The position numbers and the translations under genes were made by a program. Positions 1 through 64,000 of a stretch of DNA of 64,000 nucleotides are shown piece by piece. Source of the stretch: Flavisolibacter longurius (GTDB lineage Bacteria > Bacteroidota > Bacteroidia > Chitinophagales > Chitinophagaceae); the NCBI GenBank assembly GCA_013327885.1, contig JABUMY010000006.1, positions 186,001-250,000 on the forward strand. The letters run 5' to 3'. The notes under the pieces were generated by a model. It searched no databases, was not told the DNA's origin, and saw only the letters and a list, made by a program, of their open reading frames with translations. Within the stretch, counting starts at the first letter, position 1; every line of letters starts with the position of its first letter.

Positions 1-1
1 C

Positions 2-517
2 GCGCCTTATATGGGCGAAGACAGTATTCGTCCTTTTCTCGAGTTTACAGGTAAGTGGACGATACTTTTGGGATTGACCTCCAATCCAGGCGCTAGGGAT
101 TTTGAGCTGCAGCGAATGATCAGCCCCACCACAGCCGCTATCGAATCGGCAGAATTGGCGCTGGATGTCGCATCGCACAACACCTCCTACTTATACGAAA
201 CCGTGCTGCAAAAAGCAGCTTCGTGGGGAACGGAAGAAAACCTCATGTTTGTTATTGGCGCCACCAATCCGCAGGAGTTTGAAACAATCCGCAACATCAC
301 ACCTAGCCATTTTTACCTGGTACCCGGTGTGGGTGCGCAGGGTGGAAGCTTAAAGGATATTTCGGAGAAAGCGGCCACTGCTGATTGCGGTATACTTGTT
401 AATGCGAGTCGTGCGATTATCTATGCTTCAAGCGGTGAGGATTTCGCCGAAGCAGCCGCCAGGGAAGCCGCCAATTACGCAGCCGAAATGAAAACCTACC
501 TGGAAAAGTTGGGCTAG
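2..517 (+). CDS. pyrF: Orotidine 5'-phosphate decarboxylase, type 2 (3' part of gene)
   Basis: This enzyme decarboxylates OMP to UMP, the last step of de novo pyrimidine synthesis, in the cytoplasm. The reading frame is open to the window edge: codons for Ala-Pro-Tyr precede the first Met, giving the APYMGEDS..PFL motif typical of the long type 2 family. The gene therefore starts outside the window. Further family signatures are LTSNPG, the phosphate-binding VPGVGAQGG loop and the C-terminal NASRAIIYAS. Only about 170 C-terminal residues of a protein usually near 270 aa are present. The 90 bp before the next gene contain no obvious terminator. Confidence 0.93.
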   Translation, partial: APYMGEDSIRPFLEFTGKWTILLGLTSNPGARDFELQRMISPTTAAIESAELALDVASHNTSYLYETVLQKAASWGTEENLMFVIGATNPQEFETIRNITPSHFYLVPGVGAQGGSLKDISEKAATADCGILVNASRAIIYASSGEDFAEAAAREAANYAAEMKTYLEKLG

Positions 518-607
518 TACCGTTGTTCTTTTGCAACATTCTTTTAACGCTACCGGTGCAATAATAACAGGCTGGAAAAGTTATTGTGTGGTTAGAAACC
601 ATCGCCG

Positions 608-1096
608 ATGAAATCGTTCCTCCTGATTTTTCCTTTGTTCGTATTCCTTTTTCCACAGGCAACCGTACCGGACCTGAATGGAGACGAGCCCGAACCTAAA
701 CCCGTAAACAAAAAGCAGCTCTTGCAGCTGGTTAACCAGGTTAGGCAAAAAGGCTGTCAGTGTGGTGATACTTTTTACCCGGCCACAACTCCCCTCCAAT
801 GGAATGCGCAACTGGAGCAGGCGGCATTGATGCACAGCAGCGACATGTACGCAAACAACTATTTTTCGCATGCGGCAAAAGATGGCAGCAAAGCCGGGAA
901 ACGCATTGATCGCACCGGCTATAGCTGGAAGACCTATGGCGAAAACATTGCCTTTGGTTACCGCAATGAAGCTGAAGTGGTGAAAGGTTGGATACGCAGT
1001 CCCGGGCATTGCAAAAACATCATGAGTAAATCCTTTAAAGAAATGGGTGTGGCCCGTGCCGGTGAATACTGGACGCAGGTGTTTGCCACCAAATAA
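608..1096 (+). CDS. Secreted CAP-domain (SCP/PR1-like) protein
   Basis: A 162-aa protein with an N-terminal hydrophobic signal peptide (about residues 1-18), so probably exported. The remainder is a CAP/SCP domain with the usual order of motifs: LQWNAQLEQAA, HSSDMYANNYFSH (first conserved His), GENIAFG, and the second His/Cys motif SPGHCKNIM, ending in a WTQVFA strand. Bacterial CAP proteins of this type have no settled biochemical role; some bind lipids or act on cell walls. Cysteines in the GCQCGD segment and in GHCKN may form a disulfide. It is followed by a strong bidirectional terminator shared with the convergent gene. Confidence 0.88.
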   Translation: MKSFLLIFPLFVFLFPQATVPDLNGDEPEPKPVNKKQLLQLVNQVRQKGCQCGDTFYPATTPLQWNAQLEQAALMHSSDMYANNYFSHAAKDGSKAGKRIDRTGYSWKTYGENIAFGYRNEAEVVKGWIRSPGHCKNIMSKSFKEMGVARAGEYWTQVFATK

Positions 1097-1120
1097 AGCA
1101 AAAGCTTATTTTATTTTTAT

Positions 1121-1150
1121 AAAAACCGTTCTCAATGAGAACGGTTTTTT
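1121..1150. terminator. Bidirectional rho-independent terminator
   Basis: A perfect 13-bp stem (1121-1133 with 1137-1149) around a 3-nt AAT loop. It has an A-run on one side and a T-run on the other, so it can act on both strands. It sits between the convergent CAP-protein and YciI-like genes. Confidence 0.9.
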
Positions 1151-1193
1151 ATTTGGTGTTGTCATCAATTTTCTTATCGCAAACTAATTCGAT

Positions 1194-1604
1194 CTACTTA
1201 AAAATATAGGTGCCGGTTTGTGTCCACCAAGGATGAATTTCGAAACGCAGGCGCCCGGTTATTACGGCTGAATCCTGCATCACCAGTTGCGCTACTGTTG
1301 CCGAATCTTTTGCATCCATAATAAAAATGCCGCGCAACTCTTTGTTATAACCCATCGGACCCGCCATCACGATATAGCCCTGCTGGTGCAGGCGGCCTAT
1401 ATTTTCCATATGGGCAGCCTGTATGCGGTCTGCCGTTTCCTTATCATGGCTGCGGTTTTCTCCCCGCAAAAGTGTTACCAGCCAGTATTGTTTCATGCGG
1501 GGTGTGTCGGCCAGGAAATTTGTGGTGGAGGTGGCGGCATTGCTGTTACCGGAAAAAGCATAAGCAAGAACGATGGGGAAGAGGAGAAAAAGAGTTTTTT
1601 TCAT
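1194..1604 (-). CDS. Exported YciI-like protein
   Basis: A 136-aa protein with a signal peptide (about residues 1-23, ending near SNA-A). The body resembles YciI/YCII dimeric alpha-beta barrel proteins: a QYWLVTLLRG first strand, an AAHMENIGRLHQQGYIVMAGPM helix-strand segment and LRGIFIMDAKD. YciI-family proteins are small enzymes or regulators of largely unknown function with a conserved His-Asp pair; the H in AAHMENI fits the first of these. An exported form is less usual. The divergent thioredoxin gene starts 57 bp away, so the two probably share a promoter region. Confidence 0.8.
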   Translation of the reverse strand: MKKTLFLLFPIVLAYAFSGNSNAATSTTNFLADTPRMKQYWLVTLLRGENRSHDKETADRIQAAHMENIGRLHQQGYIVMAGPMGYNKELRGIFIMDAKDSATVAQLVMQDSAVITGRLRFEIHPWWTQTGTYIFK

Positions 1605-1661
1605 GTTCGGCGTTTTGTGGCTGCCCCAAAAAACGCTATTTTAATCTGAATTAGCAAAACC

Positions 1662-2189
1662 ATGCGATACCTGTTTCTTCTTCTTTTTTCCCTGCATACA
1701 ATTACCGTTACTGCACAAACCGAAGAGCCTTCGCCAACCGCTGAAGCAATCCTGAAACCAACGCTGGCCAAAGCAAAAGCCGGTGGCAAAAATGTACTCC
1801 TGCTTTTCCATGCTTCCTGGTGTGGCTGGTGCCGCAAAATGGATGCATCACTTGCCGACAAAAACATCCGGCCACTCATCGAAAAGAACTTCGAGATCGC
1901 CCATCTTACCGTGTACGAATCGCAAAACAAAAAACACCTCGAAAACAAAGGTGCGCTGGAATTTTTGCAGGCAAACGGTGGCGCGGAAAAAGGACTTCCT
2001 TTCTGGTATGTACTCAACAGCGAGGGAAAAGTTTTGGCGAGTTCGGAAATTTCTCCCGGCAATAATTCCGGTTGTCCCGCAACGGAGGAAGAAGTTGCCT
2101 ATTTTCTTTCTGTGTTGAAAAAAACAGCCACCTTAACCGATGCAGAACTGGAGGCAGTAAGGATTCGGTTTCGACAAAATGAATTGTAA
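1662..2189 (+). CDS. Exported thioredoxin-fold protein (CGWC)
   Basis: A 175-aa protein with a signal peptide (residues 1-19, cleavage near TAQ). It has a thioredoxin fold with the redox motif W-C54-G-W-C57 in the LLLFHASWCGWCRKM segment and a cis-Pro motif (GLPFW) followed by the expected beta strand. It probably works in the periplasm as a thiol-disulfide reductase or isomerase, or in repair of secreted proteins. The CGWC centre differs from thioredoxin CGPC and is common in Bacteroidota thioredoxin_7-type proteins. No partner gene (DsbD/CcdA) is adjacent. Confidence 0.87.
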   Translation: MRYLFLLLFSLHTITVTAQTEEPSPTAEAILKPTLAKAKAGGKNVLLLFHASWCGWCRKMDASLADKNIRPLIEKNFEIAHLTVYESQNKKHLENKGALEFLQANGGAEKGLPFWYVLNSEGKVLASSEISPGNNSGCPATEEEVAYFLSVLKKTATLTDAELEAVRIRFRQNEL

Positions 2190-2317
2190 GTACTTGTTTC
2201 GATAATTCATTTTCAAGAAAAATAGTTTGACTTAACAGGTCAAGAGAGACGGATGCTTTTCACCAAAGGCATTGATAAATTCTTTATCCTTGCAACCGCA
2301 ATTAAAAACAGTAACAA

Positions 2318-2731
2318 ATGGCGTATTGGCTGGTGAAATCCGAACCGTTTAAGTATAGCTGGGATCAATTTGTACAGGATGGGCAAACCTTTTGGGACGG
2401 CGTTCGTAATTATGCGGCCCGTAACAATTTAAGGGCAATGAAAAAAGGTGATCTTGTTTTCTTTTACCACAGCAACGAGGGACTGGAGATCGTTGGTATT
2501 GCCAAGGTGGTAAAAGAAGCCTACCAGGACCCTACGACGGATGAAGATGCCTGGGTGGTGGTAGACCTGAAGCCGGTAAAAAAACTGAAAAACCCGGTAA
2601 CGCTGAAATCAATCAAGGGAGAGGAGCGGTTAAAGACAATGGAATTGTTACGACTGGGACGTTTGTCTGTTGCGGCGGTAAAAGAAGAAGAGTGGAAAGT
2701 GGTGATGGAATTGGCCGGTGAAAAAATTTAG
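2318..2731 (+). CDS. EVE-domain protein
   Basis: A 137-aa protein that is a single EVE domain, a PUA-related fold that binds modified bases in DNA or RNA. Signature segments are YWLVKSEP at the N-terminus, FWDGVRNYAARNNLR, KGDLVFFYHS, GIAKVVKEAYQDPT and RLSVAAVKEEEW near the end, matching the THYN1-like stand-alone family in length and order. The aromatic-cage residues W and F and the NYxARN motif are intact. Cytoplasmic. It ends at a terminator shared with the convergent small gene. Biological role in this organism unknown. Confidence 0.9.
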   Translation: MAYWLVKSEPFKYSWDQFVQDGQTFWDGVRNYAARNNLRAMKKGDLVFFYHSNEGLEIVGIAKVVKEAYQDPTTDEDAWVVVDLKPVKKLKNPVTLKSIKGEERLKTMELLRLGRLSVAAVKEEEWKVVMELAGEKI

Positions 2732-2799
2732 GCTGATTGCAGCACAACGCAGAACAAGCGCACCATTCACCTCCGCAAATTCAAACAAATAATTAAAGA

Positions 2800-2829
2800 A
2801 AGGCAGTTCATTTCGAACTGCCTTTTCTT
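2800..2829. terminator. Bidirectional terminator
   Basis: A 10-bp perfect stem (2800-2809 with 2815-2824), 5-nt loop ATTTC, then a T-rich tract. An A-rich run on the other side lets it serve the convergent minus-strand gene too. Confidence 0.85.
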
Positions 2830-2857
2830 TTCTGCTTTTGTTCTGCTTTGTTTTGAT

Positions 2858-3094
2858 CTAGTATTTGCCTGCTTGTAGTTTTCCAGCAATCGCCACTTCG
2901 AGGTCATCGGGAATGGTACCGGCGTCTTCATCAATCGGTGCCAGTCTGCCCAGGCTCGAATCCCAGGTAAAAATGTGCTCGTCGCTGTTGTTATAACTTA
3001 CCTTAAACCGTGTTTCGCCGTTAAAAGAGAAGGGTTCCGCTTTTACAAAATAGGGAACGCCGCTCAACAGTAATTCAAATGAATGTTCTTGCAT
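2858..3094 (-). CDS. Small conserved protein of unknown function (paralogue of 61394-61636)
   Basis: A 78-aa soluble acidic protein without signal peptide or membrane segment. I do not recognise a named family. Its layout matches the 80-aa protein at 61394-61636: a short N-terminal SF strand, a G-x-x-x-x-F motif, an RF-x-V strand, a D/E-rich turn, and a C-terminal amphipathic helix. The two read as paralogues. Start is an ATG; the stop lies beside the shared terminator. Function unknown. Confidence 0.7.
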   Translation of the reverse strand: MQEHSFELLLSGVPYFVKAEPFSFNGETRFKVSYNNSDEHIFTWDSSLGRLAPIDEDAGTIPDDLEVAIAGKLQAGKY

Positions 3095-3153
3095 ATCAAA
3101 TCCTTTGTGATGTGGTTACAAAAAAAATTCCAAAAATGCGTTTGTATAATATT

Positions 3154-3516
3154 TTAGCTTTCTTCCCGGTTGACACTGCTTATTGAAAAGGCTGGCAAGC
3201 AAACACTCCAGTAAGCGCATTCTTCGTCAAAGGGATTGCTGTACCGAACCCTCGTTCCGCTCCTGATCAAAATGCTCTGCCCGGCTTCCAGTATCACTTG
3301 CTCTCCGTCTGCTTCCACCAGCTTTTTGCCGCGGCTTACCAGGGTATATTCGTCAAAAGCTGGCGTTTGGTGGGGTTCGCTCCACCCGGATGGTGCCAGC
3401 ATATGGGCTATGCTTAAGCCAGTGTCTCCCGAGGAAGCCAGGCCAAAATGTTCCTCTATCAATTTTCCATCCGTCGTGGGAACAACAAACGGTGTTTTTT
3501 GGATAACATGCGGCAT
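3154..3516 (-). CDS. Cupin-domain protein
   Basis: A 120-aa single-domain cupin. Motif 1 is represented by GWSEPHQTPAFDEYTLVSRG and motif 2 by GQSILIRSGTRVRYSNP, the standard spacing for a small RmlC-like barrel. Possible metal ligands are the His in EPHQ and the Glu in FDEY. It could be a small isomerase, a dioxygenase or a ligand-binding protein; the substrate is not deducible. Cytoplasmic, monocistronic. Confidence 0.82.
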   Translation of the reverse strand: MPHVIQKTPFVVPTTDGKLIEEHFGLASSGDTGLSIAHMLAPSGWSEPHQTPAFDEYTLVSRGKKLVEADGEQVILEAGQSILIRSGTRVRYSNPFDEECAYWSVCLPAFSISSVNREES

Positions 3517-3660
3517 ATATAAATTTTAGTTTGTAGACAATACAGGTAACCAAATTTTCTTTTCTGCAAGTGAATAAGTGCCGATGCTCTCGCTTTCAGA
3601 CACTGATTTTCCTCACTAGCGTTTGATGACTTGTTGCAAAAAGTTTACCGGGGAAAAGAC

Positions 3661-3750
3661 AAGTTCACTTGTTCACGGGTTCGCAAGTTTACGAGTTGAT
3701 AAAAGCAACGGCCAAACTTGTGAACCTGTAAACTTGTGAACTTGTGAACT
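3661..3750. repeat. Octamer tandem repeats in two inverted arms
   Basis: The left arm (3661-3697) is about 4.5 degenerate 8-bp units, starting AAGTTCAC then TTGTTCAC. The right arm (3715-3750) is the inverted unit: AACTTGTG, AACCTGTA, AACTTGTG, AACTTGTG, AACT. Aligning the left arm with the reverse complement of the right gives 27 matches in 36 positions, so the transcript could fold into a long imperfect hairpin with an A-rich loop. It ends 10 bp before the sirtuin start codon and so lies in its leader. Confidence 0.85.
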
Positions 3751-3760
3751 ATATTTAACC

Positions 3761-4453
3761 ATGGGTAAAAAACGTTTGGTGGTGCTAAGCGGTGCGGGTA
3801 TCAGTGCCGAAAGCGGGTTAAAAACCTTTCGCGACAGCGATGGGCTTTGGGAAGGTTACGATATCAACGAAGTGGCCACTGCAACTGCTTGGCGGCGAAA
3901 CCCTGCACTGGTGCAGGAATTTTATAATCATCGTCGTCGGAATGTTAAAGACGCAGAACCCAACGCTGCGCACTTTGCACTTGCTAATCTTGAGAGGGAT
4001 TTTTCCGTACAGATCATTACGCAGAATATCGATGATTTGCATGAAAGGGCTGGCTCAACAAATGTGCTTCACCTGCATGGTGAGATCTTTAAAATGCGCA
4101 GCGAACGATCGGAGCAGCTGATTTATCCCATTTATGATGACATTCAAATGGGTGACCTTGCCGAAGATGGCGGGCAGTTGCGGCCGCATATCGTGTGGTT
4201 TGAAGAACCGGTACCCATGATGGAAGAAGCTGCAAAACAAGTAAGGGAAGCAAACATTTTCCTTATCATTGGCACCTCGCTGGTGGTTTACCCGGCAGCA
4301 GGTCTTGTTGACTATGTGCCGCCGTTTGTTCCCAAATTTGTGGTCGACAAAAAGATCCCTTTTCTCCCAGGCATTCCCAACATCACCGCCATCGAAAAGC
4401 CGGCCACCGATGGCATGAAAGAAGTATTGCCCCTGTTAAAAGAATTGTTGTGA
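3761..4453 (+). CDS. cobB: Sirtuin, NAD-dependent protein deacylase (CobB-like)
   Basis: A 230-aa class III-type sirtuin that removes acyl groups (probably succinyl or malonyl, perhaps acetyl) from protein lysines using NAD+. Visible motifs are GAGISAESG (residues 11-19), TFRDSDGLW, the class III acyl-recognition pair Y55..R58 in FYNHRRR, the NAD-binding TQNIDDLHERAG (87-98), catalytic His106 in LHLHGE and GTSLVVYPA (171-179). Oddly, the protein has no cysteine at all, so the four-Cys zinc site of standard CobB is absent; the segment between HGE and RPHIVWF is shortened and acidic. The start codon follows an unusual inverted octamer repeat. Confidence 0.9.
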   Translation: MGKKRLVVLSGAGISAESGLKTFRDSDGLWEGYDINEVATATAWRRNPALVQEFYNHRRRNVKDAEPNAAHFALANLERDFSVQIITQNIDDLHERAGSTNVLHLHGEIFKMRSERSEQLIYPIYDDIQMGDLAEDGGQLRPHIVWFEEPVPMMEEAAKQVREANIFLIIGTSLVVYPAAGLVDYVPPFVPKFVVDKKIPFLPGIPNITAIEKPATDGMKEVLPLLKELL

Positions 4454-4462
4454 AAAGAAAGC

Positions 4463-5974
4463 TTATAGGGGGCTGGTTTCTTCCGTAAAGAAGATGCCTT
4501 CCGCTTCCAGTTCCTTCAATACTGGTTCGTATATATCCCTGCCAACCGGTATCTGCAATCCTTTGCTGGTGATGGTTCCGTTCAGAATAAGTTTAGTGGC
4601 GGTTGCCAGCGGTAACCCGACGGTTTTCGACATGGCCGTGTGTACGTTATCGTCACCTTTTAACTGCAGCAGCCCGGTTGTTTTATAGACAGCGCCTTCT
4701 TTTTCGTATTCCAGTTCGTGCAGCATTACGATCAGATCTTTGTCCGTTGAATCCAATTTTAATTTTGTCTCCATGCAGAATTGTAATACGTCAGCCATGC
4801 TTGCCTCTTCTTTTTCAAAAACCGTTTTATCGTCATCTAAACCAAGGAAAAACAATTGCTTCAAAGTGAGATTGGCATCGTGCATTTTATCGGCAAGGGT
4901 AGCGGCGGCGTTGATTTTGAGATCATCGATGTCAACATTTTTCAGGTCGCCTTTGTCATCCACCAGCATAAATTCATCTACCTGGTCAATGCCTTTTTGC
5001 GCCGCTTCTTCTTCCAGTTTTACCAGGTTTACTAACTCTGAAAGCAATGATTTTGTCGCGTCAAACTGGTTGTGCAGTTTTTCTTCCAGCCACTGACCAA
5101 AACCAATACTGTCTAGGTGTGATTTAAAGATTTGCTGCAGGGTTTTGCCTCCTGTTTTATAAACCTGCGTTTCATCGGTCAGCTTCAGGTCGACAAGGTT
5201 TTTCCAGCCATACATAAAATCAGGATGCCGAAGCGTTGTACGGATAAAACTGGCCGTTTCTTCCAACCCGTATGTTGGAATGTAACTCAACGAATCGCGG
5301 TTTGGGTACCAGCAAAGGGCTTCCGAGCCAGGCACCACCACGTACCGTTTTTCTTCAAACAGGTCTTCGTATTCCAGTTCCTGTATTGCACCATTCTTTT
5401 TAAAAATGGCACCACTCTTTCCGGCATTCACCACGTTGCGGGGATTCCAACTGATCTTGTAATGCCAGGGATTGTCATCGCTTTCGGGTGCCACCAGGCC
5501 GCCGCAGTGCGAGTAAAATGACGTGATCTTTCCGCCTACGGCATGGATCGCATCTATCATACGTTTGGCACTCATGTGATCGATTCCGGGATCAAGTCCC
5601 ATTTCGCATAAAAAAAGAAGGTTGTTGTTTTCTATTTCTTCTTGCATTTCACGGATGGCGTCGTCGACATAAGAAGCTGTCAGCAGGTTTTTTTTTGCCT
5701 GCAAACAATCCTTTGCTACCAGATAGTGGAGTGCCGCCGGTAAAAGCGAAATGACAATGTCTGCTTTAGCGATTAAACCCATGCGGCCTGCGGAATCTGT
5801 TATGTCAAGCGCAACGGCCGTTGCAAGCGGCGAATTGCCTGTTTTGTCGCGGATGGCTGTTTCGCTAGCGTCTGCCACTGTCAGGTGCCAGTTTTCTTCT
5901 TTTGCATGTTGAAGAAAATATTGGATCAATGCTGTGGAAGATTTGCCTGCTCCGAATAATAAGATTTGCCGCAT
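4463..5974 (-). CDS. Saccharopine dehydrogenase (L-glutamate-forming type)
   Basis: A 503-aa protein resembling yeast Lys9-type saccharopine reductase, which interconverts saccharopine with aminoadipate semialdehyde plus glutamate. It has a Rossmann GAGKSS motif (residues 8-13), GLDPGIDHM (126-134) and the SHCGGL...PESDDNP substrate motif (155-169), followed by the long C-terminal domain. I chose the ATG at 5974; the TTG at 6007 would add 11 unlikely residues, and a -7-like promoter element lies 75 bp upstream. In Bacteroidota this family may serve lysine catabolism. Its 3' end is only 9 bp from the convergent sirtuin gene. Confidence 0.87.
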   Translation of the reverse strand: MRQILLFGAGKSSTALIQYFLQHAKEENWHLTVADASETAIRDKTGNSPLATAVALDITDSAGRMGLIAKADIVISLLPAALHYLVAKDCLQAKKNLLTASYVDDAIREMQEEIENNNLLFLCEMGLDPGIDHMSAKRMIDAIHAVGGKITSFYSHCGGLVAPESDDNPWHYKISWNPRNVVNAGKSGAIFKKNGAIQELEYEDLFEEKRYVVVPGSEALCWYPNRDSLSYIPTYGLEETASFIRTTLRHPDFMYGWKNLVDLKLTDETQVYKTGGKTLQQIFKSHLDSIGFGQWLEEKLHNQFDATKSLLSELVNLVKLEEEAAQKGIDQVDEFMLVDDKGDLKNVDIDDLKINAAATLADKMHDANLTLKQLFFLGLDDDKTVFEKEEASMADVLQFCMETKLKLDSTDKDLIVMLHELEYEKEGAVYKTTGLLQLKGDDNVHTAMSKTVGLPLATATKLILNGTITSKGLQIPVGRDIYEPVLKELEAEGIFFTEETSPL

Positions 5975-6048
5975 AGTAGATGGTTCTGAAAAAAAGGAAT
6001 AACACAATGAAGACTATGGTGTGTCTGCCATAGCACTTACTGTAGCTT

Positions 6049-6056
6049 CAAAAATA
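6049..6056 (-). promoter_or_regulatory. Candidate Bacteroidota -7 element (TATTTTTG)
   Basis: An exact TAnnTTTG match on the minus strand, 75 bp upstream of the saccharopine dehydrogenase ATG. No convincing -33 TTG was found at the usual spacing. Confidence 0.4.
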
Positions 6057-6582
6057 GGTGCTGAGGACGTTATTTGCAGAAACCATTTCTTGCGTATTTT
6101 TCATGCTGCTGGAGAAAGCAATTTGAGTTCTATTTAAAAATTGTAAACAGCGTTCTGTTAGATGTAGTTGTGGCCTTGCGTTATGTAATGGCAAGCTGGT
6201 AAAAAATTAGGCTGAAAAAATTTGCTGTCTTTCATTTGCGGTCAGATGTTACGTCAGGTTGTTTTCCACATTTTGTCTCCCCAAAAGGTGGAGCCAAAAA
6301 TTCAAGGCGGCTCCAACGCTCCGCTTGATTTGCCAGGGCTGGCGCACAACAGTCTTTCATTACGGGTTGCACTTTTCACGTTGTGAGCAGACTTTCTTTT
6401 CAATTTTTTGTCTTCACTACACATTGCCTGAAGCAATTATATCTACCGGCCTATAAAGCAAGAAACTGCAAGCGCTATATTGCGCTATTCTTTTCTTACA
6501 ACAAACGGAAACCTTAGCTATTGCGCAATAAGGCGCTGCACCAATGGGCGAAGTGAAATGGTAGGAACGGCTGTTCTCTCAT

Positions 6583-6617
6583 TTGAGAATTGAACATTGA
6601 GCATTGCTTATTGAAAA
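6583..6617. repeat. Five heptamers, unit TTGAnnA
   Basis: Five contiguous 7-bp units in phase: TTGAGAA, TTGAACA, TTGAGCA, TTGCTTA, TTGAAAA. They lie 28 bp beyond the 3' end of the minus-strand GYF-like gene. Degenerate, non-coding. Confidence 0.8.
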
Positions 6618-6645
6618 TTTTTACCTGCAGTTATAGAACCCAATA

Positions 6646-7767
6646 TTACCCTTCAATTTTTACCACCTTGTAACGAACACTCACGCCGCGGCTATTGTCG
6701 GGAACAGGAACCGTTTTTGAACTGCCCGGAGCGATACCGGAAACCGTAACGGTTTGGGTACCCACCACTTTGCCGTTGGGACGCAAAAATTCAACTTCTA
6801 CAACTGCTTTGCTGATTTCCCGCGACGATGGATTGGTTACCGAAATATGAAGGTTGCTGATACCACCTAAAAAACCAACGTTGTACTGGTTGGCTGCTAA
6901 CCGCAAAGACGGTTCTGGCGATGTTTTTTCTGCTTCTTCCGTTTTCGCTGATTTGATTTCGTCTTCTTCATTTTGCTGCTGGGAAAGATTAACGGATGCT
7001 TCATCCAATTCTTTTTCTGTAGTGTTTTTTGTCGGCTCTTCTGAAACATTTGATTCTTCAACCGCCGGCTTATGCGCTTTTGGAGATCTTTCGGTAACGA
7101 TTGCTTTGGCTGCAACGGCTGTTTGCTCAGCTGCTTTTGCCTGAACTGGAGCATCAGTAGTTTCTTGGACCATGTTTGCCTTTTCAGGTGAAGCCACCAT
7201 ACCGGCAAAGGCAGCATGGGCCACCGTGCTTTTGGGTAAAGTTTCTGAACCAATTTCGGTGGCTTCCGCCGAGGCAATCACCGGTTCAAACTCCATATTC
7301 TCTACGGCTTTTTTTATCATGTAAGCCGAAAGTCCCAACCCAATAAACAGGGTTACCAATCCCATTAGGTTGGCGCCTACATTTACCTGCCGCTTCCATA
7401 CTTTTTTTTGTGGCGGCTTTTGGGCATATTTTTCTTTAAGGGCTTCAAATGAGGGTGGGGCGTAATCTTCAGGTGGTAAAAATGATTGAATTTCTTCCGT
7501 AGTTGCAGGTGACAGACTGGCGCTGCTATTTGCAAAAGCCACTTCGTCTATGCGTTCCGTTGGCGGCTTTTTTTTAGGAACCGCTTTGGTCTTTTTCGCC
7601 ACCAGTTTTATGCCACTGAGCGCCTCAATTTCACCGGGCAGCTTCCAGCTTTTACTTTCGTCTTCCACCCAGAACAAGTCAGTTGTGTACAGGGTTTTTT
7701 CCTTTAATTCGGTCAGTGTATACGGACCGGTTTCCTGGTTGTCCCGAAGGAGAAAGTAGCGCACCAT
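6646..7767 (-). CDS. Membrane protein with GYF_2-like N-terminus and FxLYD-like C-terminus
   Basis: A 373-aa protein. Residues 1-55 resemble a GYF_2 domain (YFLLRDNQETGPYTLTEL, then W in LFWVEDESKSWKLP). A basic/Pro linker is followed by one membrane segment at about 131-151 (GANLMGLVTLFIGLGLSAYM), then about 130 residues of Ala/Glu/Lys/Thr-rich low-complexity stalk. The C-terminal 85 residues form an FxLYD-like immunoglobulin-type domain (LHISVTNPSSREISKAVVEVEF). The arrangement suggests a cytoplasmic proline-rich-ligand binding domain linked across the inner membrane to a periplasmic beta domain. Specific function unknown. Confidence 0.72.
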   Translation of the reverse strand: MVRYFLLRDNQETGPYTLTELKEKTLYTTDLFWVEDESKSWKLPGEIEALSGIKLVAKKTKAVPKKKPPTERIDEVAFANSSASLSPATTEEIQSFLPPEDYAPPSFEALKEKYAQKPPQKKVWKRQVNVGANLMGLVTLFIGLGLSAYMIKKAVENMEFEPVIASAEATEIGSETLPKSTVAHAAFAGMVASPEKANMVQETTDAPVQAKAAEQTAVAAKAIVTERSPKAHKPAVEESNVSEEPTKNTTEKELDEASVNLSQQQNEEDEIKSAKTEEAEKTSPEPSLRLAANQYNVGFLGGISNLHISVTNPSSREISKAVVEVEFLRPNGKVVGTQTVTVSGIAPGSSKTVPVPDNSRGVSVRYKVVKIEG

Positions 7768-7919
7768 AGCAAAATCACTTTTACGTATACAGCAAATACT
7801 GAAAATACTGTGCCTGTTCTTTTCAACAACAAATGAACATTAACACCCTCTTGGTAAAGATTAGGCCAATTTGTCACGCCAAACGCTGCTTTTTATCCTG
7901 ATTTTAAGGGGAAAAAAAG

Positions 7920-7927
7920 TAGATTTG
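7920..7927 (+). promoter_or_regulatory. gyrA promoter -7 element (TAGATTTG)
   Basis: An exact TAnnTTTG match 31 bp before the gyrA ATG, the expected place for a short leader. The -33 region is A/T-rich but has no clear TTG. Confidence 0.55.
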
Positions 7928-7958
7928 CACACCTTTAATTTGAGTTTAAGTACACAGA

Positions 7959-10586
7959 ATGGAAAATAATTTACAACCCCAGGAAACTGCTGATTTCAAC
8001 CGCATTATTCCGATCAACATCGAAGAGCAAATGAAGACCGCTTACATCGACTATTCGATGTCGGTGATCGTGGGTCGTGCGCTGCCCGATGTGCGGGATG
8101 GTTTGAAGCCGGTACACCGCCGCATTTTGTTCGCCATGAATGAACTGGGCATGGGGCACAGCAAACCGTATAAGAAAAGTGCCCGTATCGTGGGTGAGGT
8201 TTTGGGTAAATACCACCCGCACGGCGATACAGCGGTATATGACGCCATGGTGCGGATGGCCCAGGAATGGAACATCCGTTACCCCTTGATTGATGGACAG
8301 GGAAACTTTGGATCGCAGGATGGTGACGGGCCGGCGGCCATGCGTTATACGGAAGCCCGTATGACCAGGCTGGCCGAAGCCATGCTCCAGGATATTGAAA
8401 AAGACACGGTAGATTTTGGTCTCAACTTCGATGACTCGCTGAAAGAGCCCACCGTTCTTCCCACCCGCATTCCGCAGTTGCTGGTCAACGGTTCCAGCGG
8501 TATTGCCGTGGGTATGGCTACCAACATGCTGCCCCATAACCTCATTGAAGTGGTGGACGGCTGCGTGGCCTATATCGACAACCGTGAGATCACCATTGAC
8601 GAACTGATGCTGCATGTAAAAGCACCGGACTTCCCCACGGGTGGTTCTATTTACGGCATGGAAGGCGTAAAAGCCGGCTACAATTTCGGTCGCGGTCGCG
8701 TGGTCTTGCGTGGCAAGTTGCATGTGGATACAAAACCCAGTGGCCGTGAGCAGATCATCATCACCGAAGTACCTTACCAGGTCAACCGAGACTCGCTTTG
8801 TAACCGCATTGGCGAACTGGTGAATGACAAAGTGCTGGAAGGCATTGCCCACATCAACAACGAATCCAACAACAAAGAAGGTACCCGCGTGGTGCTGGAC
8901 CTGAAACGCGATGCCGTTGCCAACGTGGTCATCAACCAGTTATACAAATACACCGAGCTGCAAACCAGCTACGGTATCAACAACGTGGCCATTGTAAAAG
9001 GCCGCCCGAAGATCCTGAATCTGAAAGATCTGATCTCTGAGTTTGTTGAGTTCCGTCACGAGGTGGTTTACCGGCGTACACAATATGAGCTGCGGGAAGC
9101 CGAGAAGCGGGCCCACATCTTACAGGGTTACCTCATTGCCCTGGATCACCTGGATGAGGTGATCGCCCTGATCCGTGCTTCGGCCAACCCCGAGATTGCA
9201 AAAGACAACCTGGTAAATGCCGGCTGGGGACTGGACGAGATCCAGGCAAAAGCCATTCTTGAATTGCGTTTGCAGCGCCTTACCGGCATGGAACGCGAAA
9301 AGATCAAGCAGGAATACGATGAGCTGATGAAGCTGATCGCACACCTGAAAGAAGTGCTGGCTAATGAAGGCATGCGCTACGACATTATCAAAACAGAACT
9401 GGCCGAGGTAAAAGAAAAATTTGGCAATCCCCGTAAATCAGAGATCACCTTCCTCGATAATGAGGTTAGCATAAAAGACCTGATCAAGGAAGAAGACGTG
9501 GTGATCACCATCTCGCATCTTGGTTATATCAAACGTACGTCGGCATCCGATTACCGTGCACAACGCAGGGGTGGTCGTGGTGTAATGGGTGGCAAAACAA
9601 GGGAAGAAGATTATATCGAGCACCTCTTTGTTGCAAGCACCCACCATACCATGCTTTTCTTTACGGAAAAAGGCCGCTGTTACTGGCTGAATGTGTACCA
9701 GATCCCGGAAGGAGAGAAGAACAGCAAGGGCAGGGCTATTCAAAACCTGTTGCAGATCTCCCCGGATGATAAAGTAAGAGCCATCATTGACATTAAAGAC
9801 CTGCAGGATGCCGATTTTGTGAACAGCCATTACATTGTGCTGTGTACGCAAAAAGGTGTCATTAAAAAGACTGCACTAGCCGATTTTAGCCGTCCGCGTT
9901 CGACCGGTGTCAATGCCGTTACCATTGTAGAAGGCGACCAGTTGCTGGAAGCCAGGCTTACCGATGGTGCCTGCGAGATCATGCTGGCTATCAATTCGGG
10001 CCGCGCCATTCGCTTCCCCGAATCAAAAGTGCGTTCAACAGGCCGTGGCGCCATTGGCGTAACTGGCATCGAGGTTGAAAACGAAGGCGAAGAGGTAGTT
10101 GGTATGATTTGTGTTAATCCCGAATCACAAAAGGATAGAACCGTTCTGGTCGTCAGTGAAAAAGGATATGGAAAAAGAACACCGGTTGACGAATACCGTA
10201 TTACCAACCGGGGAGGAAAAGGCGTAAAAACCATTTCGGTTACCGAGAAAACCGGTAAACTTGTAGGGATGGTTGATGTGTCGGAGAATGAAGACCTGAT
10301 GATCACCTGCAGAAGCGGTATCACTATCCGCATGAAAGTAGGGGCTATCAGCGAGCAGGGAAGGGCCACCCAAGGTGTTAAATTGATTCGAATTGAAGAG
10401 GGGGATGCCATTGCCGCGCTGACAAAACTGGACGAAGAGGATGAAGAATTATTGACGACAGAGGAAGGAGAAGCCACGCCTGTCACCGATGGAGAAACAG
10501 GAACCGCAGCGGAGAATAACGAAACGGAAACAACCAATTCACCGGAAAATACATCTGAAGGAGAGCAGGAAGCTCCAAACGCTTAA
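7959..10586 (+). CDS. gyrA: DNA gyrase subunit A
   Basis: An 875-aa breakage-reunion subunit of type II topoisomerase that, with GyrB, introduces negative supercoils using ATP. The catalytic tyrosine is Y130 in AMRYTEARM. The quinolone-resistance region reads [10 protein letters not shown], with T91 and D95 at the positions of E. coli S83 and D87, which gives no sign of a classic resistance change. The GyrA box QRRGGRG (535-541) marks it as gyrase rather than topoisomerase IV ParC. The C-terminal beta-pinwheel is complete, and about 45 residues of acidic Glu/Thr-rich tail follow. The next gene begins 22 bp downstream. Confidence 0.98.
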
Positions 10587-10608
10587 AATTTAAAAAAATC
10601 TAAAAACG

Positions 10609-11865
10609 ATGCGCAAACTGATCTTACTCGCAGGCCTTGCTATTACAGTATCAACAGCATTCGGTCAGAAAAAACTGGAAAAATTAGATGACGTAAAAGA
10701 AAAGATTAGCAAAGAGAAGTATGATGAGGCCAAGGAAAAACTGGACAAGGTGTTTGAAAACCCCGAGGCCAACAACAGTCCCGAGGCGCTTTTCTACAAG
10801 GCAGTAGCTTATCATAACCTTGGCAAGCAAAAATCTGACAGTGCGCTGTCGGCAGGTGCTTTCGATGCCATGCAGGCTTACATAAAAGTTGAATCCAGCA
10901 AGCCGGAAGGCCAGCAAATGATGCTGTCAACGCTTGAGAACCACAAAACCCTGGTTGATATCTACCAGACTTATTTTCAAAAAGGTGTTGACGGCTTTCA
11001 AAAGCAGACCTATGCTTCAGCTTTCAACAATTTTGAAAAAGCCCTCAACGTGTTTGATGTGCTGACCGCAAAAAGTCTAACTAACGCAAAGTTTGATACA
11101 ACGGCTACGTTGTATGCAGGTTATTCTGCGCAAAATGCACAGATGTATGACCAGGCTGCCAAGTACTACGACAAGTTGATCAACATAAACCTGAACGACA
11201 CCAGCTATGTCGGTATCTACCGGTTTATGATCAACTCCAACCTGGAGAAAAAAGACACGACAACGGCAAAGAAATACCTGGCTCTTAGCCAGGAGCGATT
11301 CCCGCAGTACAAAGATCTTTGGCTGGATTACAACACGCTGTTCCTGAGCAGTGATAAAAGCAAGCGTTTTACCGAGTACGAAGCACTGGTAAATGCCAAC
11401 CCTGACAACGAAGTGCTGGCGATGAACTATGCCATTGAATTGTACAACTACATTCGCTCCAGCGACGAAGCCGAAAAGGATTCTGTGACCCGTACAAAAG
11501 CTGAGAATGCATTGAAAAATGTATTGCGCATCAATCCTGAAGCGACGACTGCCAACCTGTTGATGAGCCAATTGTACTGGACGCAATTGTACGATGTGCA
11601 GAGCCAACTGGATGCTGTAAGAGGCACAACACCGGCCGCTACTGCCAAGAAAAAAGAGCTGAATGCAAAAATGGACGGTATTTTCGACTCGGTTTATCCT
11701 TACCTGATGAAGTCTTATACGCTTTACAGCAAAGAAGGAACGCTGAAGCCGCAGGACAAGGCAAACTACAAAATTGTTCTGGGCCAGTTGACCGACTATT
11801 ACAACCGCAAAAAGCAAGCTGATAAAGCTGCTGAAATGCAGGCAAAAGCCAAGGCAATTCAATAA
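10609..11865 (+). CDS. Exported tetratricopeptide-repeat protein
   Basis: A 418-aa protein with a signal peptide (MRKLILLAGLAITVSTAFGQ, cleavage near residue 19). The mature part is mostly helical with TPR-like repeats (for example SPEALFYKAVAYHNLG, ASAFNNFEKALNVFD and DQAAKYYDKLINI). Such proteins usually scaffold periplasmic or outer-membrane complexes. It starts 22 bp after gyrA without an intervening terminator, so cotranscription is plausible, and it ends at a clear terminator. No more specific function can be assigned. Confidence 0.85.
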   Translation: MRKLILLAGLAITVSTAFGQKKLEKLDDVKEKISKEKYDEAKEKLDKVFENPEANNSPEALFYKAVAYHNLGKQKSDSALSAGAFDAMQAYIKVESSKPEGQQMMLSTLENHKTLVDIYQTYFQKGVDGFQKQTYASAFNNFEKALNVFDVLTAKSLTNAKFDTTATLYAGYSAQNAQMYDQAAKYYDKLININLNDTSYVGIYRFMINSNLEKKDTTTAKKYLALSQERFPQYKDLWLDYNTLFLSSDKSKRFTEYEALVNANPDNEVLAMNYAIELYNYIRSSDEAEKDSVTRTKAENALKNVLRINPEATTANLLMSQLYWTQLYDVQSQLDAVRGTTPAATAKKKELNAKMDGIFDSVYPYLMKSYTLYSKEGTLKPQDKANYKIVLGQLTDYYNRKKQADKAAEMQAKAKAIQ

Positions 11866-11886
11866 GCGATAAATTATTTCCTATAC

Positions 11887-11915
11887 AAAGCCGTCACAAG
11901 TTGACGGCTTTTTCT
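11887..11915 (+). terminator. Terminator after the gyrA-TPR unit
   Basis: A 10-bp perfect stem (11887-11896 with 11902-11911), loop CAAGT, followed by a T-rich tract. It is placed between the TPR gene and the convergent DeoR-family gene. Confidence 0.88.
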
Positions 11916-12022
11916 TTTGCCGGGACGACGTGAATTCGGTAAGTAGTGAGAACTAAAGCTTATTCTTACTTCAGAAGGAAAACGCGTTTCAATGGTCCAT
12001 TTTAAAGAAACAATTGGAAAAT

Positions 12023-12772
12023 TCAAATCACTTCAATCCCCGCTTCCCGGTAAGGCTGAAGCATGGGGTCATCGGGTGGCAGTTCTGTGATAAGCGTATG
12101 AATTTGATTGGTAGCACAAACATGGATGGGCTGCTGTGTATTGATCTTTTCGGAAATGGACAAACAAACCACTTTGTTGGATGATTCGATCATGGCCTTT
12201 TTTACCTGCACCACATCCCAGTCGTTGTCGGAAATGCCATGAACCGCATCGATGGCATTCACACCCAAAAAACAAAGATCACTTTTCACCTGCCGGATGC
12301 GGGCAATGGCATCCGGGCCGGCCGTAAACCGCGAATTTTTGGACACTTTGTCACCCACCATGATCACTTCACAATGCGGGTGGTTGGCGTATTCCAGGAC
12401 CGCGGGCAGGCTGCAGGAAATAAAGGTGGCATGCAGTTCCGGCGGAAGGGCCCTTGCCATTTCAAGAATGGTGGTACCGCCGCTTGACAGCACAAACATG
12501 CCGTCTTTGATTAGCGAAACGGCTTTTTCAGCGATGATGCGTTTGTTGTCGTAAGAATAAATTTCTTTGCTGGCAGCAGGCCCGCTATAAAAGGAACGGG
12601 AAAGCGCACCGCCGTGTACTTTGATCAACATGCCGCTATGGGCAAGTTCCTGCAGGTCTCTTCGAATGGTATCGTCGGAAACGCCCATTTGCAAGCTAAG
12701 GTCGGCAGACAAAACTTTGTTGTGCAGGTTTACCTGGTGGAGTATATAGGATTGACGTTCCTTCTTTAACAT
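12023..12772 (-). CDS. DeoR/GlpR-family transcriptional regulator
   Basis: A 249-aa regulator. The N-terminal winged helix (about residues 1-57) carries the family signature MGVSDDTIRRDLQELAHSGMLIKVHGGAL. The C-terminal DeoRC sensor domain (about 75-235), an isomerase-like fold that binds phosphorylated sugars, includes VLSSGGTTILEMARALP and CFLGVNAIDAVHGIS. It probably represses a carbohydrate operon until a sugar phosphate accumulates. No sugar operon is immediately adjacent, so the target is unknown. A full-length, typical family member. Confidence 0.92.
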   Translation of the reverse strand: MLKKERQSYILHQVNLHNKVLSADLSLQMGVSDDTIRRDLQELAHSGMLIKVHGGALSRSFYSGPAASKEIYSYDNKRIIAEKAVSLIKDGMFVLSSGGTTILEMARALPPELHATFISCSLPAVLEYANHPHCEVIMVGDKVSKNSRFTAGPDAIARIRQVKSDLCFLGVNAIDAVHGISDNDWDVVQVKKAMIESSNKVVCLSISEKINTQQPIHVCATNQIHTLITELPPDDPMLQPYREAGIEVI

Positions 12773-12879
12773 CTGCAGCTGATTAGGCTAAATATAAAGC
12801 AAGTCCAGCCATATTTTCAGCATATTTTACCGAGTTTTTTATGCGCCGGGGTAAAATGTTAAAAGCGGTAAGAATCAAT

Positions 12880-13353
12880 TTAAAAAACGAATCGCACACT
12901 AAAGCCCAGTGCCGCCGGTTCAAAGGAGAACTGTTTGGTGAAATTGAGTTCCGGTTTCCAGTCAAGGGAAAAATTGAGTGGGAGAGAAGGCACAATATAA
13001 TCCATGCCAATGGCGCCATGGGCGCCGAAACGCCGGCCACCGCTGAATCCAAAATAGGCGCCGGCTCCCCAAAACCATTGAATGCCGGAACTTCCTAAAA
13101 GCGTGTGCTTTTCTACCAGTATTCCAAGGGCCCCGGGATCGGTAAAAGACAACAGGCCTTCCAGTGCAATTTCAGAACTGACAAAACGTTTGTACGTGAT
13201 GGAATGATTCACCGCAGCATCGCTGCTGCTGATGCGAATACCCAACAGGTTATTCCGGGCCGGTGAGGCAGACGTTTCTACGTCCTGTGCATTTAGCGAT
13301 CGGGTAAGCCCAAAGCCTGCAAAAAATAGGACCAGCAAAAAGCCTCTTATCAT
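12880..13353 (-). CDS. Small exported beta-barrel-like protein
   Basis: About 157 aa from the ATG at 13353, chosen because it opens a clear signal peptide (MIRGFLLVLFFAGFGLTRSLNAQ); the longer frame upstream has no signal-like start. The mature protein alternates short hydrophobic strands with Gly/aromatic residues and ends in a terminal Phe (SVRFVF), typical of small outer-membrane beta-barrels. It resembles uncharacterised Bacteroidota outer-membrane proteins. It is transcribed divergently from the DUF72 gene. Function unknown. Confidence 0.68.
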   Translation of the reverse strand: MIRGFLLVLFFAGFGLTRSLNAQDVETSASPARNNLLGIRISSSDAAVNHSITYKRFVSSEIALEGLLSFTDPGALGILVEKHTLLGSSGIQWFWGAGAYFGFSGGRRFGAHGAIGMDYIVPSLPLNFSLDWKPELNFTKQFSFEPAALGFSVRFVF

Positions 13354-13476
13354 GGTTGTTGGTTTTAGCCTTAACGCAACCAGGCCAATGCATATTGTTG
13401 GAAAAGATTTACGGCCCCGAAAGATTTTAGTCTGGAAAAAAGCAGGTCCTGTAAAATCCGTAACATTATAGCCGGT

Positions 13477-14202
13477 ATGGCACATGTCGGTACATCGGGC
13501 TGGAGTTACGATCACTGGGAAGGTATCCTCTATCCACAGGGCGCACCGGTCCGGGAACGGCTCACTTATTATTTACGGGTAGCCGGCACCGTGGAATTGA
13601 ACGCCAGTTTTTACCGCTGGCCAAAACCAGACACCTTCAGGAGCTGGCGGCGCCGGCTGCCGCAGGGGTTTCTTTTCTCTGTAAAAGCACCCCGGCATCT
13701 TACCCATACAAAGCGTTTATATGGGCCGGAGAAATGGATAGAGCGCATCAAAGAATGCTGGCACCTGCTGGGTGATAAGCGGGCCGTTTTACTGGTGCAG
13801 CTTTCACCTAATTTTTCAATCGATCTGGAAAGGCTTCGTTATTTCCTGGAAAAAATGCCACGGTTGGTACGGGTGGCTGTTGAGTTCCGGCATATTAGCT
13901 GGCACCAGGAGGCCGTTTTTCACCTGCTGGAAACCTTTGGCGCTGCCTATTGTATCATGAGTGGTGCCAACCTGCCTTGTATACTTCGGGCTACGGCACC
14001 GTTTGTGTACATTCGTTTGCACGGACCGGACAAGGACCATCTATACGGCGGTTCTTATACGGATGATGATCTCCGTTGGTGGACCCAGCGTATCTGGGAA
14101 TGGGAAGGACAGGGAAAAGAAGTGTTCCTGTATTTTAACAACGATGGAAACGGGCATGCCGTATACAATGCCGAACGATTGCGGCAACTGCTTTCAACAT
14201 AA
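13477..14202 (+). CDS. DUF72 (YecE-like) protein
   Basis: A 241-aa TIM-barrel-like protein of the DUF72 family. Signatures are the N-terminal VGTSGWSYDHWEG, ELNASFYRWP, FSVKAPRHLTHTKRL, VAVEFRH, YIRLHGPD and the C-terminal YFNNDGNGHAVYNAERL. The biochemical activity of the family is not established; it is widespread in bacteria and archaea. Length and motif order are standard. The amidohydrolase gene follows 36 bp later, so the two may form an operon. Confidence 0.92.
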   Translation: MAHVGTSGWSYDHWEGILYPQGAPVRERLTYYLRVAGTVELNASFYRWPKPDTFRSWRRRLPQGFLFSVKAPRHLTHTKRLYGPEKWIERIKECWHLLGDKRAVLLVQLSPNFSIDLERLRYFLEKMPRLVRVAVEFRHISWHQEAVFHLLETFGAAYCIMSGANLPCILRATAPFVYIRLHGPDKDHLYGGSYTDDDLRWWTQRIWEWEGQGKEVFLYFNNDGNGHAVYNAERLRQLLST

Positions 14203-14238
14203 CAGAAGCATAAACCAAGGATTCTAAAACTGATAGGA

Positions 14239-15069
14239 ATGAGAATCATCGATGCACACCAGCACTTTTGGAATTATAACCCAGAAAGAGATGCCTGGAT
14301 CACACCAGAGATGGGAGCCATCCGTCGCGATTTTTTACCAGCGGACCTTTCACCGGTATTAATGGAAAACAGTGTAGAGAGCTGCATCGCTGTGCAGGCA
14401 GAACAGTCGGAAGCGGAAACCCATTTTCTATTGCAACTGGCCGAAAAAGAAAATTTTATCAAAGGCGTTGTGGGATGGGTTGATTTGCAGTCGCCAACTG
14501 TTGAAGAGCGCCTGGCTTATTTTAGCCAGTTTCAAAAGTTGAAAGGCTTCCGCCATATTCTGCAAGGAGAAGCGAAACGCGACCTGATGCTGACACCTGC
14601 TTTTCAAAACGGTATCCGCCACTTACAGCAATATAACTTCACTTACGACATCCTCATTTATCCTGACCAACTGGCTTTCACGGAAACCCTTGTTGCCTCT
14701 TTTCCGGAGCAAAAATTTATCATTGACCACCTGGCAAAACCCGTTATTAAAAATGGCGAACTAGAGGAATGGAGAAAAGGCATGCTTGCCCTTGCCAACT
14801 ATCCCAATGTCTTTTGCAAAGTTTCCGGAATGGTAACCGAAGCAGATTGGAGTACCTGGAAAAAAGAAGATTTCCGGCCATACCTGGATGTGGTTACAGA
14901 ACTTTTTACCACCAGTCGCTTGCTTTTCGGTTCCGACTGGCCGGTATGTCTGGTTGCCGCTTCGTACAAAGACGTGCTTTATATCGTTCAGGACTATTTT
15001 TCAAATTTTCCCGTCGCTGAACAAAAACAGGTCTTCGCCGAAAACGCGGAGCGGTTTTACAATTTATAA
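14239..15069 (+). CDS. Amidohydrolase family 2 (sugar-lactonase-like)
   Basis: A 276-aa TIM-barrel hydrolase of the COG3618 group (L-fuconolactonase / L-rhamnonolactonase-like enzymes). The metal motif DAHQHFW is at the N-terminus, with VGWVDL, GFRHILQGE, IIDHLAKP, FCKVSGM and LFGSDWPVC further on; the last Asp is the catalytic residue in the family. It probably hydrolyses a sugar lactone made by a dehydrogenase, possibly fucono- or rhamnono-lactone. No sugar dehydrogenase is adjacent, so the substrate is open. Confidence 0.87.
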   Translation: MRIIDAHQHFWNYNPERDAWITPEMGAIRRDFLPADLSPVLMENSVESCIAVQAEQSEAETHFLLQLAEKENFIKGVVGWVDLQSPTVEERLAYFSQFQKLKGFRHILQGEAKRDLMLTPAFQNGIRHLQQYNFTYDILIYPDQLAFTETLVASFPEQKFIIDHLAKPVIKNGELEEWRKGMLALANYPNVFCKVSGMVTEADWSTWKKEDFRPYLDVVTELFTTSRLLFGSDWPVCLVAASYKDVLYIVQDYFSNFPVAEQKQVFAENAERFYNL

Positions 15070-15159
15070 AGGCATGCAATCCTATTAATCCCTGGTTTTT
15101 TCATTACTCAGTAACATGGTTTTTGTATCAATGAAAACTCTTTTTTCAAGGCAACTCAT

Positions 15160-15189
15160 CCAATATCCCACTATCCAATATCTTACTAT
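15160..15189. repeat. 15-bp direct repeat, two copies
   Basis: CCAATATCCCACTAT and CCAATATCTTACTAT in tandem (13 of 15 identical). Located 31 bp before the TauE/SafE start codon. Internally it shows near-heptamer phasing. Confidence 0.75.
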
Positions 15190-15219
15190 CATCTCTCCGA
15201 AGGCTTACTTTCGCGTTTT

Positions 15220-15969
15220 ATGAACGGCATGTTTGAAGCCTCGTTATTAAACTGGACGCTCATTCTCCTGGCGGCATTTATCCTTGGGCTTTCCAAAGCC
15301 GGTATCAAAGGCATCGATATGATGAACGTCACCATCATGGCCCTTGTGTTTGGCGGAAAGGCCTCCACCGGTATAGTTTTGCCCCTGCTCTGCGTAGCCG
15401 ATATCCTGGCCGTTAGCTACTACCACCGCCATGCGCAATGGTATTATTTTAAGCGGATCATGCCCTGGATGGTACTTGGCATTTTGGTGGGAGTTTTTGT
15501 GGGAAAAGATCTGGATGAATCCGTTTTCAAAGCCATCATGGCGGTGATCATCCTGCTAACGGTCATCATCATGTTATTTTTCGAGTACCGCAAGCAGGCT
15601 TCCGTACCGCACAACCTGGCCTTTGTGGGAACGATGGGTCTTGCTGCCGGTTTTACTACCATGCTGGGAAATCTCGCCGGGGCTTTCGCCAATATTTATT
15701 TCCTGGCCATGCGGCTTTCGAAAAACGATTTTATCGGTACGGCCGCCTGGGTCTTTCTTGTCATCAATCTGTTTAAGCTGCCTTTCCAGGTGATCTACTG
15801 GAAAAACATTACAGCCGATTCGCTCCTGATCGACCTGCAGCTTTTACCCGCCCTTTTGCTTGGCTTTTTTGCCGGGATCAAAATTGTCGCCAGGATAAAA
15901 GATGCTGCCTACCGAAAGATCGTGATTGTGCTAACCCTTGTTGGCGCCCTGGTGATCTTGTTCCGGTAA
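15220..15969 (+). CDS. TauE/SafE-family membrane permease
   Basis: A 249-aa integral inner-membrane protein with about eight hydrophobic segments spread over its length. The N-terminal half-repeat has the family FILGLSKAGIKG motif and the second repeat has FVGTMGLAAGFTTMLGNLAGAFANIYFLAM. TauE/SafE proteins export sulfite, sulfoacetate or other small organic sulfur compounds; the substrate cannot be told from sequence. Gene order with App1 and DUF72 genes gives no metabolic clue. Complete. Confidence 0.88.
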   Translation: MNGMFEASLLNWTLILLAAFILGLSKAGIKGIDMMNVTIMALVFGGKASTGIVLPLLCVADILAVSYYHRHAQWYYFKRIMPWMVLGILVGVFVGKDLDESVFKAIMAVIILLTVIIMLFFEYRKQASVPHNLAFVGTMGLAAGFTTMLGNLAGAFANIYFLAMRLSKNDFIGTAAWVFLVINLFKLPFQVIYWKNITADSLLIDLQLLPALLLGFFAGIKIVARIKDAAYRKIVIVLTLVGALVILFR

Positions 15970-16032
15970 GTTGCTGCTTGTTCTCTGCTGGTCCGAAAAA
16001 TGCATGTAGTCAGGACAGATAAACAGAGCCAT

Positions 16033-17193
16033 ATGTCGGATTGGAAATCACTTTTTTTAAACTCCCTTTCCCACATTGAAGACAAGTGGGATGACCTGCG
16101 TGCCGGGTTAACAAGGCGCCTTGGCCTGAATGATCCTGTGCAGATCCTGCCTTACCGAACGTACGGAACACAGCGGCGTATTTACATCCGTGGCCGGGTG
16201 CTGGAAGACAAAGGCATCACCAGTGCCGGCGACAAAGACACAGTGCTGAACAACCTGCTGAACATGTATAAGCGGTTTGAAAGTGATGAAGTAGCCGGTG
16301 CAGAATTGAAAGTAAGACTCCCAGGCGAGGAACACACGGTAACCACAGACAAAGAAGGATATTTTGTCCTTGACCTGAACCCGGTGGAACCGGTCATTGC
16401 AGAAGAGTTGTGGCACCGCATTCCGCTGGAATTGCTGCAGGCACCCATCCCGTTTGAAGCCGGCCTGCAAACTGACGCTGAAGTGATGATACCACCGCCG
16501 GATGCAGAATACGGCATCATAAGCGATATTGATGATACGGTGATCAAAACATCGGCAACCAATCTCCTTGCCATGGGCAAAACCGTCTTACTGGCCAATG
16601 CCCGTACGCGGCTTCCGTTTGCGGGGGTTGCTGAGTTTTACAAATCGCTCCAAAAAGGCCGCAACGGCAAACGGAACAACCCGTTTTTTTATGTCAGCAG
16701 CAGTCCCTGGAATACCTACGACCTGCTGAAAGATTTTCTTGACCTGAACGAGATCCCTGCGGGGCCCTTGTTGCTGCGGGATATTGGTTTTGGCGGGAAT
16801 ACAGCTTTGCGCGGCGGCCACATGGGGCATAAGTTCAAAGAGATCAAACAGATACTGGAAGCTTACCCGCACCTGAATTTTGTGCTGATCGGCGACAGCG
16901 GGCAGGAAGACCCGAAAATTTACCAGGAAGTCGTTCGCCAGTTCCCCGGACGGGTGCTGGCCATTTATATCCGCGATGTGCAGTTACCCGACCGCGAAAA
17001 GATCGCTATGGAAGTTTCAAAGTCCTTGCTGGAAGCAAGTGTAGAAATGGTGATCGTTGACAACACGGTGGAAGCGGCAGAGCATGCGGCCGAAAAAGGA
17101 TTGATCTACCGCGAAGAAATTCCGGCGATTGAGGAAGAAAAAGAAAAAGACAAAGGGCAGGCACCGGGCAAGGAAGAGGCGACGGCCTTGTGA
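16033..17193 (+). CDS. App1-type phosphatase (DUF2183)
   Basis: About 386 aa from the ATG at 16033; an ATG at 16000 would add 11 residues. The conserved core contains the HAD-like catalytic motif SDIDDT (D165 to T169), VSSSPWNTYDLL and LIGDSGQEDPKIYQE, as in yeast App1, a phosphatidate phosphatase. The N-terminal part (about 35-140) looks like a beta domain that precedes the catalytic core. The C-terminal 30 residues are Glu/Lys-rich. It likely dephosphorylates a lipid or other phosphoester in the cytoplasm or at the membrane; the substrate is inferred from the family only. Confidence 0.87.
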   Translation: MSDWKSLFLNSLSHIEDKWDDLRAGLTRRLGLNDPVQILPYRTYGTQRRIYIRGRVLEDKGITSAGDKDTVLNNLLNMYKRFESDEVAGAELKVRLPGEEHTVTTDKEGYFVLDLNPVEPVIAEELWHRIPLELLQAPIPFEAGLQTDAEVMIPPPDAEYGIISDIDDTVIKTSATNLLAMGKTVLLANARTRLPFAGVAEFYKSLQKGRNGKRNNPFFYVSSSPWNTYDLLKDFLDLNEIPAGPLLLRDIGFGGNTALRGGHMGHKFKEIKQILEAYPHLNFVLIGDSGQEDPKIYQEVVRQFPGRVLAIYIRDVQLPDREKIAMEVSKSLLEASVEMVIVDNTVEAAEHAAEKGLIYREEIPAIEEEKEKDKGQAPGKEEATAL

Positions 17194-17200
17194 CGGCTGA

Positions 17201-17235
17201 TGGTGAATGGTCAGTGGTGAGCGGTTAGTGGTGAG
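17201..17235. repeat. Five heptamers, unit TGGTGAG
   Basis: In-phase units TGGTGAA, TGGTCAG, TGGTGAG, CGGTTAG and TGGTGAG, beginning 8 bp after the App1-like stop codon. The same unit recurs at 25770-25797. Confidence 0.85.
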
Positions 17236-17429
17236 TTTGGGCCGCTTTATTTCTAAGCTTTCTCAGATCGGTTGTGGTAGTTTGAATTCTGCCTTTTTTT
17301 ACAAATATTTTTTTTAACAATGCTTGTATCAAACGACAAGCTATAACCGGTAATTCCCCTTCCGAAACAGAATGGGATAATCTCGTAAGATGTCTACGGA
17401 AAAGTCATTTTTCTGTTGGCGTGTTCTTC

Positions 17430-18173
17430 TTATTCGTCACGCTTCATAAAGTAAAAATTCATGTCGCCGCTGTAGGCAAAGCCAAGACGTTCATAAAGAC
17501 CGATTGCCCGGTCATTGTCTTTGCGCACATGCAGAAACGCTTTTTGTCCATTTGCAAGAATAGCTTCTGCCTGATGCTGTACAAGGGCGGCGGCATAGCC
17601 TCTCCCTAAAAAATCGGGATGCGTGCAAACAGCACTGATCTCTGTGTAATGATTGGGATGAAGCCGCTGGCCCGTCATAGCGGCCAGTCGGCCGTTTACG
17701 AAAATGCCCTGGTAATTGCCAAACAAAATGGTTTTAGTACCAAAAGGACCCGGCCGTGTCAGTGTGGCCAGTTCCACCATCGAAGGAACATCTTTGGTAG
17801 TTAAGGAAACGAATTGCATAGTACGCTCTTGCTTTTGAAACGCATCCGTTAGCAGCATTTGGATACCCGGAATTTTATGGAGCATGGTCCAGCCATCCGG
17901 TGTTGGAATATCGTCCGGCGTTGCATGCAAGATCAAGCGACCTGCAGGCAATTGTGCCTGCAAGTCGGCAAAGCCATTTTGGTAACCGGTTTCTATGCCA
18001 ACAAAAGGCGATACATCCGTATTAAAAAATTTTACTTTGCCACTTCCAATGGAAAGTGTGCGGTCGCCGGTTTGCAAAGCATCGTAAACAGGATTGAACA
18101 GGAAGGGTTTCACCGGGCAAAAATAGCATCCGGTGCAAGCAGGTCGATCGAATATTGACAAGCGGCACTTCAT
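17430..18173 (-). CDS. GNAT-family N-acetyltransferase
   Basis: A 247-aa acetyltransferase of the FR47-like group. The acetyl-CoA binding signature is HPDFLGRGYAAALVQHQ, followed by FLHVRKDNDRAIGLYERLGF. The N-terminal half carries the partner domain. Start is uncertain: the ATG at 18173 gives a cysteine-containing leader (RPACTGCYFC), while a GTG at 18113 would begin at the conserved PFLFNPVYDAL segment. Substrate unknown. It is divergent from the KduD-type gene. Confidence 0.86.
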   Translation of the reverse strand: MKCRLSIFDRPACTGCYFCPVKPFLFNPVYDALQTGDRTLSIGSGKVKFFNTDVSPFVGIETGYQNGFADLQAQLPAGRLILHATPDDIPTPDGWTMLHKIPGIQMLLTDAFQKQERTMQFVSLTTKDVPSMVELATLTRPGPFGTKTILFGNYQGIFVNGRLAAMTGQRLHPNHYTEISAVCTHPDFLGRGYAAALVQHQAEAILANGQKAFLHVRKDNDRAIGLYERLGFAYSGDMNFYFMKRDE

Positions 18174-18259
18174 CTCTTACACAATTTCCGTTTCGGCAAA
18201 CATTACAGGATGGGCGTATGGCGGAAGAGAATATTTTTATAGCTTAATACATTTCACAC

Positions 18260-19030
18260 ATGAATATTTTGGAACAATTTCGACTGGATGGAAAGATTGC
18301 TTTGGTTACCGGCTGCAAAAGAGGAATCGGCAAAGCCATGGCGGAGGCCCTGGCCGAAGCGGGTGCCAATATCATTGGCGTATCGGCCAACCTTGAAAAG
18401 GAAGGGAGTGCTGTGGGAAAAGCAGTGGAAGCCCTGGGCAGAAAATTTTACCCTTACCAGTGCGATTTTGGTAACCGTGAGGCGCTGTACAATTTTATCG
18501 CTGCCGTAAAAGCAGATTTCCCGGCGATAGATATACTTGTGAACAATGCCGGCACCATCAAGCGAACGCCGGCAGCTGAGCACCCGGATGCAATGTGGGA
18601 TGAAGTCATTGCGATCAACCAATCAGCACAGTTTATACTTACGAGAGAGATCGGGAAAGAAATGATCAGCCGCGGCAGTGGCAAAGTGATCTTTACCGCA
18701 TCGCTCCTGAGTTTCCAGGGCGGCATCAATGTTCCCGGGTATGCAGCCAGTAAAGGAGCCATTAGCTCGCTGGTAAAAGCGTTTGCTAACGAGTGGGCAG
18801 CAAAAGGCGTCAATGTCAATGCCATTGCGCCTGGTTATATTGCCACTGACAATACCGAAGCGCTGCGTAGCGACAGTCAACGCAGCCAGTCAATCCTTGA
18901 TCGCATTCCCGCCTCCCGCTGGGGTGAGCCGGATGATTTTAAAGGACCGGTCCTTTTCCTGGCTTCCCGGGCTGCAGATTATGTGCACGGCGCAATTCTA
19001 ACGGTTGATGGCGGCTGGATGGGACGGTAA
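18260..19030 (+). CDS. kduD: 2-dehydro-3-deoxy-D-gluconate 5-dehydrogenase-like SDR
   Basis: A 256-aa classical short-chain dehydrogenase. NAD binding is by TGCKRGIG (17-24) and NNAG (95-98); the catalytic set is S148, Y161 and K165. The FRLDGKIALVTG start, IDILVNNAGTIKRTPA, and RIPASRWGEPDDFKGP are typical of KduD (2-deoxy-D-gluconate 3-dehydrogenase). KduD acts in the breakdown of unsaturated uronates from pectin or related polysaccharides. No kduI is adjacent, so the assignment rests on sequence resemblance. Followed by a terminator. Confidence 0.85.
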   Translation: MNILEQFRLDGKIALVTGCKRGIGKAMAEALAEAGANIIGVSANLEKEGSAVGKAVEALGRKFYPYQCDFGNREALYNFIAAVKADFPAIDILVNNAGTIKRTPAAEHPDAMWDEVIAINQSAQFILTREIGKEMISRGSGKVIFTASLLSFQGGINVPGYAASKGAISSLVKAFANEWAAKGVNVNAIAPGYIATDNTEALRSDSQRSQSILDRIPASRWGEPDDFKGPVLFLASRAADYVHGAILTVDGGWMGR

Positions 19031-19051
19031 ACAATTGGTAAACTCACATGC

Positions 19052-19086
19052 AAAAAGCAGCTTTCAGTTAGGAAGCTGCTTTTTTT
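19052..19086 (+). terminator. Terminator after kduD
   Basis: A 12-bp stem (19052-19063 with 19073-19084) with a 9-nt loop and a run of T residues. Confidence 0.85.
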
Positions 19087-19398
19087 ATGGAAGGCTATTC
19101 AAATTTCCATTTATGTAATCATACAACCATTTGTCGTTTTCGGATCGTTCCCGAAAAACGTTACTGCTAGTTTGCAGGCAACGCAGCATTGACTTTTATG
19201 GGAAAGTTCAAATCAATTCCTCTTAGGCTCCTGATTTTCTATCAAAACATTGTATCCCAAATTGATAGGTGTGTGTATAACTCATCCGTAAAAAGTGGAA
19301 AAAGTTTTAATAAAAAATTTTGCTCTTCCTAAACGTTTCTGCTAAGTTTGTTAAAGTTTCTAAATTATTTAAAAAGATTCTGCTATAATTTAATAAGT
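19087..19398. other. Intergenic region, ROK regulator upstream sequence
   Basis: About 310 bp without a gene. The distal half is A/T-rich and shows nothing recognisable. Near the 3' end it carries the palindrome AAACGTTT (19331-19338), which resembles the core of LacI-type operators, directly before the promoter element at 19343-19350. Confidence 0.5.
19343..19350 (+). promoter_or_regulatory. Promoter -7 element (TAAGTTTG) of the ROK regulator
   Basis: An exact TAnnTTTG match. It overlaps the TTG at 19348 that would otherwise be an alternative start, so translation should begin further downstream, at the GTG at 19399 (leader of about 40 nt). Confidence 0.5.
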
Positions 19399-20607
19399 GT
19401 GCCGAAACAAACAGCTTACAAACGAGCCGTTATAAAAAACCTGTACTTTTCGGGCCCACTTTCCTGTGCAGACCTCAGCTTGCTAACGGAAAAAAGCCTC
19501 CCCCTTACTGCTAAAATCATCAATGAGTTAATAGATGAAGGTAGTGTAAAGGAAAAAGGACTTGCCTCTTCCACCGGTGGTCGCAGGGCCCATATCTATG
19601 CCATTCGACCCGACCTGATGTATGTTGTTTCCGTGGCCATGGACCAGCTTATCACACGCCTTGCCATTATTGATATGCAAAACAATATCATTGGCGAGGT
19701 GAAAAAGATCGAGTTGGTGCTACCCGACAACAGCGATTCACTGCTTCAGCTAAAAGAGCAGATTGACCTTTTCATCCAGGAATCAGGCATTGCAAAAACA
19801 AAGATCGCCGGCATCGGCATCGGCATGCCCGGTTTTGTTGACGTACAAAAAGGCATCAACCACTCTTTCTTAAAAACCGAAAAAGGAAGCATTGTTTCTT
19901 ACCTCGAAGAAGGCCTGGACATACCGGTGTGGATTGACAATGATTCAAGCCTGATTGCGTTGGCGGAGCTGCGACTGGGTGCTGCCCGCAACCGGCAAAA
20001 CGCCATGGTCATCAACATCAGCTGGGGTATTGGCCTGGGCATGGTGCTGAAAGGAGAGTTGTTCCGCGGCTACAACGGCTTTGCCGGTGAGTTTAGCCAC
20101 ATCCCGCTTTTTATCAACAACAAGATCTGCAGTTGCGGAAAAACCGGCTGCCTGGAGACCGAAACCTCGCTTTTGGTAGTGGTGGAAAAAGCAATTGCGG
20201 GCATCAAAGCCGGCAGGGCCACCAGCCTGAAAAGCCTTTCACCGGACCACCTGGAAGAAACAGCCGCGACGATATTGGATGCGGCCCTCAGCGGCGATTC
20301 GTTTGCCATTGAGTTGCTTTCAGAAGTTGCGTATCACATTGGCAGAGGCGTGGCCATCCTTATCCACCTGATCAATCCGGAGCTGATCATTCTCAGCGGC
20401 CGTGGTTCGGTGGCCGGCAAGCTTTGGCTGGCGCCGATCCAGCAGGCGATCAACGAGCACTGTATCCCAAAGATCGCCGAGATTACCGAGGTAAAACTAT
20501 CCACCCTTGGTCACCATGCAGAGATATTGGGGGCTGCGGCGCTGGTGATGGAAAACTACGACATGCTAAAAAGCAGTTCCGCCAAGCTGGAACCGCACAC
20601 AAACTAG
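19399..20607 (+). CDS. ROK-family transcriptional regulator
   Basis: About 402 aa from the GTG at 19399; a TTG at 19348 sits inside the promoter element and is unlikely. An N-terminal helix-turn-helix (about residues 5-60; LLTEKSLPLTAKIINELIDEGSV) is followed by a ROK sugar-kinase-like domain with IGIGMPGFVD, WIDNDSSLIALAE and the zinc motif C244-S-C246-G-K-T-G-C251-L-E. Such NagC/XylR-type proteins repress sugar genes and respond to free or phosphorylated sugars. It lies 58 bp upstream of susC in the same direction, so it is probably the local regulator of that locus. Confidence 0.9.
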   Translation: MPKQTAYKRAVIKNLYFSGPLSCADLSLLTEKSLPLTAKIINELIDEGSVKEKGLASSTGGRRAHIYAIRPDLMYVVSVAMDQLITRLAIIDMQNNIIGEVKKIELVLPDNSDSLLQLKEQIDLFIQESGIAKTKIAGIGIGMPGFVDVQKGINHSFLKTEKGSIVSYLEEGLDIPVWIDNDSSLIALAELRLGAARNRQNAMVINISWGIGLGMVLKGELFRGYNGFAGEFSHIPLFINNKICSCGKTGCLETETSLLVVVEKAIAGIKAGRATSLKSLSPDHLEETAATILDAALSGDSFAIELLSEVAYHIGRGVAILIHLINPELIILSGRGSVAGKLWLAPIQQAINEHCIPKIAEITEVKLSTLGHHAEILGAAALVMENYDMLKSSSAKLEPHTN

Positions 20608-20665
20608 GGAGTATCAAACCGCCATAAAGGATTGACTTGCGATTATTCAATTAAAAAAAACTGTA

Positions 20666-23600
20666 ATGAAAAATCTGCTTTACCGGACACTGTTGACTGT
20701 CATGACAGCCCTGTTCGCACTCGGTGTAAGTGCTCAGGAAAAAAGGACGGTAACGGGAACCATCAAGGACGCTGATGGTAATCCCGTTGTCGCCGCAACG
20801 ATTAACGAGAAAGGAACGAACAACCGCGTTACCTCTAACCAACAGGGGACCTTTCGCATTGCGATTACACCGGGTGCAACCCTGGTGATCACTTCTGTTG
20901 GCTATACAGCTACAGAAATGCAACCTGATAACAGCGGCATAGTGGCCGTGCAGTTGCAATCTTCCGCCGGCGAAATGAGCGGCGTGGTGGTAACGGCACT
21001 GGGTATCCGCAGGGAGAAAAAATCACTTGGCTACGCCGTACAGGAAGTAAAAGGCGAAACCCTGGTGAATGCCCGCGAGCCTAATCTGGCCAATGCCCTT
21101 ACCGGTAAAGTTGCCGGTTTGCAGGTGTTACGTTCCAGTGAAGGACCGGCCAGTTCTTCCAAGATCGTATTGCGTGGAAACAAGTCGCTTTCCAACGACA
21201 ACCAGCCACTGATCGTTGTGGATGGTATTCCTTTCTCTAACTTTTCCGGTGCACCGGACAATGGCTACTGGAACCGCTCCCTCGACCAGGGCAATGGTTT
21301 GGCCGATATCAACCCCGACGACATTGAGTCCATCTCCGTGTTGAAAGGTGGTGCTGCGGCGGCCCTTTATGGCTCACGTGCCGGAAACGGTGTGATCATG
21401 ATCACCACAAAATCAGGCAAGCGTCAGCGCGGCCTGGGCATCACGTTCACAACTTCTTTTGGTACAGAGAGCATCTTTACCAAGCCAAATATTCAGAACA
21501 GCTTTGGTCAGGGTTTGAACGGAACCTACGACAAAATGAGCACTCAAAGCTGGGGCCCTGAAGCCAATGGCCAGATGGTGGAAAACTGGAACGGTCAGCA
21601 GGTACCGCTTCGTACCTACGACAATGCCGATGCTTTCCTGAACAATGCCACTTCACAGAACTATGGCCTGAGCTTTCAGCAGCAATTTGGAGGTACATCG
21701 CTTTATACTTCTTTCAATAAGCTGGTAGCAAAAGGCATGGTGCCCAACAACAAACTGGACCGGAACAACATCATGGTTCGTTCCATCTCTCGTTTTGGCG
21801 CCAAAGAGCAGTTTACGATCGAGAACAAAGTGCAGTACAGCAATACATCAGCGTTTAACCGTCCGTTGGGCGGAAGGGATAACAGCAACACCTTTACGCT
21901 GTACATGCTCCCCCGAAGCCTGAACATCCTGGACTTTAAAGAAGGCAGGGACCAGTTTGGCAAAATGATATGGTATCCCGGTGCCGGCAGCCAGATCAAC
22001 CCATACTGGAACAGCCAGTACCGCAGAAACCAGGACCAGCGTGACCGCTTTACCATGCACAGCCAATTGCGTTATAACATCACCAACTGGTTGACTGCAG
22101 AAGTGAAAGCAGGTTCTGACCTGTATACCACCAACACGGAGTCGAGAACCTTTGTTGGTTCGCCTGCCGCTAACAATTTTAGCCTGGGCAAGAACACTTT
22201 CAACGAAACCAATTTCAGCAGCATGATCACTGCCCGCAAAGACAATCTCTTAGGCAAATGGGGTGGATTGGTATCTGTTGGTGGTAACCTCATGAACCAA
22301 AAGACATCCAACCTCGGAAGCAGTGTTGGACAGCTTGCGGTACCTGACCTGTTTTCACTGAATAATGGCACGTCACCAGCTAGTGTGTCGCAGTATTTTG
22401 CTAACCGGAAAATGAATTCGCTGTATGGTAATTTCCAGATCAACTACGACGGTTTCTTTTTTGTAGATGTGACCATGCGTAACGACTGGACCTCAACTCT
22501 CAGCAAAGACAACCGTTCTTTCTTTTATCCTTCTGTTAGCTCTTCCCTTGTTTATACCGATATGCTCCGCGATATGGGTGCAAGCTTGCCAAGCTGGCTT
22601 AGCTACGGTAAACTCCGTGCTAGCTATTCACAGGTAGGTAATGACATGTCACCTTATCAACTGTATAATACCTATTATATCGGACGTGATCCCAATGGTA
22701 ACATTACGGCTGGACGTAACGGAACGTTGTATGATCCGAACATCCGCAGTGAGTTGATCAAATCAATGGAATTCGGTACCGAAATGCGTTTCCTTGGCAA
22801 CCGTATCGGGTTTGATGTAGAGTTCTACAAGTCAAACGCCACGAACCAGATCATCGACCTTCCGCTTGATCCGCAAAGTGGTTATTCGGCCCGTCGTATT
22901 AACGCCGGTAACATCCAAAACAAAGGTGTAGAGATCGTCGTTGACGGACGTGTTCTGGACAACCCAAGGGGTCTGACCTGGACGACTAGCCTGAACTATT
23001 CTTATAACGAAAACCGCATCCTGGAACTGGCTGACGGTGTTGTTAACTACAACCTCGGTGGCTTTGACGATGTAAGTGTTCGTGCCGTTGCAGGCGGATT
23101 TTATGGTGAGATCTACGGAACTCGCTACAACCGCGTAAAGGATGAAAAAAGCCCTTATTTCGACCAGATCATTTTGAACGCTGATGGTCTGCCTACCCGT
23201 GACCCGCAGATCGTTAAGATCGGTGATCAACAGTCTAAAGGCCTGATTGGTTTGATGAACAACTTTAGCTTTAAAGGCATTGAGTTGGGCTTCTTAATTG
23301 ATGGTCGAATTGGTGGCGATATTTTCTCCGCAACCCATGTTGCCCTGCAATCAGCAGGCGTAGCTGCAGTAACCGCACCCAATGGACGTCGCGAAGATTT
23401 TGTTGTTCCCGGCGTTATGTCAAATGGCTCCGGTGGCTTTACGCCCAACACCAAAGCCGTTAGCCAGCAGAACTACTGGAGAGCCGTTTCTACAGCCAAT
23501 AACCTGGGTATAAACGAAGCTTACCTTTACGATGCAACAAGCTATCGTCTCCGTAACGTTATCCTCAATTACAACCTGCCACAGAGCATTGTGTCGAAAT

Positions 23601-23779
23601 TGAAGCTGCAGAACGTGAAACTGGGTGTTTCCTGCAATAACGTTTGGATGATAAAGAGCAACCTGGATGGTATCGATCCTGAATCCGTGTATGCTACAGG
23701 ATCCAACGCAACAGGGTTTGAGAACGGAGCCCTGCCAACCACCCGTGCCTTCCTCTTTAACCTTAGTGTAAGTTTCTAA
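20666..23779 (+). CDS. SusC/RagA-family TonB-dependent outer-membrane transporter
   Basis: A 1037-aa TonB-dependent transporter that imports oligosaccharides together with its SusD partner. It has a signal peptide (1-23), a carboxypeptidase-regulatory-like domain (about 27-105; VTGTIKDADGNPVVAATI), a SusC plug with the VVVTALGIRREKKSLGYAVQEV signature, then NPDDIESISVLKGGAAAALYGSRAGNGVIMITTKSG and a long beta-barrel ending in FLFNLSVSF. There is no STN domain, so anti-sigma signalling is not indicated. The ROK regulator precedes it and susD follows 18 bp later. Confidence 0.95.
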   Translation: MKNLLYRTLLTVMTALFALGVSAQEKRTVTGTIKDADGNPVVAATINEKGTNNRVTSNQQGTFRIAITPGATLVITSVGYTATEMQPDNSGIVAVQLQSSAGEMSGVVVTALGIRREKKSLGYAVQEVKGETLVNAREPNLANALTGKVAGLQVLRSSEGPASSSKIVLRGNKSLSNDNQPLIVVDGIPFSNFSGAPDNGYWNRSLDQGNGLADINPDDIESISVLKGGAAAALYGSRAGNGVIMITTKSGKRQRGLGITFTTSFGTESIFTKPNIQNSFGQGLNGTYDKMSTQSWGPEANGQMVENWNGQQVPLRTYDNADAFLNNATSQNYGLSFQQQFGGTSLYTSFNKLVAKGMVPNNKLDRNNIMVRSISRFGAKEQFTIENKVQYSNTSAFNRPLGGRDNSNTFTLYMLPRSLNILDFKEGRDQFGKMIWYPGAGSQINPYWNSQYRRNQDQRDRFTMHSQLRYNITNWLTAEVKAGSDLYTTNTESRTFVGSPAANNFSLGKNTFNETNFSSMITARKDNLLGKWGGLVSVGGNLMNQKTSNLGSSVGQLAVPDLFSLNNGTSPASVSQYFANRKMNSLYGNFQINYDGFFFVDVTMRNDWTSTLSKDNRSFFYPSVSSSLVYTDMLRDMGASLPSWLSYGKLRASYSQVGNDMSPYQLYNTYYIGRDPNGNITAGRNGTLYDPNIRSELIKSMEFGTEMRFLGNRIGFDVEFYKSNATNQIIDLPLDPQSGYSARRINAGNIQNKGVEIVVDGRVLDNPRGLTWTTSLNYSYNENRILELADGVVNYNLGGFDDVSVRAVAGGFYGEIYGTRYNRVKDEKSPYFDQIILNADGLPTRDPQIVKIGDQQSKGLIGLMNNFSFKGIELGFLIDGRIGGDIFSATHVALQSAGVAAVTAPNGRREDFVVPGVMSNGSGGFTPNTKAVSQQNYWRAVSTANNLGINEAYLYDATSYRLRNVILNYNLPQSIVSKLKLQNVKLGVSCNNVWMIKSNLDGIDPESVYATGSNATGFENGALPTTRAFLFNLSVSF

Positions 23780-23797
23780 TCATTTCAATTCAGCAAA

Positions 23798-25711
23798 ATG
23801 AAAAAGCTTAAAATAAATCTCTTACTGGCTGCAGGCCTTGCCCTGGCCGTAACCGGATGTAAAAAATTTGACGAGATCAATACAGATCCCATCGCTGCCA
23901 ATACCGACCAGGTACAGGTAGAGTATTTTATCAACAATGCCATCATTGGCGCCCAGCAGGACCCACACATTGCAGAAAGGGTGTTTGTTCTGTACTGGAA
24001 AACAGCAGCCCGCCAGCACCTGAGCACCGGTATTGCCGGCGGTTCTTACGATGACGGCTGGACCGGTGATTATTACAGCAACGGCTACATGAGTGGCTGG
24101 TTGAACCACATTAATACTGCCATCCAGGTTGCCAATGAAAAAATTGCGGCCGGGAAGATTCAACCCTATACGGCTAACCTCCTGCAGGTAGCCCGCATCT
24201 GGAGAGTTTACCTGATGAGCGAAATGACCGATAATTTCGGGCCTATTCCCATCAATGCCTTCCAGGGACAGAACCCCAATTTTGCCAGTGTGAAGGACGT
24301 GTACTACCACATGCTGGATGAACTGAAAGATGCCAGCGGCAAACTGGATGTTTCTGTGATCAATCCTGATGTTGTCAAAAAACAAGATCCTGCGTACGGA
24401 TATGATTACAACAAATGGCGCCGTTATGCCAACTCACTGCGCCTTCGTTTGGCCATGCGTCTATCCGAAGTGGATGCAGGAAAAGCAAAACCTGAATTTG
24501 AAGCTGCTGCCGCCGGTGAGCTCATCACCGAAACAAGCCAGAATTTCCAGGTGCAGGAGCGTCCAGGTTGGGATCCGCTTTCAGGCGTGATGAGCCGCGA
24601 GTGGAATTCACAGATCCTTTCCGGAACATTAAAGAACCTTTATGTTGGATTGGGTGGCGTTACATCGCAGGCACAATTGCCAGCTACTTTCCATCCTTCG
24701 GTGAAGGCGGCTGATTGGGCAGGTATCAAATACGACCAGCATTTTGCTACGGCAACAAACGAGCCTTTTGCCGGCTATTGGCTTGATGGTTTGCCAGCGA
24801 AAATTGACCCAAGAGCATACAAAGCGTTTCCTATCCCGGGTGATTTTTCCAATCCTGACTTCTCAACCTATCCAACGTATGATAACACGGCCGAAACGCC
24901 AAGTGCCAACCTGAACAACGTTACCGGTACCGGTGTTTTCAAAACCATCAACGCCACCAATACCTTCAATGCGTTTACCGTTGGTGACTGGGGTGCAAAA
25001 GGCAGCCGCAACACCGTGCGTAACTACCCGGGCACAATGCCCCGCCTGGCGCAACGCTTCCGCGGAAGTGCTGAAAAGCGCATCTTCTTTGCCAACTGGG
25101 AAACTTATTTCCTGCTGGCAGAAGCGGCCGTAAAAGGCTGGACCGTTCCGGTAAGTGCACAGGTAGCGTATGAGAATGGTGTAAAAGCCAGCTTTGATTA
25201 CTGGGGTGTTGGCAGCCATGCCGCCAATTACCTGGCTTCAGAGGATTATAACAATGCAGGTACATCGGCTAAGTTCACCCACACGGCAGAACCACCGGCC
25301 AATCGCACCATGCGTTACAAAGACGGGTATACTGATGTTGAAGGCACGGTGAACATTCTTTATCCTTCCAACACCATTTATAAGAATGGTGCGGTAAAGA
25401 ACGACCAGCTAACGAAGATCATTACCCAAAAATACATTGCGCAAGTGCCCTGGCTGCCACTGGAAGCCTGGAACGATCACCGCAGGCTGGGTCTGCCTTT
25501 CTTCGAAAACGTAGCGATAGAAAACCCGCTGCCAAACCTGCCGGCGCTGACACAAGCCAACATGATGACCAACCAGGTGAAGTTTTACCCGCAGCGTTTG
25601 CGTTATCCTTCTTCCCTGCGTAACAGCAGCCCTAAAGGATACACAGAAGCCGTAAGCCTGCTGGGCGGACCGGATGAAGTATTGACCCCATTGTGGTGGG
25701 CCAAAAAATAA
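23798..25711 (+). CDS. SusD/RagB-family lipoprotein (SusD-like_2 type)
   Basis: A 637-aa surface glycan-binding lipoprotein pairing with the SusC protein upstream. The lipobox is LAVTGC (C21), followed by KKFDEINTDP, a start typical of the SusD-like_2 subgroup. Helical segments around residues 100-230 (IARIWRVYLMSEMTDNFGPIP; YANSLRLRLAMRLSEVD) match the TPR-containing core, and the C-terminus has PWLPLEAWNDHRRLGLPFF, the usual subgroup signature. Ligand not deducible. A strong terminator ends this susCD transcript. Confidence 0.93.
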   Translation: MKKLKINLLLAAGLALAVTGCKKFDEINTDPIAANTDQVQVEYFINNAIIGAQQDPHIAERVFVLYWKTAARQHLSTGIAGGSYDDGWTGDYYSNGYMSGWLNHINTAIQVANEKIAAGKIQPYTANLLQVARIWRVYLMSEMTDNFGPIPINAFQGQNPNFASVKDVYYHMLDELKDASGKLDVSVINPDVVKKQDPAYGYDYNKWRRYANSLRLRLAMRLSEVDAGKAKPEFEAAAAGELITETSQNFQVQERPGWDPLSGVMSREWNSQILSGTLKNLYVGLGGVTSQAQLPATFHPSVKAADWAGIKYDQHFATATNEPFAGYWLDGLPAKIDPRAYKAFPIPGDFSNPDFSTYPTYDNTAETPSANLNNVTGTGVFKTINATNTFNAFTVGDWGAKGSRNTVRNYPGTMPRLAQRFRGSAEKRIFFANWETYFLLAEAAVKGWTVPVSAQVAYENGVKASFDYWGVGSHAANYLASEDYNNAGTSAKFTHTAEPPANRTMRYKDGYTDVEGTVNILYPSNTIYKNGAVKNDQLTKIITQKYIAQVPWLPLEAWNDHRRLGLPFFENVAIENPLPNLPALTQANMMTNQVKFYPQRLRYPSSLRNSSPKGYTEAVSLLGGPDEVLTPLWWAKK

Positions 25712-25739
25712 GCATTCTTCTCATATAGCAGTTACTCAC

Positions 25740-25770
25740 ACCAACCCCGGTCCCGGGGTTGGTCTTTTTT
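25740..25770 (+). terminator. Terminator after susC-susD
   Basis: A GC-rich near-perfect palindrome (arms 25740-25750 and 25753-25763) followed by six T residues. Confidence 0.9.
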
Positions 25771-25797
25771 GGTGAGTGGGCAATGGTGAATGGTGAG
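25770..25797. repeat. Four heptamers, unit TGGTGAG
   Basis: Units TGGTGAG, TGGGCAA, TGGTGAA, TGGTGAG in phase, starting at the end of the terminator T-run. The same unit as at 17201-17235, 8.5 kb away. Confidence 0.85.
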
Positions 25798-26017
25798 TAA
25801 GAGAATGCAATTTTTATAAGTTTCGCTCTTTCTTACAGCCATTGCCAAAATTGTTATATAGCTGACAATTGAAATAACATAGAAAAGTTGCGAGAGAATG
25901 ATATTCCATTTGAAAATTTTCAGTTGAATAAACCGGTTTTTTCATCTTGGCATGGGTGCGGATGTAAAGAAAAAAAGTGCATCTTGCCGGTTCACAATCC
26001 ATCCTAAATCTGAGCAC

Positions 26018-27034
26018 ATGTATCACCGCAGGAAATTCTTACAGGCGTCTTTTTTATCCTCCGCTACACTTTTTTTTAACCGGTCCTTTGGTGCGGTGCC
26101 AACTAGCGAAGAAAAGCCGGTGCAACCCGTGATCGTTTCGACCTGGGATTTTGGCAAGGCCGCAAATGCCGAAGCCTGGAACACGATGAACAAGGGCGGA
26201 AGCGTGCTGGATGCCGTGGAAGCCGGTGTTCGCATCCCGGAAGCGGACCCGGATAACCAAACCGTTGGCTATGGCGGTTTTCCTGACCGGGATGGAAAAG
26301 TTACCCTCGACGCCTGCATCATGGATGGTGCGCTGAACTGCGGCTCTGTGGCTTTTCTTGAGCACATTGTTCACCCCATATCCGTGGCCCGGCAGGTGAT
26401 GGAAAAAACACCGCACATAATGCTGGTAGGAGAAGGGGCATTGCAGTTTGCCCTGGCCAACGGCTTTCAAAAAGAAAACCTGCTGACACCGGCATCGGAA
26501 AAAGCCTGGAAAGAATGGCTGAAGACATCTCACTACGAGCCGGTGATCAATATCGAGAATCAAAAAAAAGACCCCAAACAATTACCCGGTGGTCCGTTTA
26601 ACCACGATACGATAGGCCTGCTGGCCCTTGATGCAAAAGGTAAAATGGGTGGAGCCTGCACCACCAGTGGCGCCGCCTGGAAAATGCGTGGCCGTGTGGG
26701 TGATTCGCCTATCATAGGAGCGGGGTTGTATGTCGATGGCGAGGTCGGTGCTGCCACCTCTTCGGGTTTGGGCGAAGAAGTGATCCGGACCTGTGGCTCG
26801 CATGCCGTGGTGGAGCTGATGCGCAGCGGTCTTTCGCCGCTACAGGCTTGCAAAAAGTTAATTGAGCGAATTGTAAAACGTGATGTGGAAAGAGCAAAGA
26901 AACTGCAGGTAGGTTTTTTAGCACTGAACAAAAACGGTGCGTATGGTGCGTATGCCATTCACAAAGGGTTTACGTACGCGGTAAAAAAAGCCAGGCTGGA
27001 AACGGTTCTGGAAGCCGAAAGCTATTTTAAATAA
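26018..27034 (+). CDS. N4-(beta-N-acetylglucosaminyl)-L-asparaginase (glycosylasparaginase)
   Basis: A 338-aa Ntn-hydrolase precursor that splits the GlcNAc-Asn bond of N-glycopeptides. The start at 26018 gives the twin-arginine-like leader HRRKFLQAS, suggesting Tat export; the frame continues upstream but adds only an unrelated tail. The autocleavage site and nucleophile is T198 in FNHDTIGLLALD, followed by CTTSGAAWKMRGRVGDSPIIGAG and ATSSGLGEEVIRTCGSH, all conserved in the family. It is followed after 8 bp by cutC, and then by GH29 and GH18 genes, suggesting glycoprotein glycan degradation. Confidence 0.93.
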   Translation: MYHRRKFLQASFLSSATLFFNRSFGAVPTSEEKPVQPVIVSTWDFGKAANAEAWNTMNKGGSVLDAVEAGVRIPEADPDNQTVGYGGFPDRDGKVTLDACIMDGALNCGSVAFLEHIVHPISVARQVMEKTPHIMLVGEGALQFALANGFQKENLLTPASEKAWKEWLKTSHYEPVINIENQKKDPKQLPGGPFNHDTIGLLALDAKGKMGGACTTSGAAWKMRGRVGDSPIIGAGLYVDGEVGAATSSGLGEEVIRTCGSHAVVELMRSGLSPLQACKKLIERIVKRDVERAKKLQVGFLALNKNGAYGAYAIHKGFTYAVKKARLETVLEAESYFK

Positions 27035-27042
27035 TTGCGCAG

Positions 27043-27813
27043 ATGGAAGAAACCAAAGAAGCTAGCCTGAAGCATTTTAAAGTTGAGATCATTGCGTTTA
27101 CCATTGAGGCCTGTTCGCTGATTGAAGAAGCAGGCGCCAACCGTATAGAACTGTGCGCAAATCCTGCTGAAGGTGGCACCACGCCTTCGTATGGCTTTAT
27201 CAAAAAGGCAAGAGAAGCCGTGAACATTTCGCTTTTCCCCATCATTCGACCAAGAGGCGGTGATTTCCTGTACACTGACGCCGAATACAGCGTAATGGAA
27301 GAAGACATCAGGCTTTGCCGGCAGGTGGGTTGTGATGGTGTGGTGATTGGCCTGTTACACAAAGACGGCAGCATTGATAAAAAACGAACGGCAAAACTGG
27401 TAGAAACGGCCTATCCCATGGAAGTCACCTTTCACCGTGCCTTTGATCATTGTCGCGACCCTTTTGAAGCCGTTGAGCAATTGGTAGAAATAGGCTGCCA
27501 GCGCATTCTTACCTCCGGGCAAAAACCGTTGGCAACCGAAGGTGCGGAACTTTTGGCCGACCTTATAAAAGCAGCCGATGGAAGGATCATCATCATGCCG
27601 GGAAGCGGTGTTCGTCCCGGTAATATTGCGGCGCTGGCGCAAAAAACAGGCGCTGAAGAATTTCATTCATCACTGCGAAAGATGGTGCCTACGGGAATGG
27701 ACTATCTTCAACCTTCTTTTGGTGATGCAATGGCAGATTATTCGCATGCTACAACAGATGCGGCGGCAATCCGCGAACTGATCGCAAACCTGAAGAGCAG
27801 TAGCAAAGCTTAG
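27043..27813 (+). CDS. cutC: CutC-family protein
   Basis: A 256-aa TIM-barrel protein of the CutC family, with FTIEACSLIEEAGANRIELCANPAEGGTTPSYG in pieces over residues 13-50, IIRPRGGDFLYTDAE, TFHRAFDHCRDP, RILTSGQKPLA and IMPGSGVRPGNI. The family was named for copper homeostasis in E. coli, but its enzymatic role is unsettled. Here it directly follows glycosylasparaginase with an 8-bp gap, so it is probably cotranscribed with glycan-degrading genes rather than with copper genes. Cytoplasmic. Confidence 0.92.
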   Translation: MEETKEASLKHFKVEIIAFTIEACSLIEEAGANRIELCANPAEGGTTPSYGFIKKAREAVNISLFPIIRPRGGDFLYTDAEYSVMEEDIRLCRQVGCDGVVIGLLHKDGSIDKKRTAKLVETAYPMEVTFHRAFDHCRDPFEAVEQLVEIGCQRILTSGQKPLATEGAELLADLIKAADGRIIIMPGSGVRPGNIAALAQKTGAEEFHSSLRKMVPTGMDYLQPSFGDAMADYSHATTDAAAIRELIANLKSSSKA

Positions 27814-27830
27814 CAAGTAGAGCAAAATTT

Positions 27831-27853
27831 GTCTGTCGTTACTCGTGACAGAC
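27831..27853. other. Small inverted repeat after cutC
   Basis: GTCTGTC (27831-27837) and GACAGAC (27847-27853) with a 9-nt spacer. No T-run follows, so it is at best a weak terminator or an RNA-processing hairpin. Confidence 0.35.
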
Positions 27854-27935
27854 TATTACCTGATCATCAACTACAAACCAATCCTGGCTGGCTTTATTAA
27901 CCGACGAATCATTTTTTGAAATAGAGAACTATCGT

Positions 27936-29261
27936 ATGCTAAAAACATTTCTTTTCGGAACAACCATGCTGGCTGTTCTTGCCGCACCGGGACAACAAAA
28001 AACAAGTCCGGATTCTATCCAGGAAAAAATGCAGTGGTTTGCCGATGCCAAGCTTGGGATTTTTGTACACTATGGTATTTACGCGGTAAAAGGTGTTGAC
28101 GAAAGCTGGAGTTTTTACAACAATAAGATCAGTCACCGAGACTACATGCAACAAATGAGCGGCTTTACCGCCCGGCAATACAATCCCGAAAAGATCACTG
28201 ACCTGATCAAAGAAAGCGGTGCCCGATATGCCGTGATCACTACCAAACACCACGACGGTGTGGCACTCTGGCCAACAAAACAGGACCATTACAGCGTGTT
28301 GAAAAACACACCGGCAAAGCGGGATCTTTTACAGCCTTTTTATGCAGCCCTTGAAAAACGCGGCGTCAAAAAAGGTGCTTATTTTTCCCTGATCGATTGG
28401 AGCCACAACGATTATCCCGCCCTTACCAAAGACAGCAACCGTTACAAGATTGCGGATGATCCAGGGCGGTGGCAGCGCTTCCAGCAATTTTTTCAATCGC
28501 AGATAGACGAAGTGGCCAGGGCTTACCAACCCGACCTTTGGTGGTTTGACGGCGATTGGGAACACCCTGCAGAAGCCTGGCAAAGCAGTACTGTGCGTAA
28601 GAAAATTCTTGACAAAAAACCGTCTGCCATCATCAACGGTCGCCTGCAGGGTTACGGTGATTACGACACACCGGAGCAAAACTTCCCGGTGACGCGGCCG
28701 GCCTTTCGCTGGTGGGAACTGTGCATGACCACCAACAACAACTGGGGTTACCAGCCACAGGATACAGCCTGGAAAACGCCGTACGAAGTGATCACCATTT
28801 TTGCCGACGTGGTGAGCAACGGTGGCAATATGCTGCTCAACATCTCACCCAAAGAAGACGGCACCTTGCCACCGCAACAGGTGACCATTTTAAAAGAACT
28901 GGGGCAGTGGAACAAAAAGCATGAAACCGCCATTTTCAATACGGTGGCCGGGTTGCCGCAAGGACATTTTTACGGACCAAGTACCTATTCAAAAGACTCT
29001 ACCAGGCTTTATCTTTTTCTTCCGGGAAAAACAAGCGGGCAGGTGGTGCTGAAAGGTTTGCAGAATGACATTAAAAAGATCAGCGTGGTAGGAAAACAAA
29101 ATAACTTATCGCACAAAGTGGTGGGTAAGATTTCCTGGAGCAAGGTGCCGGGTTTGGTATATATTCCGGTTCCAGCAGCGGTTCAGGACGAATATATCAC
29201 AGTGCTGGCAGTTGAACTGGATGGACCGATCCGGTTGTATAGCGGGAAAGGCGGATTGTAA
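27936..29261 (+). CDS. GH29 alpha-L-fucosidase
   Basis: A 441-aa exported glycoside hydrolase (signal peptide about 1-19) that removes terminal alpha-L-fucose. The GH29 core has WFADAKLGIFVHYGIYA, YAVITTKHHDGVALW and the nucleophile region DLWWFDGDWE with D205; GGNMLLNISPKEDGTLPP closes the barrel. A short C-terminal beta domain follows. Linkage specificity cannot be read. It follows cutC by 122 bp and precedes the GH18 gene by 75 bp in the same direction. Confidence 0.93.
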   Translation: MLKTFLFGTTMLAVLAAPGQQKTSPDSIQEKMQWFADAKLGIFVHYGIYAVKGVDESWSFYNNKISHRDYMQQMSGFTARQYNPEKITDLIKESGARYAVITTKHHDGVALWPTKQDHYSVLKNTPAKRDLLQPFYAALEKRGVKKGAYFSLIDWSHNDYPALTKDSNRYKIADDPGRWQRFQQFFQSQIDEVARAYQPDLWWFDGDWEHPAEAWQSSTVRKKILDKKPSAIINGRLQGYGDYDTPEQNFPVTRPAFRWWELCMTTNNNWGYQPQDTAWKTPYEVITIFADVVSNGGNMLLNISPKEDGTLPPQQVTILKELGQWNKKHETAIFNTVAGLPQGHFYGPSTYSKDSTRLYLFLPGKTSGQVVLKGLQNDIKKISVVGKQNNLSHKVVGKISWSKVPGLVYIPVPAAVQDEYITVLAVELDGPIRLYSGKGGL

Positions 29262-29336
29262 ATTCTTTGCTGCTTTATAAAAACGAAAAAAGACAGCTGT
29301 TTCAAAACATATTTTTATAAATTAAACGACGATTGC

Positions 29337-30458
29337 ATGCTATACTTAAAATTCTTCACCGGTAAAAAGCTTAGCGCCATTTTTTCGTTGGCCTTTTTTC
29401 TTTTTGCCAGCCATTTGCTTTTTGCACAGGAAAAACAAAAAGCTGTTTTGTCCTATTATTCAGGAAGCCCAGAACGGCTTGACAGTTTTGATGCAAAGCA
29501 AATGACGCATATTGTTTATTGCTTTGGTCACCTGGATGGCGCAAGGCTGAAAATACATTCGGCCAAGGACACGCTGACCATAAAAAATATGGTGGCGATG
29601 AAGGCAAGAAATCCGGAATTGAAAGTTTTGCTTTCGCTGGGTGGATGGGGTGGCTGCGCACCTTGCTCGGATGTTTTTGCTACAGCAAAAGGCCGCGAAG
29701 AATTTGCTTTATCGGTAAAAGAGCTGAACACCTATTTCAAAGCCGATGGCATTGACCTTGACTGGGAATACCCGGCGGTACCCGGCTATCCCGGCCACAA
29801 GTACACACCCGAAGACAAGCCAGCATTTACAGAATTGGTAAAAACGCTTCGCAAAACCTTAGGCAAAAACCAGGTGATCACCTTTGCAGCAGGCGGCTTT
29901 CAGCGCTTTCTCGACGAAGCTGTGGATTGGAAAGAAGTGATGCCGCAGATCGATTATGTAAACCTGATGTCGTATGATCTTATCAGCGGCTTTTCCAAAT
30001 CAACCGGTCACCACACAGCACTCTACTCCAATCCAAATCAAAAAGAATCGACGCATAACGCGGTGCAGGAATTGATCAGGCGGGGTGTTGATCCCAGGCA
30101 GATCATCATTGGGGCTGCGTTTTATGCCCGCATCTGGGAAGGTGTGCCGGCGGAAAACAACGGGCTTTACCAAGCGGGTACATTTAAGCAATCAGTGGCT
30201 TACCGCCATTTTCCTGTTAATCTATCAAAAGAGGCGGGCTATAAGTTTTATTGGGATGATGTAACAAAAGCAAGTTATGCTTACCATCCCGAAAAAAAGC
30301 TCTTTGCCACGTTTGATGACAAGCGTTCCATGAAACTAAAAACCGAATATGTTATGGCCAACAACCTTGGTGGCATCATGTTCTGGGAAATGGGTTCCGA
30401 TACCTATACCGATGGTTTGCTGCATACCATCAACCAAACCTTACAAAAAAAGAAGTAA
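29337..30458 (+). CDS. GH18 chitinase-type glycoside hydrolase
   Basis: A 373-aa exported protein (signal peptide to about residue 31, FAQE). The catalytic motif DGIDLDWE spans residues 137-144, with D140, D142 and acid/base E144. KVLLSLGGWGG, NLMSYDL and GGIMFWEMGSDT are the other conserved strands. The motif pattern resembles chitinases more than the EndoF/EndoH endoglycosidases, but its neighbours (glycosylasparaginase, fucosidase) make glycoprotein GlcNAc also a plausible target. Single catalytic domain, no carbohydrate-binding module seen. Confidence 0.92.
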   Translation: MLYLKFFTGKKLSAIFSLAFFLFASHLLFAQEKQKAVLSYYSGSPERLDSFDAKQMTHIVYCFGHLDGARLKIHSAKDTLTIKNMVAMKARNPELKVLLSLGGWGGCAPCSDVFATAKGREEFALSVKELNTYFKADGIDLDWEYPAVPGYPGHKYTPEDKPAFTELVKTLRKTLGKNQVITFAAGGFQRFLDEAVDWKEVMPQIDYVNLMSYDLISGFSKSTGHHTALYSNPNQKESTHNAVQELIRRGVDPRQIIIGAAFYARIWEGVPAENNGLYQAGTFKQSVAYRHFPVNLSKEAGYKFYWDDVTKASYAYHPEKKLFATFDDKRSMKLKTEYVMANNLGGIMFWEMGSDTYTDGLLHTINQTLQKKK

Positions 30459-30523
30459 GAGGCTAAATGGCAAACGGCAAAAAATTCAGGTTAGGTGCAA
30501 CGAAACTCTACAACCGCCGGTTG

Positions 30524-30844
30524 CTATTTTCTTACCAAAAATTCTTCTATAGCGCTGTTGCCCAAAAAGGCAATTTTAGGATCGTCACACATCCACTCCA
30601 TGGTGAGCTTGCCATTGCGGATCAGGCCAACAAGGTAGGAATTCTGGCAATCGGCTGCCGTGGTTTTTTCAATGCTGTACAGGGCCCGGCCGTATTTCTT
30701 TTTAGCCCGCTCGGCAGCATCGGCAGGGACGTAGGATTTGTGTACGGGAAGTCCATAGGCCGTTGTGCCTAAACTGTCTTTTGTTTGGGCAGAAGACGCA
30801 AAAGAGGCGGCGGCAAGTATTAAAACGAGGGCTTGTTTTTTCAT
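30524..30844 (-). CDS. Small exported protein of unknown function
   Basis: A 106-aa protein with a clear signal peptide (MKKQALVLILAAASFASSAQ). The mature part is short, mixed charged, with two cysteines (ADCQNS and EWMCDD) that could form a disulfide. I do not recognise a family. It converges on the GH18 gene with a 65-bp gap. Confidence 0.65.
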   Translation of the reverse strand: MKKQALVLILAAASFASSAQTKDSLGTTAYGLPVHKSYVPADAAERAKKKYGRALYSIEKTTAADCQNSYLVGLIRNGKLTMEWMCDDPKIAFLGNSAIEEFLVRK

Positions 30845-31072
30845 GGTGCTTTATTCAACGCTTACAAGTATAGGGTGTTTAAGGCGCCGTCAAGATACGG
30901 CATTTGCTGAAACCGGCTTGCCTGCGAAGACCTTGCCGAAAATTGCGCAGGCCAGAAAAATGAAACACAAATCCAAATTTCGTCGCCCTGAAGTACATGA
31001 ATACGTGTTTTCAATTTCTTCATACCAATAGGTTGCATTTCCAAACGGCAAATTTCCCTTATGGTAACTGTA

Positions 31073-31108
31073 AAAAACGAGCACTTATCCTCCGATAAGT
31101 GCTCGTTT
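31073..31108 (-). terminator. Terminator of the alcohol dehydrogenase gene
   Basis: A perfect 15-bp stem (31075-31089 with 31094-31108) and 4-nt loop CTCC. On the minus strand it is followed by a T-run. It lies 20 bp past the stop codon. Confidence 0.9.
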
Positions 31109-31127
31109 GCTTTTTCTGTTTCTTTTC

Positions 31128-32171
31128 TCACAAGGTGGCCATGTCAATCACAAAACGATACCGCACATCACCTTTCAACATCCTTTCGTACGCTTCGTTA
31201 ATGTCTTTTATAGCAATCACCTCCACATCCGAAACAATGTTGTGCTCTGCACAATAATCCAGCATTTCCTGGGTTTCTGGCAGTCCACCAATAAGGGAGC
31301 CGCCAATGCTGCGACGATTGCCGATAAGGTTAAAGCCCAAAATTTGGGTAGGCGTTGGCGGTACCCCCACACAGATCATGACACCATTTGTCCCCAGCAT
31401 GTTCAGGTACATGTTGTAATCATGTGGAGCCGAAACGGTATCCACGATAAAGTCAAAATAATTTGTCAACCCCTTTAATTGTTCACGGTCTTTTGTCAAC
31501 GCAAACCGGTGTGCGCCCAAACGGCGGGCATCGGCTTCCTTGCTGGGTGAGGTACTCAGCATCGTTACTTCGGCACCAAACGAAGCGGCAAATTTTACTG
31601 CCATGTGCCCAAGTCCGCCCAGGCCAAGAATGCCCACTTTATGCCCTTTGCCAACCTTCCAATGGCGCAGGGGCGAGTAGGTAGTAATACCGGCGCAAAG
31701 AAGGGGTGCAACACCTTCCAGCGGCAGCCGATCGGAGATCAGCAACACAAAACTTTCATCGGTCACAATCACATTGGAATAACCGCCCAGGGTATTGGTA
31801 CCATCCACGCGGTCGCGACCATTGTAGGTGAAGGTGGCGCCGTCTTCACAATATTGTTCCAATCCTTGCTTGCAATTTTTGCACTCGCGGCAGGAATCCA
31901 CAAGGCAGCCCACGCCGGCCAGGTCACCCACTTTGAATTTGGTCACCCCATCACCAACGGCGCTTACTTTTCCTACAATTTCATGTCCGGGCACACAGGG
32001 ATAAGCACTTGGCCCCCATTCGCTACGAACGGTATGCAAGTCGGAGTGACAAACACCGCAATATAAAATTTCAATCTGCACGTCATTCGGTCGCAGGTCC
32101 CTGCGGCTAAACTGATAAGGACTCAATGGCTCTGTTGCACTGTGTGCGGCATATCCTTTGGCTGGTATCAT
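31128..32171 (-). CDS. Zinc-dependent NAD(P) alcohol dehydrogenase (cinnamyl-alcohol type, YahK-like)
   Basis: About 347 aa of the MDR superfamily. It oxidises or reduces aldehyde/alcohol pairs. Catalytic zinc ligands fall in YCGVCHSD and GHE (H63); the structural zinc uses C94, C97, C100 and C108. The nucleotide site is GILGLGGLGHMAVKFA. The ATG at 32171 is chosen: the alternative GTG at 32186 sits inside the promoter -7 element. An aldehyde-detoxifying or fermentation role is typical; the physiological substrate is unknown. Confidence 0.93.
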   Translation of the reverse strand: MIPAKGYAAHSATEPLSPYQFSRRDLRPNDVQIEILYCGVCHSDLHTVRSEWGPSAYPCVPGHEIVGKVSAVGDGVTKFKVGDLAGVGCLVDSCRECKNCKQGLEQYCEDGATFTYNGRDRVDGTNTLGGYSNVIVTDESFVLLISDRLPLEGVAPLLCAGITTYSPLRHWKVGKGHKVGILGLGGLGHMAVKFAASFGAEVTMLSTSPSKEADARRLGAHRFALTKDREQLKGLTNYFDFIVDTVSAPHDYNMYLNMLGTNGVMICVGVPPTPTQILGFNLIGNRRSIGGSLIGGLPETQEMLDYCAEHNIVSDVEVIAIKDINEAYERMLKGDVRYRFVIDMATL

Positions 32172-32185
32172 ATGGTTAATTTTCA

Positions 32186-32193
32186 CAAAAATA
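32186..32193 (-). promoter_or_regulatory. Promoter -7 element (TATTTTTG) of the alcohol dehydrogenase
   Basis: An exact TAnnTTTG match on the minus strand, 15 bp upstream of the chosen ATG. It rules out the overlapping GTG as a start and implies a very short leader. Confidence 0.55.
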
Positions 32194-32382
32194 GAGGGAG
32201 AACATGTAGGGGGCCATTCGGCAGCGCCAAATCAGTTACAGATATACAACTCGGCGAACAGATCCATAAACACGGGTCGCACCGCTACACAGAACGACAA
32301 AAACCGTTTTTTCGCCGATTTCCTTTCGCTAATTATTACAAAATGATATTTTTATGTTTTGATCTCCTGGTAAAACCAATCC

Positions 32383-34383
32383 ATGCCAAAGCCGTTAAGC
32401 TGCATTATACTTTTACTGCTCTTTTTTTCATTGGCTTCCTGCAAGCAGGCTACGCGTACTGAACAGGAAGAAATCACTTACTGGGGGCCCCGGTTTACGG
32501 ACTCTGCCCACCGGATGTTATACGCAGAAGAAGACAGTACCAATGCTTTTCGCTTTTACGATTCCTGCTTGCAGGAAGCCGCCACAAAAGATCTTTACCC
32601 TTATTCCACCCGCTTTGGCCTTATCGCCAACTACTACTACTTTTTTACGCTGGATAATGCCGCTACGGCCAAATACATCGACTCTGCTCTTGCATTATTC
32701 AATACCCCCGAACTTCGGGACCGGTACCCGCGAACTTATGTTGGCTTCCTTGTTTATGGCGGCAACATTGCTTACCGCATTCACGAATACCGGAAAGCGA
32801 ACGAGTTTTATTTCAAGGCCAAAAAACAGGCCGATGCTTTCCTTGAGCCCTGCGACCGGAAGGCCTATCACTACAGCATTGCCATGGTGCTATACCGGCA
32901 GCAGAACTACAGGCAGTCGATGCAGTTTTTCAAGCAGGCCTTTGACCTGCAGGCTACCTGTATACCCCAAACACGAGGAAATATTTTACAGCAGCAGGAG
33001 ATCCTAAGCAACATTGGCCTTTGCCATGCCGAGTTAAAGAAATACGACAGCGCATTGATCTATTTTGACAAAGCGCTGACCCTCGCCAACAGCCACAAAG
33101 ACATGCTTGGGGACGTTGCGATGAACGAGATACACGGTGTTATTTATGGACACAAAGGACAAGTTGCCCTTTCCAAGGGACAATTGCATGAGGCCGAATC
33201 ATTGACACAGAAAAGCATTGAACTGAATGATGGAGTTGCACATGCGCAGGATCATGCCAACCAAATGAAATTGCAGCTTGCGGAAATTTGGGGCCGGCAG
33301 GGAATGGCGGCAGAGATGGCAGGAATTCTCAACATCCTGGCACCCACCATTGCGGGCTTTGAAACAAAGCAACAGTTAAAGTGGCTGCGTTGCAAAGGGA
33401 CCTCTTTTGTACTGGCAAAAAACTCGGATTCAGCACTCCATTTTTACCAGCAGTTTTACCGCTTGCAGGATTCAATTGCGGTAGAGCAAAAAGAGTTAAT
33501 GGATGCGGATGTTGCCCGGCAGATTGCAGAGAAAGAGCAGGAACTGCAGATCAACCGGCTTCAAAATGAAAAGCAGGTGACGCTGGTTTCCCTTATTGTT
33601 ACGATCATTTTTTCGGGCATGGCCGTTTCTATTCTTTACCTGATTTACCAAAACTACCGCCGCAGCAAAAAAAGCCTGGCGGTTTCGCTTGCGCTGAACG
33701 AAGAGATCCGGAAACAAAAAGCAGCCCGGGAAGCCGAAGCCAAAAAACAGCACAAGCTGATCACCGAAGCCGTGATACAGGCGCAGGAAGCCGAACGGTC
33801 GCTGATTGGTCTTGAGCTGCACGATAACATTAACCAGGTGCTGACCACCGTTAAGCTGCATAACGAAATGATGCTCGAGGGCATAGGCGACCCAAAGGTC
33901 ATTTTGCCACGTACGTTACACTACCTGCAGAACTGCATCAATGAAATAAGAGGCTTGTCAAAACGTCTGTCGGCACCAACGCTTGGCAAGATCAGCCTTG
34001 ATGAGTCGGTAAAAGATCTTATTGATTCCATCAACCTAACCAGCAAAGTAAAGATCACCCAACAGGTAAAAGGAATGGAAAATGGAGGTTTAAGCAAGGA
34101 CCTTCACATTGGCATTTACCGCATCCTGCAGGAGCAGTTGAACAATGTGCTGAAGCATTCGGAAGCGACCGAAGTAAACATTGACCTGGAACAATGCAAA
34201 AACAATATACGGTTGTGCATAACCGATAACGGCAAAGGGTTCTCCGTAAACACCAGCAAAAACGGCATTGGCCTGATGAACATGCGGACAAGAGCCGAAA
34301 ACCTGAGCGGAACCCTGGTGGTGAAAAGCAAGCCTGGACAGGGCTGCAGGGTAGAAGTCATGGTGCCGCTTTCCGCTTCCTGA
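32383..34383 (+). CDS. TPR-containing sensor histidine kinase with lipoprotein signal
   Basis: A 666-aa kinase. The N-terminus is a lipobox (SLASC-K), then a periplasmic TPR region (about 60-360; for example SALIYFDKALTLANSHK), a coiled helix and one membrane segment at about 400-422 (LVSLIVTIIFSGMAVSILYLIY). The cytoplasmic part has a HisKA_3 dimerisation domain with the phospho-acceptor H480 in ELHDNINQ and a HATPase_c domain (ITDNGKGF, NGIGLMNMRTRAENLSG). No response regulator gene is adjacent. The lipid anchor plus an internal membrane segment would tether the sensor at both ends. Confidence 0.9.
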   Translation: MPKPLSCIILLLLFFSLASCKQATRTEQEEITYWGPRFTDSAHRMLYAEEDSTNAFRFYDSCLQEAATKDLYPYSTRFGLIANYYYFFTLDNAATAKYIDSALALFNTPELRDRYPRTYVGFLVYGGNIAYRIHEYRKANEFYFKAKKQADAFLEPCDRKAYHYSIAMVLYRQQNYRQSMQFFKQAFDLQATCIPQTRGNILQQQEILSNIGLCHAELKKYDSALIYFDKALTLANSHKDMLGDVAMNEIHGVIYGHKGQVALSKGQLHEAESLTQKSIELNDGVAHAQDHANQMKLQLAEIWGRQGMAAEMAGILNILAPTIAGFETKQQLKWLRCKGTSFVLAKNSDSALHFYQQFYRLQDSIAVEQKELMDADVARQIAEKEQELQINRLQNEKQVTLVSLIVTIIFSGMAVSILYLIYQNYRRSKKSLAVSLALNEEIRKQKAAREAEAKKQHKLITEAVIQAQEAERSLIGLELHDNINQVLTTVKLHNEMMLEGIGDPKVILPRTLHYLQNCINEIRGLSKRLSAPTLGKISLDESVKDLIDSINLTSKVKITQQVKGMENGGLSKDLHIGIYRILQEQLNNVLKHSEATEVNIDLEQCKNNIRLCITDNGKGFSVNTSKNGIGLMNMRTRAENLSGTLVVKSKPGQGCRVEVMVPLSAS

Positions 34384-34512
34384 TACAACCATCAATTCTT
34401 CCACAAAGAAAATTTCTTCAATTAACTATTCGTTGCAAGTTCATCAAAGTGTACACGGTGCTGCGCCTTGCTGTTCTGTATAAATGTATTTGTTAGAATT
34501 TGAATGAAACGG

Positions 34513-34755
34513 CTAATGAGAGGACTGCGGTTTGTTCAGCTCAAATGAAAAATCATTTGCTTTTTCCGGGTCTTCTTCAGTTGCAGGCATAGGCTCCTGC
34601 GGTGGTAGCACAGCCTTTTTCTTTTTTGACCGCGAAACCAACAGGTAAACCGTTACGGGAAAAGCCGTTATTGCGAGGTAAAAAAAGATCGGATCCTCCA
34701 ATTGAAAGTTCAGGGCAAGAACACCCATAACGTAAAGGATAAGCAAGGCACGCAT
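34513..34755 (-). CDS. Small membrane protein of unknown function
   Basis: About 80 aa from the ATG at 34755. Two hydrophobic segments (MRALLILYVMGVLALNF and FFYLAITAFPVTVYLLV) are followed by a basic stretch SRSKKKK and an acidic/Pro tail. Probably an inner-membrane hairpin protein with the tail inside. No recognisable family. It may be the last gene of the minus-strand unit 38072-34513, separated by 197 bp from the preceding gene. Confidence 0.55.
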   Translation of the reverse strand: MRALLILYVMGVLALNFQLEDPIFFYLAITAFPVTVYLLVSRSKKKKAVLPPQEPMPATEEDPEKANDFSFELNKPQSSH

Positions 34756-34952
34756 CAAAACGGTTTAGTGCCAGAAAGTTAAGCAAAATCCTGCGACGGT
34801 GCGAAGGATGCCTTTCTATTTTCGGTGAAAGCGACCAAACAAAGGGCTATCCACTGCATTCATCTTCCATTCTAGTGTGCAACAATGGAGCTGTTAAAAG
34901 CAAAGGTTACTTCTGAGCTAAAAAGTTTAAAGCAAATTGCTACAGCATTTAC

Positions 34953-35468
34953 TTACTTACTTTCATTCACGACCGGCTTTCGCATTTCTGTTGCAAGCAT
35001 TGTCAGCATTTGCTGGATACGGAGATCGATCTCGTTCAGCAAAACCTCCAACTCAATAGCGGCTTTGCCAGTTTCTTCCAACGCTTCGATCATGTCCTTT
35101 GCATCGGTTCTTTTTTCTTTCCACCCACGCCGCCTTTCGGTAACAAACACGCTGTCTACCGTGTACGCATAACCGTTGGGAATAGGCTGCAGGTCAAGTG
35201 TGAAATGCAGCTTTTTGTGAATGGCATACGGTGCATTCAACCGAACGGTTGTTAGTGCTTCTAGGCCTTGGTCTTTTGTAGCGAGGGAAACCGTATCAGC
35301 CAGTTTGCCGGCAATTTTGGGAAACGCTTCCTGCAAGCGACCGATTACATCCGCATTCGTAGTCGCAAGGGCTACTTCTCCCTTATAAATAATTTTTTCA
35401 TCATCATGATGCACCGTCTGCCCAAAAAAATACAGGGGAAAAAGCAGTAAAAAGATCAATTGTTTCAT
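34953..35468 (-). CDS. Exported protein, possibly DUF4468-like
   Basis: A 171-aa protein with a signal peptide (MKQLIFLLLFPLYFFGQ). The body has alternating strands (KKLHFTLDLQPIPNGYAYTVDSVFVTERR) followed by a C-terminal helical region rich in Glu and Leu. The strand pattern with YTVDSVFV recalls DUF4468 domains (TBP-like fold, Bacteroidota), but the match is weak. It starts 12 bp downstream of the kinase-like/Omp85 gene and is probably cotranscribed with it. Confidence 0.6.
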   Translation of the reverse strand: MKQLIFLLLFPLYFFGQTVHHDDEKIIYKGEVALATTNADVIGRLQEAFPKIAGKLADTVSLATKDQGLEALTTVRLNAPYAIHKKLHFTLDLQPIPNGYAYTVDSVFVTERRRGWKEKRTDAKDMIEALEETGKAAIELEVLLNEIDLRIQQMLTMLATEMRKPVVNESK

Positions 35469-35480
35469 GCCAAATCAATT

Positions 35481-38072
35481 TTAAAACTGGAAACCAAACG
35501 ATACCTGCAGCCAATTTTTTTCCTCTTCTGACGAGGCTACGGTACCCACTACCACCACTTTACCAAATGGAGACACCCATACACCGCCGCCGTAACCTTT
35601 GTGCCACTTATCCGAGTTTTCGTTGTTTATCCAAACCCTTCCCACATCATGAAAACCGATGAGTCCAACCGGCCCTTTGAAAAAATAAAAATTGCGTACG
35701 CCCAGGTTGATCCTCACTTCCGAGTTGTTGTAAAAGCGTGCCCGCCCTGCAAAGCGTTGAAAGCGATAACCCCGCATGTTCTGTCGGAAACCAAGGTATT
35801 GCGCCTGCGGAAAAACAAATTCGCCATAGTTGCGGTCGGCACCGAAAGATGTGGCCAGCACAATAAAACGGTTCCAGATAAAATCGGTAAAAAAGGAGAT
35901 GCTTCCACCTACCTGGTCAAATGATTCGCCGGTCTCCCCCAGGTTGTAAAGCGATTTTGCATAGAGTTTCAGGTGCATACCGCGGGTGGTAAAAACAGGA
36001 TGATTGCGCAGGTCGGCCTGCATCTTAATTTCACCACCGCCAAATAACTGCCCTTCGCGAAGCCCGCTTAAATTCCCATCGGGGAAAACAGTGTTGACAT
36101 AGTTTTCCTTGTTCCGGTCATTCTCCAGTTTCAGGTATTGCATTAACGGACCGCCAGTGAATTGCAGCCAGCTTGCCGGGGAATAACGCAATTGAAGCGA
36201 AGCATCTACCTGCTTGTAGGAGGCAAGGTAGTAGGGCCTGCCAATCGATTGGTCATAGACGGTTTCGTTGCCCAAACCAAAAAAGTAGGAGCGGACCGTT
36301 GGCAGTGTGGCATCACTTCGAAGCAACAGGTCAAGGTTTTTAGAAAGGCCGTTAAAATCAGCATCATACCGGAAATGGTACGAAGAAGAATTCAAGGCTC
36401 TTGTGGCGTAGATAAAATGCGAAACGCCATACGGTTCTTTGCGGAAACCAGGTCGTGTGATCTTTAAGGTGGGACCAAGAAAAAGACCGCCTTCTCTCGT
36501 CAACTCGATACCGATACCGGGAAGTGTGATCGGGTATTGAAATCCCTGGCTGCGGTATTCGTTGTTTAACGGGTCACCATTGATCCTGTTTTTCAACCCG
36601 CTACCGGTCAGCGTGTTTTCCTCGTACGAAACATCATACACTTTTGCTTTGCTGCTGCTTTCATTTTGAAACTGGTCGGAACCGGGACCACCGATCAACC
36701 GTAGTTTGATATTGCTTTTTCCGCCTTGCAGCACAAAGCGGTCGTTGCCCTCAAGACCATACAAACGGATCTCCTTTGTGACCGCAGGATCAAATACTCT
36801 TTCGTACGTGATATGTTTGGGACTTCCGCTCGAATCCAACTGCTGCACCTGCACTCGCACTGTTTGATCGGGATTGGTGGTGACGGTAAAAATTTCTTGT
36901 TGGTTACTACCCGGTACCGAAACCACCTTCGAAAGAAACCGGTAATAGTCCTGCATTTCTTCTTTAAAATAGCGGCGTTTTTCTTTCAGGGTGCGAAGAA
37001 TCTCTGCTCCCTGTAATGACTGCATTTCAACAGGCTGGTGCCGAAAAGCTGCTTCGATCACTCCATCCGTCAGACCATTGAGCAGGTTGTCTATTTCGGC
37101 GTTCCAGGCGTCTGCATCGAGTTGATGAAGAAAGGTGCGGTCGAAATCACGGGCCACAAAGTTGAATGTTTTGATGTTGGCCGCTTTTGCCCGCAGGCCT
37201 TGCAGTGATCCCAATGTCGGCTGAAAGAACCGTGCAATTTTTGGCAGTAATCCTTTTGCTTTAAAAAATGCCTGGTCCCTGTCTTTTGCCACGGGATAAT
37301 AAAAACGACGGCCGGCCGAATCCACAGCTACCCATTCCCATTGGTCGGCGTGGCGGTCAAAGTCCATGATAAAATTATCCAGCAGCCTTGCCTTCAGCAC
37401 CTGCTTTTGCAAAACACCGGCTTCACCCGAGTGAAAAATTTTTGGGATCACCTCGTATGTATTCAATGATTTGGCTTCGAGGTTGGTGGTATCAATGGTA
37501 CGCAGCTCCAGGAAAGAAAGGGTATTCCTGTATTTCGACCGGAATGAATCCAGCGCTGCATCATCCGGAATATAAACAAGCGTATTGGGGAGATATGGCA
37601 CGCCGGCTGCACGGGCCATTGTTCCCACCGATAACACGCTGTAGGGATAAGAAGCCGAAATACCATCCGCAACAATTTTTTCGGCAATGGTGCCTTGCAG
37701 CGCCGATTCCACCACGTCAACCGGGTATTTGCGCACCGAGCGAAGCACCCATTTACGCCCCAGTGCATCTTTCAGATCGAGGCTGTGGGTCTGACGGCCA
37801 CCGCCTTCATCCGTGGGAGTAAGCCCACCCATGTCCGTTTTAAAATTTAAAACCGGTGCTTTTACCAGTGTTCGCCACTCCGTGCGGTAATTTTTTCCAA
37901 TGAAAAGATGCTTGAAAGGACCACCTTTTAGCGTGGGGTTGGCAACAGAGGTCTCGTGGCGACGCGAAGCCGTATCGGCTCCGTAGGTAAACAAACGAAA
38001 GTCACCCAACTGGGCTAACAAGGCCAAAGGGGAAAGCAGAAAAACTAGGGTTAGGGATAAAAGCTGTTTCAT
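35481..38072 (-). CDS. Outer-membrane BamA/TamA-type barrel fused to a kinase-like domain
   Basis: About 863 aa from the ATG at 38072 (the TTG four codons upstream is less likely). Signal peptide 1-21. Residues about 90-320 look like a HipA/CotH-type kinase fold: KWVLRSVRK, then LLDNFIMDFDRHADQWEW (with D237, D239, H241) and PVAKDRDQAFF. Residues about 439-467 contain RTX-like GLEGNDRF and GGPGSDQF turns. From about 500 to the terminal FGFQF is an Omp85-type beta-barrel (NMRGYRFQRFAGRARFYNNSEVRINLG). Related Bacteroidota proteins often carry an N-terminal metallophosphoesterase, which is absent here. Function unknown. Confidence 0.72.
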   Translation of the reverse strand: MKQLLSLTLVFLLSPLALLAQLGDFRLFTYGADTASRRHETSVANPTLKGGPFKHLFIGKNYRTEWRTLVKAPVLNFKTDMGGLTPTDEGGGRQTHSLDLKDALGRKWVLRSVRKYPVDVVESALQGTIAEKIVADGISASYPYSVLSVGTMARAAGVPYLPNTLVYIPDDAALDSFRSKYRNTLSFLELRTIDTTNLEAKSLNTYEVIPKIFHSGEAGVLQKQVLKARLLDNFIMDFDRHADQWEWVAVDSAGRRFYYPVAKDRDQAFFKAKGLLPKIARFFQPTLGSLQGLRAKAANIKTFNFVARDFDRTFLHQLDADAWNAEIDNLLNGLTDGVIEAAFRHQPVEMQSLQGAEILRTLKEKRRYFKEEMQDYYRFLSKVVSVPGSNQQEIFTVTTNPDQTVRVQVQQLDSSGSPKHITYERVFDPAVTKEIRLYGLEGNDRFVLQGGKSNIKLRLIGGPGSDQFQNESSSKAKVYDVSYEENTLTGSGLKNRINGDPLNNEYRSQGFQYPITLPGIGIELTREGGLFLGPTLKITRPGFRKEPYGVSHFIYATRALNSSSYHFRYDADFNGLSKNLDLLLRSDATLPTVRSYFFGLGNETVYDQSIGRPYYLASYKQVDASLQLRYSPASWLQFTGGPLMQYLKLENDRNKENYVNTVFPDGNLSGLREGQLFGGGEIKMQADLRNHPVFTTRGMHLKLYAKSLYNLGETGESFDQVGGSISFFTDFIWNRFIVLATSFGADRNYGEFVFPQAQYLGFRQNMRGYRFQRFAGRARFYNNSEVRINLGVRNFYFFKGPVGLIGFHDVGRVWINNENSDKWHKGYGGGVWVSPFGKVVVVGTVASSEEEKNWLQVSFGFQF

Positions 38073-38265
38073 ATGTAAAGACAACTTTTACACCTGCATA
38101 ATAAAACTATGCCAGCTCAGCTTTGTGTTTGTGGAAGAATGGACAGAATTTGTGTAATCAAGGCCGGTTTGCAACCGGTTCAACAGTTAGATTTTGGTTG
38201 CGACTCCTTCAAAAAATCAAGATTTGATCCAAACTAAAAATGATGTCTGCCTCGCAAGAAAACGA

Positions 38266-38799
38266 TCAAAACAAAACGGGCTGCGGCATACGTTTTTCGA
38301 TGTTCTGGCAAACGATGGCTGCGATCTCGTCATTGATAAAACTGTTCTCCCGAAGCGAATTGGCTTCCCACTTTCCTTCTTTGCGAACATCGAAACGGTA
38401 ATCGCTTTTATAAAAAACGCCGTAGTGCAAGGCTTTGCGTACATGCGGAACGATCCAAACATTGAAGCTTTCCCGCTCACTTTTCAGCCGTATGCAAAAC
38501 GGTGGCTTTGCCGGCAGAAATCCACAAAAAGCATTGAGGTCGTTTTTAATGGCCGTGGCATAAGGCGAAGCCAGCTTTTCGTCGTACCAGCTTCCGGCTT
38601 GGATCGGCGCCACAAAAGAAGCGGTATAGCCATCGCTAAAACTAATATGGTAAATGAACTGGATGCCGTTGTCCTCCTGGTGGGTGATTTTCGCTAAAAG
38701 CTTTTTTCCCTCAACCATGCATTCAAATTCAATGGCGGGAAAAATTTGGGTGATCTTTTCACAGTCTACCGTCAGTTGCTTGTCTACCGTCGTTTGCAT
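38266..38799 (-). CDS. Conserved hypothetical protein
   Basis: About 177 aa from the ATG at 38799; a TTG at 38832 would add 11 residues. No signal peptide or membrane segment, so probably cytoplasmic. It contains two beta-rich parts (LLAKITHQEDNGIQFIYHISF; SFNVWIVPHVRKALHYGVFYKSDYRFDVRKEGKWEANSLRE in separate pieces) and a C-terminal helix. No named family recognised. Stands alone between the Omp85-fusion gene and the second susCD pair. Confidence 0.6.
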   Translation of the reverse strand: MQTTVDKQLTVDCEKITQIFPAIEFECMVEGKKLLAKITHQEDNGIQFIYHISFSDGYTASFVAPIQAGSWYDEKLASPYATAIKNDLNAFCGFLPAKPPFCIRLKSERESFNVWIVPHVRKALHYGVFYKSDYRFDVRKEGKWEANSLRENSFINDEIAAIVCQNIEKRMPQPVLF

Positions 38800-38897
38800 A
38801 CAAGGTGGTTTTGTACCTGAAAGGTACGGCAATTTCCTAAAATCATTAGCATTTAGTGCTAATTATTTTGGGCCGCAGTAAATACGTTTCTACAAAG

Positions 38898-38920
38898 AAA
38901 AGCTGCTGGTGCAGCTTTTT
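38898..38920 (-). terminator. Terminator of the second susC-susD transcript
   Basis: A 9-bp stem (38898-38906 with 38911-38919) with 4-nt loop. It lies 37 bp beyond the susD stop, with T residues on the minus strand. Confidence 0.75.
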
Positions 38921-38956
38921 GGTAAGGTCAACGCCTGATAACAAAATTGGATCTTC

Positions 38957-40381
38957 TTAATAACCCGGATTTTGTTCTTCCCTGATGTTGGGGTTGGCAT
39001 CCAGTTCCGATTGCGGGATGGGAAGAAGGCGACGGAAATAACCAGCCGGAATCACCAGCGGTACGCCGGAATAATTTCCCGACAGGTTTACCCTTACCAC
39101 ATCCTGGTTGTAACGGGCAAGGTCCCAATAGCGGTGGCCTTCAAAGGCCAGCTCTTTCCTTCGTTCGGTAAGAATAGCCTGCAGCAAAGCGGCGCCACTT
39201 TCGGTATAGCCGGTAAAGTTGGGATCGCGGCGGGTGGCGATTTCATTCACATAATCCCTGGCCAGGTTTTCGTTGCTCGTATGGTAAGCTGCTTCGGCAG
39301 CGATCAGGTAAATTTCGGAAAGGCGAATCAATTTCACTTCGTCTTTATCGGGTTGCGAGGTGTTGGGATATTTATTCACGACACGCACATTGCCTCTTGT
39401 TGGACTGGACGTCAGTATCAGCGAACGCCTTACATCCGTAGGGCTGTATAAATTGTACAAGGCTTGCGCCGCCAGCGCATCGCCATAACCCACCTGGTCG
39501 TAAAAGCTGGCCAGCGAATTGTTCCCGATGTTCCCTACCAGGTCAAACACAACTTCAAAAATGGTTTCCAACTTATCGGTCCGTGGGGTGTTTGACGACC
39601 AGTAACTTGCCACCTGGTTCAGGTTGACCAGGTTGTAACCGCCGTTGTTGATCACCTCTTCTGCCGCAGCGAGTGCTTCGGCCCATTCACCTTTGAACTG
39701 GTGCATTCTTGCCAGGAGTGCCACCGCCGCTGCGGACGACATATAACCTGAAGAACGCTCCATGGTAAAGAGCGGAAGGGATGCCTCCAGGTCTTTTTCA
39801 ATTTGCGCATATACCTCAGATACTGTGTTGCGCTTGGGCTTCACAAAGGGATCATAGCTAAGAATCAGCGGTACACCCAGTGCATTAGGGTCGGTTGTAT
39901 ACGGAAGCGCATAAAACTTCACCAGCTCAAAGTAAAGAAGGGCCCGCAGGGCAAGCGCTTCGCCGCGATACTGCGAAATTTCGTCTGTGCCTTGCAGTGA
40001 GCTGTTGATCACATTGTTGGCATTCAGGATGGCGTTGTAGGCCATTTGCCAGATACCTTCCACCATCAAATTGTTAACCGTGTAGTTGATGTTCTGGAAC
40101 TCCAGGTAGCGGTTGCTGTTGGTGGTGGAGATATACACGTTGTCGGCCAGCAGATCACCCACCAGCGGAACGGTTCTGCCGTAAAGGTTTGCGTTGCGGA
40201 GCGTGGCGTAAACACCATTCAGGGCCGTACGCATGTCAGCGGCGTTGGTGATGGATTCGCTTGTTGGCAGTGATCCATACGGCTCCCTGTCGAGAAAGTC
40301 CTTTTTACAGGCTGTGAAAAGGAGACAAGTAAGTAACAGAACCTGTATGCTGGATAGCCCGGCCTTTATTTTTTGTTTCAT
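38957..40381 (-). CDS. SusD/RagB-family lipoprotein
   Basis: A 474-aa surface lipoprotein of the classical SusD/RagB type. The lipobox is LFTAC (C25), followed by KKDFLDREPYGSLPT. The TPR-like core has YRGEALALRALLYFELVKFYALPY, and the C-terminal region shows the signature EVKLIRLSEIYLIAAEAAYH and TERRKELAFEGHRYWDLARYN. It binds oligosaccharide at the cell surface together with the SusC protein encoded just upstream. Ligand not deducible. Confidence 0.95.
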   Translation of the reverse strand: MKQKIKAGLSSIQVLLLTCLLFTACKKDFLDREPYGSLPTSESITNAADMRTALNGVYATLRNANLYGRTVPLVGDLLADNVYISTTNSNRYLEFQNINYTVNNLMVEGIWQMAYNAILNANNVINSSLQGTDEISQYRGEALALRALLYFELVKFYALPYTTDPNALGVPLILSYDPFVKPKRNTVSEVYAQIEKDLEASLPLFTMERSSGYMSSAAAVALLARMHQFKGEWAEALAAAEEVINNGGYNLVNLNQVASYWSSNTPRTDKLETIFEVVFDLVGNIGNNSLASFYDQVGYGDALAAQALYNLYSPTDVRRSLILTSSPTRGNVRVVNKYPNTSQPDKDEVKLIRLSEIYLIAAEAAYHTSNENLARDYVNEIATRRDPNFTGYTESGAALLQAILTERRKELAFEGHRYWDLARYNQDVVRVNLSGNYSGVPLVIPAGYFRRLLPIPQSELDANPNIREEQNPGY

Positions 40382-40408
40382 GTGTGGTTTGTTTTCGTAA
40401 GTGATCGT

Positions 40409-43408
40409 TTACAATTGAATGCTGAGGCCAACCGTATAAGATTTTGGATTGAAAAACTGCAGGTCGCTCAGCCCGCCAACCGGTTGTTCCGGGTCCATCG
40501 TCAGGTTTTTATCAAATGTTTTTGTCCAGAGGTTAGTACCCCTTACATAAAGACGTGCACTTGCCAGTCTAACCTTTTGCCCCAGGCTGGCCGGCAGTTC
40601 AAACGCAAGGGTGAGGTTGCGCAGGCGTAGAAAATCACCTTTGTACAGGTAGCGGGTCGAATATTCGTTGGAACCGGTGGCATTGCCCACTTCAAACCGG
40701 GGCACCGATGTCACATCGCCGGGCTTTCGCCAGCGGAGCAGCTCCGTGCGGTTTTGGTTGAAACCAAAATACACGCCGTCGGAAATAAACACAAAATCCC
40801 ATTGGTTGAAAACATAATTGCCATACTGGTAGTTTAACTGGGCATCCAGCGAAATCCATTTGTAACGCAGTGTGGTATTGAAGCCGCCGAAGGCCTTGGG
40901 AGATGCACTGCCAATCAGCTCACGCTTTGCCTGGGAAAAATCGTTCGTGGTTTCTTTTTTTGAGCCATCCTTGTACCAAAGCGGGTCACCGGTTTGCGGA
41001 TCGGCACCAGCCCAATGCCGCAGGAAATAGGTCTGCACGTCATAACCCACTTTCAGGGTAGCCGGGTTGCCAATGATCTCGTCAACACCCTCGCGGAGAC
41101 GTGTCACTTTATTCTTATTAAAGGCAGAATTCAGGCTAATGTTCCAGCTAAAATCGCGGGTGCTGATAGGCACTGCATTCAGGGTAAATTCAAAGCCTTT
41201 GTTTTCCATTGCCCCTACATTGTTGCTGTAGGTAATAAAGCCACCCGTTGCCGAAAGCGGTTCGTTGAGCAGGAGGTTTTCGGTTTTGCGGATATAATAA
41301 TCCGCTTCAAGGGAAAGACGGTTGTTCAAAACGCCAATCTCTATACCAACATCAAAAGGCTTGTTTTGCTCCCAGGTAAGGTTGCTGTTTCCAATGGCAC
41401 TTTGAAAGCTGCCTGGCTCACCATTGTACGTAGTAGAAAAATCAAATACGCTGCGCCAGACATAATTACCAATACCGGCGTTGCCGTTGACACCATAAGA
41501 AGCCCGGAGCTTAAGGCTTGAAAACGTACCGGCATTGGCGAAAAAGCTTTCCTGGTCGAGGTTCCAGGCGGCACCAACACTCCAGAAAGTGCCCTGGCGG
41601 TTATTGGCACCAAAGCGGGAGGAAGCATCACGGCGAAGGCTACCCGAAAGACTGTAGCGGTTTAAAAAATTTAGTTGCAAACGTGAGAACACGGAGGTAA
41701 AAGAATAATCGGAACCTGCCAGTGAAGCAGTGGTTGGAATGGCAGGAACCGGATAAACAATCCCTCCATTGGATGGCAACACGTTACCCGTGCCCGTGTG
41801 CAGGATGGTTTTTGATTGCTGGGCTTCGTAACCAACGGTCAGCACGCCGTCAATTTTTTCATCGAAGCTGCGGAAAGTATAATCACCAAAATTAGTCCAC
41901 ACCCAGTTGTGAAGCCGGTTGTAGGTATTGGCCGAAAGACCTTTGTTGGCCGAGAAGTCGCCAAAAACCGGATTGTAGAATGCATACTCTTCTACGTTGT
42001 TATAGTCTATACCCAACCGTGAGGTGAGCTTCAGATTCTGAATTGGCTTGACCTCCAGAAAAGCGGATCCCAACAGCTTGGATGTTTGGTTCTCCAACTT
42101 ATCGTACTGCCGGATAGAAAGCGGGTTGAAGATCTGGCTGAAAACGGTGGGGTCATAGTTTACCGTGCCATCAGGATTAAACGCTGGCATGGTAGGCAGC
42201 AGTCCTAATGCCGCCAGCATGGGGTTTCGAAAATTTGCCGATTCGGATTCGCCCATCTGGCTAAAGGAGGAGAGGTTAAAATTTACACCCAAACCAACTG
42301 CGTTGCTCACCTGGTGTTTGAGGTTAGCGGTAGCAGAAAACCGTTTCAGGTCCGACCCAATCACCGGGCTTTGCTGGTTGAAATAACCTCCGGACAGGTA
42401 GAACTGGGTTTTGACATCACCACCTGAAGCCGACACATTTAACTGTTGCTGTAGGCCTTTGCGGGTAACCAGGTCCAGCCAGTTATAGTTGGCATCGGTG
42501 TTATAGCCCAGTACATCGTTCATGTAAAAATCGATAGTGGCCTGGTCAAGACCAAGATTGGCCAGGCCTTCACTGTACAAGTCAAATGCCTCTTGCCTGT
42601 TTAGCGGCTTTCCCCTGTCGGGCTGGTAGGCAATGTCGTTCTTGCCAAATTCAGCATCGACCCGTATACGGGTTTTTCCTGGCCTTCCTTTTTTTGTATT
42701 GATAAGAATAACGCCGTTGGCAGCACGGGAGCCGTAGATGGACGCTGCCGAAGCATCTTTCAGGACAGATATACTTTCTATGTCATTGGGATTAAGCGTG
42801 GCCAGCAGGTTGCTGGAGTTGGTGAGGTTACTGGCATCGCCGGTGTTCACAGGGATGCCGTCGATTACAAAAAGCGGGGCCGAAGAAGCACTGATGGAAC
42901 CAATACCACGAATGCGGATCTGTTGGGCCGCTCCCGGTTGTCCGGATACGGGCAGCGATTGCAAACCAGCTACTTTCCCCTGGAGAATCTGGTCTACCGA
43001 TGCCATGGGCACGTTCTCCACCTGGCGAGCCGATACTTTTCCCACCGAACCTGTCAGGCGCCGCCTGTCCTGCTCACCATATGCTACTACCACCACCACT
43101 TCATTCATGGTGTTGGCCAAAGCGGAAAGCTGGATTTCGTAACTGGACGCAGACGAGAGGCTGATTTCCCGGTCGGCCAACCCAGTGTAGGAAACCTGCA
43201 GCACCGTGGCACCCTGCGGCACCGTTAGCGTAAACGATCCATCCGCACCGGTGGCGACACCCACATTCGTTCCCCTTGCCAGTACCGAAGCACCGGAAAG
43301 ACCGGTACCTTTTTCATCCGTGACCCTTCCTGTGATGGTGCGGGTTTGGGCAAAGGCCACCAACCCAAAAACACTCATTTTAAGCAGCAGTAACATCAAT
43401 TTTCTCAT
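40409..43408 (-). CDS. SusC/RagA-family TonB-dependent outer-membrane transporter
   Basis: A 999-aa TonB-dependent transporter. Signal peptide (1-20), carboxypeptidase-regulatory-like domain (about 23-95; ITGRVTDEKGTGLSGASVLARGTNVGV), the SusC connector VVVVAYGEQDRRRLTGSV, plug with NPNDIESISVLKDASAASIYGSRAANGVILI, and a beta-barrel to a C-terminal SYTVGLSIQL. No STN domain. susD follows 27 bp downstream. The divergent BNR_4 gene suggests the same polysaccharide locus. Confidence 0.95.
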   Translation of the reverse strand: MRKLMLLLLKMSVFGLVAFAQTRTITGRVTDEKGTGLSGASVLARGTNVGVATGADGSFTLTVPQGATVLQVSYTGLADREISLSSASSYEIQLSALANTMNEVVVVVAYGEQDRRRLTGSVGKVSARQVENVPMASVDQILQGKVAGLQSLPVSGQPGAAQQIRIRGIGSISASSAPLFVIDGIPVNTGDASNLTNSSNLLATLNPNDIESISVLKDASAASIYGSRAANGVILINTKKGRPGKTRIRVDAEFGKNDIAYQPDRGKPLNRQEAFDLYSEGLANLGLDQATIDFYMNDVLGYNTDANYNWLDLVTRKGLQQQLNVSASGGDVKTQFYLSGGYFNQQSPVIGSDLKRFSATANLKHQVSNAVGLGVNFNLSSFSQMGESESANFRNPMLAALGLLPTMPAFNPDGTVNYDPTVFSQIFNPLSIRQYDKLENQTSKLLGSAFLEVKPIQNLKLTSRLGIDYNNVEEYAFYNPVFGDFSANKGLSANTYNRLHNWVWTNFGDYTFRSFDEKIDGVLTVGYEAQQSKTILHTGTGNVLPSNGGIVYPVPAIPTTASLAGSDYSFTSVFSRLQLNFLNRYSLSGSLRRDASSRFGANNRQGTFWSVGAAWNLDQESFFANAGTFSSLKLRASYGVNGNAGIGNYVWRSVFDFSTTYNGEPGSFQSAIGNSNLTWEQNKPFDVGIEIGVLNNRLSLEADYYIRKTENLLLNEPLSATGGFITYSNNVGAMENKGFEFTLNAVPISTRDFSWNISLNSAFNKNKVTRLREGVDEIIGNPATLKVGYDVQTYFLRHWAGADPQTGDPLWYKDGSKKETTNDFSQAKRELIGSASPKAFGGFNTTLRYKWISLDAQLNYQYGNYVFNQWDFVFISDGVYFGFNQNRTELLRWRKPGDVTSVPRFEVGNATGSNEYSTRYLYKGDFLRLRNLTLAFELPASLGQKVRLASARLYVRGTNLWTKTFDKNLTMDPEQPVGGLSDLQFFNPKSYTVGLSIQL

Positions 43409-43811
43409 CCCGTTGGTTTTAAATTATCGATCTGTTTTTTGTTAGCAATAAATTGTTGGAATCAATGGCCGCATCTGCATTTCGTATGTACTTCCGAGTA
43501 ATATATTTCTGCATTCGCATGGAAATAAACAAGCAATGCAACCCTACCTTACATGCATTGCTAAACGGTTGTCGATGGGTTTGATTCTACGAGTGAAGAC
43601 AGTAAAATGAAAGTGAATTCGGCGGGGCTTAACCGATTTTTTACCCAAGCATGAAAATGGTTACCTGAAGTGGAAGAGGGTTGCACTAAAACATCGAAGC
43701 AGTAAAACAACAAACGTTTTCTTGTTTTACACCTTCAAAATAGGGTGTAGAACGCCAAACAGGGCAGAGCAGGTTTCTTATTCCTCCTGTTTGTCGCATA
43801 TTCGCGATACA
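43409..43811. other. Divergent regulatory region between susC and the BNR_4 gene
   Basis: About 400 bp without a gene. It contains an operator-like dyad at 43702-43730. No exact -7 element was found on either strand, so promoters here are not resolved. Confidence 0.5.
43702..43730. promoter_or_regulatory. Operator-like 29-bp dyad
   Basis: GTAAAACAA (43702-43710) and its inverse TTGTTTTAC (43722-43730) flank a core containing the palindrome AAACGTTT (43712-43719). The core resembles LacI-family operators. The site lies in the upstream region of the BNR_4 gene and the divergent susC. Confidence 0.45.
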
Positions 43812-45158
43812 ATGCGAAATCTGCTGAAAATTTACTTTGGACTTTTTTTTACCCTTACCACTTTGGTTACAAACTTATCCTGTCGTACAACACAGCCAAC
43901 CGGTTCAGAACCTGAAGTGCTGCTCGTTAAAGTAGGAGAGGGCTGGGCTAATAATTCCGTTAACGTCGTACCCTTTCGCAAGAATGCCCTGGTAACGTAC
44001 AGGGACAACCAGTTTATTGCCTATTATAATTCAGTGCAGCAAGTGGTGCTTGGTAAACGCAAGCTGGGAGAGGAAGCCTGGGAACTTCACACCACGCCAT
44101 ACAAAGGCAATGCTGCCGATGCGCACAACAGCATCAGCATTGCCGTTGACGGTGATGGTTTTTTACACGTTTCATGGGATCATCACAACAATGTGCTTCG
44201 TTATGCAAAAAGCAAGGCACCGCTTTCACTGGAGCTGGGCGAAAAACAGTCGATGACAGGAAGTGTGGAGAACACCGTTTCGTACCCGGAGTTTTATTCC
44301 ATTGCTAATGGCAACCTACTCTTCCTTTATAGGGATGGCGGCTCGGGACGAGGTAACCTTGTGATCAACCGGTATGATAAAACTACCAAAACCTGGACGC
44401 AGTTGCACCGCAGCCTGATTGACGGCGAAGGACAGCGCAATGCCTACTGGCAAGCGGCTACGGATAACGAAGGCAATATTCATATCTCCTGGGTATGGCG
44501 GGAATCACCCGACGTTGCCAGCAACCATGACCTTTGTTATGCACGATCAAAGGACGGCGGACTGACCTGGGAAAGATCTACCGGTGAAGCTTATACGTTA
44601 CCGGTAACGGCTGCCACAGCCGAATACGCAGTTCACATTCCACAAAAAAGTGAGTTGATCAACCAAACGTCCATGACAACCGATAAGGCCGGCAACCCGT
44701 TTATCGCCACCTATTGGCGTGAACCGGGCTCTCAGGTGCCGACCTACCACGTCGTATATAGGGATAACAACAAATGGCAAACAGCCAATCTTGCAACGCG
44801 ACAAACGCCTTTTAGCTTGTCAGGAATGGGATCGAAACGGATACCCATTGCCAGGCCGCAGCTCGTGGTTTCCGGAACGGGTGGTGATTCCTTTGTTGGG
44901 GTGATTTACCGTGACGAGGAGAGAGGAAGCAAAGTATCCGTGGCAACAGTTGATAAAATCCGGAACAAGCATTGGCAGTTGAAAGACCTCACCCAATTTT
45001 CCGTTGGTTCCTGGGAACCAATGCTTGATCCCGTTCAATGGGAACAGAAAAAACAATTGCACCTTTTTGTTCAGGCGGTGGAGCAGGTGGACGGAGAAGG
45101 AAGAGCGAACATCCCGCCACAGATGGTTTACGTGTTGGAATGGAATCCGAAGTTGTAG
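43812..45158 (+). CDS. BNR_4-repeat lipoprotein, candidate polysaccharide lyase
   Basis: About 448 aa from the ATG at 43812, chosen because it gives a lipoprotein signal ending at C24 (VTNLSC). The rest is a beta-propeller of the BNR_4 type with repeated W/H-containing blades: DAHNSISIAVDGDGFLHVSWDHH (H105, H119, H124, H125), NIHISWVWRES and PFIATYWRE. BNR_4 proteins include PL42 enzymes that cut L-rhamnose-alpha-1,4-glucuronate ends of arabinogalactan, and the His-rich blade fits a catalytic site. That activity is inferred; a sialidase-like or binding role is also possible. Confidence 0.8.
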   Translation: MRNLLKIYFGLFFTLTTLVTNLSCRTTQPTGSEPEVLLVKVGEGWANNSVNVVPFRKNALVTYRDNQFIAYYNSVQQVVLGKRKLGEEAWELHTTPYKGNAADAHNSISIAVDGDGFLHVSWDHHNNVLRYAKSKAPLSLELGEKQSMTGSVENTVSYPEFYSIANGNLLFLYRDGGSGRGNLVINRYDKTTKTWTQLHRSLIDGEGQRNAYWQAATDNEGNIHISWVWRESPDVASNHDLCYARSKDGGLTWERSTGEAYTLPVTAATAEYAVHIPQKSELINQTSMTTDKAGNPFIATYWREPGSQVPTYHVVYRDNNKWQTANLATRQTPFSLSGMGSKRIPIARPQLVVSGTGGDSFVGVIYRDEERGSKVSVATVDKIRNKHWQLKDLTQFSVGSWEPMLDPVQWEQKKQLHLFVQAVEQVDGEGRANIPPQMVYVLEWNPKL

Positions 45159-45525
45159 ATAGCTTGATTTGTATAACTTTTTTAAAACGCTTTTTCCAGT
45201 TCTGTGAAGTTGAATCTGAAAAAACATTTGTAATATCCTCTAATGCTGACCAAAAATAGCTGGACATCTTTTTAGCAATCTCTTAGCAAGACTAACCCAT
45301 TTGGGTTATTTGTTCGCGTTCCTTTCCGGCCTAATCTTGCTGCATGAAACTGAATAAAGAAATCGTCTGCACAGAGCAAGAAAGCAATACAAAAAGCAGG
45401 TATTTCCTGATTGGTTTTTATTGCGGCTTTTTTGTAGCGATCATTTTGTTTTTCCTCCTGTCGGCAAATTAAAGCAGCACATTTTCTATCCAAAAACAGC
45501 AACGCTTCATTACAAGTTCTTTCAT
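45159..45525. other. Intergenic region with hairpin and a possible 42-codon gene
   Basis: About 367 bp between convergent genes. A TAACCCA/TGGGTTA hairpin (45293-45308, 2-nt centre) may terminate the BNR_4 gene. A short open frame at 45344-45472 is listed separately. Confidence 0.45.
45344..45472 (+). CDS. Possible 42-aa single-pass membrane protein
   Basis: ATG at 45344, TAA at 45470. The predicted peptide has a charged N-terminus (MKLNKEIVCTEQESNTKS) and one hydrophobic segment of about 20 residues (YFLIGFYCGFFVAIILFFLL) ending in SAN. The composition is typical of small inner-membrane proteins. No promoter or ribosome site stands out, so it may be spurious. Confidence 0.35.
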   Translation: MKLNKEIVCTEQESNTKSRYFLIGFYCGFFVAIILFFLLSAN

Positions 45526-46161
45526 TTAGATCAGCCTTTCGTTCATGGCCTTTGAAACGGCTTCCACCTGCGAATGCACCTGCAATTTTTCATAGATACG
45601 CTTGATGTGCGTACGTACGGTATCGATGCTGATAGCCAGGTCGGAACCAATCATTTTAAAGCTGTTGCCTTTTGCCAGGCTGTGAAGGATCTCTTTTTCC
45701 CTTGGTGTTAACTGGTATTTATTGTCTGCTGACGAAGGAAGTTTGTGCAGACTTTGAATCACCATGCGGGCAATGCCCGGCGACATCGGCGCACCACCCT
45801 GCAGCACATCTTTGATGGCTTCCGTTAATTTATCGGAGATATGCTTTTTTAAAAGATAGCCCGATGCACCGGCACAGATGGCATCCAGCACATGACTGTT
45901 GTCTTCAAACACAGTTAGCATAATGATGGCAACGCTGGTATTGAACCGGCGAATAAGCTGTACGGCTTCAATGCCACTTCGATGCGGCATGTCGATGTCC
46001 ATTAAAATAACATCCGGACCGATCTCTTTTACCTGCTTCTCTACTTGGGAAGGATCAGGGAATGATCCCAACAGCAGGAAATCATCGGAGCAACGGATCA
46101 GTTGTTCAAGACTTTCCCGCAGCCCGTAATTGTCGTCGTACAAAATAATACCAACTGCCAT
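45526..46161 (-). CDS. NarL/FixJ-family response regulator
   Basis: A 211-aa response regulator. The receiver domain (about 3-120) has the acidic pair D9-D10, the phospho-acceptor D55 in VILMDIDMP and a conserved K near residue 105. The C-terminal LuxR-type helix-turn-helix (about 145-207) reads LTPREKEILHSLAKGNSFKMIGSDLAIS. It is encoded 46 bp downstream of the TPR histidine kinase on the same strand, and the two form a two-component system. Target genes are unknown; the two large secreted proteins upstream are candidates by proximity. Confidence 0.94.
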   Translation of the reverse strand: MAVGIILYDDNYGLRESLEQLIRCSDDFLLLGSFPDPSQVEKQVKEIGPDVILMDIDMPHRSGIEAVQLIRRFNTSVAIIMLTVFEDNSHVLDAICAGASGYLLKKHISDKLTEAIKDVLQGGAPMSPGIARMVIQSLHKLPSSADNKYQLTPREKEILHSLAKGNSFKMIGSDLAISIDTVRTHIKRIYEKLQVHSQVEAVSKAMNERLI

Positions 46162-46207
46162 GAAGATGTAAAGATGTTGTTTGAAACCTGCGGTTTAAAT
46201 ACCGCAA

Positions 46208-48232
46208 TCATGTGATGGGAAGGTCGAGCTTAACCGATGTGCCGGCGCCGGTGTGGCTGATGCATTGCAGGGTGCCGCCAACAGCGGTTGACCGCTCCTG
46301 CAGGTTGCGCAGGCCATTGCCTTTTTTCACCGTTTGCTGGTCAAATCCCTGGCCGTCATCGGTCACGTCGAGTTGAATGGTGTTCCCGGCAATCGAAAGA
46401 TGAATAGCAATGTTTTTACAGTGGCTGTACTTGGCCGCATTGTTCACCGATTCCTTGAAAATAAGAAAGAGGTCACGCCGCTTTTGCGGATCCAATTTAA
46501 GATTGCCCACATCGCCGTTTTCGTGAAAATGGTATTGGATCCCGAGCGGGTCCAGGATTTCGGCGGCAAATTCCTTCATCTTGTACAGCATTTTTTCTGC
46601 CGTGTCGTTTTGCGGGTTGATAGCCCAGACAATATCACTCATACTTTCCATGATGGCGGCGGAATGATCTTTTATTTTTTGCAGGCCTGCCACATCGGTA
46701 ACACCATTTTTTGCCTGTTGCAGCAACACGCGGCTCATGATGTTGATACTGCTCAGCGTGGAGCCAATATCGTCGTGCAGGTCCTTGGCAATATGGTTGC
46801 GCATTTTTTCCATTTCTACCTGTCGCTTTGCTTTGTGGATTACTTTGTAACGGTTCACCAGCAAGACCGCCATCAACAGCACCAGGAAGGCCACCGCAGA
46901 TACAGCGTAGAAATTATCTTTTTGTCGTTTGAGGTCCGACTGAATGATTTGCTGGTCTTTTTTCAGCAGGGCGATCTCGGCTTCTTTTTTTTCGCTTTTG
47001 TACTGTTCTTCCAGCCGGCTGATCTCCAATTGGACTTCTTTGCTGATCAGGCTATCCTTGCCTTGGTAATAAAGGTCTTTGTACTGCAATGATTTTTCCG
47101 CATCCCCGGTTTTTGCGTACAGTTCCGAAAGAGCTTTGTAAAGCGATACTTCTTCTTTCTTATTGCCGGTTTGCTGTAGCGTACGAATGTTACCCAGCAA
47201 CTTTTGTTCGGAGCGTTCCTGTTCTTTCTCGCGGTGCTGCAGTGATGCCATTTCCCTGTCGGCCAAAACAACAGTAGCAGAATCACCCGCATCCTGGGCA
47301 ATACTTCTAGCAGATGTAAAGAATTCTATGGCCGGGCCTACCGCTTTTTTTGCTGCCGACAATTGGCCAAAACTGACCAGCTGCTTTGCTTCTTCGCTTT
47401 TTAGTTGCAGGTCTTTGGCAATGGAAAGCGATTTGGTGAGAGCCGCATAGGCCTCGTCGAATTTTTTCAAGCCGATGTTTATGCGGCCGAGGCTCGAATA
47501 GGCATTCCCGATTCCGCGTTTATCGGCAAGCTCGGTTTTCAGCGCCAACGCTTTTTTTACATAACCAAGCGCTTTCTGGTAATTCTTTAGTTCGATAAAA
47601 TCTTCGCAAATACCCTGGTAACAAAACGACTGTCCTTTTTTATTCCCGGCCTGCTCAAACAATCGCAAGGCTTCCAGGTGGTACTGCAAGGCCTTGCCAA
47701 AAGCACCAATGTTCATGTAGGTATTGCCAATATTGAGGTATTGACCTGCTGCCGATTCGGGTGTGCTGACGATCTTTGCCAATTCAGCGGCCTTCAAAAG
47801 GGGGGGAATGGCAGCCTTGTAATTTCCCATTTTTTTGTACGACAAGCCCAGGGCAGAATAATAGTTGGCCAGAATCGTGGTTCTTTCTTTTGCCGGCATT
47901 TTGTTGGCTAGGGTTTCAATCGCATGGAGATAATACCGCATGCTATCCAATTGCCCCGTATTCTGGTGAAGGGAAACCAGCTGGGTATAAAAGCCACTCA
48001 GCGGGATTGGGTAATTATTCTGCGCAGCCAGAACAATCCCTGATTGTGCAAATGCCTTTGCTTTGACCAGGTTTACCCTGGAAAATTCTGTTGTAAGCGA
48101 TTGATAGGCTTTTATTTTTTGCGGCAAATCCGTAGTGGTTTCCGCAACTTTTTTAAGGCTGTCTATCAAGGGTGTCTGGCTAAAACCGGTTACGGAAAGA
48201 ACCAGAAATAGATTAAAGAAAAGCAGTCGCAT
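46208..48232 (-). CDS. TPR-containing sensor histidine kinase
   Basis: A 674-aa kinase. Signal sequence (about 1-18), a periplasmic TPR array (about 70-350; YLNIGNTYMNIGAFGKALQYHLEAL and similar), a coiled coil and one membrane segment at about 443-463 (FYAVSAVAFLVLLMAVLLVNRY). The HisKA_3 box has H486 in IAKDLHDDIGSTLSS; the HATPase_c domain has DVTDDGQGFD and GNGLRNLQERS. It presumably phosphorylates the response regulator encoded just downstream. The stimulus is unknown; TPR sensors of this type probably bind a peptide or protein. Confidence 0.93.
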   Translation of the reverse strand: MRLLFFNLFLVLSVTGFSQTPLIDSLKKVAETTTDLPQKIKAYQSLTTEFSRVNLVKAKAFAQSGIVLAAQNNYPIPLSGFYTQLVSLHQNTGQLDSMRYYLHAIETLANKMPAKERTTILANYYSALGLSYKKMGNYKAAIPPLLKAAELAKIVSTPESAAGQYLNIGNTYMNIGAFGKALQYHLEALRLFEQAGNKKGQSFCYQGICEDFIELKNYQKALGYVKKALALKTELADKRGIGNAYSSLGRINIGLKKFDEAYAALTKSLSIAKDLQLKSEEAKQLVSFGQLSAAKKAVGPAIEFFTSARSIAQDAGDSATVVLADREMASLQHREKEQERSEQKLLGNIRTLQQTGNKKEEVSLYKALSELYAKTGDAEKSLQYKDLYYQGKDSLISKEVQLEISRLEEQYKSEKKEAEIALLKKDQQIIQSDLKRQKDNFYAVSAVAFLVLLMAVLLVNRYKVIHKAKRQVEMEKMRNHIAKDLHDDIGSTLSSINIMSRVLLQQAKNGVTDVAGLQKIKDHSAAIMESMSDIVWAINPQNDTAEKMLYKMKEFAAEILDPLGIQYHFHENGDVGNLKLDPQKRRDLFLIFKESVNNAAKYSHCKNIAIHLSIAGNTIQLDVTDDGQGFDQQTVKKGNGLRNLQERSTAVGGTLQCISHTGAGTSVKLDLPIT

Positions 48233-48428
48233 TCTGTTTCATTGTATCAGGAAATTACAGAAAAGCTTGATATAAATCATTCATTATACGAATTATTGTT
48301 TGAAGCGGGTTAATAGTAAAGAAAATATTGGCTGTAAAAAAACTGACTCGAGTAAGTCATTACCTGCCCCTTTTGACCCTGCATTGAATAGGTATAAGCG
48401 TTGTTTATTACAAGCCTTTCTTTCCAAT

Positions 48429-48454
48429 CCTTATCACATCATCATGTGATAAGG
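48429..48454. promoter_or_regulatory. Perfect 11-bp inverted repeat, operator-like
   Basis: CCTTATCACAT (48429-48439) and ATGTGATAAGG (48444-48454) around a 4-nt centre CATC. It is not followed by a T-run, so not a terminator. It lies 73 bp upstream of the tail-fibre-like gene. TGTGA half-sites resemble CRP/FNR-type binding sites. Confidence 0.5.
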
Positions 48455-48526
48455 CATAAAGGATCTGTTTCCAACCTTTGTGCTCACGTCTTTCTTTCCG
48501 TTTATCCAACCTTCAACAAACGCATT

Positions 48527-50416
48527 ATGCAACAACTAACAGCCAGGTTTACCCTATTTTTTAGCCTGCTTTTTTTATCGGCGCCACTGCTGTATGCACA
48601 GCAAAGCGTGGGCATCAACAACGATGGCAGCCAGCCGCACACCAGTGCCATGCTGGACGTAAAAAGCACAACTAAAGGTTTCCTGGCACCACGTGTCACA
48701 GCAGCGCAGCGCCAGGCGATCCTTGCACCGGCAGCCGGCTTACTGGTGTATGAAACCACTTCCAATGCTTACTGGGTTTTTAACGGAACCGTTTGGGTGC
48801 AGTTAGGCGGGGGCGGGGGTGGCAGCTCGCAATGGTCCCTCAATGGAAATCATATTTATAACAGCAACAGCGGAAATGTAGGCATAGGACTTTCCAACGC
48901 CGAAGAAAAATTGCATTTGGTGGGCAACATGCGGATCAATAACCTGAACCCTACGTTACAGTTTCAGCAGGCAGCCGTGGATAAAGGTTACCTGCAGCTT
49001 TCGGGCAGCAACCTGCGGCTGGGCACCAATGCCGGCAACAACCTCGGCAACCTGATCATCCGTATGAACGGCCAGGACCGCGTTTTTGTTGACAGCACCG
49101 GGAAGGTAGGTATCGGTACCACAACACCAGGCTCTTTGCTTGAAGTTGGCGGCGAGGTGTTTTTAAATAGTCCGGGACCCAAACTGAAATTTAAAAGAGG
49201 TGGCACCATCCTCGATTTTACCTCGATTGATTTTTTAAACAGTGCCAACGAAGTAAAGTTTCGCTTTTTAGAAGGCGGTACAAGCTTCAAGCTAGGAAGA
49301 CCCAACAGTTTTGGCATTTATGATGATGTTGCCATCAGCAATGCCAACGGAAATGTGGGCTTTGGAACGGCTCCGCATGCATCGGACAGGATCTATTCGG
49401 ATGGTTCCATCCGCATGACCGGCCCGGCAAAGATCATCCGTTTTGAAACGCAGCAAGGCGGCACGGCATCGGGCAACATTACATCAACAAAATGGGCGCC
49501 TGGCATTCATTTCATCCGGGCGGCTGGCGATATACTCGGCAAGATGGAATATGTAGATACCATAGATGTTGCCAACTTCCTTCGTTTTCACACGGGCAGT
49601 ACGCCATCCAACGACCTGACGATCGATACCGATCACCTTGTGGGTATTGGCACCAGTAACCCGCAGGCCAAGCTCCATATCCACGGAGGTGCCGGCGACC
49701 AATTGCGTATACATGCCGTCAGTGATCCCATCATCCAGTTTACAGAAGGTTTTTTGGGCGCACAGGAAAAAATGGGTTTTATCCAGATCTCGGGTGAAGA
49801 CCTGCGCCTTGGCACCAACTCGGGAAATGCAAACGGAAAATTTATTGTTCGCAACAATGGCGGCGATCGTTTTTCCATTGATCATGTAGGCCGTGTAGCC
49901 ATTAACATGAATGCCAGCGGTGAAGCCATTCGAATGAACGGTGTGGACCCGGCCATCAATATTTACCAAAGTGGCGTACAAAAATCGTATTTATGGCAAA
50001 CGGGGAATCACCTCCGCATCGGCGTGAGTGACCCTGCCGGAAAGATCATCGTCACCAGTAACCAGGTAGAGATTGGCACCTCCATTCCCTTGCCCGATGG
50101 GTATAAGCTGGGTGTTGGCGGCAAGGTGCTTTGCGAAGAATTAAAGGTAAAGCTGCAAAGCAGTTCCTGGCCCGACTATGTTTTTGAAAAACATTACCGC
50201 CTGCGGCCCTTAGCAGAAGTGGAGCAATTCATCCGTACCTACAAGCACCTGCCGAACATTCCCGCCGCAAAAGACATCGAAGCCAATGGCATGGAAGTAG
50301 GAGAGATGCAGCGGAAGATGATGGAAAAGATTGAAGAGCTGACGCTGTATGTGATCGAACTGGAGCGAAAATCGCAGGCATTACAAACGCGGTTGAATAA
50401 ACTTGAAAACAAATAG
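48527..50416 (+). CDS. Secreted tail-fibre-like repeat protein
   Basis: About 629 aa from the ATG at 48527, which opens a signal peptide (MQQLTARFTLFFSLLFLSAPLLYAQ in pieces). An N-terminal region common in Bacteroidota (SAMLDVKSTTKGFLAPRVT) is followed by Gly/Asn-rich repeats built on NVGIGT-like and LRLGTN.G motifs; segments near residues 150-200 and 415-465 are clearly duplicated. The C-terminus has YVFEKHYRLRPLAEVEQFI...HLPNIPAAKDIE and a coiled coil, like phage tail-fibre ends. Likely a trimeric surface or adhesin-type protein. It overlaps the frame of the next gene only slightly. Confidence 0.82.
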   Translation: MQQLTARFTLFFSLLFLSAPLLYAQQSVGINNDGSQPHTSAMLDVKSTTKGFLAPRVTAAQRQAILAPAAGLLVYETTSNAYWVFNGTVWVQLGGGGGGSSQWSLNGNHIYNSNSGNVGIGLSNAEEKLHLVGNMRINNLNPTLQFQQAAVDKGYLQLSGSNLRLGTNAGNNLGNLIIRMNGQDRVFVDSTGKVGIGTTTPGSLLEVGGEVFLNSPGPKLKFKRGGTILDFTSIDFLNSANEVKFRFLEGGTSFKLGRPNSFGIYDDVAISNANGNVGFGTAPHASDRIYSDGSIRMTGPAKIIRFETQQGGTASGNITSTKWAPGIHFIRAAGDILGKMEYVDTIDVANFLRFHTGSTPSNDLTIDTDHLVGIGTSNPQAKLHIHGGAGDQLRIHAVSDPIIQFTEGFLGAQEKMGFIQISGEDLRLGTNSGNANGKFIVRNNGGDRFSIDHVGRVAINMNASGEAIRMNGVDPAINIYQSGVQKSYLWQTGNHLRIGVSDPAGKIIVTSNQVEIGTSIPLPDGYKLGVGGKVLCEELKVKLQSSSWPDYVFEKHYRLRPLAEVEQFIRTYKHLPNIPAAKDIEANGMEVGEMQRKMMEKIEELTLYVIELERKSQALQTRLNKLENK

Positions 50417-50433
50417 TGCTTCAACCAGAGCTT

Positions 50434-53067
50434 ATGAAAAAGTTGATTCCCATTTCATTTATTCTCCTTGCTGTTTTCCTGTTACCGTACATTGGCTTTT
50501 CGCAAGGCAAGCTTCCCAAAGAAATAAAGGAACAGGTCAATAGAAAAAGCTTTTACGAAGCAAAAAACACTATCGAGAACTATTATAAAAACAGCATCAA
50601 CCGGGCACGTACCGCTGATCCTTTAGAAGGCAAATTGCTGCTTCGGCAACGCAAGCGGCTGAACCGTCATTTTTATATGGCAGAAGGACGATTAAATGCA
50701 AATGGACAGGCAGAAAACAACACAAAAAAGATCTATGATTATTTAACCGCCAGCGCTACCATGCGAACGGAAGCGGCATCGGGCGACTGGTCGCTGGTTG
50801 GTCCGACTTACGTGGAGTATGGCGTGGGCCGCATCAACCGCCTTGCATTTCATCCCACCAACAGCCAAAAGCTCTATGCCGGAAGTGCCGGCGGTGGTTT
50901 GTTCGTTTCGGATAACGGGGGTTTATTCTGGACAAACGTTGCAGGTTTTATGCCCTCGCTTGGCATCTCCGGCATCGTGGTTAGTCACGCCAATGGAAAT
51001 GTGATCTATGTACTGACAGGTGACGGTGACGCCTTGTCGGGTGAAGGCCTTAACTTTACGTTTGGATATATCCGTTATTCCGTTGGAGTTTTGAAATCCA
51101 CCGATGGCGGCGTTAGCTGGCAAAAAACAGGGGACTTGCCGGGGCTTGCAGACAAACGGTATGCAGGCATGAAACTGATACAGGATCCCAACAATGCAAA
51201 CGTATTGTTGGCAGCTACCTCGCACGGCCTTTATCGTACCACCAATGGTGGGAACACATGGACACTTAGCAACCTGCCGGGTAACGATTCTACGATGGTT
51301 TATGATATTGAATACAGGCCCGGAAGTTCCACATCGGTGTATGCCAGCATCCGGCGCGACAACGTCGAAGCCGACGGGCAGTTTGTGCTTTCAAATAATG
51401 GTGGTGCTTCCTTTACACAGGGTTCGGTATTCAGTCCCAACGTATTCACCAATGTAGAGCGAATTGAGATTGGCGTAACACCCGCTGACCCCAGTGTAAT
51501 TTACCTGGTTGCCGGACCGGGCACGTCCACCTCTTACCGCGGTGTCTGGCGTTCTGCAGACAATGGCGCCAACTTTACCCGGCAGCACAATACGCCAAGT
51601 GTATTAAGAGCATCTGGAGCAGACATCCTGGATCAAAATATGTACGACCTGGCCATAGCGGTATCACCCCGGTCTGCTGCCACCGTACTTACCGGTGGGC
51701 TCGTGGTATTTCGCTCCACCAATTCAGGCAGTATTTTCTTCCAGGCAACTGGTTACCACGGCGATCCATACATTCACCCCGATATTCACGACCTGGCCTA
51801 CAATCCGCTCAACGGCCGACTGTATGCAGCTACTGATGGCGGTGTGGCTTCCAGTGGAGACAATGGGCTTACCTGGACAAAACATTTTGCCGGTCTAAGC
51901 TGTACGCAGTTTTATCATTTTTCGCTGCAGGATGATGGGGGAGACCTTTGGGGCGGCACGCAGGACAATGGCATTTTGATACAGGATGGCCTTTCTACGA
52001 CATTTGAACGTTACCATAGTGGCGACGGCTTTGATGTGTTGACCGATATGGCGCCTGCCGGTAACCAGGACGATAAATATTTTTCCGTGAACGAAAAAGT
52101 GTATGCCGATGCCACGCCGGACGTTGACATTACGCCACCGGGTTCGGATAACTTTTTTGCCAACCTTGGCATGCATACACAGGACGAGGATGTTATTTAT
52201 GCCGGTTATGAAAACCTTTACATCAGCTACAACCGGGGCGATGACTGGTCTTCCGTACTTATCGGGAGTGATTTTGTTCCGGGCAACTGGGCGCTGGAAA
52301 CCTGCCCCAGCCTTTCTACACGGATCTATACTGCAGGACGAAATGGTTCACGCCGGGGTCTTTTCCGGTTGGATGGCATAGGAATAAAAACGGAAGCCAG
52401 GCAATTAAACATGGGGCCTGCTTATTCGGGTGACAAGATCACGGATATTGCCGTTCATCCTGCCAATGCCAGCCGGGTCTGGATAACCGTTGGCGGTTAT
52501 GCCGCGAACAGCAAAGTTTTTTACAGTTCGGATGGCGGAGTTAACTGGACAAACTGGAGCAATAGTCTGCCCAATTTGCCAGTGAACTGCATTGTGGCTG
52601 ATGAAAATGGAAATGTTTACATAGGCACGGATGTGGGTGTTTATTACAGGGGGAGTGGCAACCCGGAATGGACGCCATTTTACAATAAATTGCCCCGTGT
52701 GGCGGTAACAGAGTTGGAGTTGTTGAAGGTTGGTGGCATTAGCGTTTCGTTGTTTGCCTCTACATTTGGCCGTGGCATCTGGAAATCGTCCGTTTTTTCC
52801 TCCTGCACATCTACGCTGACTGTTTCTTCCCATTTACAGGGACAACAATTTTTCCAGGCCGGCAACACCTTAACAACAACCTCGTTGGTAAATGGCGCAG
52901 CGGGAACCAATGTCTTTTTCAAAGCAGGTACGTCGGTATCATTTACACCGGGATTTACCGCGGTGGCCGGCACAGAAGTAAGAGCCTTTATTGGTCCGTG
53001 CAATGCCGGTGGCGTACCGGCAAAGATCATTGCCATCCCGGCAACAACAGAACAACCGGTACAATAA
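50434..53067 (+). CDS. Secreted BNR/sortilin-like beta-propeller with 3-coathanger stack domain
   Basis: About 877 aa from the ATG at 50434 (a GTG at 50416 overlaps the previous stop). Signal peptide about 1-23, an N-terminal helical region, then repeated propeller blades with the pattern STDGGVSW, TTNGGNTW, SADNGANF, SSDGGVNW typical of BNR/VPS10-like folds. Residues about 800-860 match a 3-coathanger stack domain (FFQAGNTLTTTSLVNGAAGTNVFFKAGTSVSFTPGF in pieces), common in secreted Bacteroidota proteins. No canonical type IX C-terminal signal was recognised. Probably cell-surface; substrate or ligand unknown. Confidence 0.82.
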   Translation: MKKLIPISFILLAVFLLPYIGFSQGKLPKEIKEQVNRKSFYEAKNTIENYYKNSINRARTADPLEGKLLLRQRKRLNRHFYMAEGRLNANGQAENNTKKIYDYLTASATMRTEAASGDWSLVGPTYVEYGVGRINRLAFHPTNSQKLYAGSAGGGLFVSDNGGLFWTNVAGFMPSLGISGIVVSHANGNVIYVLTGDGDALSGEGLNFTFGYIRYSVGVLKSTDGGVSWQKTGDLPGLADKRYAGMKLIQDPNNANVLLAATSHGLYRTTNGGNTWTLSNLPGNDSTMVYDIEYRPGSSTSVYASIRRDNVEADGQFVLSNNGGASFTQGSVFSPNVFTNVERIEIGVTPADPSVIYLVAGPGTSTSYRGVWRSADNGANFTRQHNTPSVLRASGADILDQNMYDLAIAVSPRSAATVLTGGLVVFRSTNSGSIFFQATGYHGDPYIHPDIHDLAYNPLNGRLYAATDGGVASSGDNGLTWTKHFAGLSCTQFYHFSLQDDGGDLWGGTQDNGILIQDGLSTTFERYHSGDGFDVLTDMAPAGNQDDKYFSVNEKVYADATPDVDITPPGSDNFFANLGMHTQDEDVIYAGYENLYISYNRGDDWSSVLIGSDFVPGNWALETCPSLSTRIYTAGRNGSRRGLFRLDGIGIKTEARQLNMGPAYSGDKITDIAVHPANASRVWITVGGYAANSKVFYSSDGGVNWTNWSNSLPNLPVNCIVADENGNVYIGTDVGVYYRGSGNPEWTPFYNKLPRVAVTELELLKVGGISVSLFASTFGRGIWKSSVFSSCTSTLTVSSHLQGQQFFQAGNTLTTTSLVNGAAGTNVFFKAGTSVSFTPGFTAVAGTEVRAFIGPCNAGGVPAKIIAIPATTEQPVQ

Positions 53068-53557
53068 ATAGAAAATTGTTGGCAGAAAGGTCAACTTTCA
53101 ATATTTCCTAGTGCAGAATGGCCATGATGTTACTTAATGCATGGCTATTCTTTATTGTATCGATTAGCATTGATAGAATTTGCTTGGATGGATTTGCTGT
53201 AGATAATTGAAACTTACATTCAACGTTATTCTCATTCGATCACTTTTTCATCGTAGCAACCAGTTTACCAATCGGTTAAATTATTTACCGCCTCATTCGT
53301 TCAACTTCGATTCACTGGAGTGGATAGCAGAGCCAATCGATCAATCTCTCCAGCTCCGCTTGCAAAAGAAATCAAGCTATTTGGAGCACTTCTTTCTCTC
53401 GTAAAAGGAAATTTCCGGCTCCATGCCTTTCCACCTAAATTCAATTGAAATCAGCCCCCACGCTAATTCTGGTTAAGAATCGGAATGCCCATGATTGTAG
53501 TACAAAAAGGATAACGTATTTTCCGGCAACGTATCAAAACAAACGTTCCGTTGTAAA
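53068..53557. other. Intergenic region of about 490 bp
   Basis: No gene, terminator or exact -7 element seen. A 65-codon frame (53207-53404) lacks recognisable features and was not called. It is A/T-rich and serves as the upstream region of the arabinose locus. Confidence 0.5.
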
Positions 53558-54709
53558 ATGAAAAAACTGGTCCCGTCAACTACGCTTTTGCTTGCAGGTA
53601 CACTCTTCCTTTTTTCCTGCAATAACAGTGATGATAAGAGCACAACAGCCGACAGCACAGAGGCGCCCAAATCCGCTGCCGTTGTAGCACAACCCTGGGG
53701 CGAAACCGATGGCAAAGCCGTGCAGTTGTTTACGCTTACCAACAGAAAAGGCGATGAAGTCAAGATCACCAATTATGGTGGTATCGTTACATCTTGGCTC
53801 ACCCGCGACAAGGAAGAAAAGCAAAGTAACGTAGTGATTGGATACGACAGCCTGCAGGGCTACCTGGCAAAGCCACCATATTTCGGCGCCATCATTGGCC
53901 GCTACGGCAACCGCATTGCCAACGCAAGTTTTGCGCTGGATGGAAAAACCTATAAACTGGCCGCCAACAACGGGAAAAATAGCCTGCATGGCGGTGAAAA
54001 AGGATTTGACAAAGTGGTTTGGAATGCGGCACCATCCAATGATTCATCCACACTGACACTTACCTACCTGAGTCCTGATGGCGAAGAAGGTTTCCCCGGC
54101 AATCTCAAAACAACGGTGAAGTACACACTAACAGACGATAACGAGCTGCTGATCGAATACGAAGCGGAGACTGACAAAGCGACGCCGGTAAACCTCACCA
54201 ATCACAGTTATTTTAACCTGACGGGAGACGCGGGCAAATCCATTCTTGACCACAAGCTTTGGATTGATGCCGACAACTACACGCCTGTTGATGCGGGCCT
54301 GATACCTACCGGAAAGATTGTTCCGGTTCAGGGCACACCGTTTGACTTCACCGAAGCCAAAAAAATCGGCGAACGCATTGGCAATGTTCCCGGCGGCTAC
54401 GACCACAACTTTGTATTGAACGACAATGCCACCAACCTGAAGCTGGTTGCCTGGCTGCAGGATTCGGTAAGCGGCCGTAAGTTGGAAGTGTTCACCACAG
54501 AACCGGGACTGCAGTTTTACTCCGGTAACTTTTTGGATGGCACGCTGCAAAACCGCGATGGAAAGAAGATCGGCAAGCACAACGCACTTTGCCTTGAGAC
54601 CCAGCATTTTCCCGATTCACCCAACCAGCCGTCGTTTCCCACTACTATTCTGCAACCGGGACAGAAATACAAAACAACAACGCGGTACAAGGTATCCGTT
54701 GAAAACTAA
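53558..54709 (+). CDS. galM: Exported aldose 1-epimerase (mutarotase) lipoprotein
   Basis: A 383-aa mutarotase that interconverts alpha and beta anomers of aldoses. A lipoprotein signal ends at C21 (LFSC), so it acts outside the inner membrane. The GalM core has GRYGNRIANASF, NGKNSLHGGEKGFDK, the catalytic His in LTNHSYFNL and the catalytic Glu in CLETQHFPDSPNQPSFP. It is the first gene of the araBDA-GH127 series on the same strand (69 bp before araB) and likely speeds anomer change of released sugar before uptake. Confidence 0.94.
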   Translation: MKKLVPSTTLLLAGTLFLFSCNNSDDKSTTADSTEAPKSAAVVAQPWGETDGKAVQLFTLTNRKGDEVKITNYGGIVTSWLTRDKEEKQSNVVIGYDSLQGYLAKPPYFGAIIGRYGNRIANASFALDGKTYKLAANNGKNSLHGGEKGFDKVVWNAAPSNDSSTLTLTYLSPDGEEGFPGNLKTTVKYTLTDDNELLIEYEAETDKATPVNLTNHSYFNLTGDAGKSILDHKLWIDADNYTPVDAGLIPTGKIVPVQGTPFDFTEAKKIGERIGNVPGGYDHNFVLNDNATNLKLVAWLQDSVSGRKLEVFTTEPGLQFYSGNFLDGTLQNRDGKKIGKHNALCLETQHFPDSPNQPSFPTTILQPGQKYKTTTRYKVSVEN

Positions 54710-54778
54710 GGACGCTTTATTTGCAATCTTGTCGACAGGAAAAGGCAAGGTTTAACGACAAAAAATTTCATTCAAGCA

Positions 54779-56506
54779 ATGACAACAAACGCAGCCTATG
54801 TGATCGGTGTGGATTATGGCACCGATTCTGTTCGATCGATCATTGTTAACGCCGGCACCGGGGAAGAAGTGGCCGCTTCTGTTTTTGCTTACCCGCGGTG
54901 GAAACAGGGACTTTATTGCGATGCATTGGAAAACCAATTCCGCCAGCACCCGCTCGATTACATCGAAGGATTGGAAGACACCATCCGCCGTTGCCTTTTG
55001 CAGGCCGGGCCACAAGTGGCCGCGGGCATCAAAGCCATTTCCGTTGACACCACGGGCTCAACACCGGTGGCGGTTGACAGCACCGGCACACCGCTATCGC
55101 TGCTGCCGCAGTACAGCGAAAACCCCAACGCCATGTTTGTGCTCTGGAAAGATCACACAGCAGTGAAAGAAGCGGCCGAGATCAACCAGCATGCAGAAGG
55201 ATTTGACACCAACTACCTGCAATATGTTGGCGGCATTTATTCATCGGAATGGTTTTGGGCCAAGCTGCTGCATGTGCTGCGGGAAGATGAGTCTGTTCGG
55301 GCCGCCATTCATTCCTGGGTAGAGCACTGCGACTGGATACCTTTTGTACTGACGGGTGGCAAAGAGGCAGCTGAATTAAAGAGAGGGGTTTGCGCTGCGG
55401 GACACAAATCGCTTTGGAGCGAAATCTGGGGCGGATTGCCACCCAATGATTTTTTTGCGGCGCTTGATCCCGTGCTGGATGGGTTTACCGAAAAGCTTTT
55501 CAATAAGGTTTATACATCGGCCGAAAAGGCCGGCACCATCAGCGAAGAATGGGCCACAAGGCTTGGTCTACCCAATGATGTGGTGATCGGCATTGGTGCC
55601 TTTGATTGTCACATGGGTGCCGTGGGCGGACAAATCGAGCCCTATTATCTCAGCAAAGTAATGGGCACCTCTACCTGCGACATGCTGGTAGCGCCGCCCG
55701 GTGAAGTGGGTAGCACCCTGGTGCAGGGCATCTGCGGGCAGGTGGAAGGTTCGATCATTCCCGGCATGGTAGGCATGGAAGCAGGACAGTCGGCTTTCGG
55801 TGATGCTTATGCGTGGTTTAGCCGTGTGCTGGCCTGGCCGGTGCAGCACCTGCTGGCACAATCCGAGGTGATAGATGCCGTTACCGCACAAAAGCTGGTG
55901 GAAGAAACTACGGCGAGGCTTCTCCCTGAACTCAGCAAAGCAGCCGCCCAATTACCGGTTGAAGATGACAGCGAGGCTGCTCTCGACTGGATCAATGGTC
56001 GCCGTACACCGGACGCTAACCAGGAATTGCAGGGTGCTTTTTCCGGCCTGAACATGGGTACCGATGCGCCACGACTATTCCGTGCGTTGGTGGAAGCCAC
56101 CTGTTTTGGTGCAAGAGCCATCGTGGAGCGTTTCCAGGAGCAAGGAATCCCGGTAAAAGGACTCATTGGTCTTGGCGGTGTGGCGAAAAAATCGCCTTTC
56201 ATCATGCAGATGATGAGTGATGTGATGAACATGCCCATCCGCATTCACCGCTCTGAACAAACCTGTGCCCTCGGGGCGGCCATGTTTGCCGCTACCGCGG
56301 CCGGTATCTATCCAAAAGTGGAAGACGCTATGCAGGCCATGGGACAAGGCTTCGACGCGGAATACAACCCTGATCCTGAAAAGGTTCCGCTCTATGCAAA
56401 ACGATACGAGCAATACAAAGCTTTTGGTAACTACATCGAAGGCCAAACCACTCAACCTCAAACTTCTAACATCGAACCTCAAACACAACTGGAGACCATC
56501 GCATGA
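54779..56506 (+). CDS. araB: Ribulokinase
   Basis: A 575-aa FGGY-family kinase that phosphorylates L-ribulose to L-ribulose 5-phosphate. Visible are the ATP-binding start GVDYGTDSVRSIIVNAGTG, ISVDTTGSTPVAV, WKDHTAVKEAAEIN, MGTSTCDMLV, the VGMEAGQSAFGDAYAWF motif and the C-terminal GLGGVAKKSPFIMQMMSDV. The last about 20 residues (GQTTQPQTSNIEPQTQ, then LETIA) are a Q/T/P-rich tail encoded by a heptamer repeat (56444-56485) and have no family counterpart that I recognise. It overlaps araD by 4 bp (ATGA). Confidence 0.96.
   Translation: MTTNAAYVIGVDYGTDSVRSIIVNAGTGEEVAASVFAYPRWKQGLYCDALENQFRQHPLDYIEGLEDTIRRCLLQAGPQVAAGIKAISVDTTGSTPVAVDSTGTPLSLLPQYSENPNAMFVLWKDHTAVKEAAEINQHAEGFDTNYLQYVGGIYSSEWFWAKLLHVLREDESVRAAIHSWVEHCDWIPFVLTGGKEAAELKRGVCAAGHKSLWSEIWGGLPPNDFFAALDPVLDGFTEKLFNKVYTSAEKAGTISEEWATRLGLPNDVVIGIGAFDCHMGAVGGQIEPYYLSKVMGTSTCDMLVAPPGEVGSTLVQGICGQVEGSIIPGMVGMEAGQSAFGDAYAWFSRVLAWPVQHLLAQSEVIDAVTAQKLVEETTARLLPELSKAAAQLPVEDDSEAALDWINGRRTPDANQELQGAFSGLNMGTDAPRLFRALVEATCFGARAIVERFQEQGIPVKGLIGLGGVAKKSPFIMQMMSDVMNMPIRIHRSEQTCALGAAMFAATAAGIYPKVEDAMQAMGQGFDAEYNPDPEKVPLYAKRYEQYKAFGNYIEGQTTQPQTSNIEPQTQLETIA
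56444..56485. repeat. About six heptamers, unit TCnAACn, inside the araB 3' end
   Basis: In-phase units CTCAACC, TCAAACT, TCTAACA, TCGAACC, TCAAACA (56451-56485) preceded by CAAACCA. They are translated as the AraB C-terminal tail. Confidence 0.8.
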
Positions 56507-57210
56507 GTCGCTACGAATCCATAAAACAGGCTTCCTATGAAGCCAATATGCAATTGCCAAAGCTTGGCCTTGTTCTTTACACTTTTGGCAATGTGAGTGC
56601 CGTTGACCGCACCGAAGGCGTGTTTGCCATCAAACCGAGTGGTATTCCTTACGAAGACCTGACACCGGAAAAAATGGTGGTGGTGGATTTTGACGGCTTT
56701 ATTGTGGAAGGCAACCTTCGTCCTTCTTCCGATACGGCAACCCATGCTGTGCTGTACAAACACTGGGAAAAGATCGGTGGCATTGTACACACGCATTCGA
56801 CTTACGCCACTGCCTGGGCGCAGGCGCAGCGTGACATTCCCATTTTTGGCACCACCCATGCCGATCACAACACCGTTGACATCCCCTGTGCGCCACCGAT
56901 GGACGACAGCATGATCGAAGGCGATTATGAATACCAAACCGGTTTCCAGATCATGAATCACTTCACCGAAAAAGGCCTGAGTTATGAAGAAGTGGAAATG
57001 ATCCTTGTCGGCAACCATGCACCGTTTACCTGGGGTAATTCACCTTCCAAAGCCGTGTACAACAGTGCCGTACTGGAGCAGGTGGCCCACATGGCGTTTC
57101 TTACCGAAAGGATCAACCCATCGGCACCACGGTTAAAAGATGCCCTCATTAAAAAACATTTTGAACGCAAGCACGGCCCGCACTCTTATTACGGGCAGTC
57201 GGGGACGTGA
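56503..57210 (+). CDS. araD: L-ribulose-5-phosphate 4-epimerase
   Basis: A 235-aa class II aldolase-fold zinc enzyme that converts L-ribulose 5-phosphate to D-xylulose 5-phosphate. Zinc ligands H96 and H98 lie in GGIVHTHST, the phosphate-binding motifs are GNVS and KPSG, and RPSSDTATH carries the conserved Asp. VGNHAPFTWG holds the third His. Start ATG overlaps the araB stop (ATGA), indicating translational coupling. The TGA stop lies within the first unit of a 7-bp repeat array. Confidence 0.97.
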   Translation: MSRYESIKQASYEANMQLPKLGLVLYTFGNVSAVDRTEGVFAIKPSGIPYEDLTPEKMVVVDFDGFIVEGNLRPSSDTATHAVLYKHWEKIGGIVHTHSTYATAWAQAQRDIPIFGTTHADHNTVDIPCAPPMDDSMIEGDYEYQTGFQIMNHFTEKGLSYEEVEMILVGNHAPFTWGNSPSKAVYNSAVLEQVAHMAFLTERINPSAPRLKDALIKKHFERKHGPHSYYGQSGT

Positions 57211-57304
57211 AACGTGAGACGGGAAACGAAAAACGTCACACGTCGAACGTAAAACGTAAAACGGTAAACGGTAAACGGGAAACAGAAAACTGTAAACGAA
57301 ACAA
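57207..57304. repeat. Fourteen tandem heptamers between araD and araA
   Basis: A run of 7-bp units ending mostly in AAAC, all in phase: GTGAAAC, GTGAGAC, GGGAAAC, GAAAAAC, GTCACAC, GTCGAAC, then GTAAAAC twice, GGTAAAC twice, GGGAAAC, AGAAAAC, TGTAAAC, and a final partial unit. It starts on the araD stop codon and ends 31 bp before the araA ATG. Purine-rich on the plus strand. Confidence 0.92.
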
Positions 57305-57335
57305 AAACTCTCAACAAATTAAGAACGAATAAAAG

Positions 57336-58829
57336 ATGACCGATTTAAAGCAATTGGAAGTTTGGTTTGTAACCGGCAGCCAGCACCTGTATGGCGAAGA
57401 AACCCTGCGGCAGGTGGCCGCACATTCCGAAGAGATCGCAAAAAGCCTGCATGCCGCCAACGGCATCCCGGTAAGCATCGTTTTTAAGCCAACCGTAAAA
57501 AGCACCGAAGAAGTGACCGCCATTTGCGCGGAAGCCAATGCGGCAAAAAGCTGTATTGGCATCATTGCCTGGATGCATACGTTTTCCCCTGCCAAGATGT
57601 GGATCACAGGGCTGCGCATCCTGCAAAAGCCACTCCTGCACCTGCATACGCAGTACAACCGCGACATTCCCTGGAACAGCATCGACATGGATTTTATGAA
57701 CCTGAACCAGTCGGCGCACGGCGACCGCGAGTTTGGTTTTATGGTCAGCCGTATGCGCAAGGCACGAAAGGTGGTGGTTGGTCACTGGCAGGATAGTGAA
57801 GTCGTGGCGCAGATCGAAGCCTGGACACGGGTAGCTGCCGGATGGCACGACTGGCAGGGTGCAAAGTTTGTACGCTTTGGCGACAACATGCGCTATGTAG
57901 CGGTAACAGATGGCGACAAAGTGGAAGCCGAAATGAAATTTGGCTTTTCGGTGAACACGCATGGCATCGGCGACCTGGTAAAGGTGATCAATGCTGTTGA
58001 GGATCGTGCTGTTGACACACTGGTAAGCGAATACAAAGACAGTTATTCCTTGTCGGATGCATTGCTCAACGGGCAGAAGGAATCGCTCCGCGAAGCAGCC
58101 CGCATTGAGGCCGGCCTGCGGCAGTTTTTAAAAGAAGGCAATTACAAAGGTTTTTCCGATACGTTTGAAGACCTGCACGGCATGGTGCAACTCCCGGGAA
58201 TTGCTGCACAGCGCCTGATGAAAGAAGGCTATGGTTTTGCCGGTGAAGGCGACTGGAAAACCGCAGCGTTGGTTCGGGCCATGAAAGTAATGGCAACGGG
58301 CTTAAAAGGCGGCAACTCTTTCATGGAAGATTATACCTACCATTTTGAGCCGGGCAACAACCTGGTGCTGGGTGCCCACATGCTGGAGATCTGCGAAAGT
58401 ATTGCCAGTGGCAAGCCTTCTTGCGAAGTGCATCCGCTGGGTATTGGCGGCAAAGCCGACCCGGTGCGGCTGGTGTTCAACGTGGCCGGCGGGCCCGCCC
58501 TCAATGCAGCCCTGATGGATATGGGCAACCGCTTCCGTTTATTGGTAAACGAAGTGGAAGCAGTAGAGCCGCAACACGAACTGCCCAAGCTCCCCGTGGC
58601 AAGAGTGCTGTGGAAACCGCTGCCGGATATGAAGACCGGTTGCGCTGCCTGGATATTGGGCGGTGGAGCTCACCATACCTGTTACAGTCAGAACCTGACA
58701 GCACAGCAACTCGAAGATTTTGCCGATATCGCCGGCATTGAATATGTAAAGATTGGAAAGGGCACAGACCTGTATGGCTTTAAGAATGAACTGCGCTGGA
58801 ACGAAGTCTATTATCAACTCAAAAATTAA
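57336..58829 (+). CDS. araA: L-arabinose isomerase
   Basis: A 497-aa Mn-dependent isomerase converting L-arabinose to L-ribulose. Family motifs are the N-terminal [29 protein letters not shown], the QFNRDIPW-equivalent [29 protein letters not shown] in pieces, [20 protein letters not shown] and [13 protein letters not shown] near the C-terminus, which includes the metal-binding His residues. Length and motif order are standard. Separated from araD by the heptamer array, so transcribed with araB and araD but with a 125-bp spacer. Confidence 0.98.
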
Positions 58830-58848
58830 GGATCGTCATTCACAACTA

Positions 58849-58894
58849 TTCAGCGATTACCTGTTGAAAAATTTTTCAACAGGTAATCGCTGAA
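58849..58894. repeat. 46-bp perfect palindrome
   Basis: Two 23-bp perfectly inverted arms (58849-58871 and 58872-58894) with no spacer; the centre is AAAAATTTTT. It lies 19 bp after the araA stop and 58 bp before the GH127 start. As RNA it forms a very long hairpin but lacks a distinct T-run outside the stem, so it is not a standard terminator. It may block exonucleases, attenuate or serve as a protein-binding site. Confidence 0.9.
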
Positions 58895-58952
58895 ATTCGT
58901 TTGCAGGTAACCGGTAGTCACCGCTTTTTTAGCGCCTAAATAAAAACTGATC

Positions 58953-61313
58953 ATGGTAAGAACCCTTTTGTTTTTCTTGTTGCTCTCCCCAGGAATGGAA
59001 GCTGCGCACAGCCAGGCACCGGTGGTAAAAGCTTTTCCCTTGCAGGATGTTCGCCTGCTGGAAAGCCCCTTCAAAAAGGCGCAGGAAACAGACAGGTCTT
59101 ACATTCTTTCTTTGGATGCGGACAGGTTGCTGGCACCTTTTTTACGGGAAGCCGGCTTGCCGCTTCTGTCCAAAAGTTATGGCAACTGGGAGGCGACAGG
59201 ACTGGATGGTCACATTGGTGGCCATTATCTTTCGGCGCTGGCCAATATGTATGCCGCAACCGGAGACAAACGGGTGGGAGAGAAGCTGACTTATGCGATT
59301 GACTGGCTCCAAAAATGCCAGCAAAATGATAAAGAAGGTTATGTGGGTGGAATTCCCGGCGGGAAACAAATGTGGCAGGATATTGCTGACGGGAAGATCA
59401 ATGCAGGCAGTTTTTCGCTGAACGATAAGTGGGTACCGCTTTACAACATTCACAAGCTATTTGCCGGCCTGGCCGATGCTTACCTGCTAACGGGAAATGG
59501 TAAGGCAAAACAGATCCTAATCAAGCTATCTGATTGGTTTCTGGGTGTGACCAGTAAACTCAGCGACGAGCAATTGCAAACCATTTTGCGCAGCGAACAT
59601 GGCGGCATGAACGAAGTGTTTGCCGACGTTGCCGAAATTTCCGGTGATAAAAAATACTTGGTCCTGGCAAAGCGAATGTCACACAAAGCCATTCTGCAAC
59701 CTCTTTTGGAAAAAAAGGATGCGTTGAACGGCCTGCATGCCAACACGCAAATTCCAAAGGTGATCGGCTACCTGCGCATTGCGCAAGTTGATGGCGACAA
59801 AGCCTGGCAGGAAGGTGCCCGTTTTTTCTGGAACACCGTCACCAAAAACAGGACCATCTCCATCGGCGGGAACAGTGTGCGGGAGCATTTTCACCCCGCG
59901 AATGATTTTTCTTCCATGATCGAAACAAGGGAAGGGCCCGAAACCTGCAACACCTACAACATGCTCAAGCTGTCGAAGTTGTTGTTTGCATCGGAGCCTT
60001 CTTCGGCATATATGGATTATTATGAAAGAGCGGTTTCCAACCACATTCTTTCCTCGCAACACCCGAACGGTGGCTTTGTTTATTTTACTCCGATTCGGCC
60101 GCAGCATTACCGGGTATATTCCAGTGCGCAAGAGAGCTTTTGGTGCTGTGTGGGTACCGGGCTGGAAAATCATGGGAAGTATGGCGAGATGATATATGCG
60201 CACAAGGCCAACGACCTTTTCATCAACCTGTTTATTCCTTCGGTGCTGAACTGGAAAGAAAATGGGCTGTTGTTGAAACAGGAAACAAGCTTTCCCGAAA
60301 CGGAAACTACCAGCTTTCATTTCCAATTGGCAACCCCAAAAACCTTTGCGGTTTCCTTTCGCTATCCTTCCTGGGTAGCCGACGGAAAGTTAAAAGCCCG
60401 GGTCAACAAAAAAGAAGTGCCGGTGAAAAAAGGGGCAAATGGTTATGTTTCCTTTTCCCGGCAATGGAAAACCGGTGATGTTTTGTCGCTGCACCTGCCC
60501 ATGGAAACAAAGGCTGAATTTCTTCCCGACAGTTCGCAATGGTTCTCGTTTGTTCGCGGTCCCATTGTATTGGCCGCTGCAACCGACACGACAAACCTGG
60601 TTGGTATAAAAGCCGGTGACAGCCGCATGGGACATATTGCCAGCGGTCCGCTTTACCCGGTGGAAAAAGCACCCATGATCGTTGCTGAAAACAAAAACTT
60701 TCCATCAGCACTGCAGGCCGTAAAAGGAAAGCCGCTGACGTTTACTGCGGCAAACATTGTATACCCCGATTCGTTCAAAACCCTGCAACTGGTACCGTTT
60801 TACACCATCCACGATGCACGGTATATGCTGTACTGGCGGTTTGCCACGCCTGCACAGCTCGAAAGCATCCGCGAAGAATTACGCCGCAACGAAAAAGAAA
60901 AGCTGGCGTTGGAAGCCATTACGGTTGACCAGGTGGCACCGGGCGAACAGCAACCCGAATCGGACCATGGCTTTAAGGGCGAAAACACCGAGTCCGGCGT
61001 ATACCGGGAACGGCACTGGCGCCATGCCAGGGGCTGGTTTAGCTATGAACTTAAAAACACGAGGGGAGAAGCACGAAAGCTTCGGGTTACTTATTCTGGC
61101 GGAGACAAAGACCGCAAATTCGACATTTTGCTGAATGGAAAACTCCTGCAAACAGTAACAAGCGATGAAACAAAAGGCGACAAATTCTTTGACGTTGATT
61201 ATCCCTTGCCCCAAACTATTTTAGACGAAGCGCCTGCCGTGATCACGGTGAAATTTGCGGCTCATCCTGGTTCAATGGCCGGTGGTGTTTTTGGCGTGAG
61301 GCTGTTGAAATAA
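58953..61313 (+). CDS. GH127 beta-L-arabinofuranosidase
   Basis: A 786-aa exported glycoside hydrolase (signal peptide about 1-21) that releases L-arabinose from beta-L-arabinofuranosides. The zinc-cysteine active site is visible as E330-T-C332 in GPETCNTYNML and C398-C399 in WCCVGTGLENH; the second pair contains the cysteine nucleophile in the family. E311 in REHFH is a likely acid/base. The C-terminal third contains beta domains (DUF4986/DUF6805-like). It follows the ara operon, consistent with supplying its substrate. Confidence 0.93.
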   Translation: MVRTLLFFLLLSPGMEAAHSQAPVVKAFPLQDVRLLESPFKKAQETDRSYILSLDADRLLAPFLREAGLPLLSKSYGNWEATGLDGHIGGHYLSALANMYAATGDKRVGEKLTYAIDWLQKCQQNDKEGYVGGIPGGKQMWQDIADGKINAGSFSLNDKWVPLYNIHKLFAGLADAYLLTGNGKAKQILIKLSDWFLGVTSKLSDEQLQTILRSEHGGMNEVFADVAEISGDKKYLVLAKRMSHKAILQPLLEKKDALNGLHANTQIPKVIGYLRIAQVDGDKAWQEGARFFWNTVTKNRTISIGGNSVREHFHPANDFSSMIETREGPETCNTYNMLKLSKLLFASEPSSAYMDYYERAVSNHILSSQHPNGGFVYFTPIRPQHYRVYSSAQESFWCCVGTGLENHGKYGEMIYAHKANDLFINLFIPSVLNWKENGLLLKQETSFPETETTSFHFQLATPKTFAVSFRYPSWVADGKLKARVNKKEVPVKKGANGYVSFSRQWKTGDVLSLHLPMETKAEFLPDSSQWFSFVRGPIVLAAATDTTNLVGIKAGDSRMGHIASGPLYPVEKAPMIVAENKNFPSALQAVKGKPLTFTAANIVYPDSFKTLQLVPFYTIHDARYMLYWRFATPAQLESIREELRRNEKEKLALEAITVDQVAPGEQQPESDHGFKGENTESGVYRERHWRHARGWFSYELKNTRGEARKLRVTYSGGDKDRKFDILLNGKLLQTVTSDETKGDKFFDVDYPLPQTILDEAPAVITVKFAAHPGSMAGGVFGVRLLK

Positions 61314-61393
61314 TCCTCGCCGCAAAATCACTTGTGCATGCCCGTGAAAACGATTCTGATTTTACCAGATGAATGATTGCATTCCCTGGTTGT

Positions 61394-61636
61394 TTATTTC
61401 AAAATCGTGGTAATGGCTTCCGCAATAGCCTGGAGCAGGTCAATCGGTACCGCTTTGTCTGTTTTTTCAGGATCAACAATGGCCCGGTACGATCGCTCTT
61501 CATCCGGCTCAAAATAAACCGGTGTGCCGTACACATCCACTTCAAACCGGTGGGTATAACCGGTTTGCTGCAAGCTTGCCGGGAACAAGATCTCTTCTCC
61601 TTTGTACTGCACAGGAAACGCAAACGAATCTTCCAT
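61394..61636 (-). CDS. Small conserved protein of unknown function (paralogue of 2858-3094)
   Basis: An 80-aa acidic soluble protein without signal peptide. It shares with the 78-aa protein at 2858-3094 a strand-helix layout: SF-x-F, KGEEILFPASL, HRFEVDVYG, a D/E-rich segment (FEPDEERSYRAIVD) and a C-terminal helix. No named family recognised. It is antisense to part of a longer upstream extension of the MFS frame, which supports a later start for that gene. Confidence 0.65.
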   Translation of the reverse strand: MEDSFAFPVQYKGEEILFPASLQQTGYTHRFEVDVYGTPVYFEPDEERSYRAIVDPEKTDKAVPIDLLQAIAEAITTILK

Positions 61637-61751
61637 CGATCAAATTTAGGGGCATGAAGATAAGCAGCGACCGCTCCTCCGGCTACTTACCGCCGGTAAG
61701 ATTTGTTCCAATTTATCCCAACCGGCTGCATGTTTACACATCTTCCGAATT

Positions 61752-61759
61752 TACTTTTG
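61752..61759 (+). promoter_or_regulatory. Candidate -7 element (TACTTTTG) of the MFS gene
   Basis: An exact TAnnTTTG match 8 bp before the ATG at 61768. If used, the leader is almost absent and the ATG at 61777 would also be possible. Confidence 0.4.
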
Positions 61760-61767
61760 CCAGTTCA

Positions 61768-63009
61768 ATGGATCGTATGAAACCAACACCTAGTGGAACT
61801 GTTCTGGCCGTGCCCAAAACAAGCGTGGAAGGAACCGTTTATCCTGTTTTGCTTTCCATCAGCTTTTCGCACCTGCTGAACGATACGATCCAGTCACTGA
61901 TCCCATCCATCTATCCACTGGTAAAAGATTCGTTTAGCCTGAGCTTTGCGCAGATCGGCTTGATCACCCTGGTCTTTCAACTGGCGGCCTCGCTGCTGCA
62001 ACCGTTTGTTGGTTATTACACCGATAAAAAGCCACAGCCTTTTTCGCTTTCGACAGGCATGGGCTTTACGTTAATGGGACTGCTCTTTCTTGCTTTTGCG
62101 CCGAGCTTTGGCTGGATCCTGGTGTCGGTTGGTCTGATCGGTATCGGCTCTTCCGTATTTCACCCCGAAGCTTCCAAAGTTGCCTACATGGCTTCCGGTG
62201 GTCGCCGAGGATTGGCCCAATCCATCTTCCAGGTGGGCGGCAATGCCGGCAGTGCCATCGGTCCCCTTTTGGCTGCGCTGATCATCGTTCCGTTTGGACA
62301 GGCCAGTGTTGCCTGGTTTTCGGTGCTGGCCCTCCTGGCCATTGCGATCCTGTTTCGCATAGGAAGGTGGTACCAGGGCAACATGCACCGCATCCGGCCC
62401 AAAAAAACAACGGCCGCAGGAACAGATCCGACGGTTCTTTCCCGCAACAAGATCGTTCTCTCCATCGTCATCCTATTGGTGCTGATCTTTTCAAAATATT
62501 TCTACCTCGCCAGCATGAGCTCTTACTTTACGTTCTACCTCATCGATAAATTTGGGGTTACAGTTCAAAGCTCACAGCTGCACCTGTTTATCTTTTTACT
62601 GGCAACAGCCCTCGGTACATTTATGGGCGGCCCGCTCGGCGATCGCTTCGGCCGCAAATACGTGATCTGGTTCTCCATTCTTGGTGCTGCACCATTTACC
62701 TTGTTATTACCACATGCCAATCTTTTCTGGACAACTGTGCTGAGTGTACTCATTGGCTTTATCCTGGCATCGGCATTTTCCGCTATTCTTGTTTATGCGC
62801 AGGAATTATTGCCTGGAAAAGTGGGCATGGTGTCGGGCTTGTTCTTTGGCTTTGCTTTTGGCATGGGTGGCCTGGGTTCAGCACTGTTAGGTGCCCTGGC
62901 CGACAGCACCAGCATTAATTACGTGTACCAGCTTTGCGCTTACCTTCCGCTTATTGGCTTGCTCACAGCCTTCCTGCCCAACATCGGTACAAAGACGGTG
63001 AAGAAATAA
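61768..63009 (+). CDS. MFS transporter, Fsr-like (fosmidomycin resistance family)
   Basis: About 414 aa from the ATG at 61768; the frame is open far upstream but that part is not MFS-like and overlaps the antisense small gene. There are about 12 membrane segments. Family-specific motifs are SHLLNDTIQSLIPSIYP, YYTDKKPQPF, IGIGSSVFHPEASKVAYMASGGRRGLAQSIFQVGGNAGSAIGP in pieces, GGPLGDRFGRKYVIW and VSGLFFGFAFGMGGLGSALLG. Fsr-type proteins export fosmidomycin and related compounds; the natural substrate is unknown. Gene stands alone between a minus-strand small gene and nrfHA. Confidence 0.9.
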   Translation: MDRMKPTPSGTVLAVPKTSVEGTVYPVLLSISFSHLLNDTIQSLIPSIYPLVKDSFSLSFAQIGLITLVFQLAASLLQPFVGYYTDKKPQPFSLSTGMGFTLMGLLFLAFAPSFGWILVSVGLIGIGSSVFHPEASKVAYMASGGRRGLAQSIFQVGGNAGSAIGPLLAALIIVPFGQASVAWFSVLALLAIAILFRIGRWYQGNMHRIRPKKTTAAGTDPTVLSRNKIVLSIVILLVLIFSKYFYLASMSSYFTFYLIDKFGVTVQSSQLHLFIFLLATALGTFMGGPLGDRFGRKYVIWFSILGAAPFTLLLPHANLFWTTVLSVLIGFILASAFSAILVYAQELLPGKVGMVSGLFFGFAFGMGGLGSALLGALADSTSINYVYQLCAYLPLIGLLTAFLPNIGTKTVKK

Positions 63010-63091
63010 TGCATGCAAGTGTGATGAACATCGCCCATAAATGAAAATACTTAGTGGGTGCAAATGGAAAATTCCTCACCTGAAAATTGGA

Positions 63092-63099
63092 TACATTTG
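63092..63099 (+). promoter_or_regulatory. Candidate -7 element (TACATTTG) of nrfHA
   Basis: An exact TAnnTTTG match 153 bp before the nrfH ATG, implying a long leader of about 145 nt. No matching -33 TTG at the normal spacing. Confidence 0.4.
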
Positions 63100-63252
63100 T
63101 AAGAGAGGCTACCGGGTAGGGTTAGGTGTTGTTTTTACAAATTGCTGCCGATTGGAAACAATCTTTGCACCATTTTTGTAGAACGTATACAGCCCGTTTT
63201 CTTTTTAGACTTAAACAGGCTGGCAAGGAATTTTTACCAATTTCTATAAGGC

Positions 63253-63897
63253 ATGAGCAGGTTACGGAAATTTGAACGGTTTCTTTTCAAGTACAGTTTA
63301 ATACCCCCGCACAAATGGCGGCGGGCTGCGATTGTTGCGGTGGCTGCGTTTATCGGGCTCGGTCTTTACGTGGTGAGGGTGAGTAACGCTGCTTCTTATT
63401 TGTCCGACGATCCGCAGGCTTGCGTCAACTGTCACCTGATGACGCCTCAATACATTACGTGGACACACAGCTCACACCGCGAAGTGGCCCATTGCAACGA
63501 TTGTCATGTTCCGCACAACAATGTATTCAACAAATATTTTTTCAAGGCAAAAGATGGTCTTTACCATGCCTCCATTTTTACGCTTCGGGCCGAACCACAG
63601 GTGATCCAGGCGAAAAGCGCTTCGGTAGAGGTCATTCACAACAATTGCATTCGCTGTCACCAGGACCAGGTAACGGATTTCAAAACAGCCAGCATGGTCG
63701 ATAACCACCATGCCAACCGCACCGATCGCCTTTGCTGGGATTGTCACCGCGAAGTGCCACATGGCAAGGTGAAAGGGCTTTCCTCCGTTGGCCTTCAACT
63801 GGAGCCCATCCGACTATATGACCCCGACCGGAAAGTGGTGCCGGCATGGCTGCAGAAAACAATGGAAGAGAAAAAAGACAAGGCCCAAACAAAATAA
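63253..63897 (+). CDS. nrfH: Cytochrome c nitrite reductase small subunit
   Basis: A 214-aa membrane-anchored tetraheme cytochrome c of the NapC/NirT family that passes electrons from menaquinol to NrfA for reduction of nitrite to ammonium. One N-terminal membrane segment (about 25-42) and four CxxCH heme motifs: C57-H61, C81-H85, C132-H136 and C161-H165. The first is followed by Leu-Met (CHLM), as expected for the Met-ligated heme. nrfA begins 25 bp downstream. Confidence 0.96.
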   Translation: MSRLRKFERFLFKYSLIPPHKWRRAAIVAVAAFIGLGLYVVRVSNAASYLSDDPQACVNCHLMTPQYITWTHSSHREVAHCNDCHVPHNNVFNKYFFKAKDGLYHASIFTLRAEPQVIQAKSASVEVIHNNCIRCHQDQVTDFKTASMVDNHHANRTDRLCWDCHREVPHGKVKGLSSVGLQLEPIRLYDPDRKVVPAWLQKTMEEKKDKAQTK

Positions 63898-63921
63898 TTG
63901 TAAGCACTCAAATACAATCCA

Positions 63922-64000
63922 ATGAAGAATTGGCTACTTTTTTTAGGAACGATCGTCGTTGTTTTTTTGCTGGCAATGCTGGTGTATTCGATTATGGACC
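63922..64000 (+). CDS. nrfA: Cytochrome c nitrite reductase catalytic subunit (5' end only)
   Basis: The ATG at 63922 opens 26 codons encoding MKNWLLFLGTIVVVFLLAML in the hydrophobic N-terminus, followed by VYSIMD; the gene runs off the window. The assignment relies on position directly after nrfH and on the resemblance of the signal or anchor segment to Bacteroidota NrfA proteins. The heme motifs are not in view. Confidence 0.8.
   Translation, partial: MKNWLLFLGTIVVVFLLAMLVYSIMD

Follow-up and report, generated by a model that had tools for sequence, protein, structure and literature searches.

Short-period intergenic repeat arrays of many unit families at gene edges in Flavisolibacter longurius, possibly written in place

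Several gene junctions in a 64-kb stretch of the Flavisolibacter longurius genome (the window, 64,000 nucleotides in full) carry tandem repeats with units of 7 or 8 nt, and the question raised by this locus is what process makes them. A sequence-only reading had listed five heptamer arrays, one octamer array and one 15-bp repeat here, and had proposed that an active process generates them. Window arrays were scored by lag-match at periods 7 and 8; scores of at least 9 were reached in 4 of the 43 intergenic regions (0.35 after shuffling) and scores of at least 12 in 3 (0.015 after shuffling). The features are as follows.

57205..57297, plus strand: ACGNNAR heptamer array of 13 full units in the araD-araA spacer (score 38.5).
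17200..17236, plus strand: TGGTSAR-type heptamer array, 6 nt past a stop codon, between convergent genes (score 12.5).
3662..3697, plus strand: 5' arm of a hairpin built from NNGTTYAC-type octamers (fold z -7.5; inverted-arm alignment).
3715..3750, minus strand: 3' arm of the octamer hairpin, made of AACTTGTG octamers, with a gene start 10 nt beyond (period 8, score 18).
15158..15190, minus strand: 15-nt repeat (7+8), with a gene start 29 nt downstream (score 13).
6583..6606, minus strand: marginal heptamer array, CAATNNT on this strand, with a stop codon about 40 nt away (score 9.5).
25770..25796, plus strand: weak TGGTGAR-like array directly past a terminator-like hairpin (TRF score 33).
56454..56484, minus strand: weak heptamer periodicity in the 3' coding end of ribulokinase (score 9.0; tblastn with the sister species).

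The heptamer arrays at 57205-57297 and 17200-17236 were clear and the one at 6583-6606 was marginal, while those at 25782-25796 (lag-match score 8; TRF extent 25770-25796) and 56454-56484 were weak, the latter being the last ribulokinase codons and not intergenic, with a C-terminal peptide partly kept in the sister species. The octamer array placed near 3661 was clearly recovered at 3715-3750 with its inverted partner just upstream, an arm whose lag-8 score alone is only 7, and the 15-bp repeat near 15160 was recovered as listed above. The gene after the 3715..3750 array is Sir2 deacylase-like, at scores under the curated cut-offs. The araD stop codon (TGA, 57208-57210) falls inside the first unit of the ACGNNAR array. 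The TGGTSAR-type array is missing at the same junction in the sister species, and the marginal array at 6583..6606 is also missing there. A search of Rfam at gathering scores gave 0 matches in the window.

The general claim of intergenic short-period arrays proved stronger in 1.264 Mb of the genome, comprising 882 intergenic regions, than in the window. Period-7 arrays were present in 132 of the 882 regions against 3.5 after shuffling, a density far from equal to that of shuffled intergenic sequence, and period-8 arrays in 43 against 2.0. The tandem-repeat search gave a larger set than first listed, 185 arrays at a score of at least 10, spread over 145 regions. In the period spectrum 7 and 8 were prominent, as were 14 and 16, their multiples, and periods 6, 12, 15, 18 and 20 were barely above background. 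At score 14, 53 segments were intergenic and 5 coding (864 kb). The proposed location at gene junctions was borne out by clustering at stop codons, with 70 arrays within 10 nt of a stop against 28 under random placement, but not by the ribulokinase periodicity, which lies inside a coding end. Within 10 nt of a start, 19 arrays were found (16.2 under random placement), 13 of them in the 5-10 nt bin (3.4 under random placement). The stops at arrays (n=82) were TAG in 34, TGA in 27 and TAA in 21, compared with TAG 226, TGA 256 and TAA 575 in 1057 genes. Arrays of many kinds coexist here, mostly at gene ends and often as mirror-image pairs. Their clustering along contigs had a P of 0.02 in C11, 0.14 in C33 and 0.34 in C22. 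A G-quadruplex motif occurred in 1 of the 185 arrays, and we rejected it as a shared principle. An array excess in every relative was also rejected, since little or none was seen in 80 kb of one relative (G003; period 7 in 2 of 48 spacers, 0.5 shuffled) and in a 160-kb F. longurius piece (2 of 97 spacers, 1.0 shuffled).

Each unit combines a fixed core with columns that vary. In any one family, adjacent units agree almost fully at some columns (0.95-1.0) and differ almost freely at others (down to 0.18-0.5), and heterogeneity between columns was positive in 91% of 145 arrays; the homogeneity within each array that had been noted at first is mainly one of the core columns. Phase-variation microsatellites are defined by perfect tandem units whose changes switch a reading frame, and the arrays here are imperfect at fixed columns and mostly intergenic. 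We sorted the 7-nt and 8-nt units into about 14 families. The same unit words recur across many phyla, and genome-specific dialects of units were also seen. In some long arrays the units seemed, by eye, to drift in a fixed order, a reading that was dropped after five order tests gave 2:1, no cases, 5:5, 4:0 and 7:6.

Inverted partners at score 14 were found in the same spacer for 55 of 184 arrays, compared with 2.6% in other array-bearing spacers, and direct partners for 0. Of 94 arrays near stops, 76 have the G>C strand pointing from the gene edge into the spacer and 10 have the opposite direction; of 30 near starts, 21 have it pointing inward. Convergent and divergent pairs, counted in sets where most arrays lacked a partner within 300 nt, numbered for TGGTSAR 5 and 0 in this genome (22 arrays), 24 and 0 in GTDB (89 arrays, 80 loci) and 14 and 1 in IMG/VR (99 arrays, 80 loci). 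For ACGNNAR they numbered 7 and 0 in this genome (19 arrays) and 8 and 12 in IMG/VR (98 arrays, 80 loci), and because of this last count a universal inward polarity was rejected. The two arms of a pair belong to the same family without sharing unit letters: their match at variable columns was 0.708 against 0.718 for unrelated arrays, leaving the arms as copies of one another unsupported. By eye, arms flank a terminator kept by both species.

REP/BIME elements, known together with RAYT transposases, are extragenic imperfect palindromes preferring 3' ends. The arrays here are likewise mostly extragenic and prefer 3' ends, and the 55 with an inverted partner may be imperfect palindromes of a similar kind; unlike REP/BIME, they have no sequence common to sites and show no clear tracking with Y1 transposases. 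The main rival to re-copying in place, the reading set out below, is a REP-like hairpin function, in which an RNA stem (for 3' end protection, attenuation or an operon-internal role) or a DNA structure would be selected while its sequence stays free, tandem units allowing re-pairing after a register shift. We hold this possible though on balance unlikely. Consistent with it are the inverted pairing, the distribution of arrays, commonest between convergent genes (44 of 152 spacers) and rarest between divergent ones (15 of 180), and the folding of six chosen stretches, five of which had paired arms at z -3.8 to -7.5. At score 14, however, 129 of the 184 arrays are partnerless, including the araD-araA array, the largest of the window, and the arms' variable columns match no better than those of unrelated arrays.

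Comparison with the sister species bears on the same question. Among 171 junctions, arrays were present in both species at 19, against 5.5 expected if independent, in one only at 16 and 8, and in neither at 128, the sister species having arrays at 27; site conservation of this kind argues for hairpin function, and the comparison proposed at the outset also revealed gains, losses and unit-family changes. Some length changes were of exactly 7 and 21 nt, and at a few sites the unit family has changed while the inverted arms remain. At C11:375313 and C11:350355, arms with scores of 15.8-20.8 persist in both species despite spacer identities of only 0.44 and 0.47, and no shuffle out of 60 attained such scores in any of the four spacers; at C11:26209, 39765 and 103473, on the other hand, 2, 6 and 2 of 60 shuffles equalled the arms of one species. 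Folding 18 spacers from each of the two species gave z -2 or lower for only 12 here and for 13 in the sister, and some of these hold an ordinary terminator. Further points against selected hairpins are the patchiness of a unit family within one genus (74 matches vs 0) and ortholog rates that give no clear proof of constraint. Twelve of 32 sites, selected by an identity of at least 0.75, had 26/297 changes in core columns and 49/238 in variable ones; purifying selection on cores is not claimed from this difference, since the arrays had been detected in one of the two species, a choice that alone lowers the core rate.

Outgroup dating was done for one array, that of the araD-araA spacer. Of 11 relatives read at this junction, 10 lack the ACGNNAR array, which is therefore probably young; the eleventh has another heptamer family there. 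Unit-pair mismatch in the array was 0.705 at the two most variable columns and 0.112 at the four least variable, a diversity reached in 0 of 1500 runs at each of five ages when decay from a perfect array was simulated. The array is thus diverse though probably young, and slippage plus decay failed to reproduce it. Across this genome, species-only arrays are as diverse as shared ones (0.482 vs 0.383). Simple-sequence slippage of the ordinary kind, with later point mutation and with selection against insertions in genes as the filter, is already disfavoured, and we consider it improbable: it would account for a perfect run at C11:21255 and for length changes by exact units, and slippage is the published guess for bacterial heptamers, whose over-representation has been noted since 2007 (PMC4692102), but it does not fit the near absence of other periods, the column-specific diversity within a probably young array, or the inverted pairing and polarity.

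If units were instead shuffled from a mixed pool by selfish or gene-conversion dispersal, with the core columns needed for mobility, near-identical sources would be expected. In 1.2 Mb of other sequence the araA array is matched exactly over 15 nt at most, and no near-identical source was found in the whole genome, where the next-best sites reach 78% over 86 nt, 82% over 67 nt and 94% over 32 nt. When unit order was compared between loci, average agreement was that expected from drawing units at random for six of the seven families tested, the TGGTGAG family being the one that shares unit order between loci; two further families showed a slight excess of near-identical pairs. The longest exact match to another spacer had, depending on the family, a median between 14 and 24 nt and a maximum between 17 and 31 nt. 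Given the matches of up to 31 nt and the order shared in TGGTGAG, some copying is likely, and the genome-specific dialects would also suit dispersal; as the general source of the arrays it seems a poor candidate, Y1 transposases not clearly tracking them either.

An enzyme linked to the arrays had been suggested as a check, and none of Ku, Y1 transposase and RVT_1 clearly follows them across 147 family genomes (present in 66, 107 and 51, respectively). An array genome was marked by one unit family, TGGTSAR, so that a genome with many arrays of other families is scored as negative. In this genome the TGGTSAR search gave 124 matches against 17 with the reversed pattern, a control that is not independent because the reversed motif can match arrays themselves. 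Ku was found in 22 of 40 genomes with TGGTSAR matches and in 44 of 107 without. The nine genomes richest in TGGTSAR all have Y1, as do 107 of the 147, and a TGGTSAR-free congener (G143) has four (RAYT subfamily not separated). In the same nine, RVT_1 occurs in 4 and Ku in 6, which argues against telomerase-like or reverse-transcriptase-templated addition to broken ends with subsequent head-to-head joining. The G-rich strand running inward on both sides and telomere-like units at C49:172632 would agree with such addition; unlike a fusion point, several array-pair centres keep homologous terminators between species (by eye), and we regard this explanation as very improbable. The active process originally proposed is favoured by the gains and losses, the exact 7- and 21-nt changes and the family replacement; its proposed link to a reverse transcriptase, and a link to Ku or Y1 transposase, were not supported.

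The reading that we prefer, at a probability of roughly 0.37, is that these are short-period repeats of fast turnover, often quasi-palindromic, made in place at intergenic edges by iterative 7-8-nt re-copying. The process would start at an end of DNA under synthesis, on the inward strand, which is mostly G/T-rich and runs 5' to 3' away from the gene. The growing end would slip back 7-8 nt, repeatedly, and re-anneal via a 4-6-nt anchor, the core, after which the next 1-3 nt would be filled in with low fidelity and appear as variable columns. An inverted arm could arise from fold-back of the array or from the same process acting from the opposite side. Selection would purge arrays from genes and promoters, so that those left would begin at stop codons, with the stop often supplied by the array itself. 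The enzyme is perhaps a general DNA polymerase, not a dedicated one. We found no published report of such position-specific errors, and re-copying in place leaves unexplained the words recurring in many phyla, the pairing of arms without shared letters and the arms around a kept terminator. A wider version is tentative and somewhat doubtful: many phyla may share a DNA-writing process with a 7-8-nt step, an anchored core and new variable letters, working inward from both sides, so that sites are rewritten with new families while the inverted-arm geometry stays constant.

With its many arrays, spread over about 14 unit families, and with a sister species for comparison, this genome makes the cause of the heptamers testable. 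If diversity is really written at birth, the arrays would add new non-coding DNA to the genome and new stop codons to gene ends by a route so far unrecognised. Similar seven-letter repeats had been known from a small number of other bacteria; the present genome combines many kinds, and they are quickly replaced. The STRR sequences of Calothrix are cyanobacterial heptanucleotide repeats with more than one short tandem heptamer per genome, as is the case here. Known parallels are closer than the loose cyanobacterial one drawn at first, heptameric repeats having been described also in Xanthomonas, Beggiatoaceae and five Bacteroidetes (PMC4692102, PMC4679880). The TAACTGA repeats of Beggiatoaceae, Cyanobacteria and the five Bacteroidetes resemble the present arrays as tandem heptamers between genes with stop codons in all frames; they have one unit, related heptamers being rare, and in their main species lie mostly just upstream of starts (PMC4679880), whereas here families are many and stops are favoured (70 vs 28). 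Runs of three TAACTGA units numbered 0 in 1.41 Mb, as did runs of three GGGAATC or GGGGAYT on both strands, the repeats of Xanthomonas being GGGAATC and those of Nostoc GGGGA(C/T)T (PMC4692102). These repeats share with the present arrays a heptamer period, a mostly intergenic location and the same stop-adjacent, inward orientation: they lie on the coding strand close to stops, which some of them overlap, or on the non-coding strand close to starts (PMC4692102). One inverted pair is illustrated for them too, and they lie mostly between the same gene pairs in two related species while varying in length and sequence (PMC4692102), likewise here. The same account gives them one G-quadruplex-forming unit type (PMC4692102), where the present genome has about 14 families with the motif in 1 of 185 arrays, and what sets the present arrays apart further is the fixed core with variable columns and the replacement of one family by another at a site.

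A sample of 1.264 Mb, consisting of the window and the first 400 kb each of contigs C11, C33 and C22 of the same genome (5.75 Mb, 52 contigs), was searched for tandem units with a lag self-match score; genes were called with a simple purpose-made hexamer model, so gene edges are approximate. The results showed that, at a score of at least 9, lag 7 was represented in 132 of 882 intergenic regions of at least 25 nt (shuffled, 3.5) and lag 8 in 43 (shuffled, 2.0), together with lag 14 in 122 and lag 16 in 39. Lags 6, 12, 15, 18 and 20 rose slightly (16, 7, 10, 11 and 10; shuffled 4.5, 1.5, 4.5, 3.5 and 3.0), and the remaining lags stayed near noise level. Heptamer density thus exceeds that of shuffled intergenic sequence, in line with the sequence-only reading. 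Its placing of the arrays at gene junctions agrees with the lag-7 segments at score 14 in 864 kb (53 intergenic, 5 coding), except that its array at 56444 falls within the coding end of the ribulokinase gene. The window itself shows a smaller excess (4 of 43 intergenic regions at score 9; 0.35 expected), and the array noted at 25770 is weak.

Greedy clustering of the units yielded 24 clusters of heptamers and 13 of octamers, single-member clusters among them, and the arrays were then sorted into 14 reference families of our choosing, some of them neighbouring, with 13 of 185 arrays unassigned. Throughout a family the same columns are near-fixed (the core) and the others variable. At variable columns the likeness of adjacent units is weak: it exceeds independence by 0.107 at lag 1 and by about zero at lag 4, and in some columns it falls below independence. 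Eleven identical TGTAGTT units run through G000:C11:21255-21349, the top score among the listed arrays, which suggests that plain slippage is also at work.

The 185 arrays (score 10) were spread over 145 of the 882 intergenic regions, namely 44 of 152 convergent and 15 of 180 divergent ones and, in the two co-directional classes, 45 of 308 and 41 of 242. The near edge lay -10 to +10 nt from a stop in 70 cases, compared with 28 under random placement within the spacer and its 25-nt flanks. On the strand that runs from the closest gene edge into the spacer, G exceeded C in 76 of 94 stop-near arrays (C exceeded G in 10) and in 21 of 30 start-near arrays (the converse in 7), and this polarity was reversed in arrays more than 30 nt from the stop edge (9 and 16 of 25, respectively). 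The stop codon is frequently part of the array itself; array-adjoining stops (n = 82) were TAG in 34, TGA in 27 and TAA in 21, compared with 226, 256 and 575 across all called genes. The same positional rule is described in PMC4692102 for the heptamers GGGAATC of Xanthomonas and GGGGA(C/T)T of Nostoc, which lie near stops on the coding strand and near starts on the non-coding strand, some overlapping the stop codon; in two Xanthomonas they mostly sit between the same gene pairs and vary in length and sequence. TAACTGA repeats are the subject of PMC4679880, and some longer-unit repeats are over-represented in prokaryotes (PMC4060949, PMC12699852). The multi-family, core-plus-variable architecture was not met among the listed results of full-text literature searches or in the four papers cited here, which does not prove its absence. 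Telomere-like repeats also stand directly past stop codons, as GTTAGGGGTTTGGGGTTAGG and a GGTTAA hexamer run (G000:C49:172632, C33:5740). Arrays were clustered along the contig in C11 only (P 0.02); the array-poor stretch G000:C11:160000-320000 holds 5 arrays in 160 kb, its last 60 kb are of lower GC (0.445-0.462), and it is perhaps partly acquired DNA.

With a score of at least 14, 55 of 184 arrays had an inverted partner in the same spacer, compared with 2.6% for the spacers of other arrays, and the same search found no direct partners. Both edges carried arrays in 33 spacers, and in 10 of these the inward units were closely similar (permutation mean 2.5, maximum 8 in 2000). At variable columns the agreement between paired arms did not exceed that between unrelated arrays from the same family (0.708 vs 0.718; 59 arrays). 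Of six stretches chosen for folding, the five with paired arms gave z of -3.8 to -7.5.

Comparison with the sister species F. longurius BT320 (68-89% DNA alignment identity in the stretches compared, median protein identity 85%) covered 171 orthologous junctions: 19 had an array in both species (5.5 expected under independence), 16 only here, 8 only in the sister and 128 in neither. The degree of identity suggests that the host is a Chitinophagaceae close to Flavisolibacter. Some of the differences were losses of precisely 7 and 21 nt, and one entire hairpin (L126) occurs in the sister only. At six fixed sites, selected by eye from the 43 junctions where at least one species has an array, the unit family was replaced (C11:26209, 39176, 39765, 103473, 350355 and 375313). 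Spacer identity at C11:350355 and C11:375313 was 0.47 and 0.44, about the level of unrelated sequence, and inverted arms were present in both species, matched by 0 of 60 shuffles. This genome's arms at C11:39176 were matched by 1 of 60, and those of one species at C11:26209, 39765 and 103473 by 2, 6 and 2 of 60. The reading of the arrays as functional hairpins, the main rival to the explanation favoured below and rated slightly less probable than it, is strengthened by the conservation of array sites between species and by the keeping of arms across family replacement at the two clear sites. Another dispersed repeat (C11:369110-369166 and G000:C11:45664-45710) has 100% matches of 29-33 nt at several F. 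longurius places.

The origin of an array could be followed at the window's largest:

57205..57297 (+), array of 13 full ACGNNAR heptamers between araD and araA

It is absent from this junction in 10 of 11 relatives with both flanks found (G003, G004, G005, G006, G007, G009, G019, G023, G025 and G031; about two similar units are present in G023), and G020, of another genus, carries directly past the stop a different-family heptamer array with an inverted partner (L059, G020:C2). The array was therefore most likely gained in this lineage, judging by these junctions. It is unpaired (folding z -2.4). Mismatch per unit pair was 0.705 in its two most variable columns and 0.112 in the four least variable, a contrast that simulated decay from a perfect array never reached at any of five ages, with 1500 runs for each. 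In arrays unique to this species the variable columns are no less diverse than in shared arrays (0.482 vs 0.383), and at 12 well aligned shared sites, picked for identity, orthologous variable columns differ by only 0.206, much as the rest of the spacer does (0.224). From these three results, variable-column diversity seems to arise together with the array or to come in from a mixed unit pool.

The explanation we favour, at a probability of roughly 0.37, is that a growing array would slip and re-anneal iteratively with a 7-8-nt step, that each re-annealing would be followed by low-fidelity fill-in, and that selection would retain the arrays at gene edges. Dispersal between spacers is a rival strengthened by exact matches between them, whose greatest lengths have medians of 14-24 nt and maxima of 17-31 nt by family and leave room for some copying. 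No dedicated enzyme for array formation was found. This genome has three Ku genes (G000:C6:151403, C33:320420, C4:81078); among 66 Ku-positive sampled genomes, two others carry two each and 63 a single one.

The phrase TGGTGARTGGTCAGTGGTGAR occurs in at least 92 stretches of GTDB contigs, where we estimate about one by chance; many carriers are MAGs, in which misbinned contigs are possible. The 80 matches listed include Chitinophagaceae, other Bacteroidota, Chloroflexota, Alphaproteobacteria, Gallionella, Methylococcaceae, Zixibacteria, Acidobacteriota, Gemmataceae, Chlorobiota and Clostridia. After these sites had been masked, 21 non-Bacteroidota loci, selected for carrying TGGTGARTGGTCAGTGGTGAR, still had period-7 arrays in 10 of 66 spacers (shuffled, 0). 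A vocabulary common to many phyla is left unexplained by hairpin function and likewise by slippage with re-annealing. Within the family, three consecutive TGGTSAR units are patchy (40 of 147 genomes; 74 vs 0 matches in two congeneric species), and ACGNNAR, with 173 matches here vs 0 for the reversed pattern, occurs in 21 of 147 genomes (G111, 55 vs 23 for the reversed control). Other phyla have similar-looking unit families that are their own: TCCTRTY in Zixibacteria (L114:7343), Oscillochloris octamers in G-rich and then C-rich arrays (L135:5042-5640), and TTGGACC followed by its inverted form in an acidobacterium (L163:6524-6605). In IMG/VR contigs classed as viral, which may be phage DNA or misclassified bacterial DNA, TGGTSAR and ACGNNAR were each also present in at least 120 stretches (L229-L308, L349-L428).
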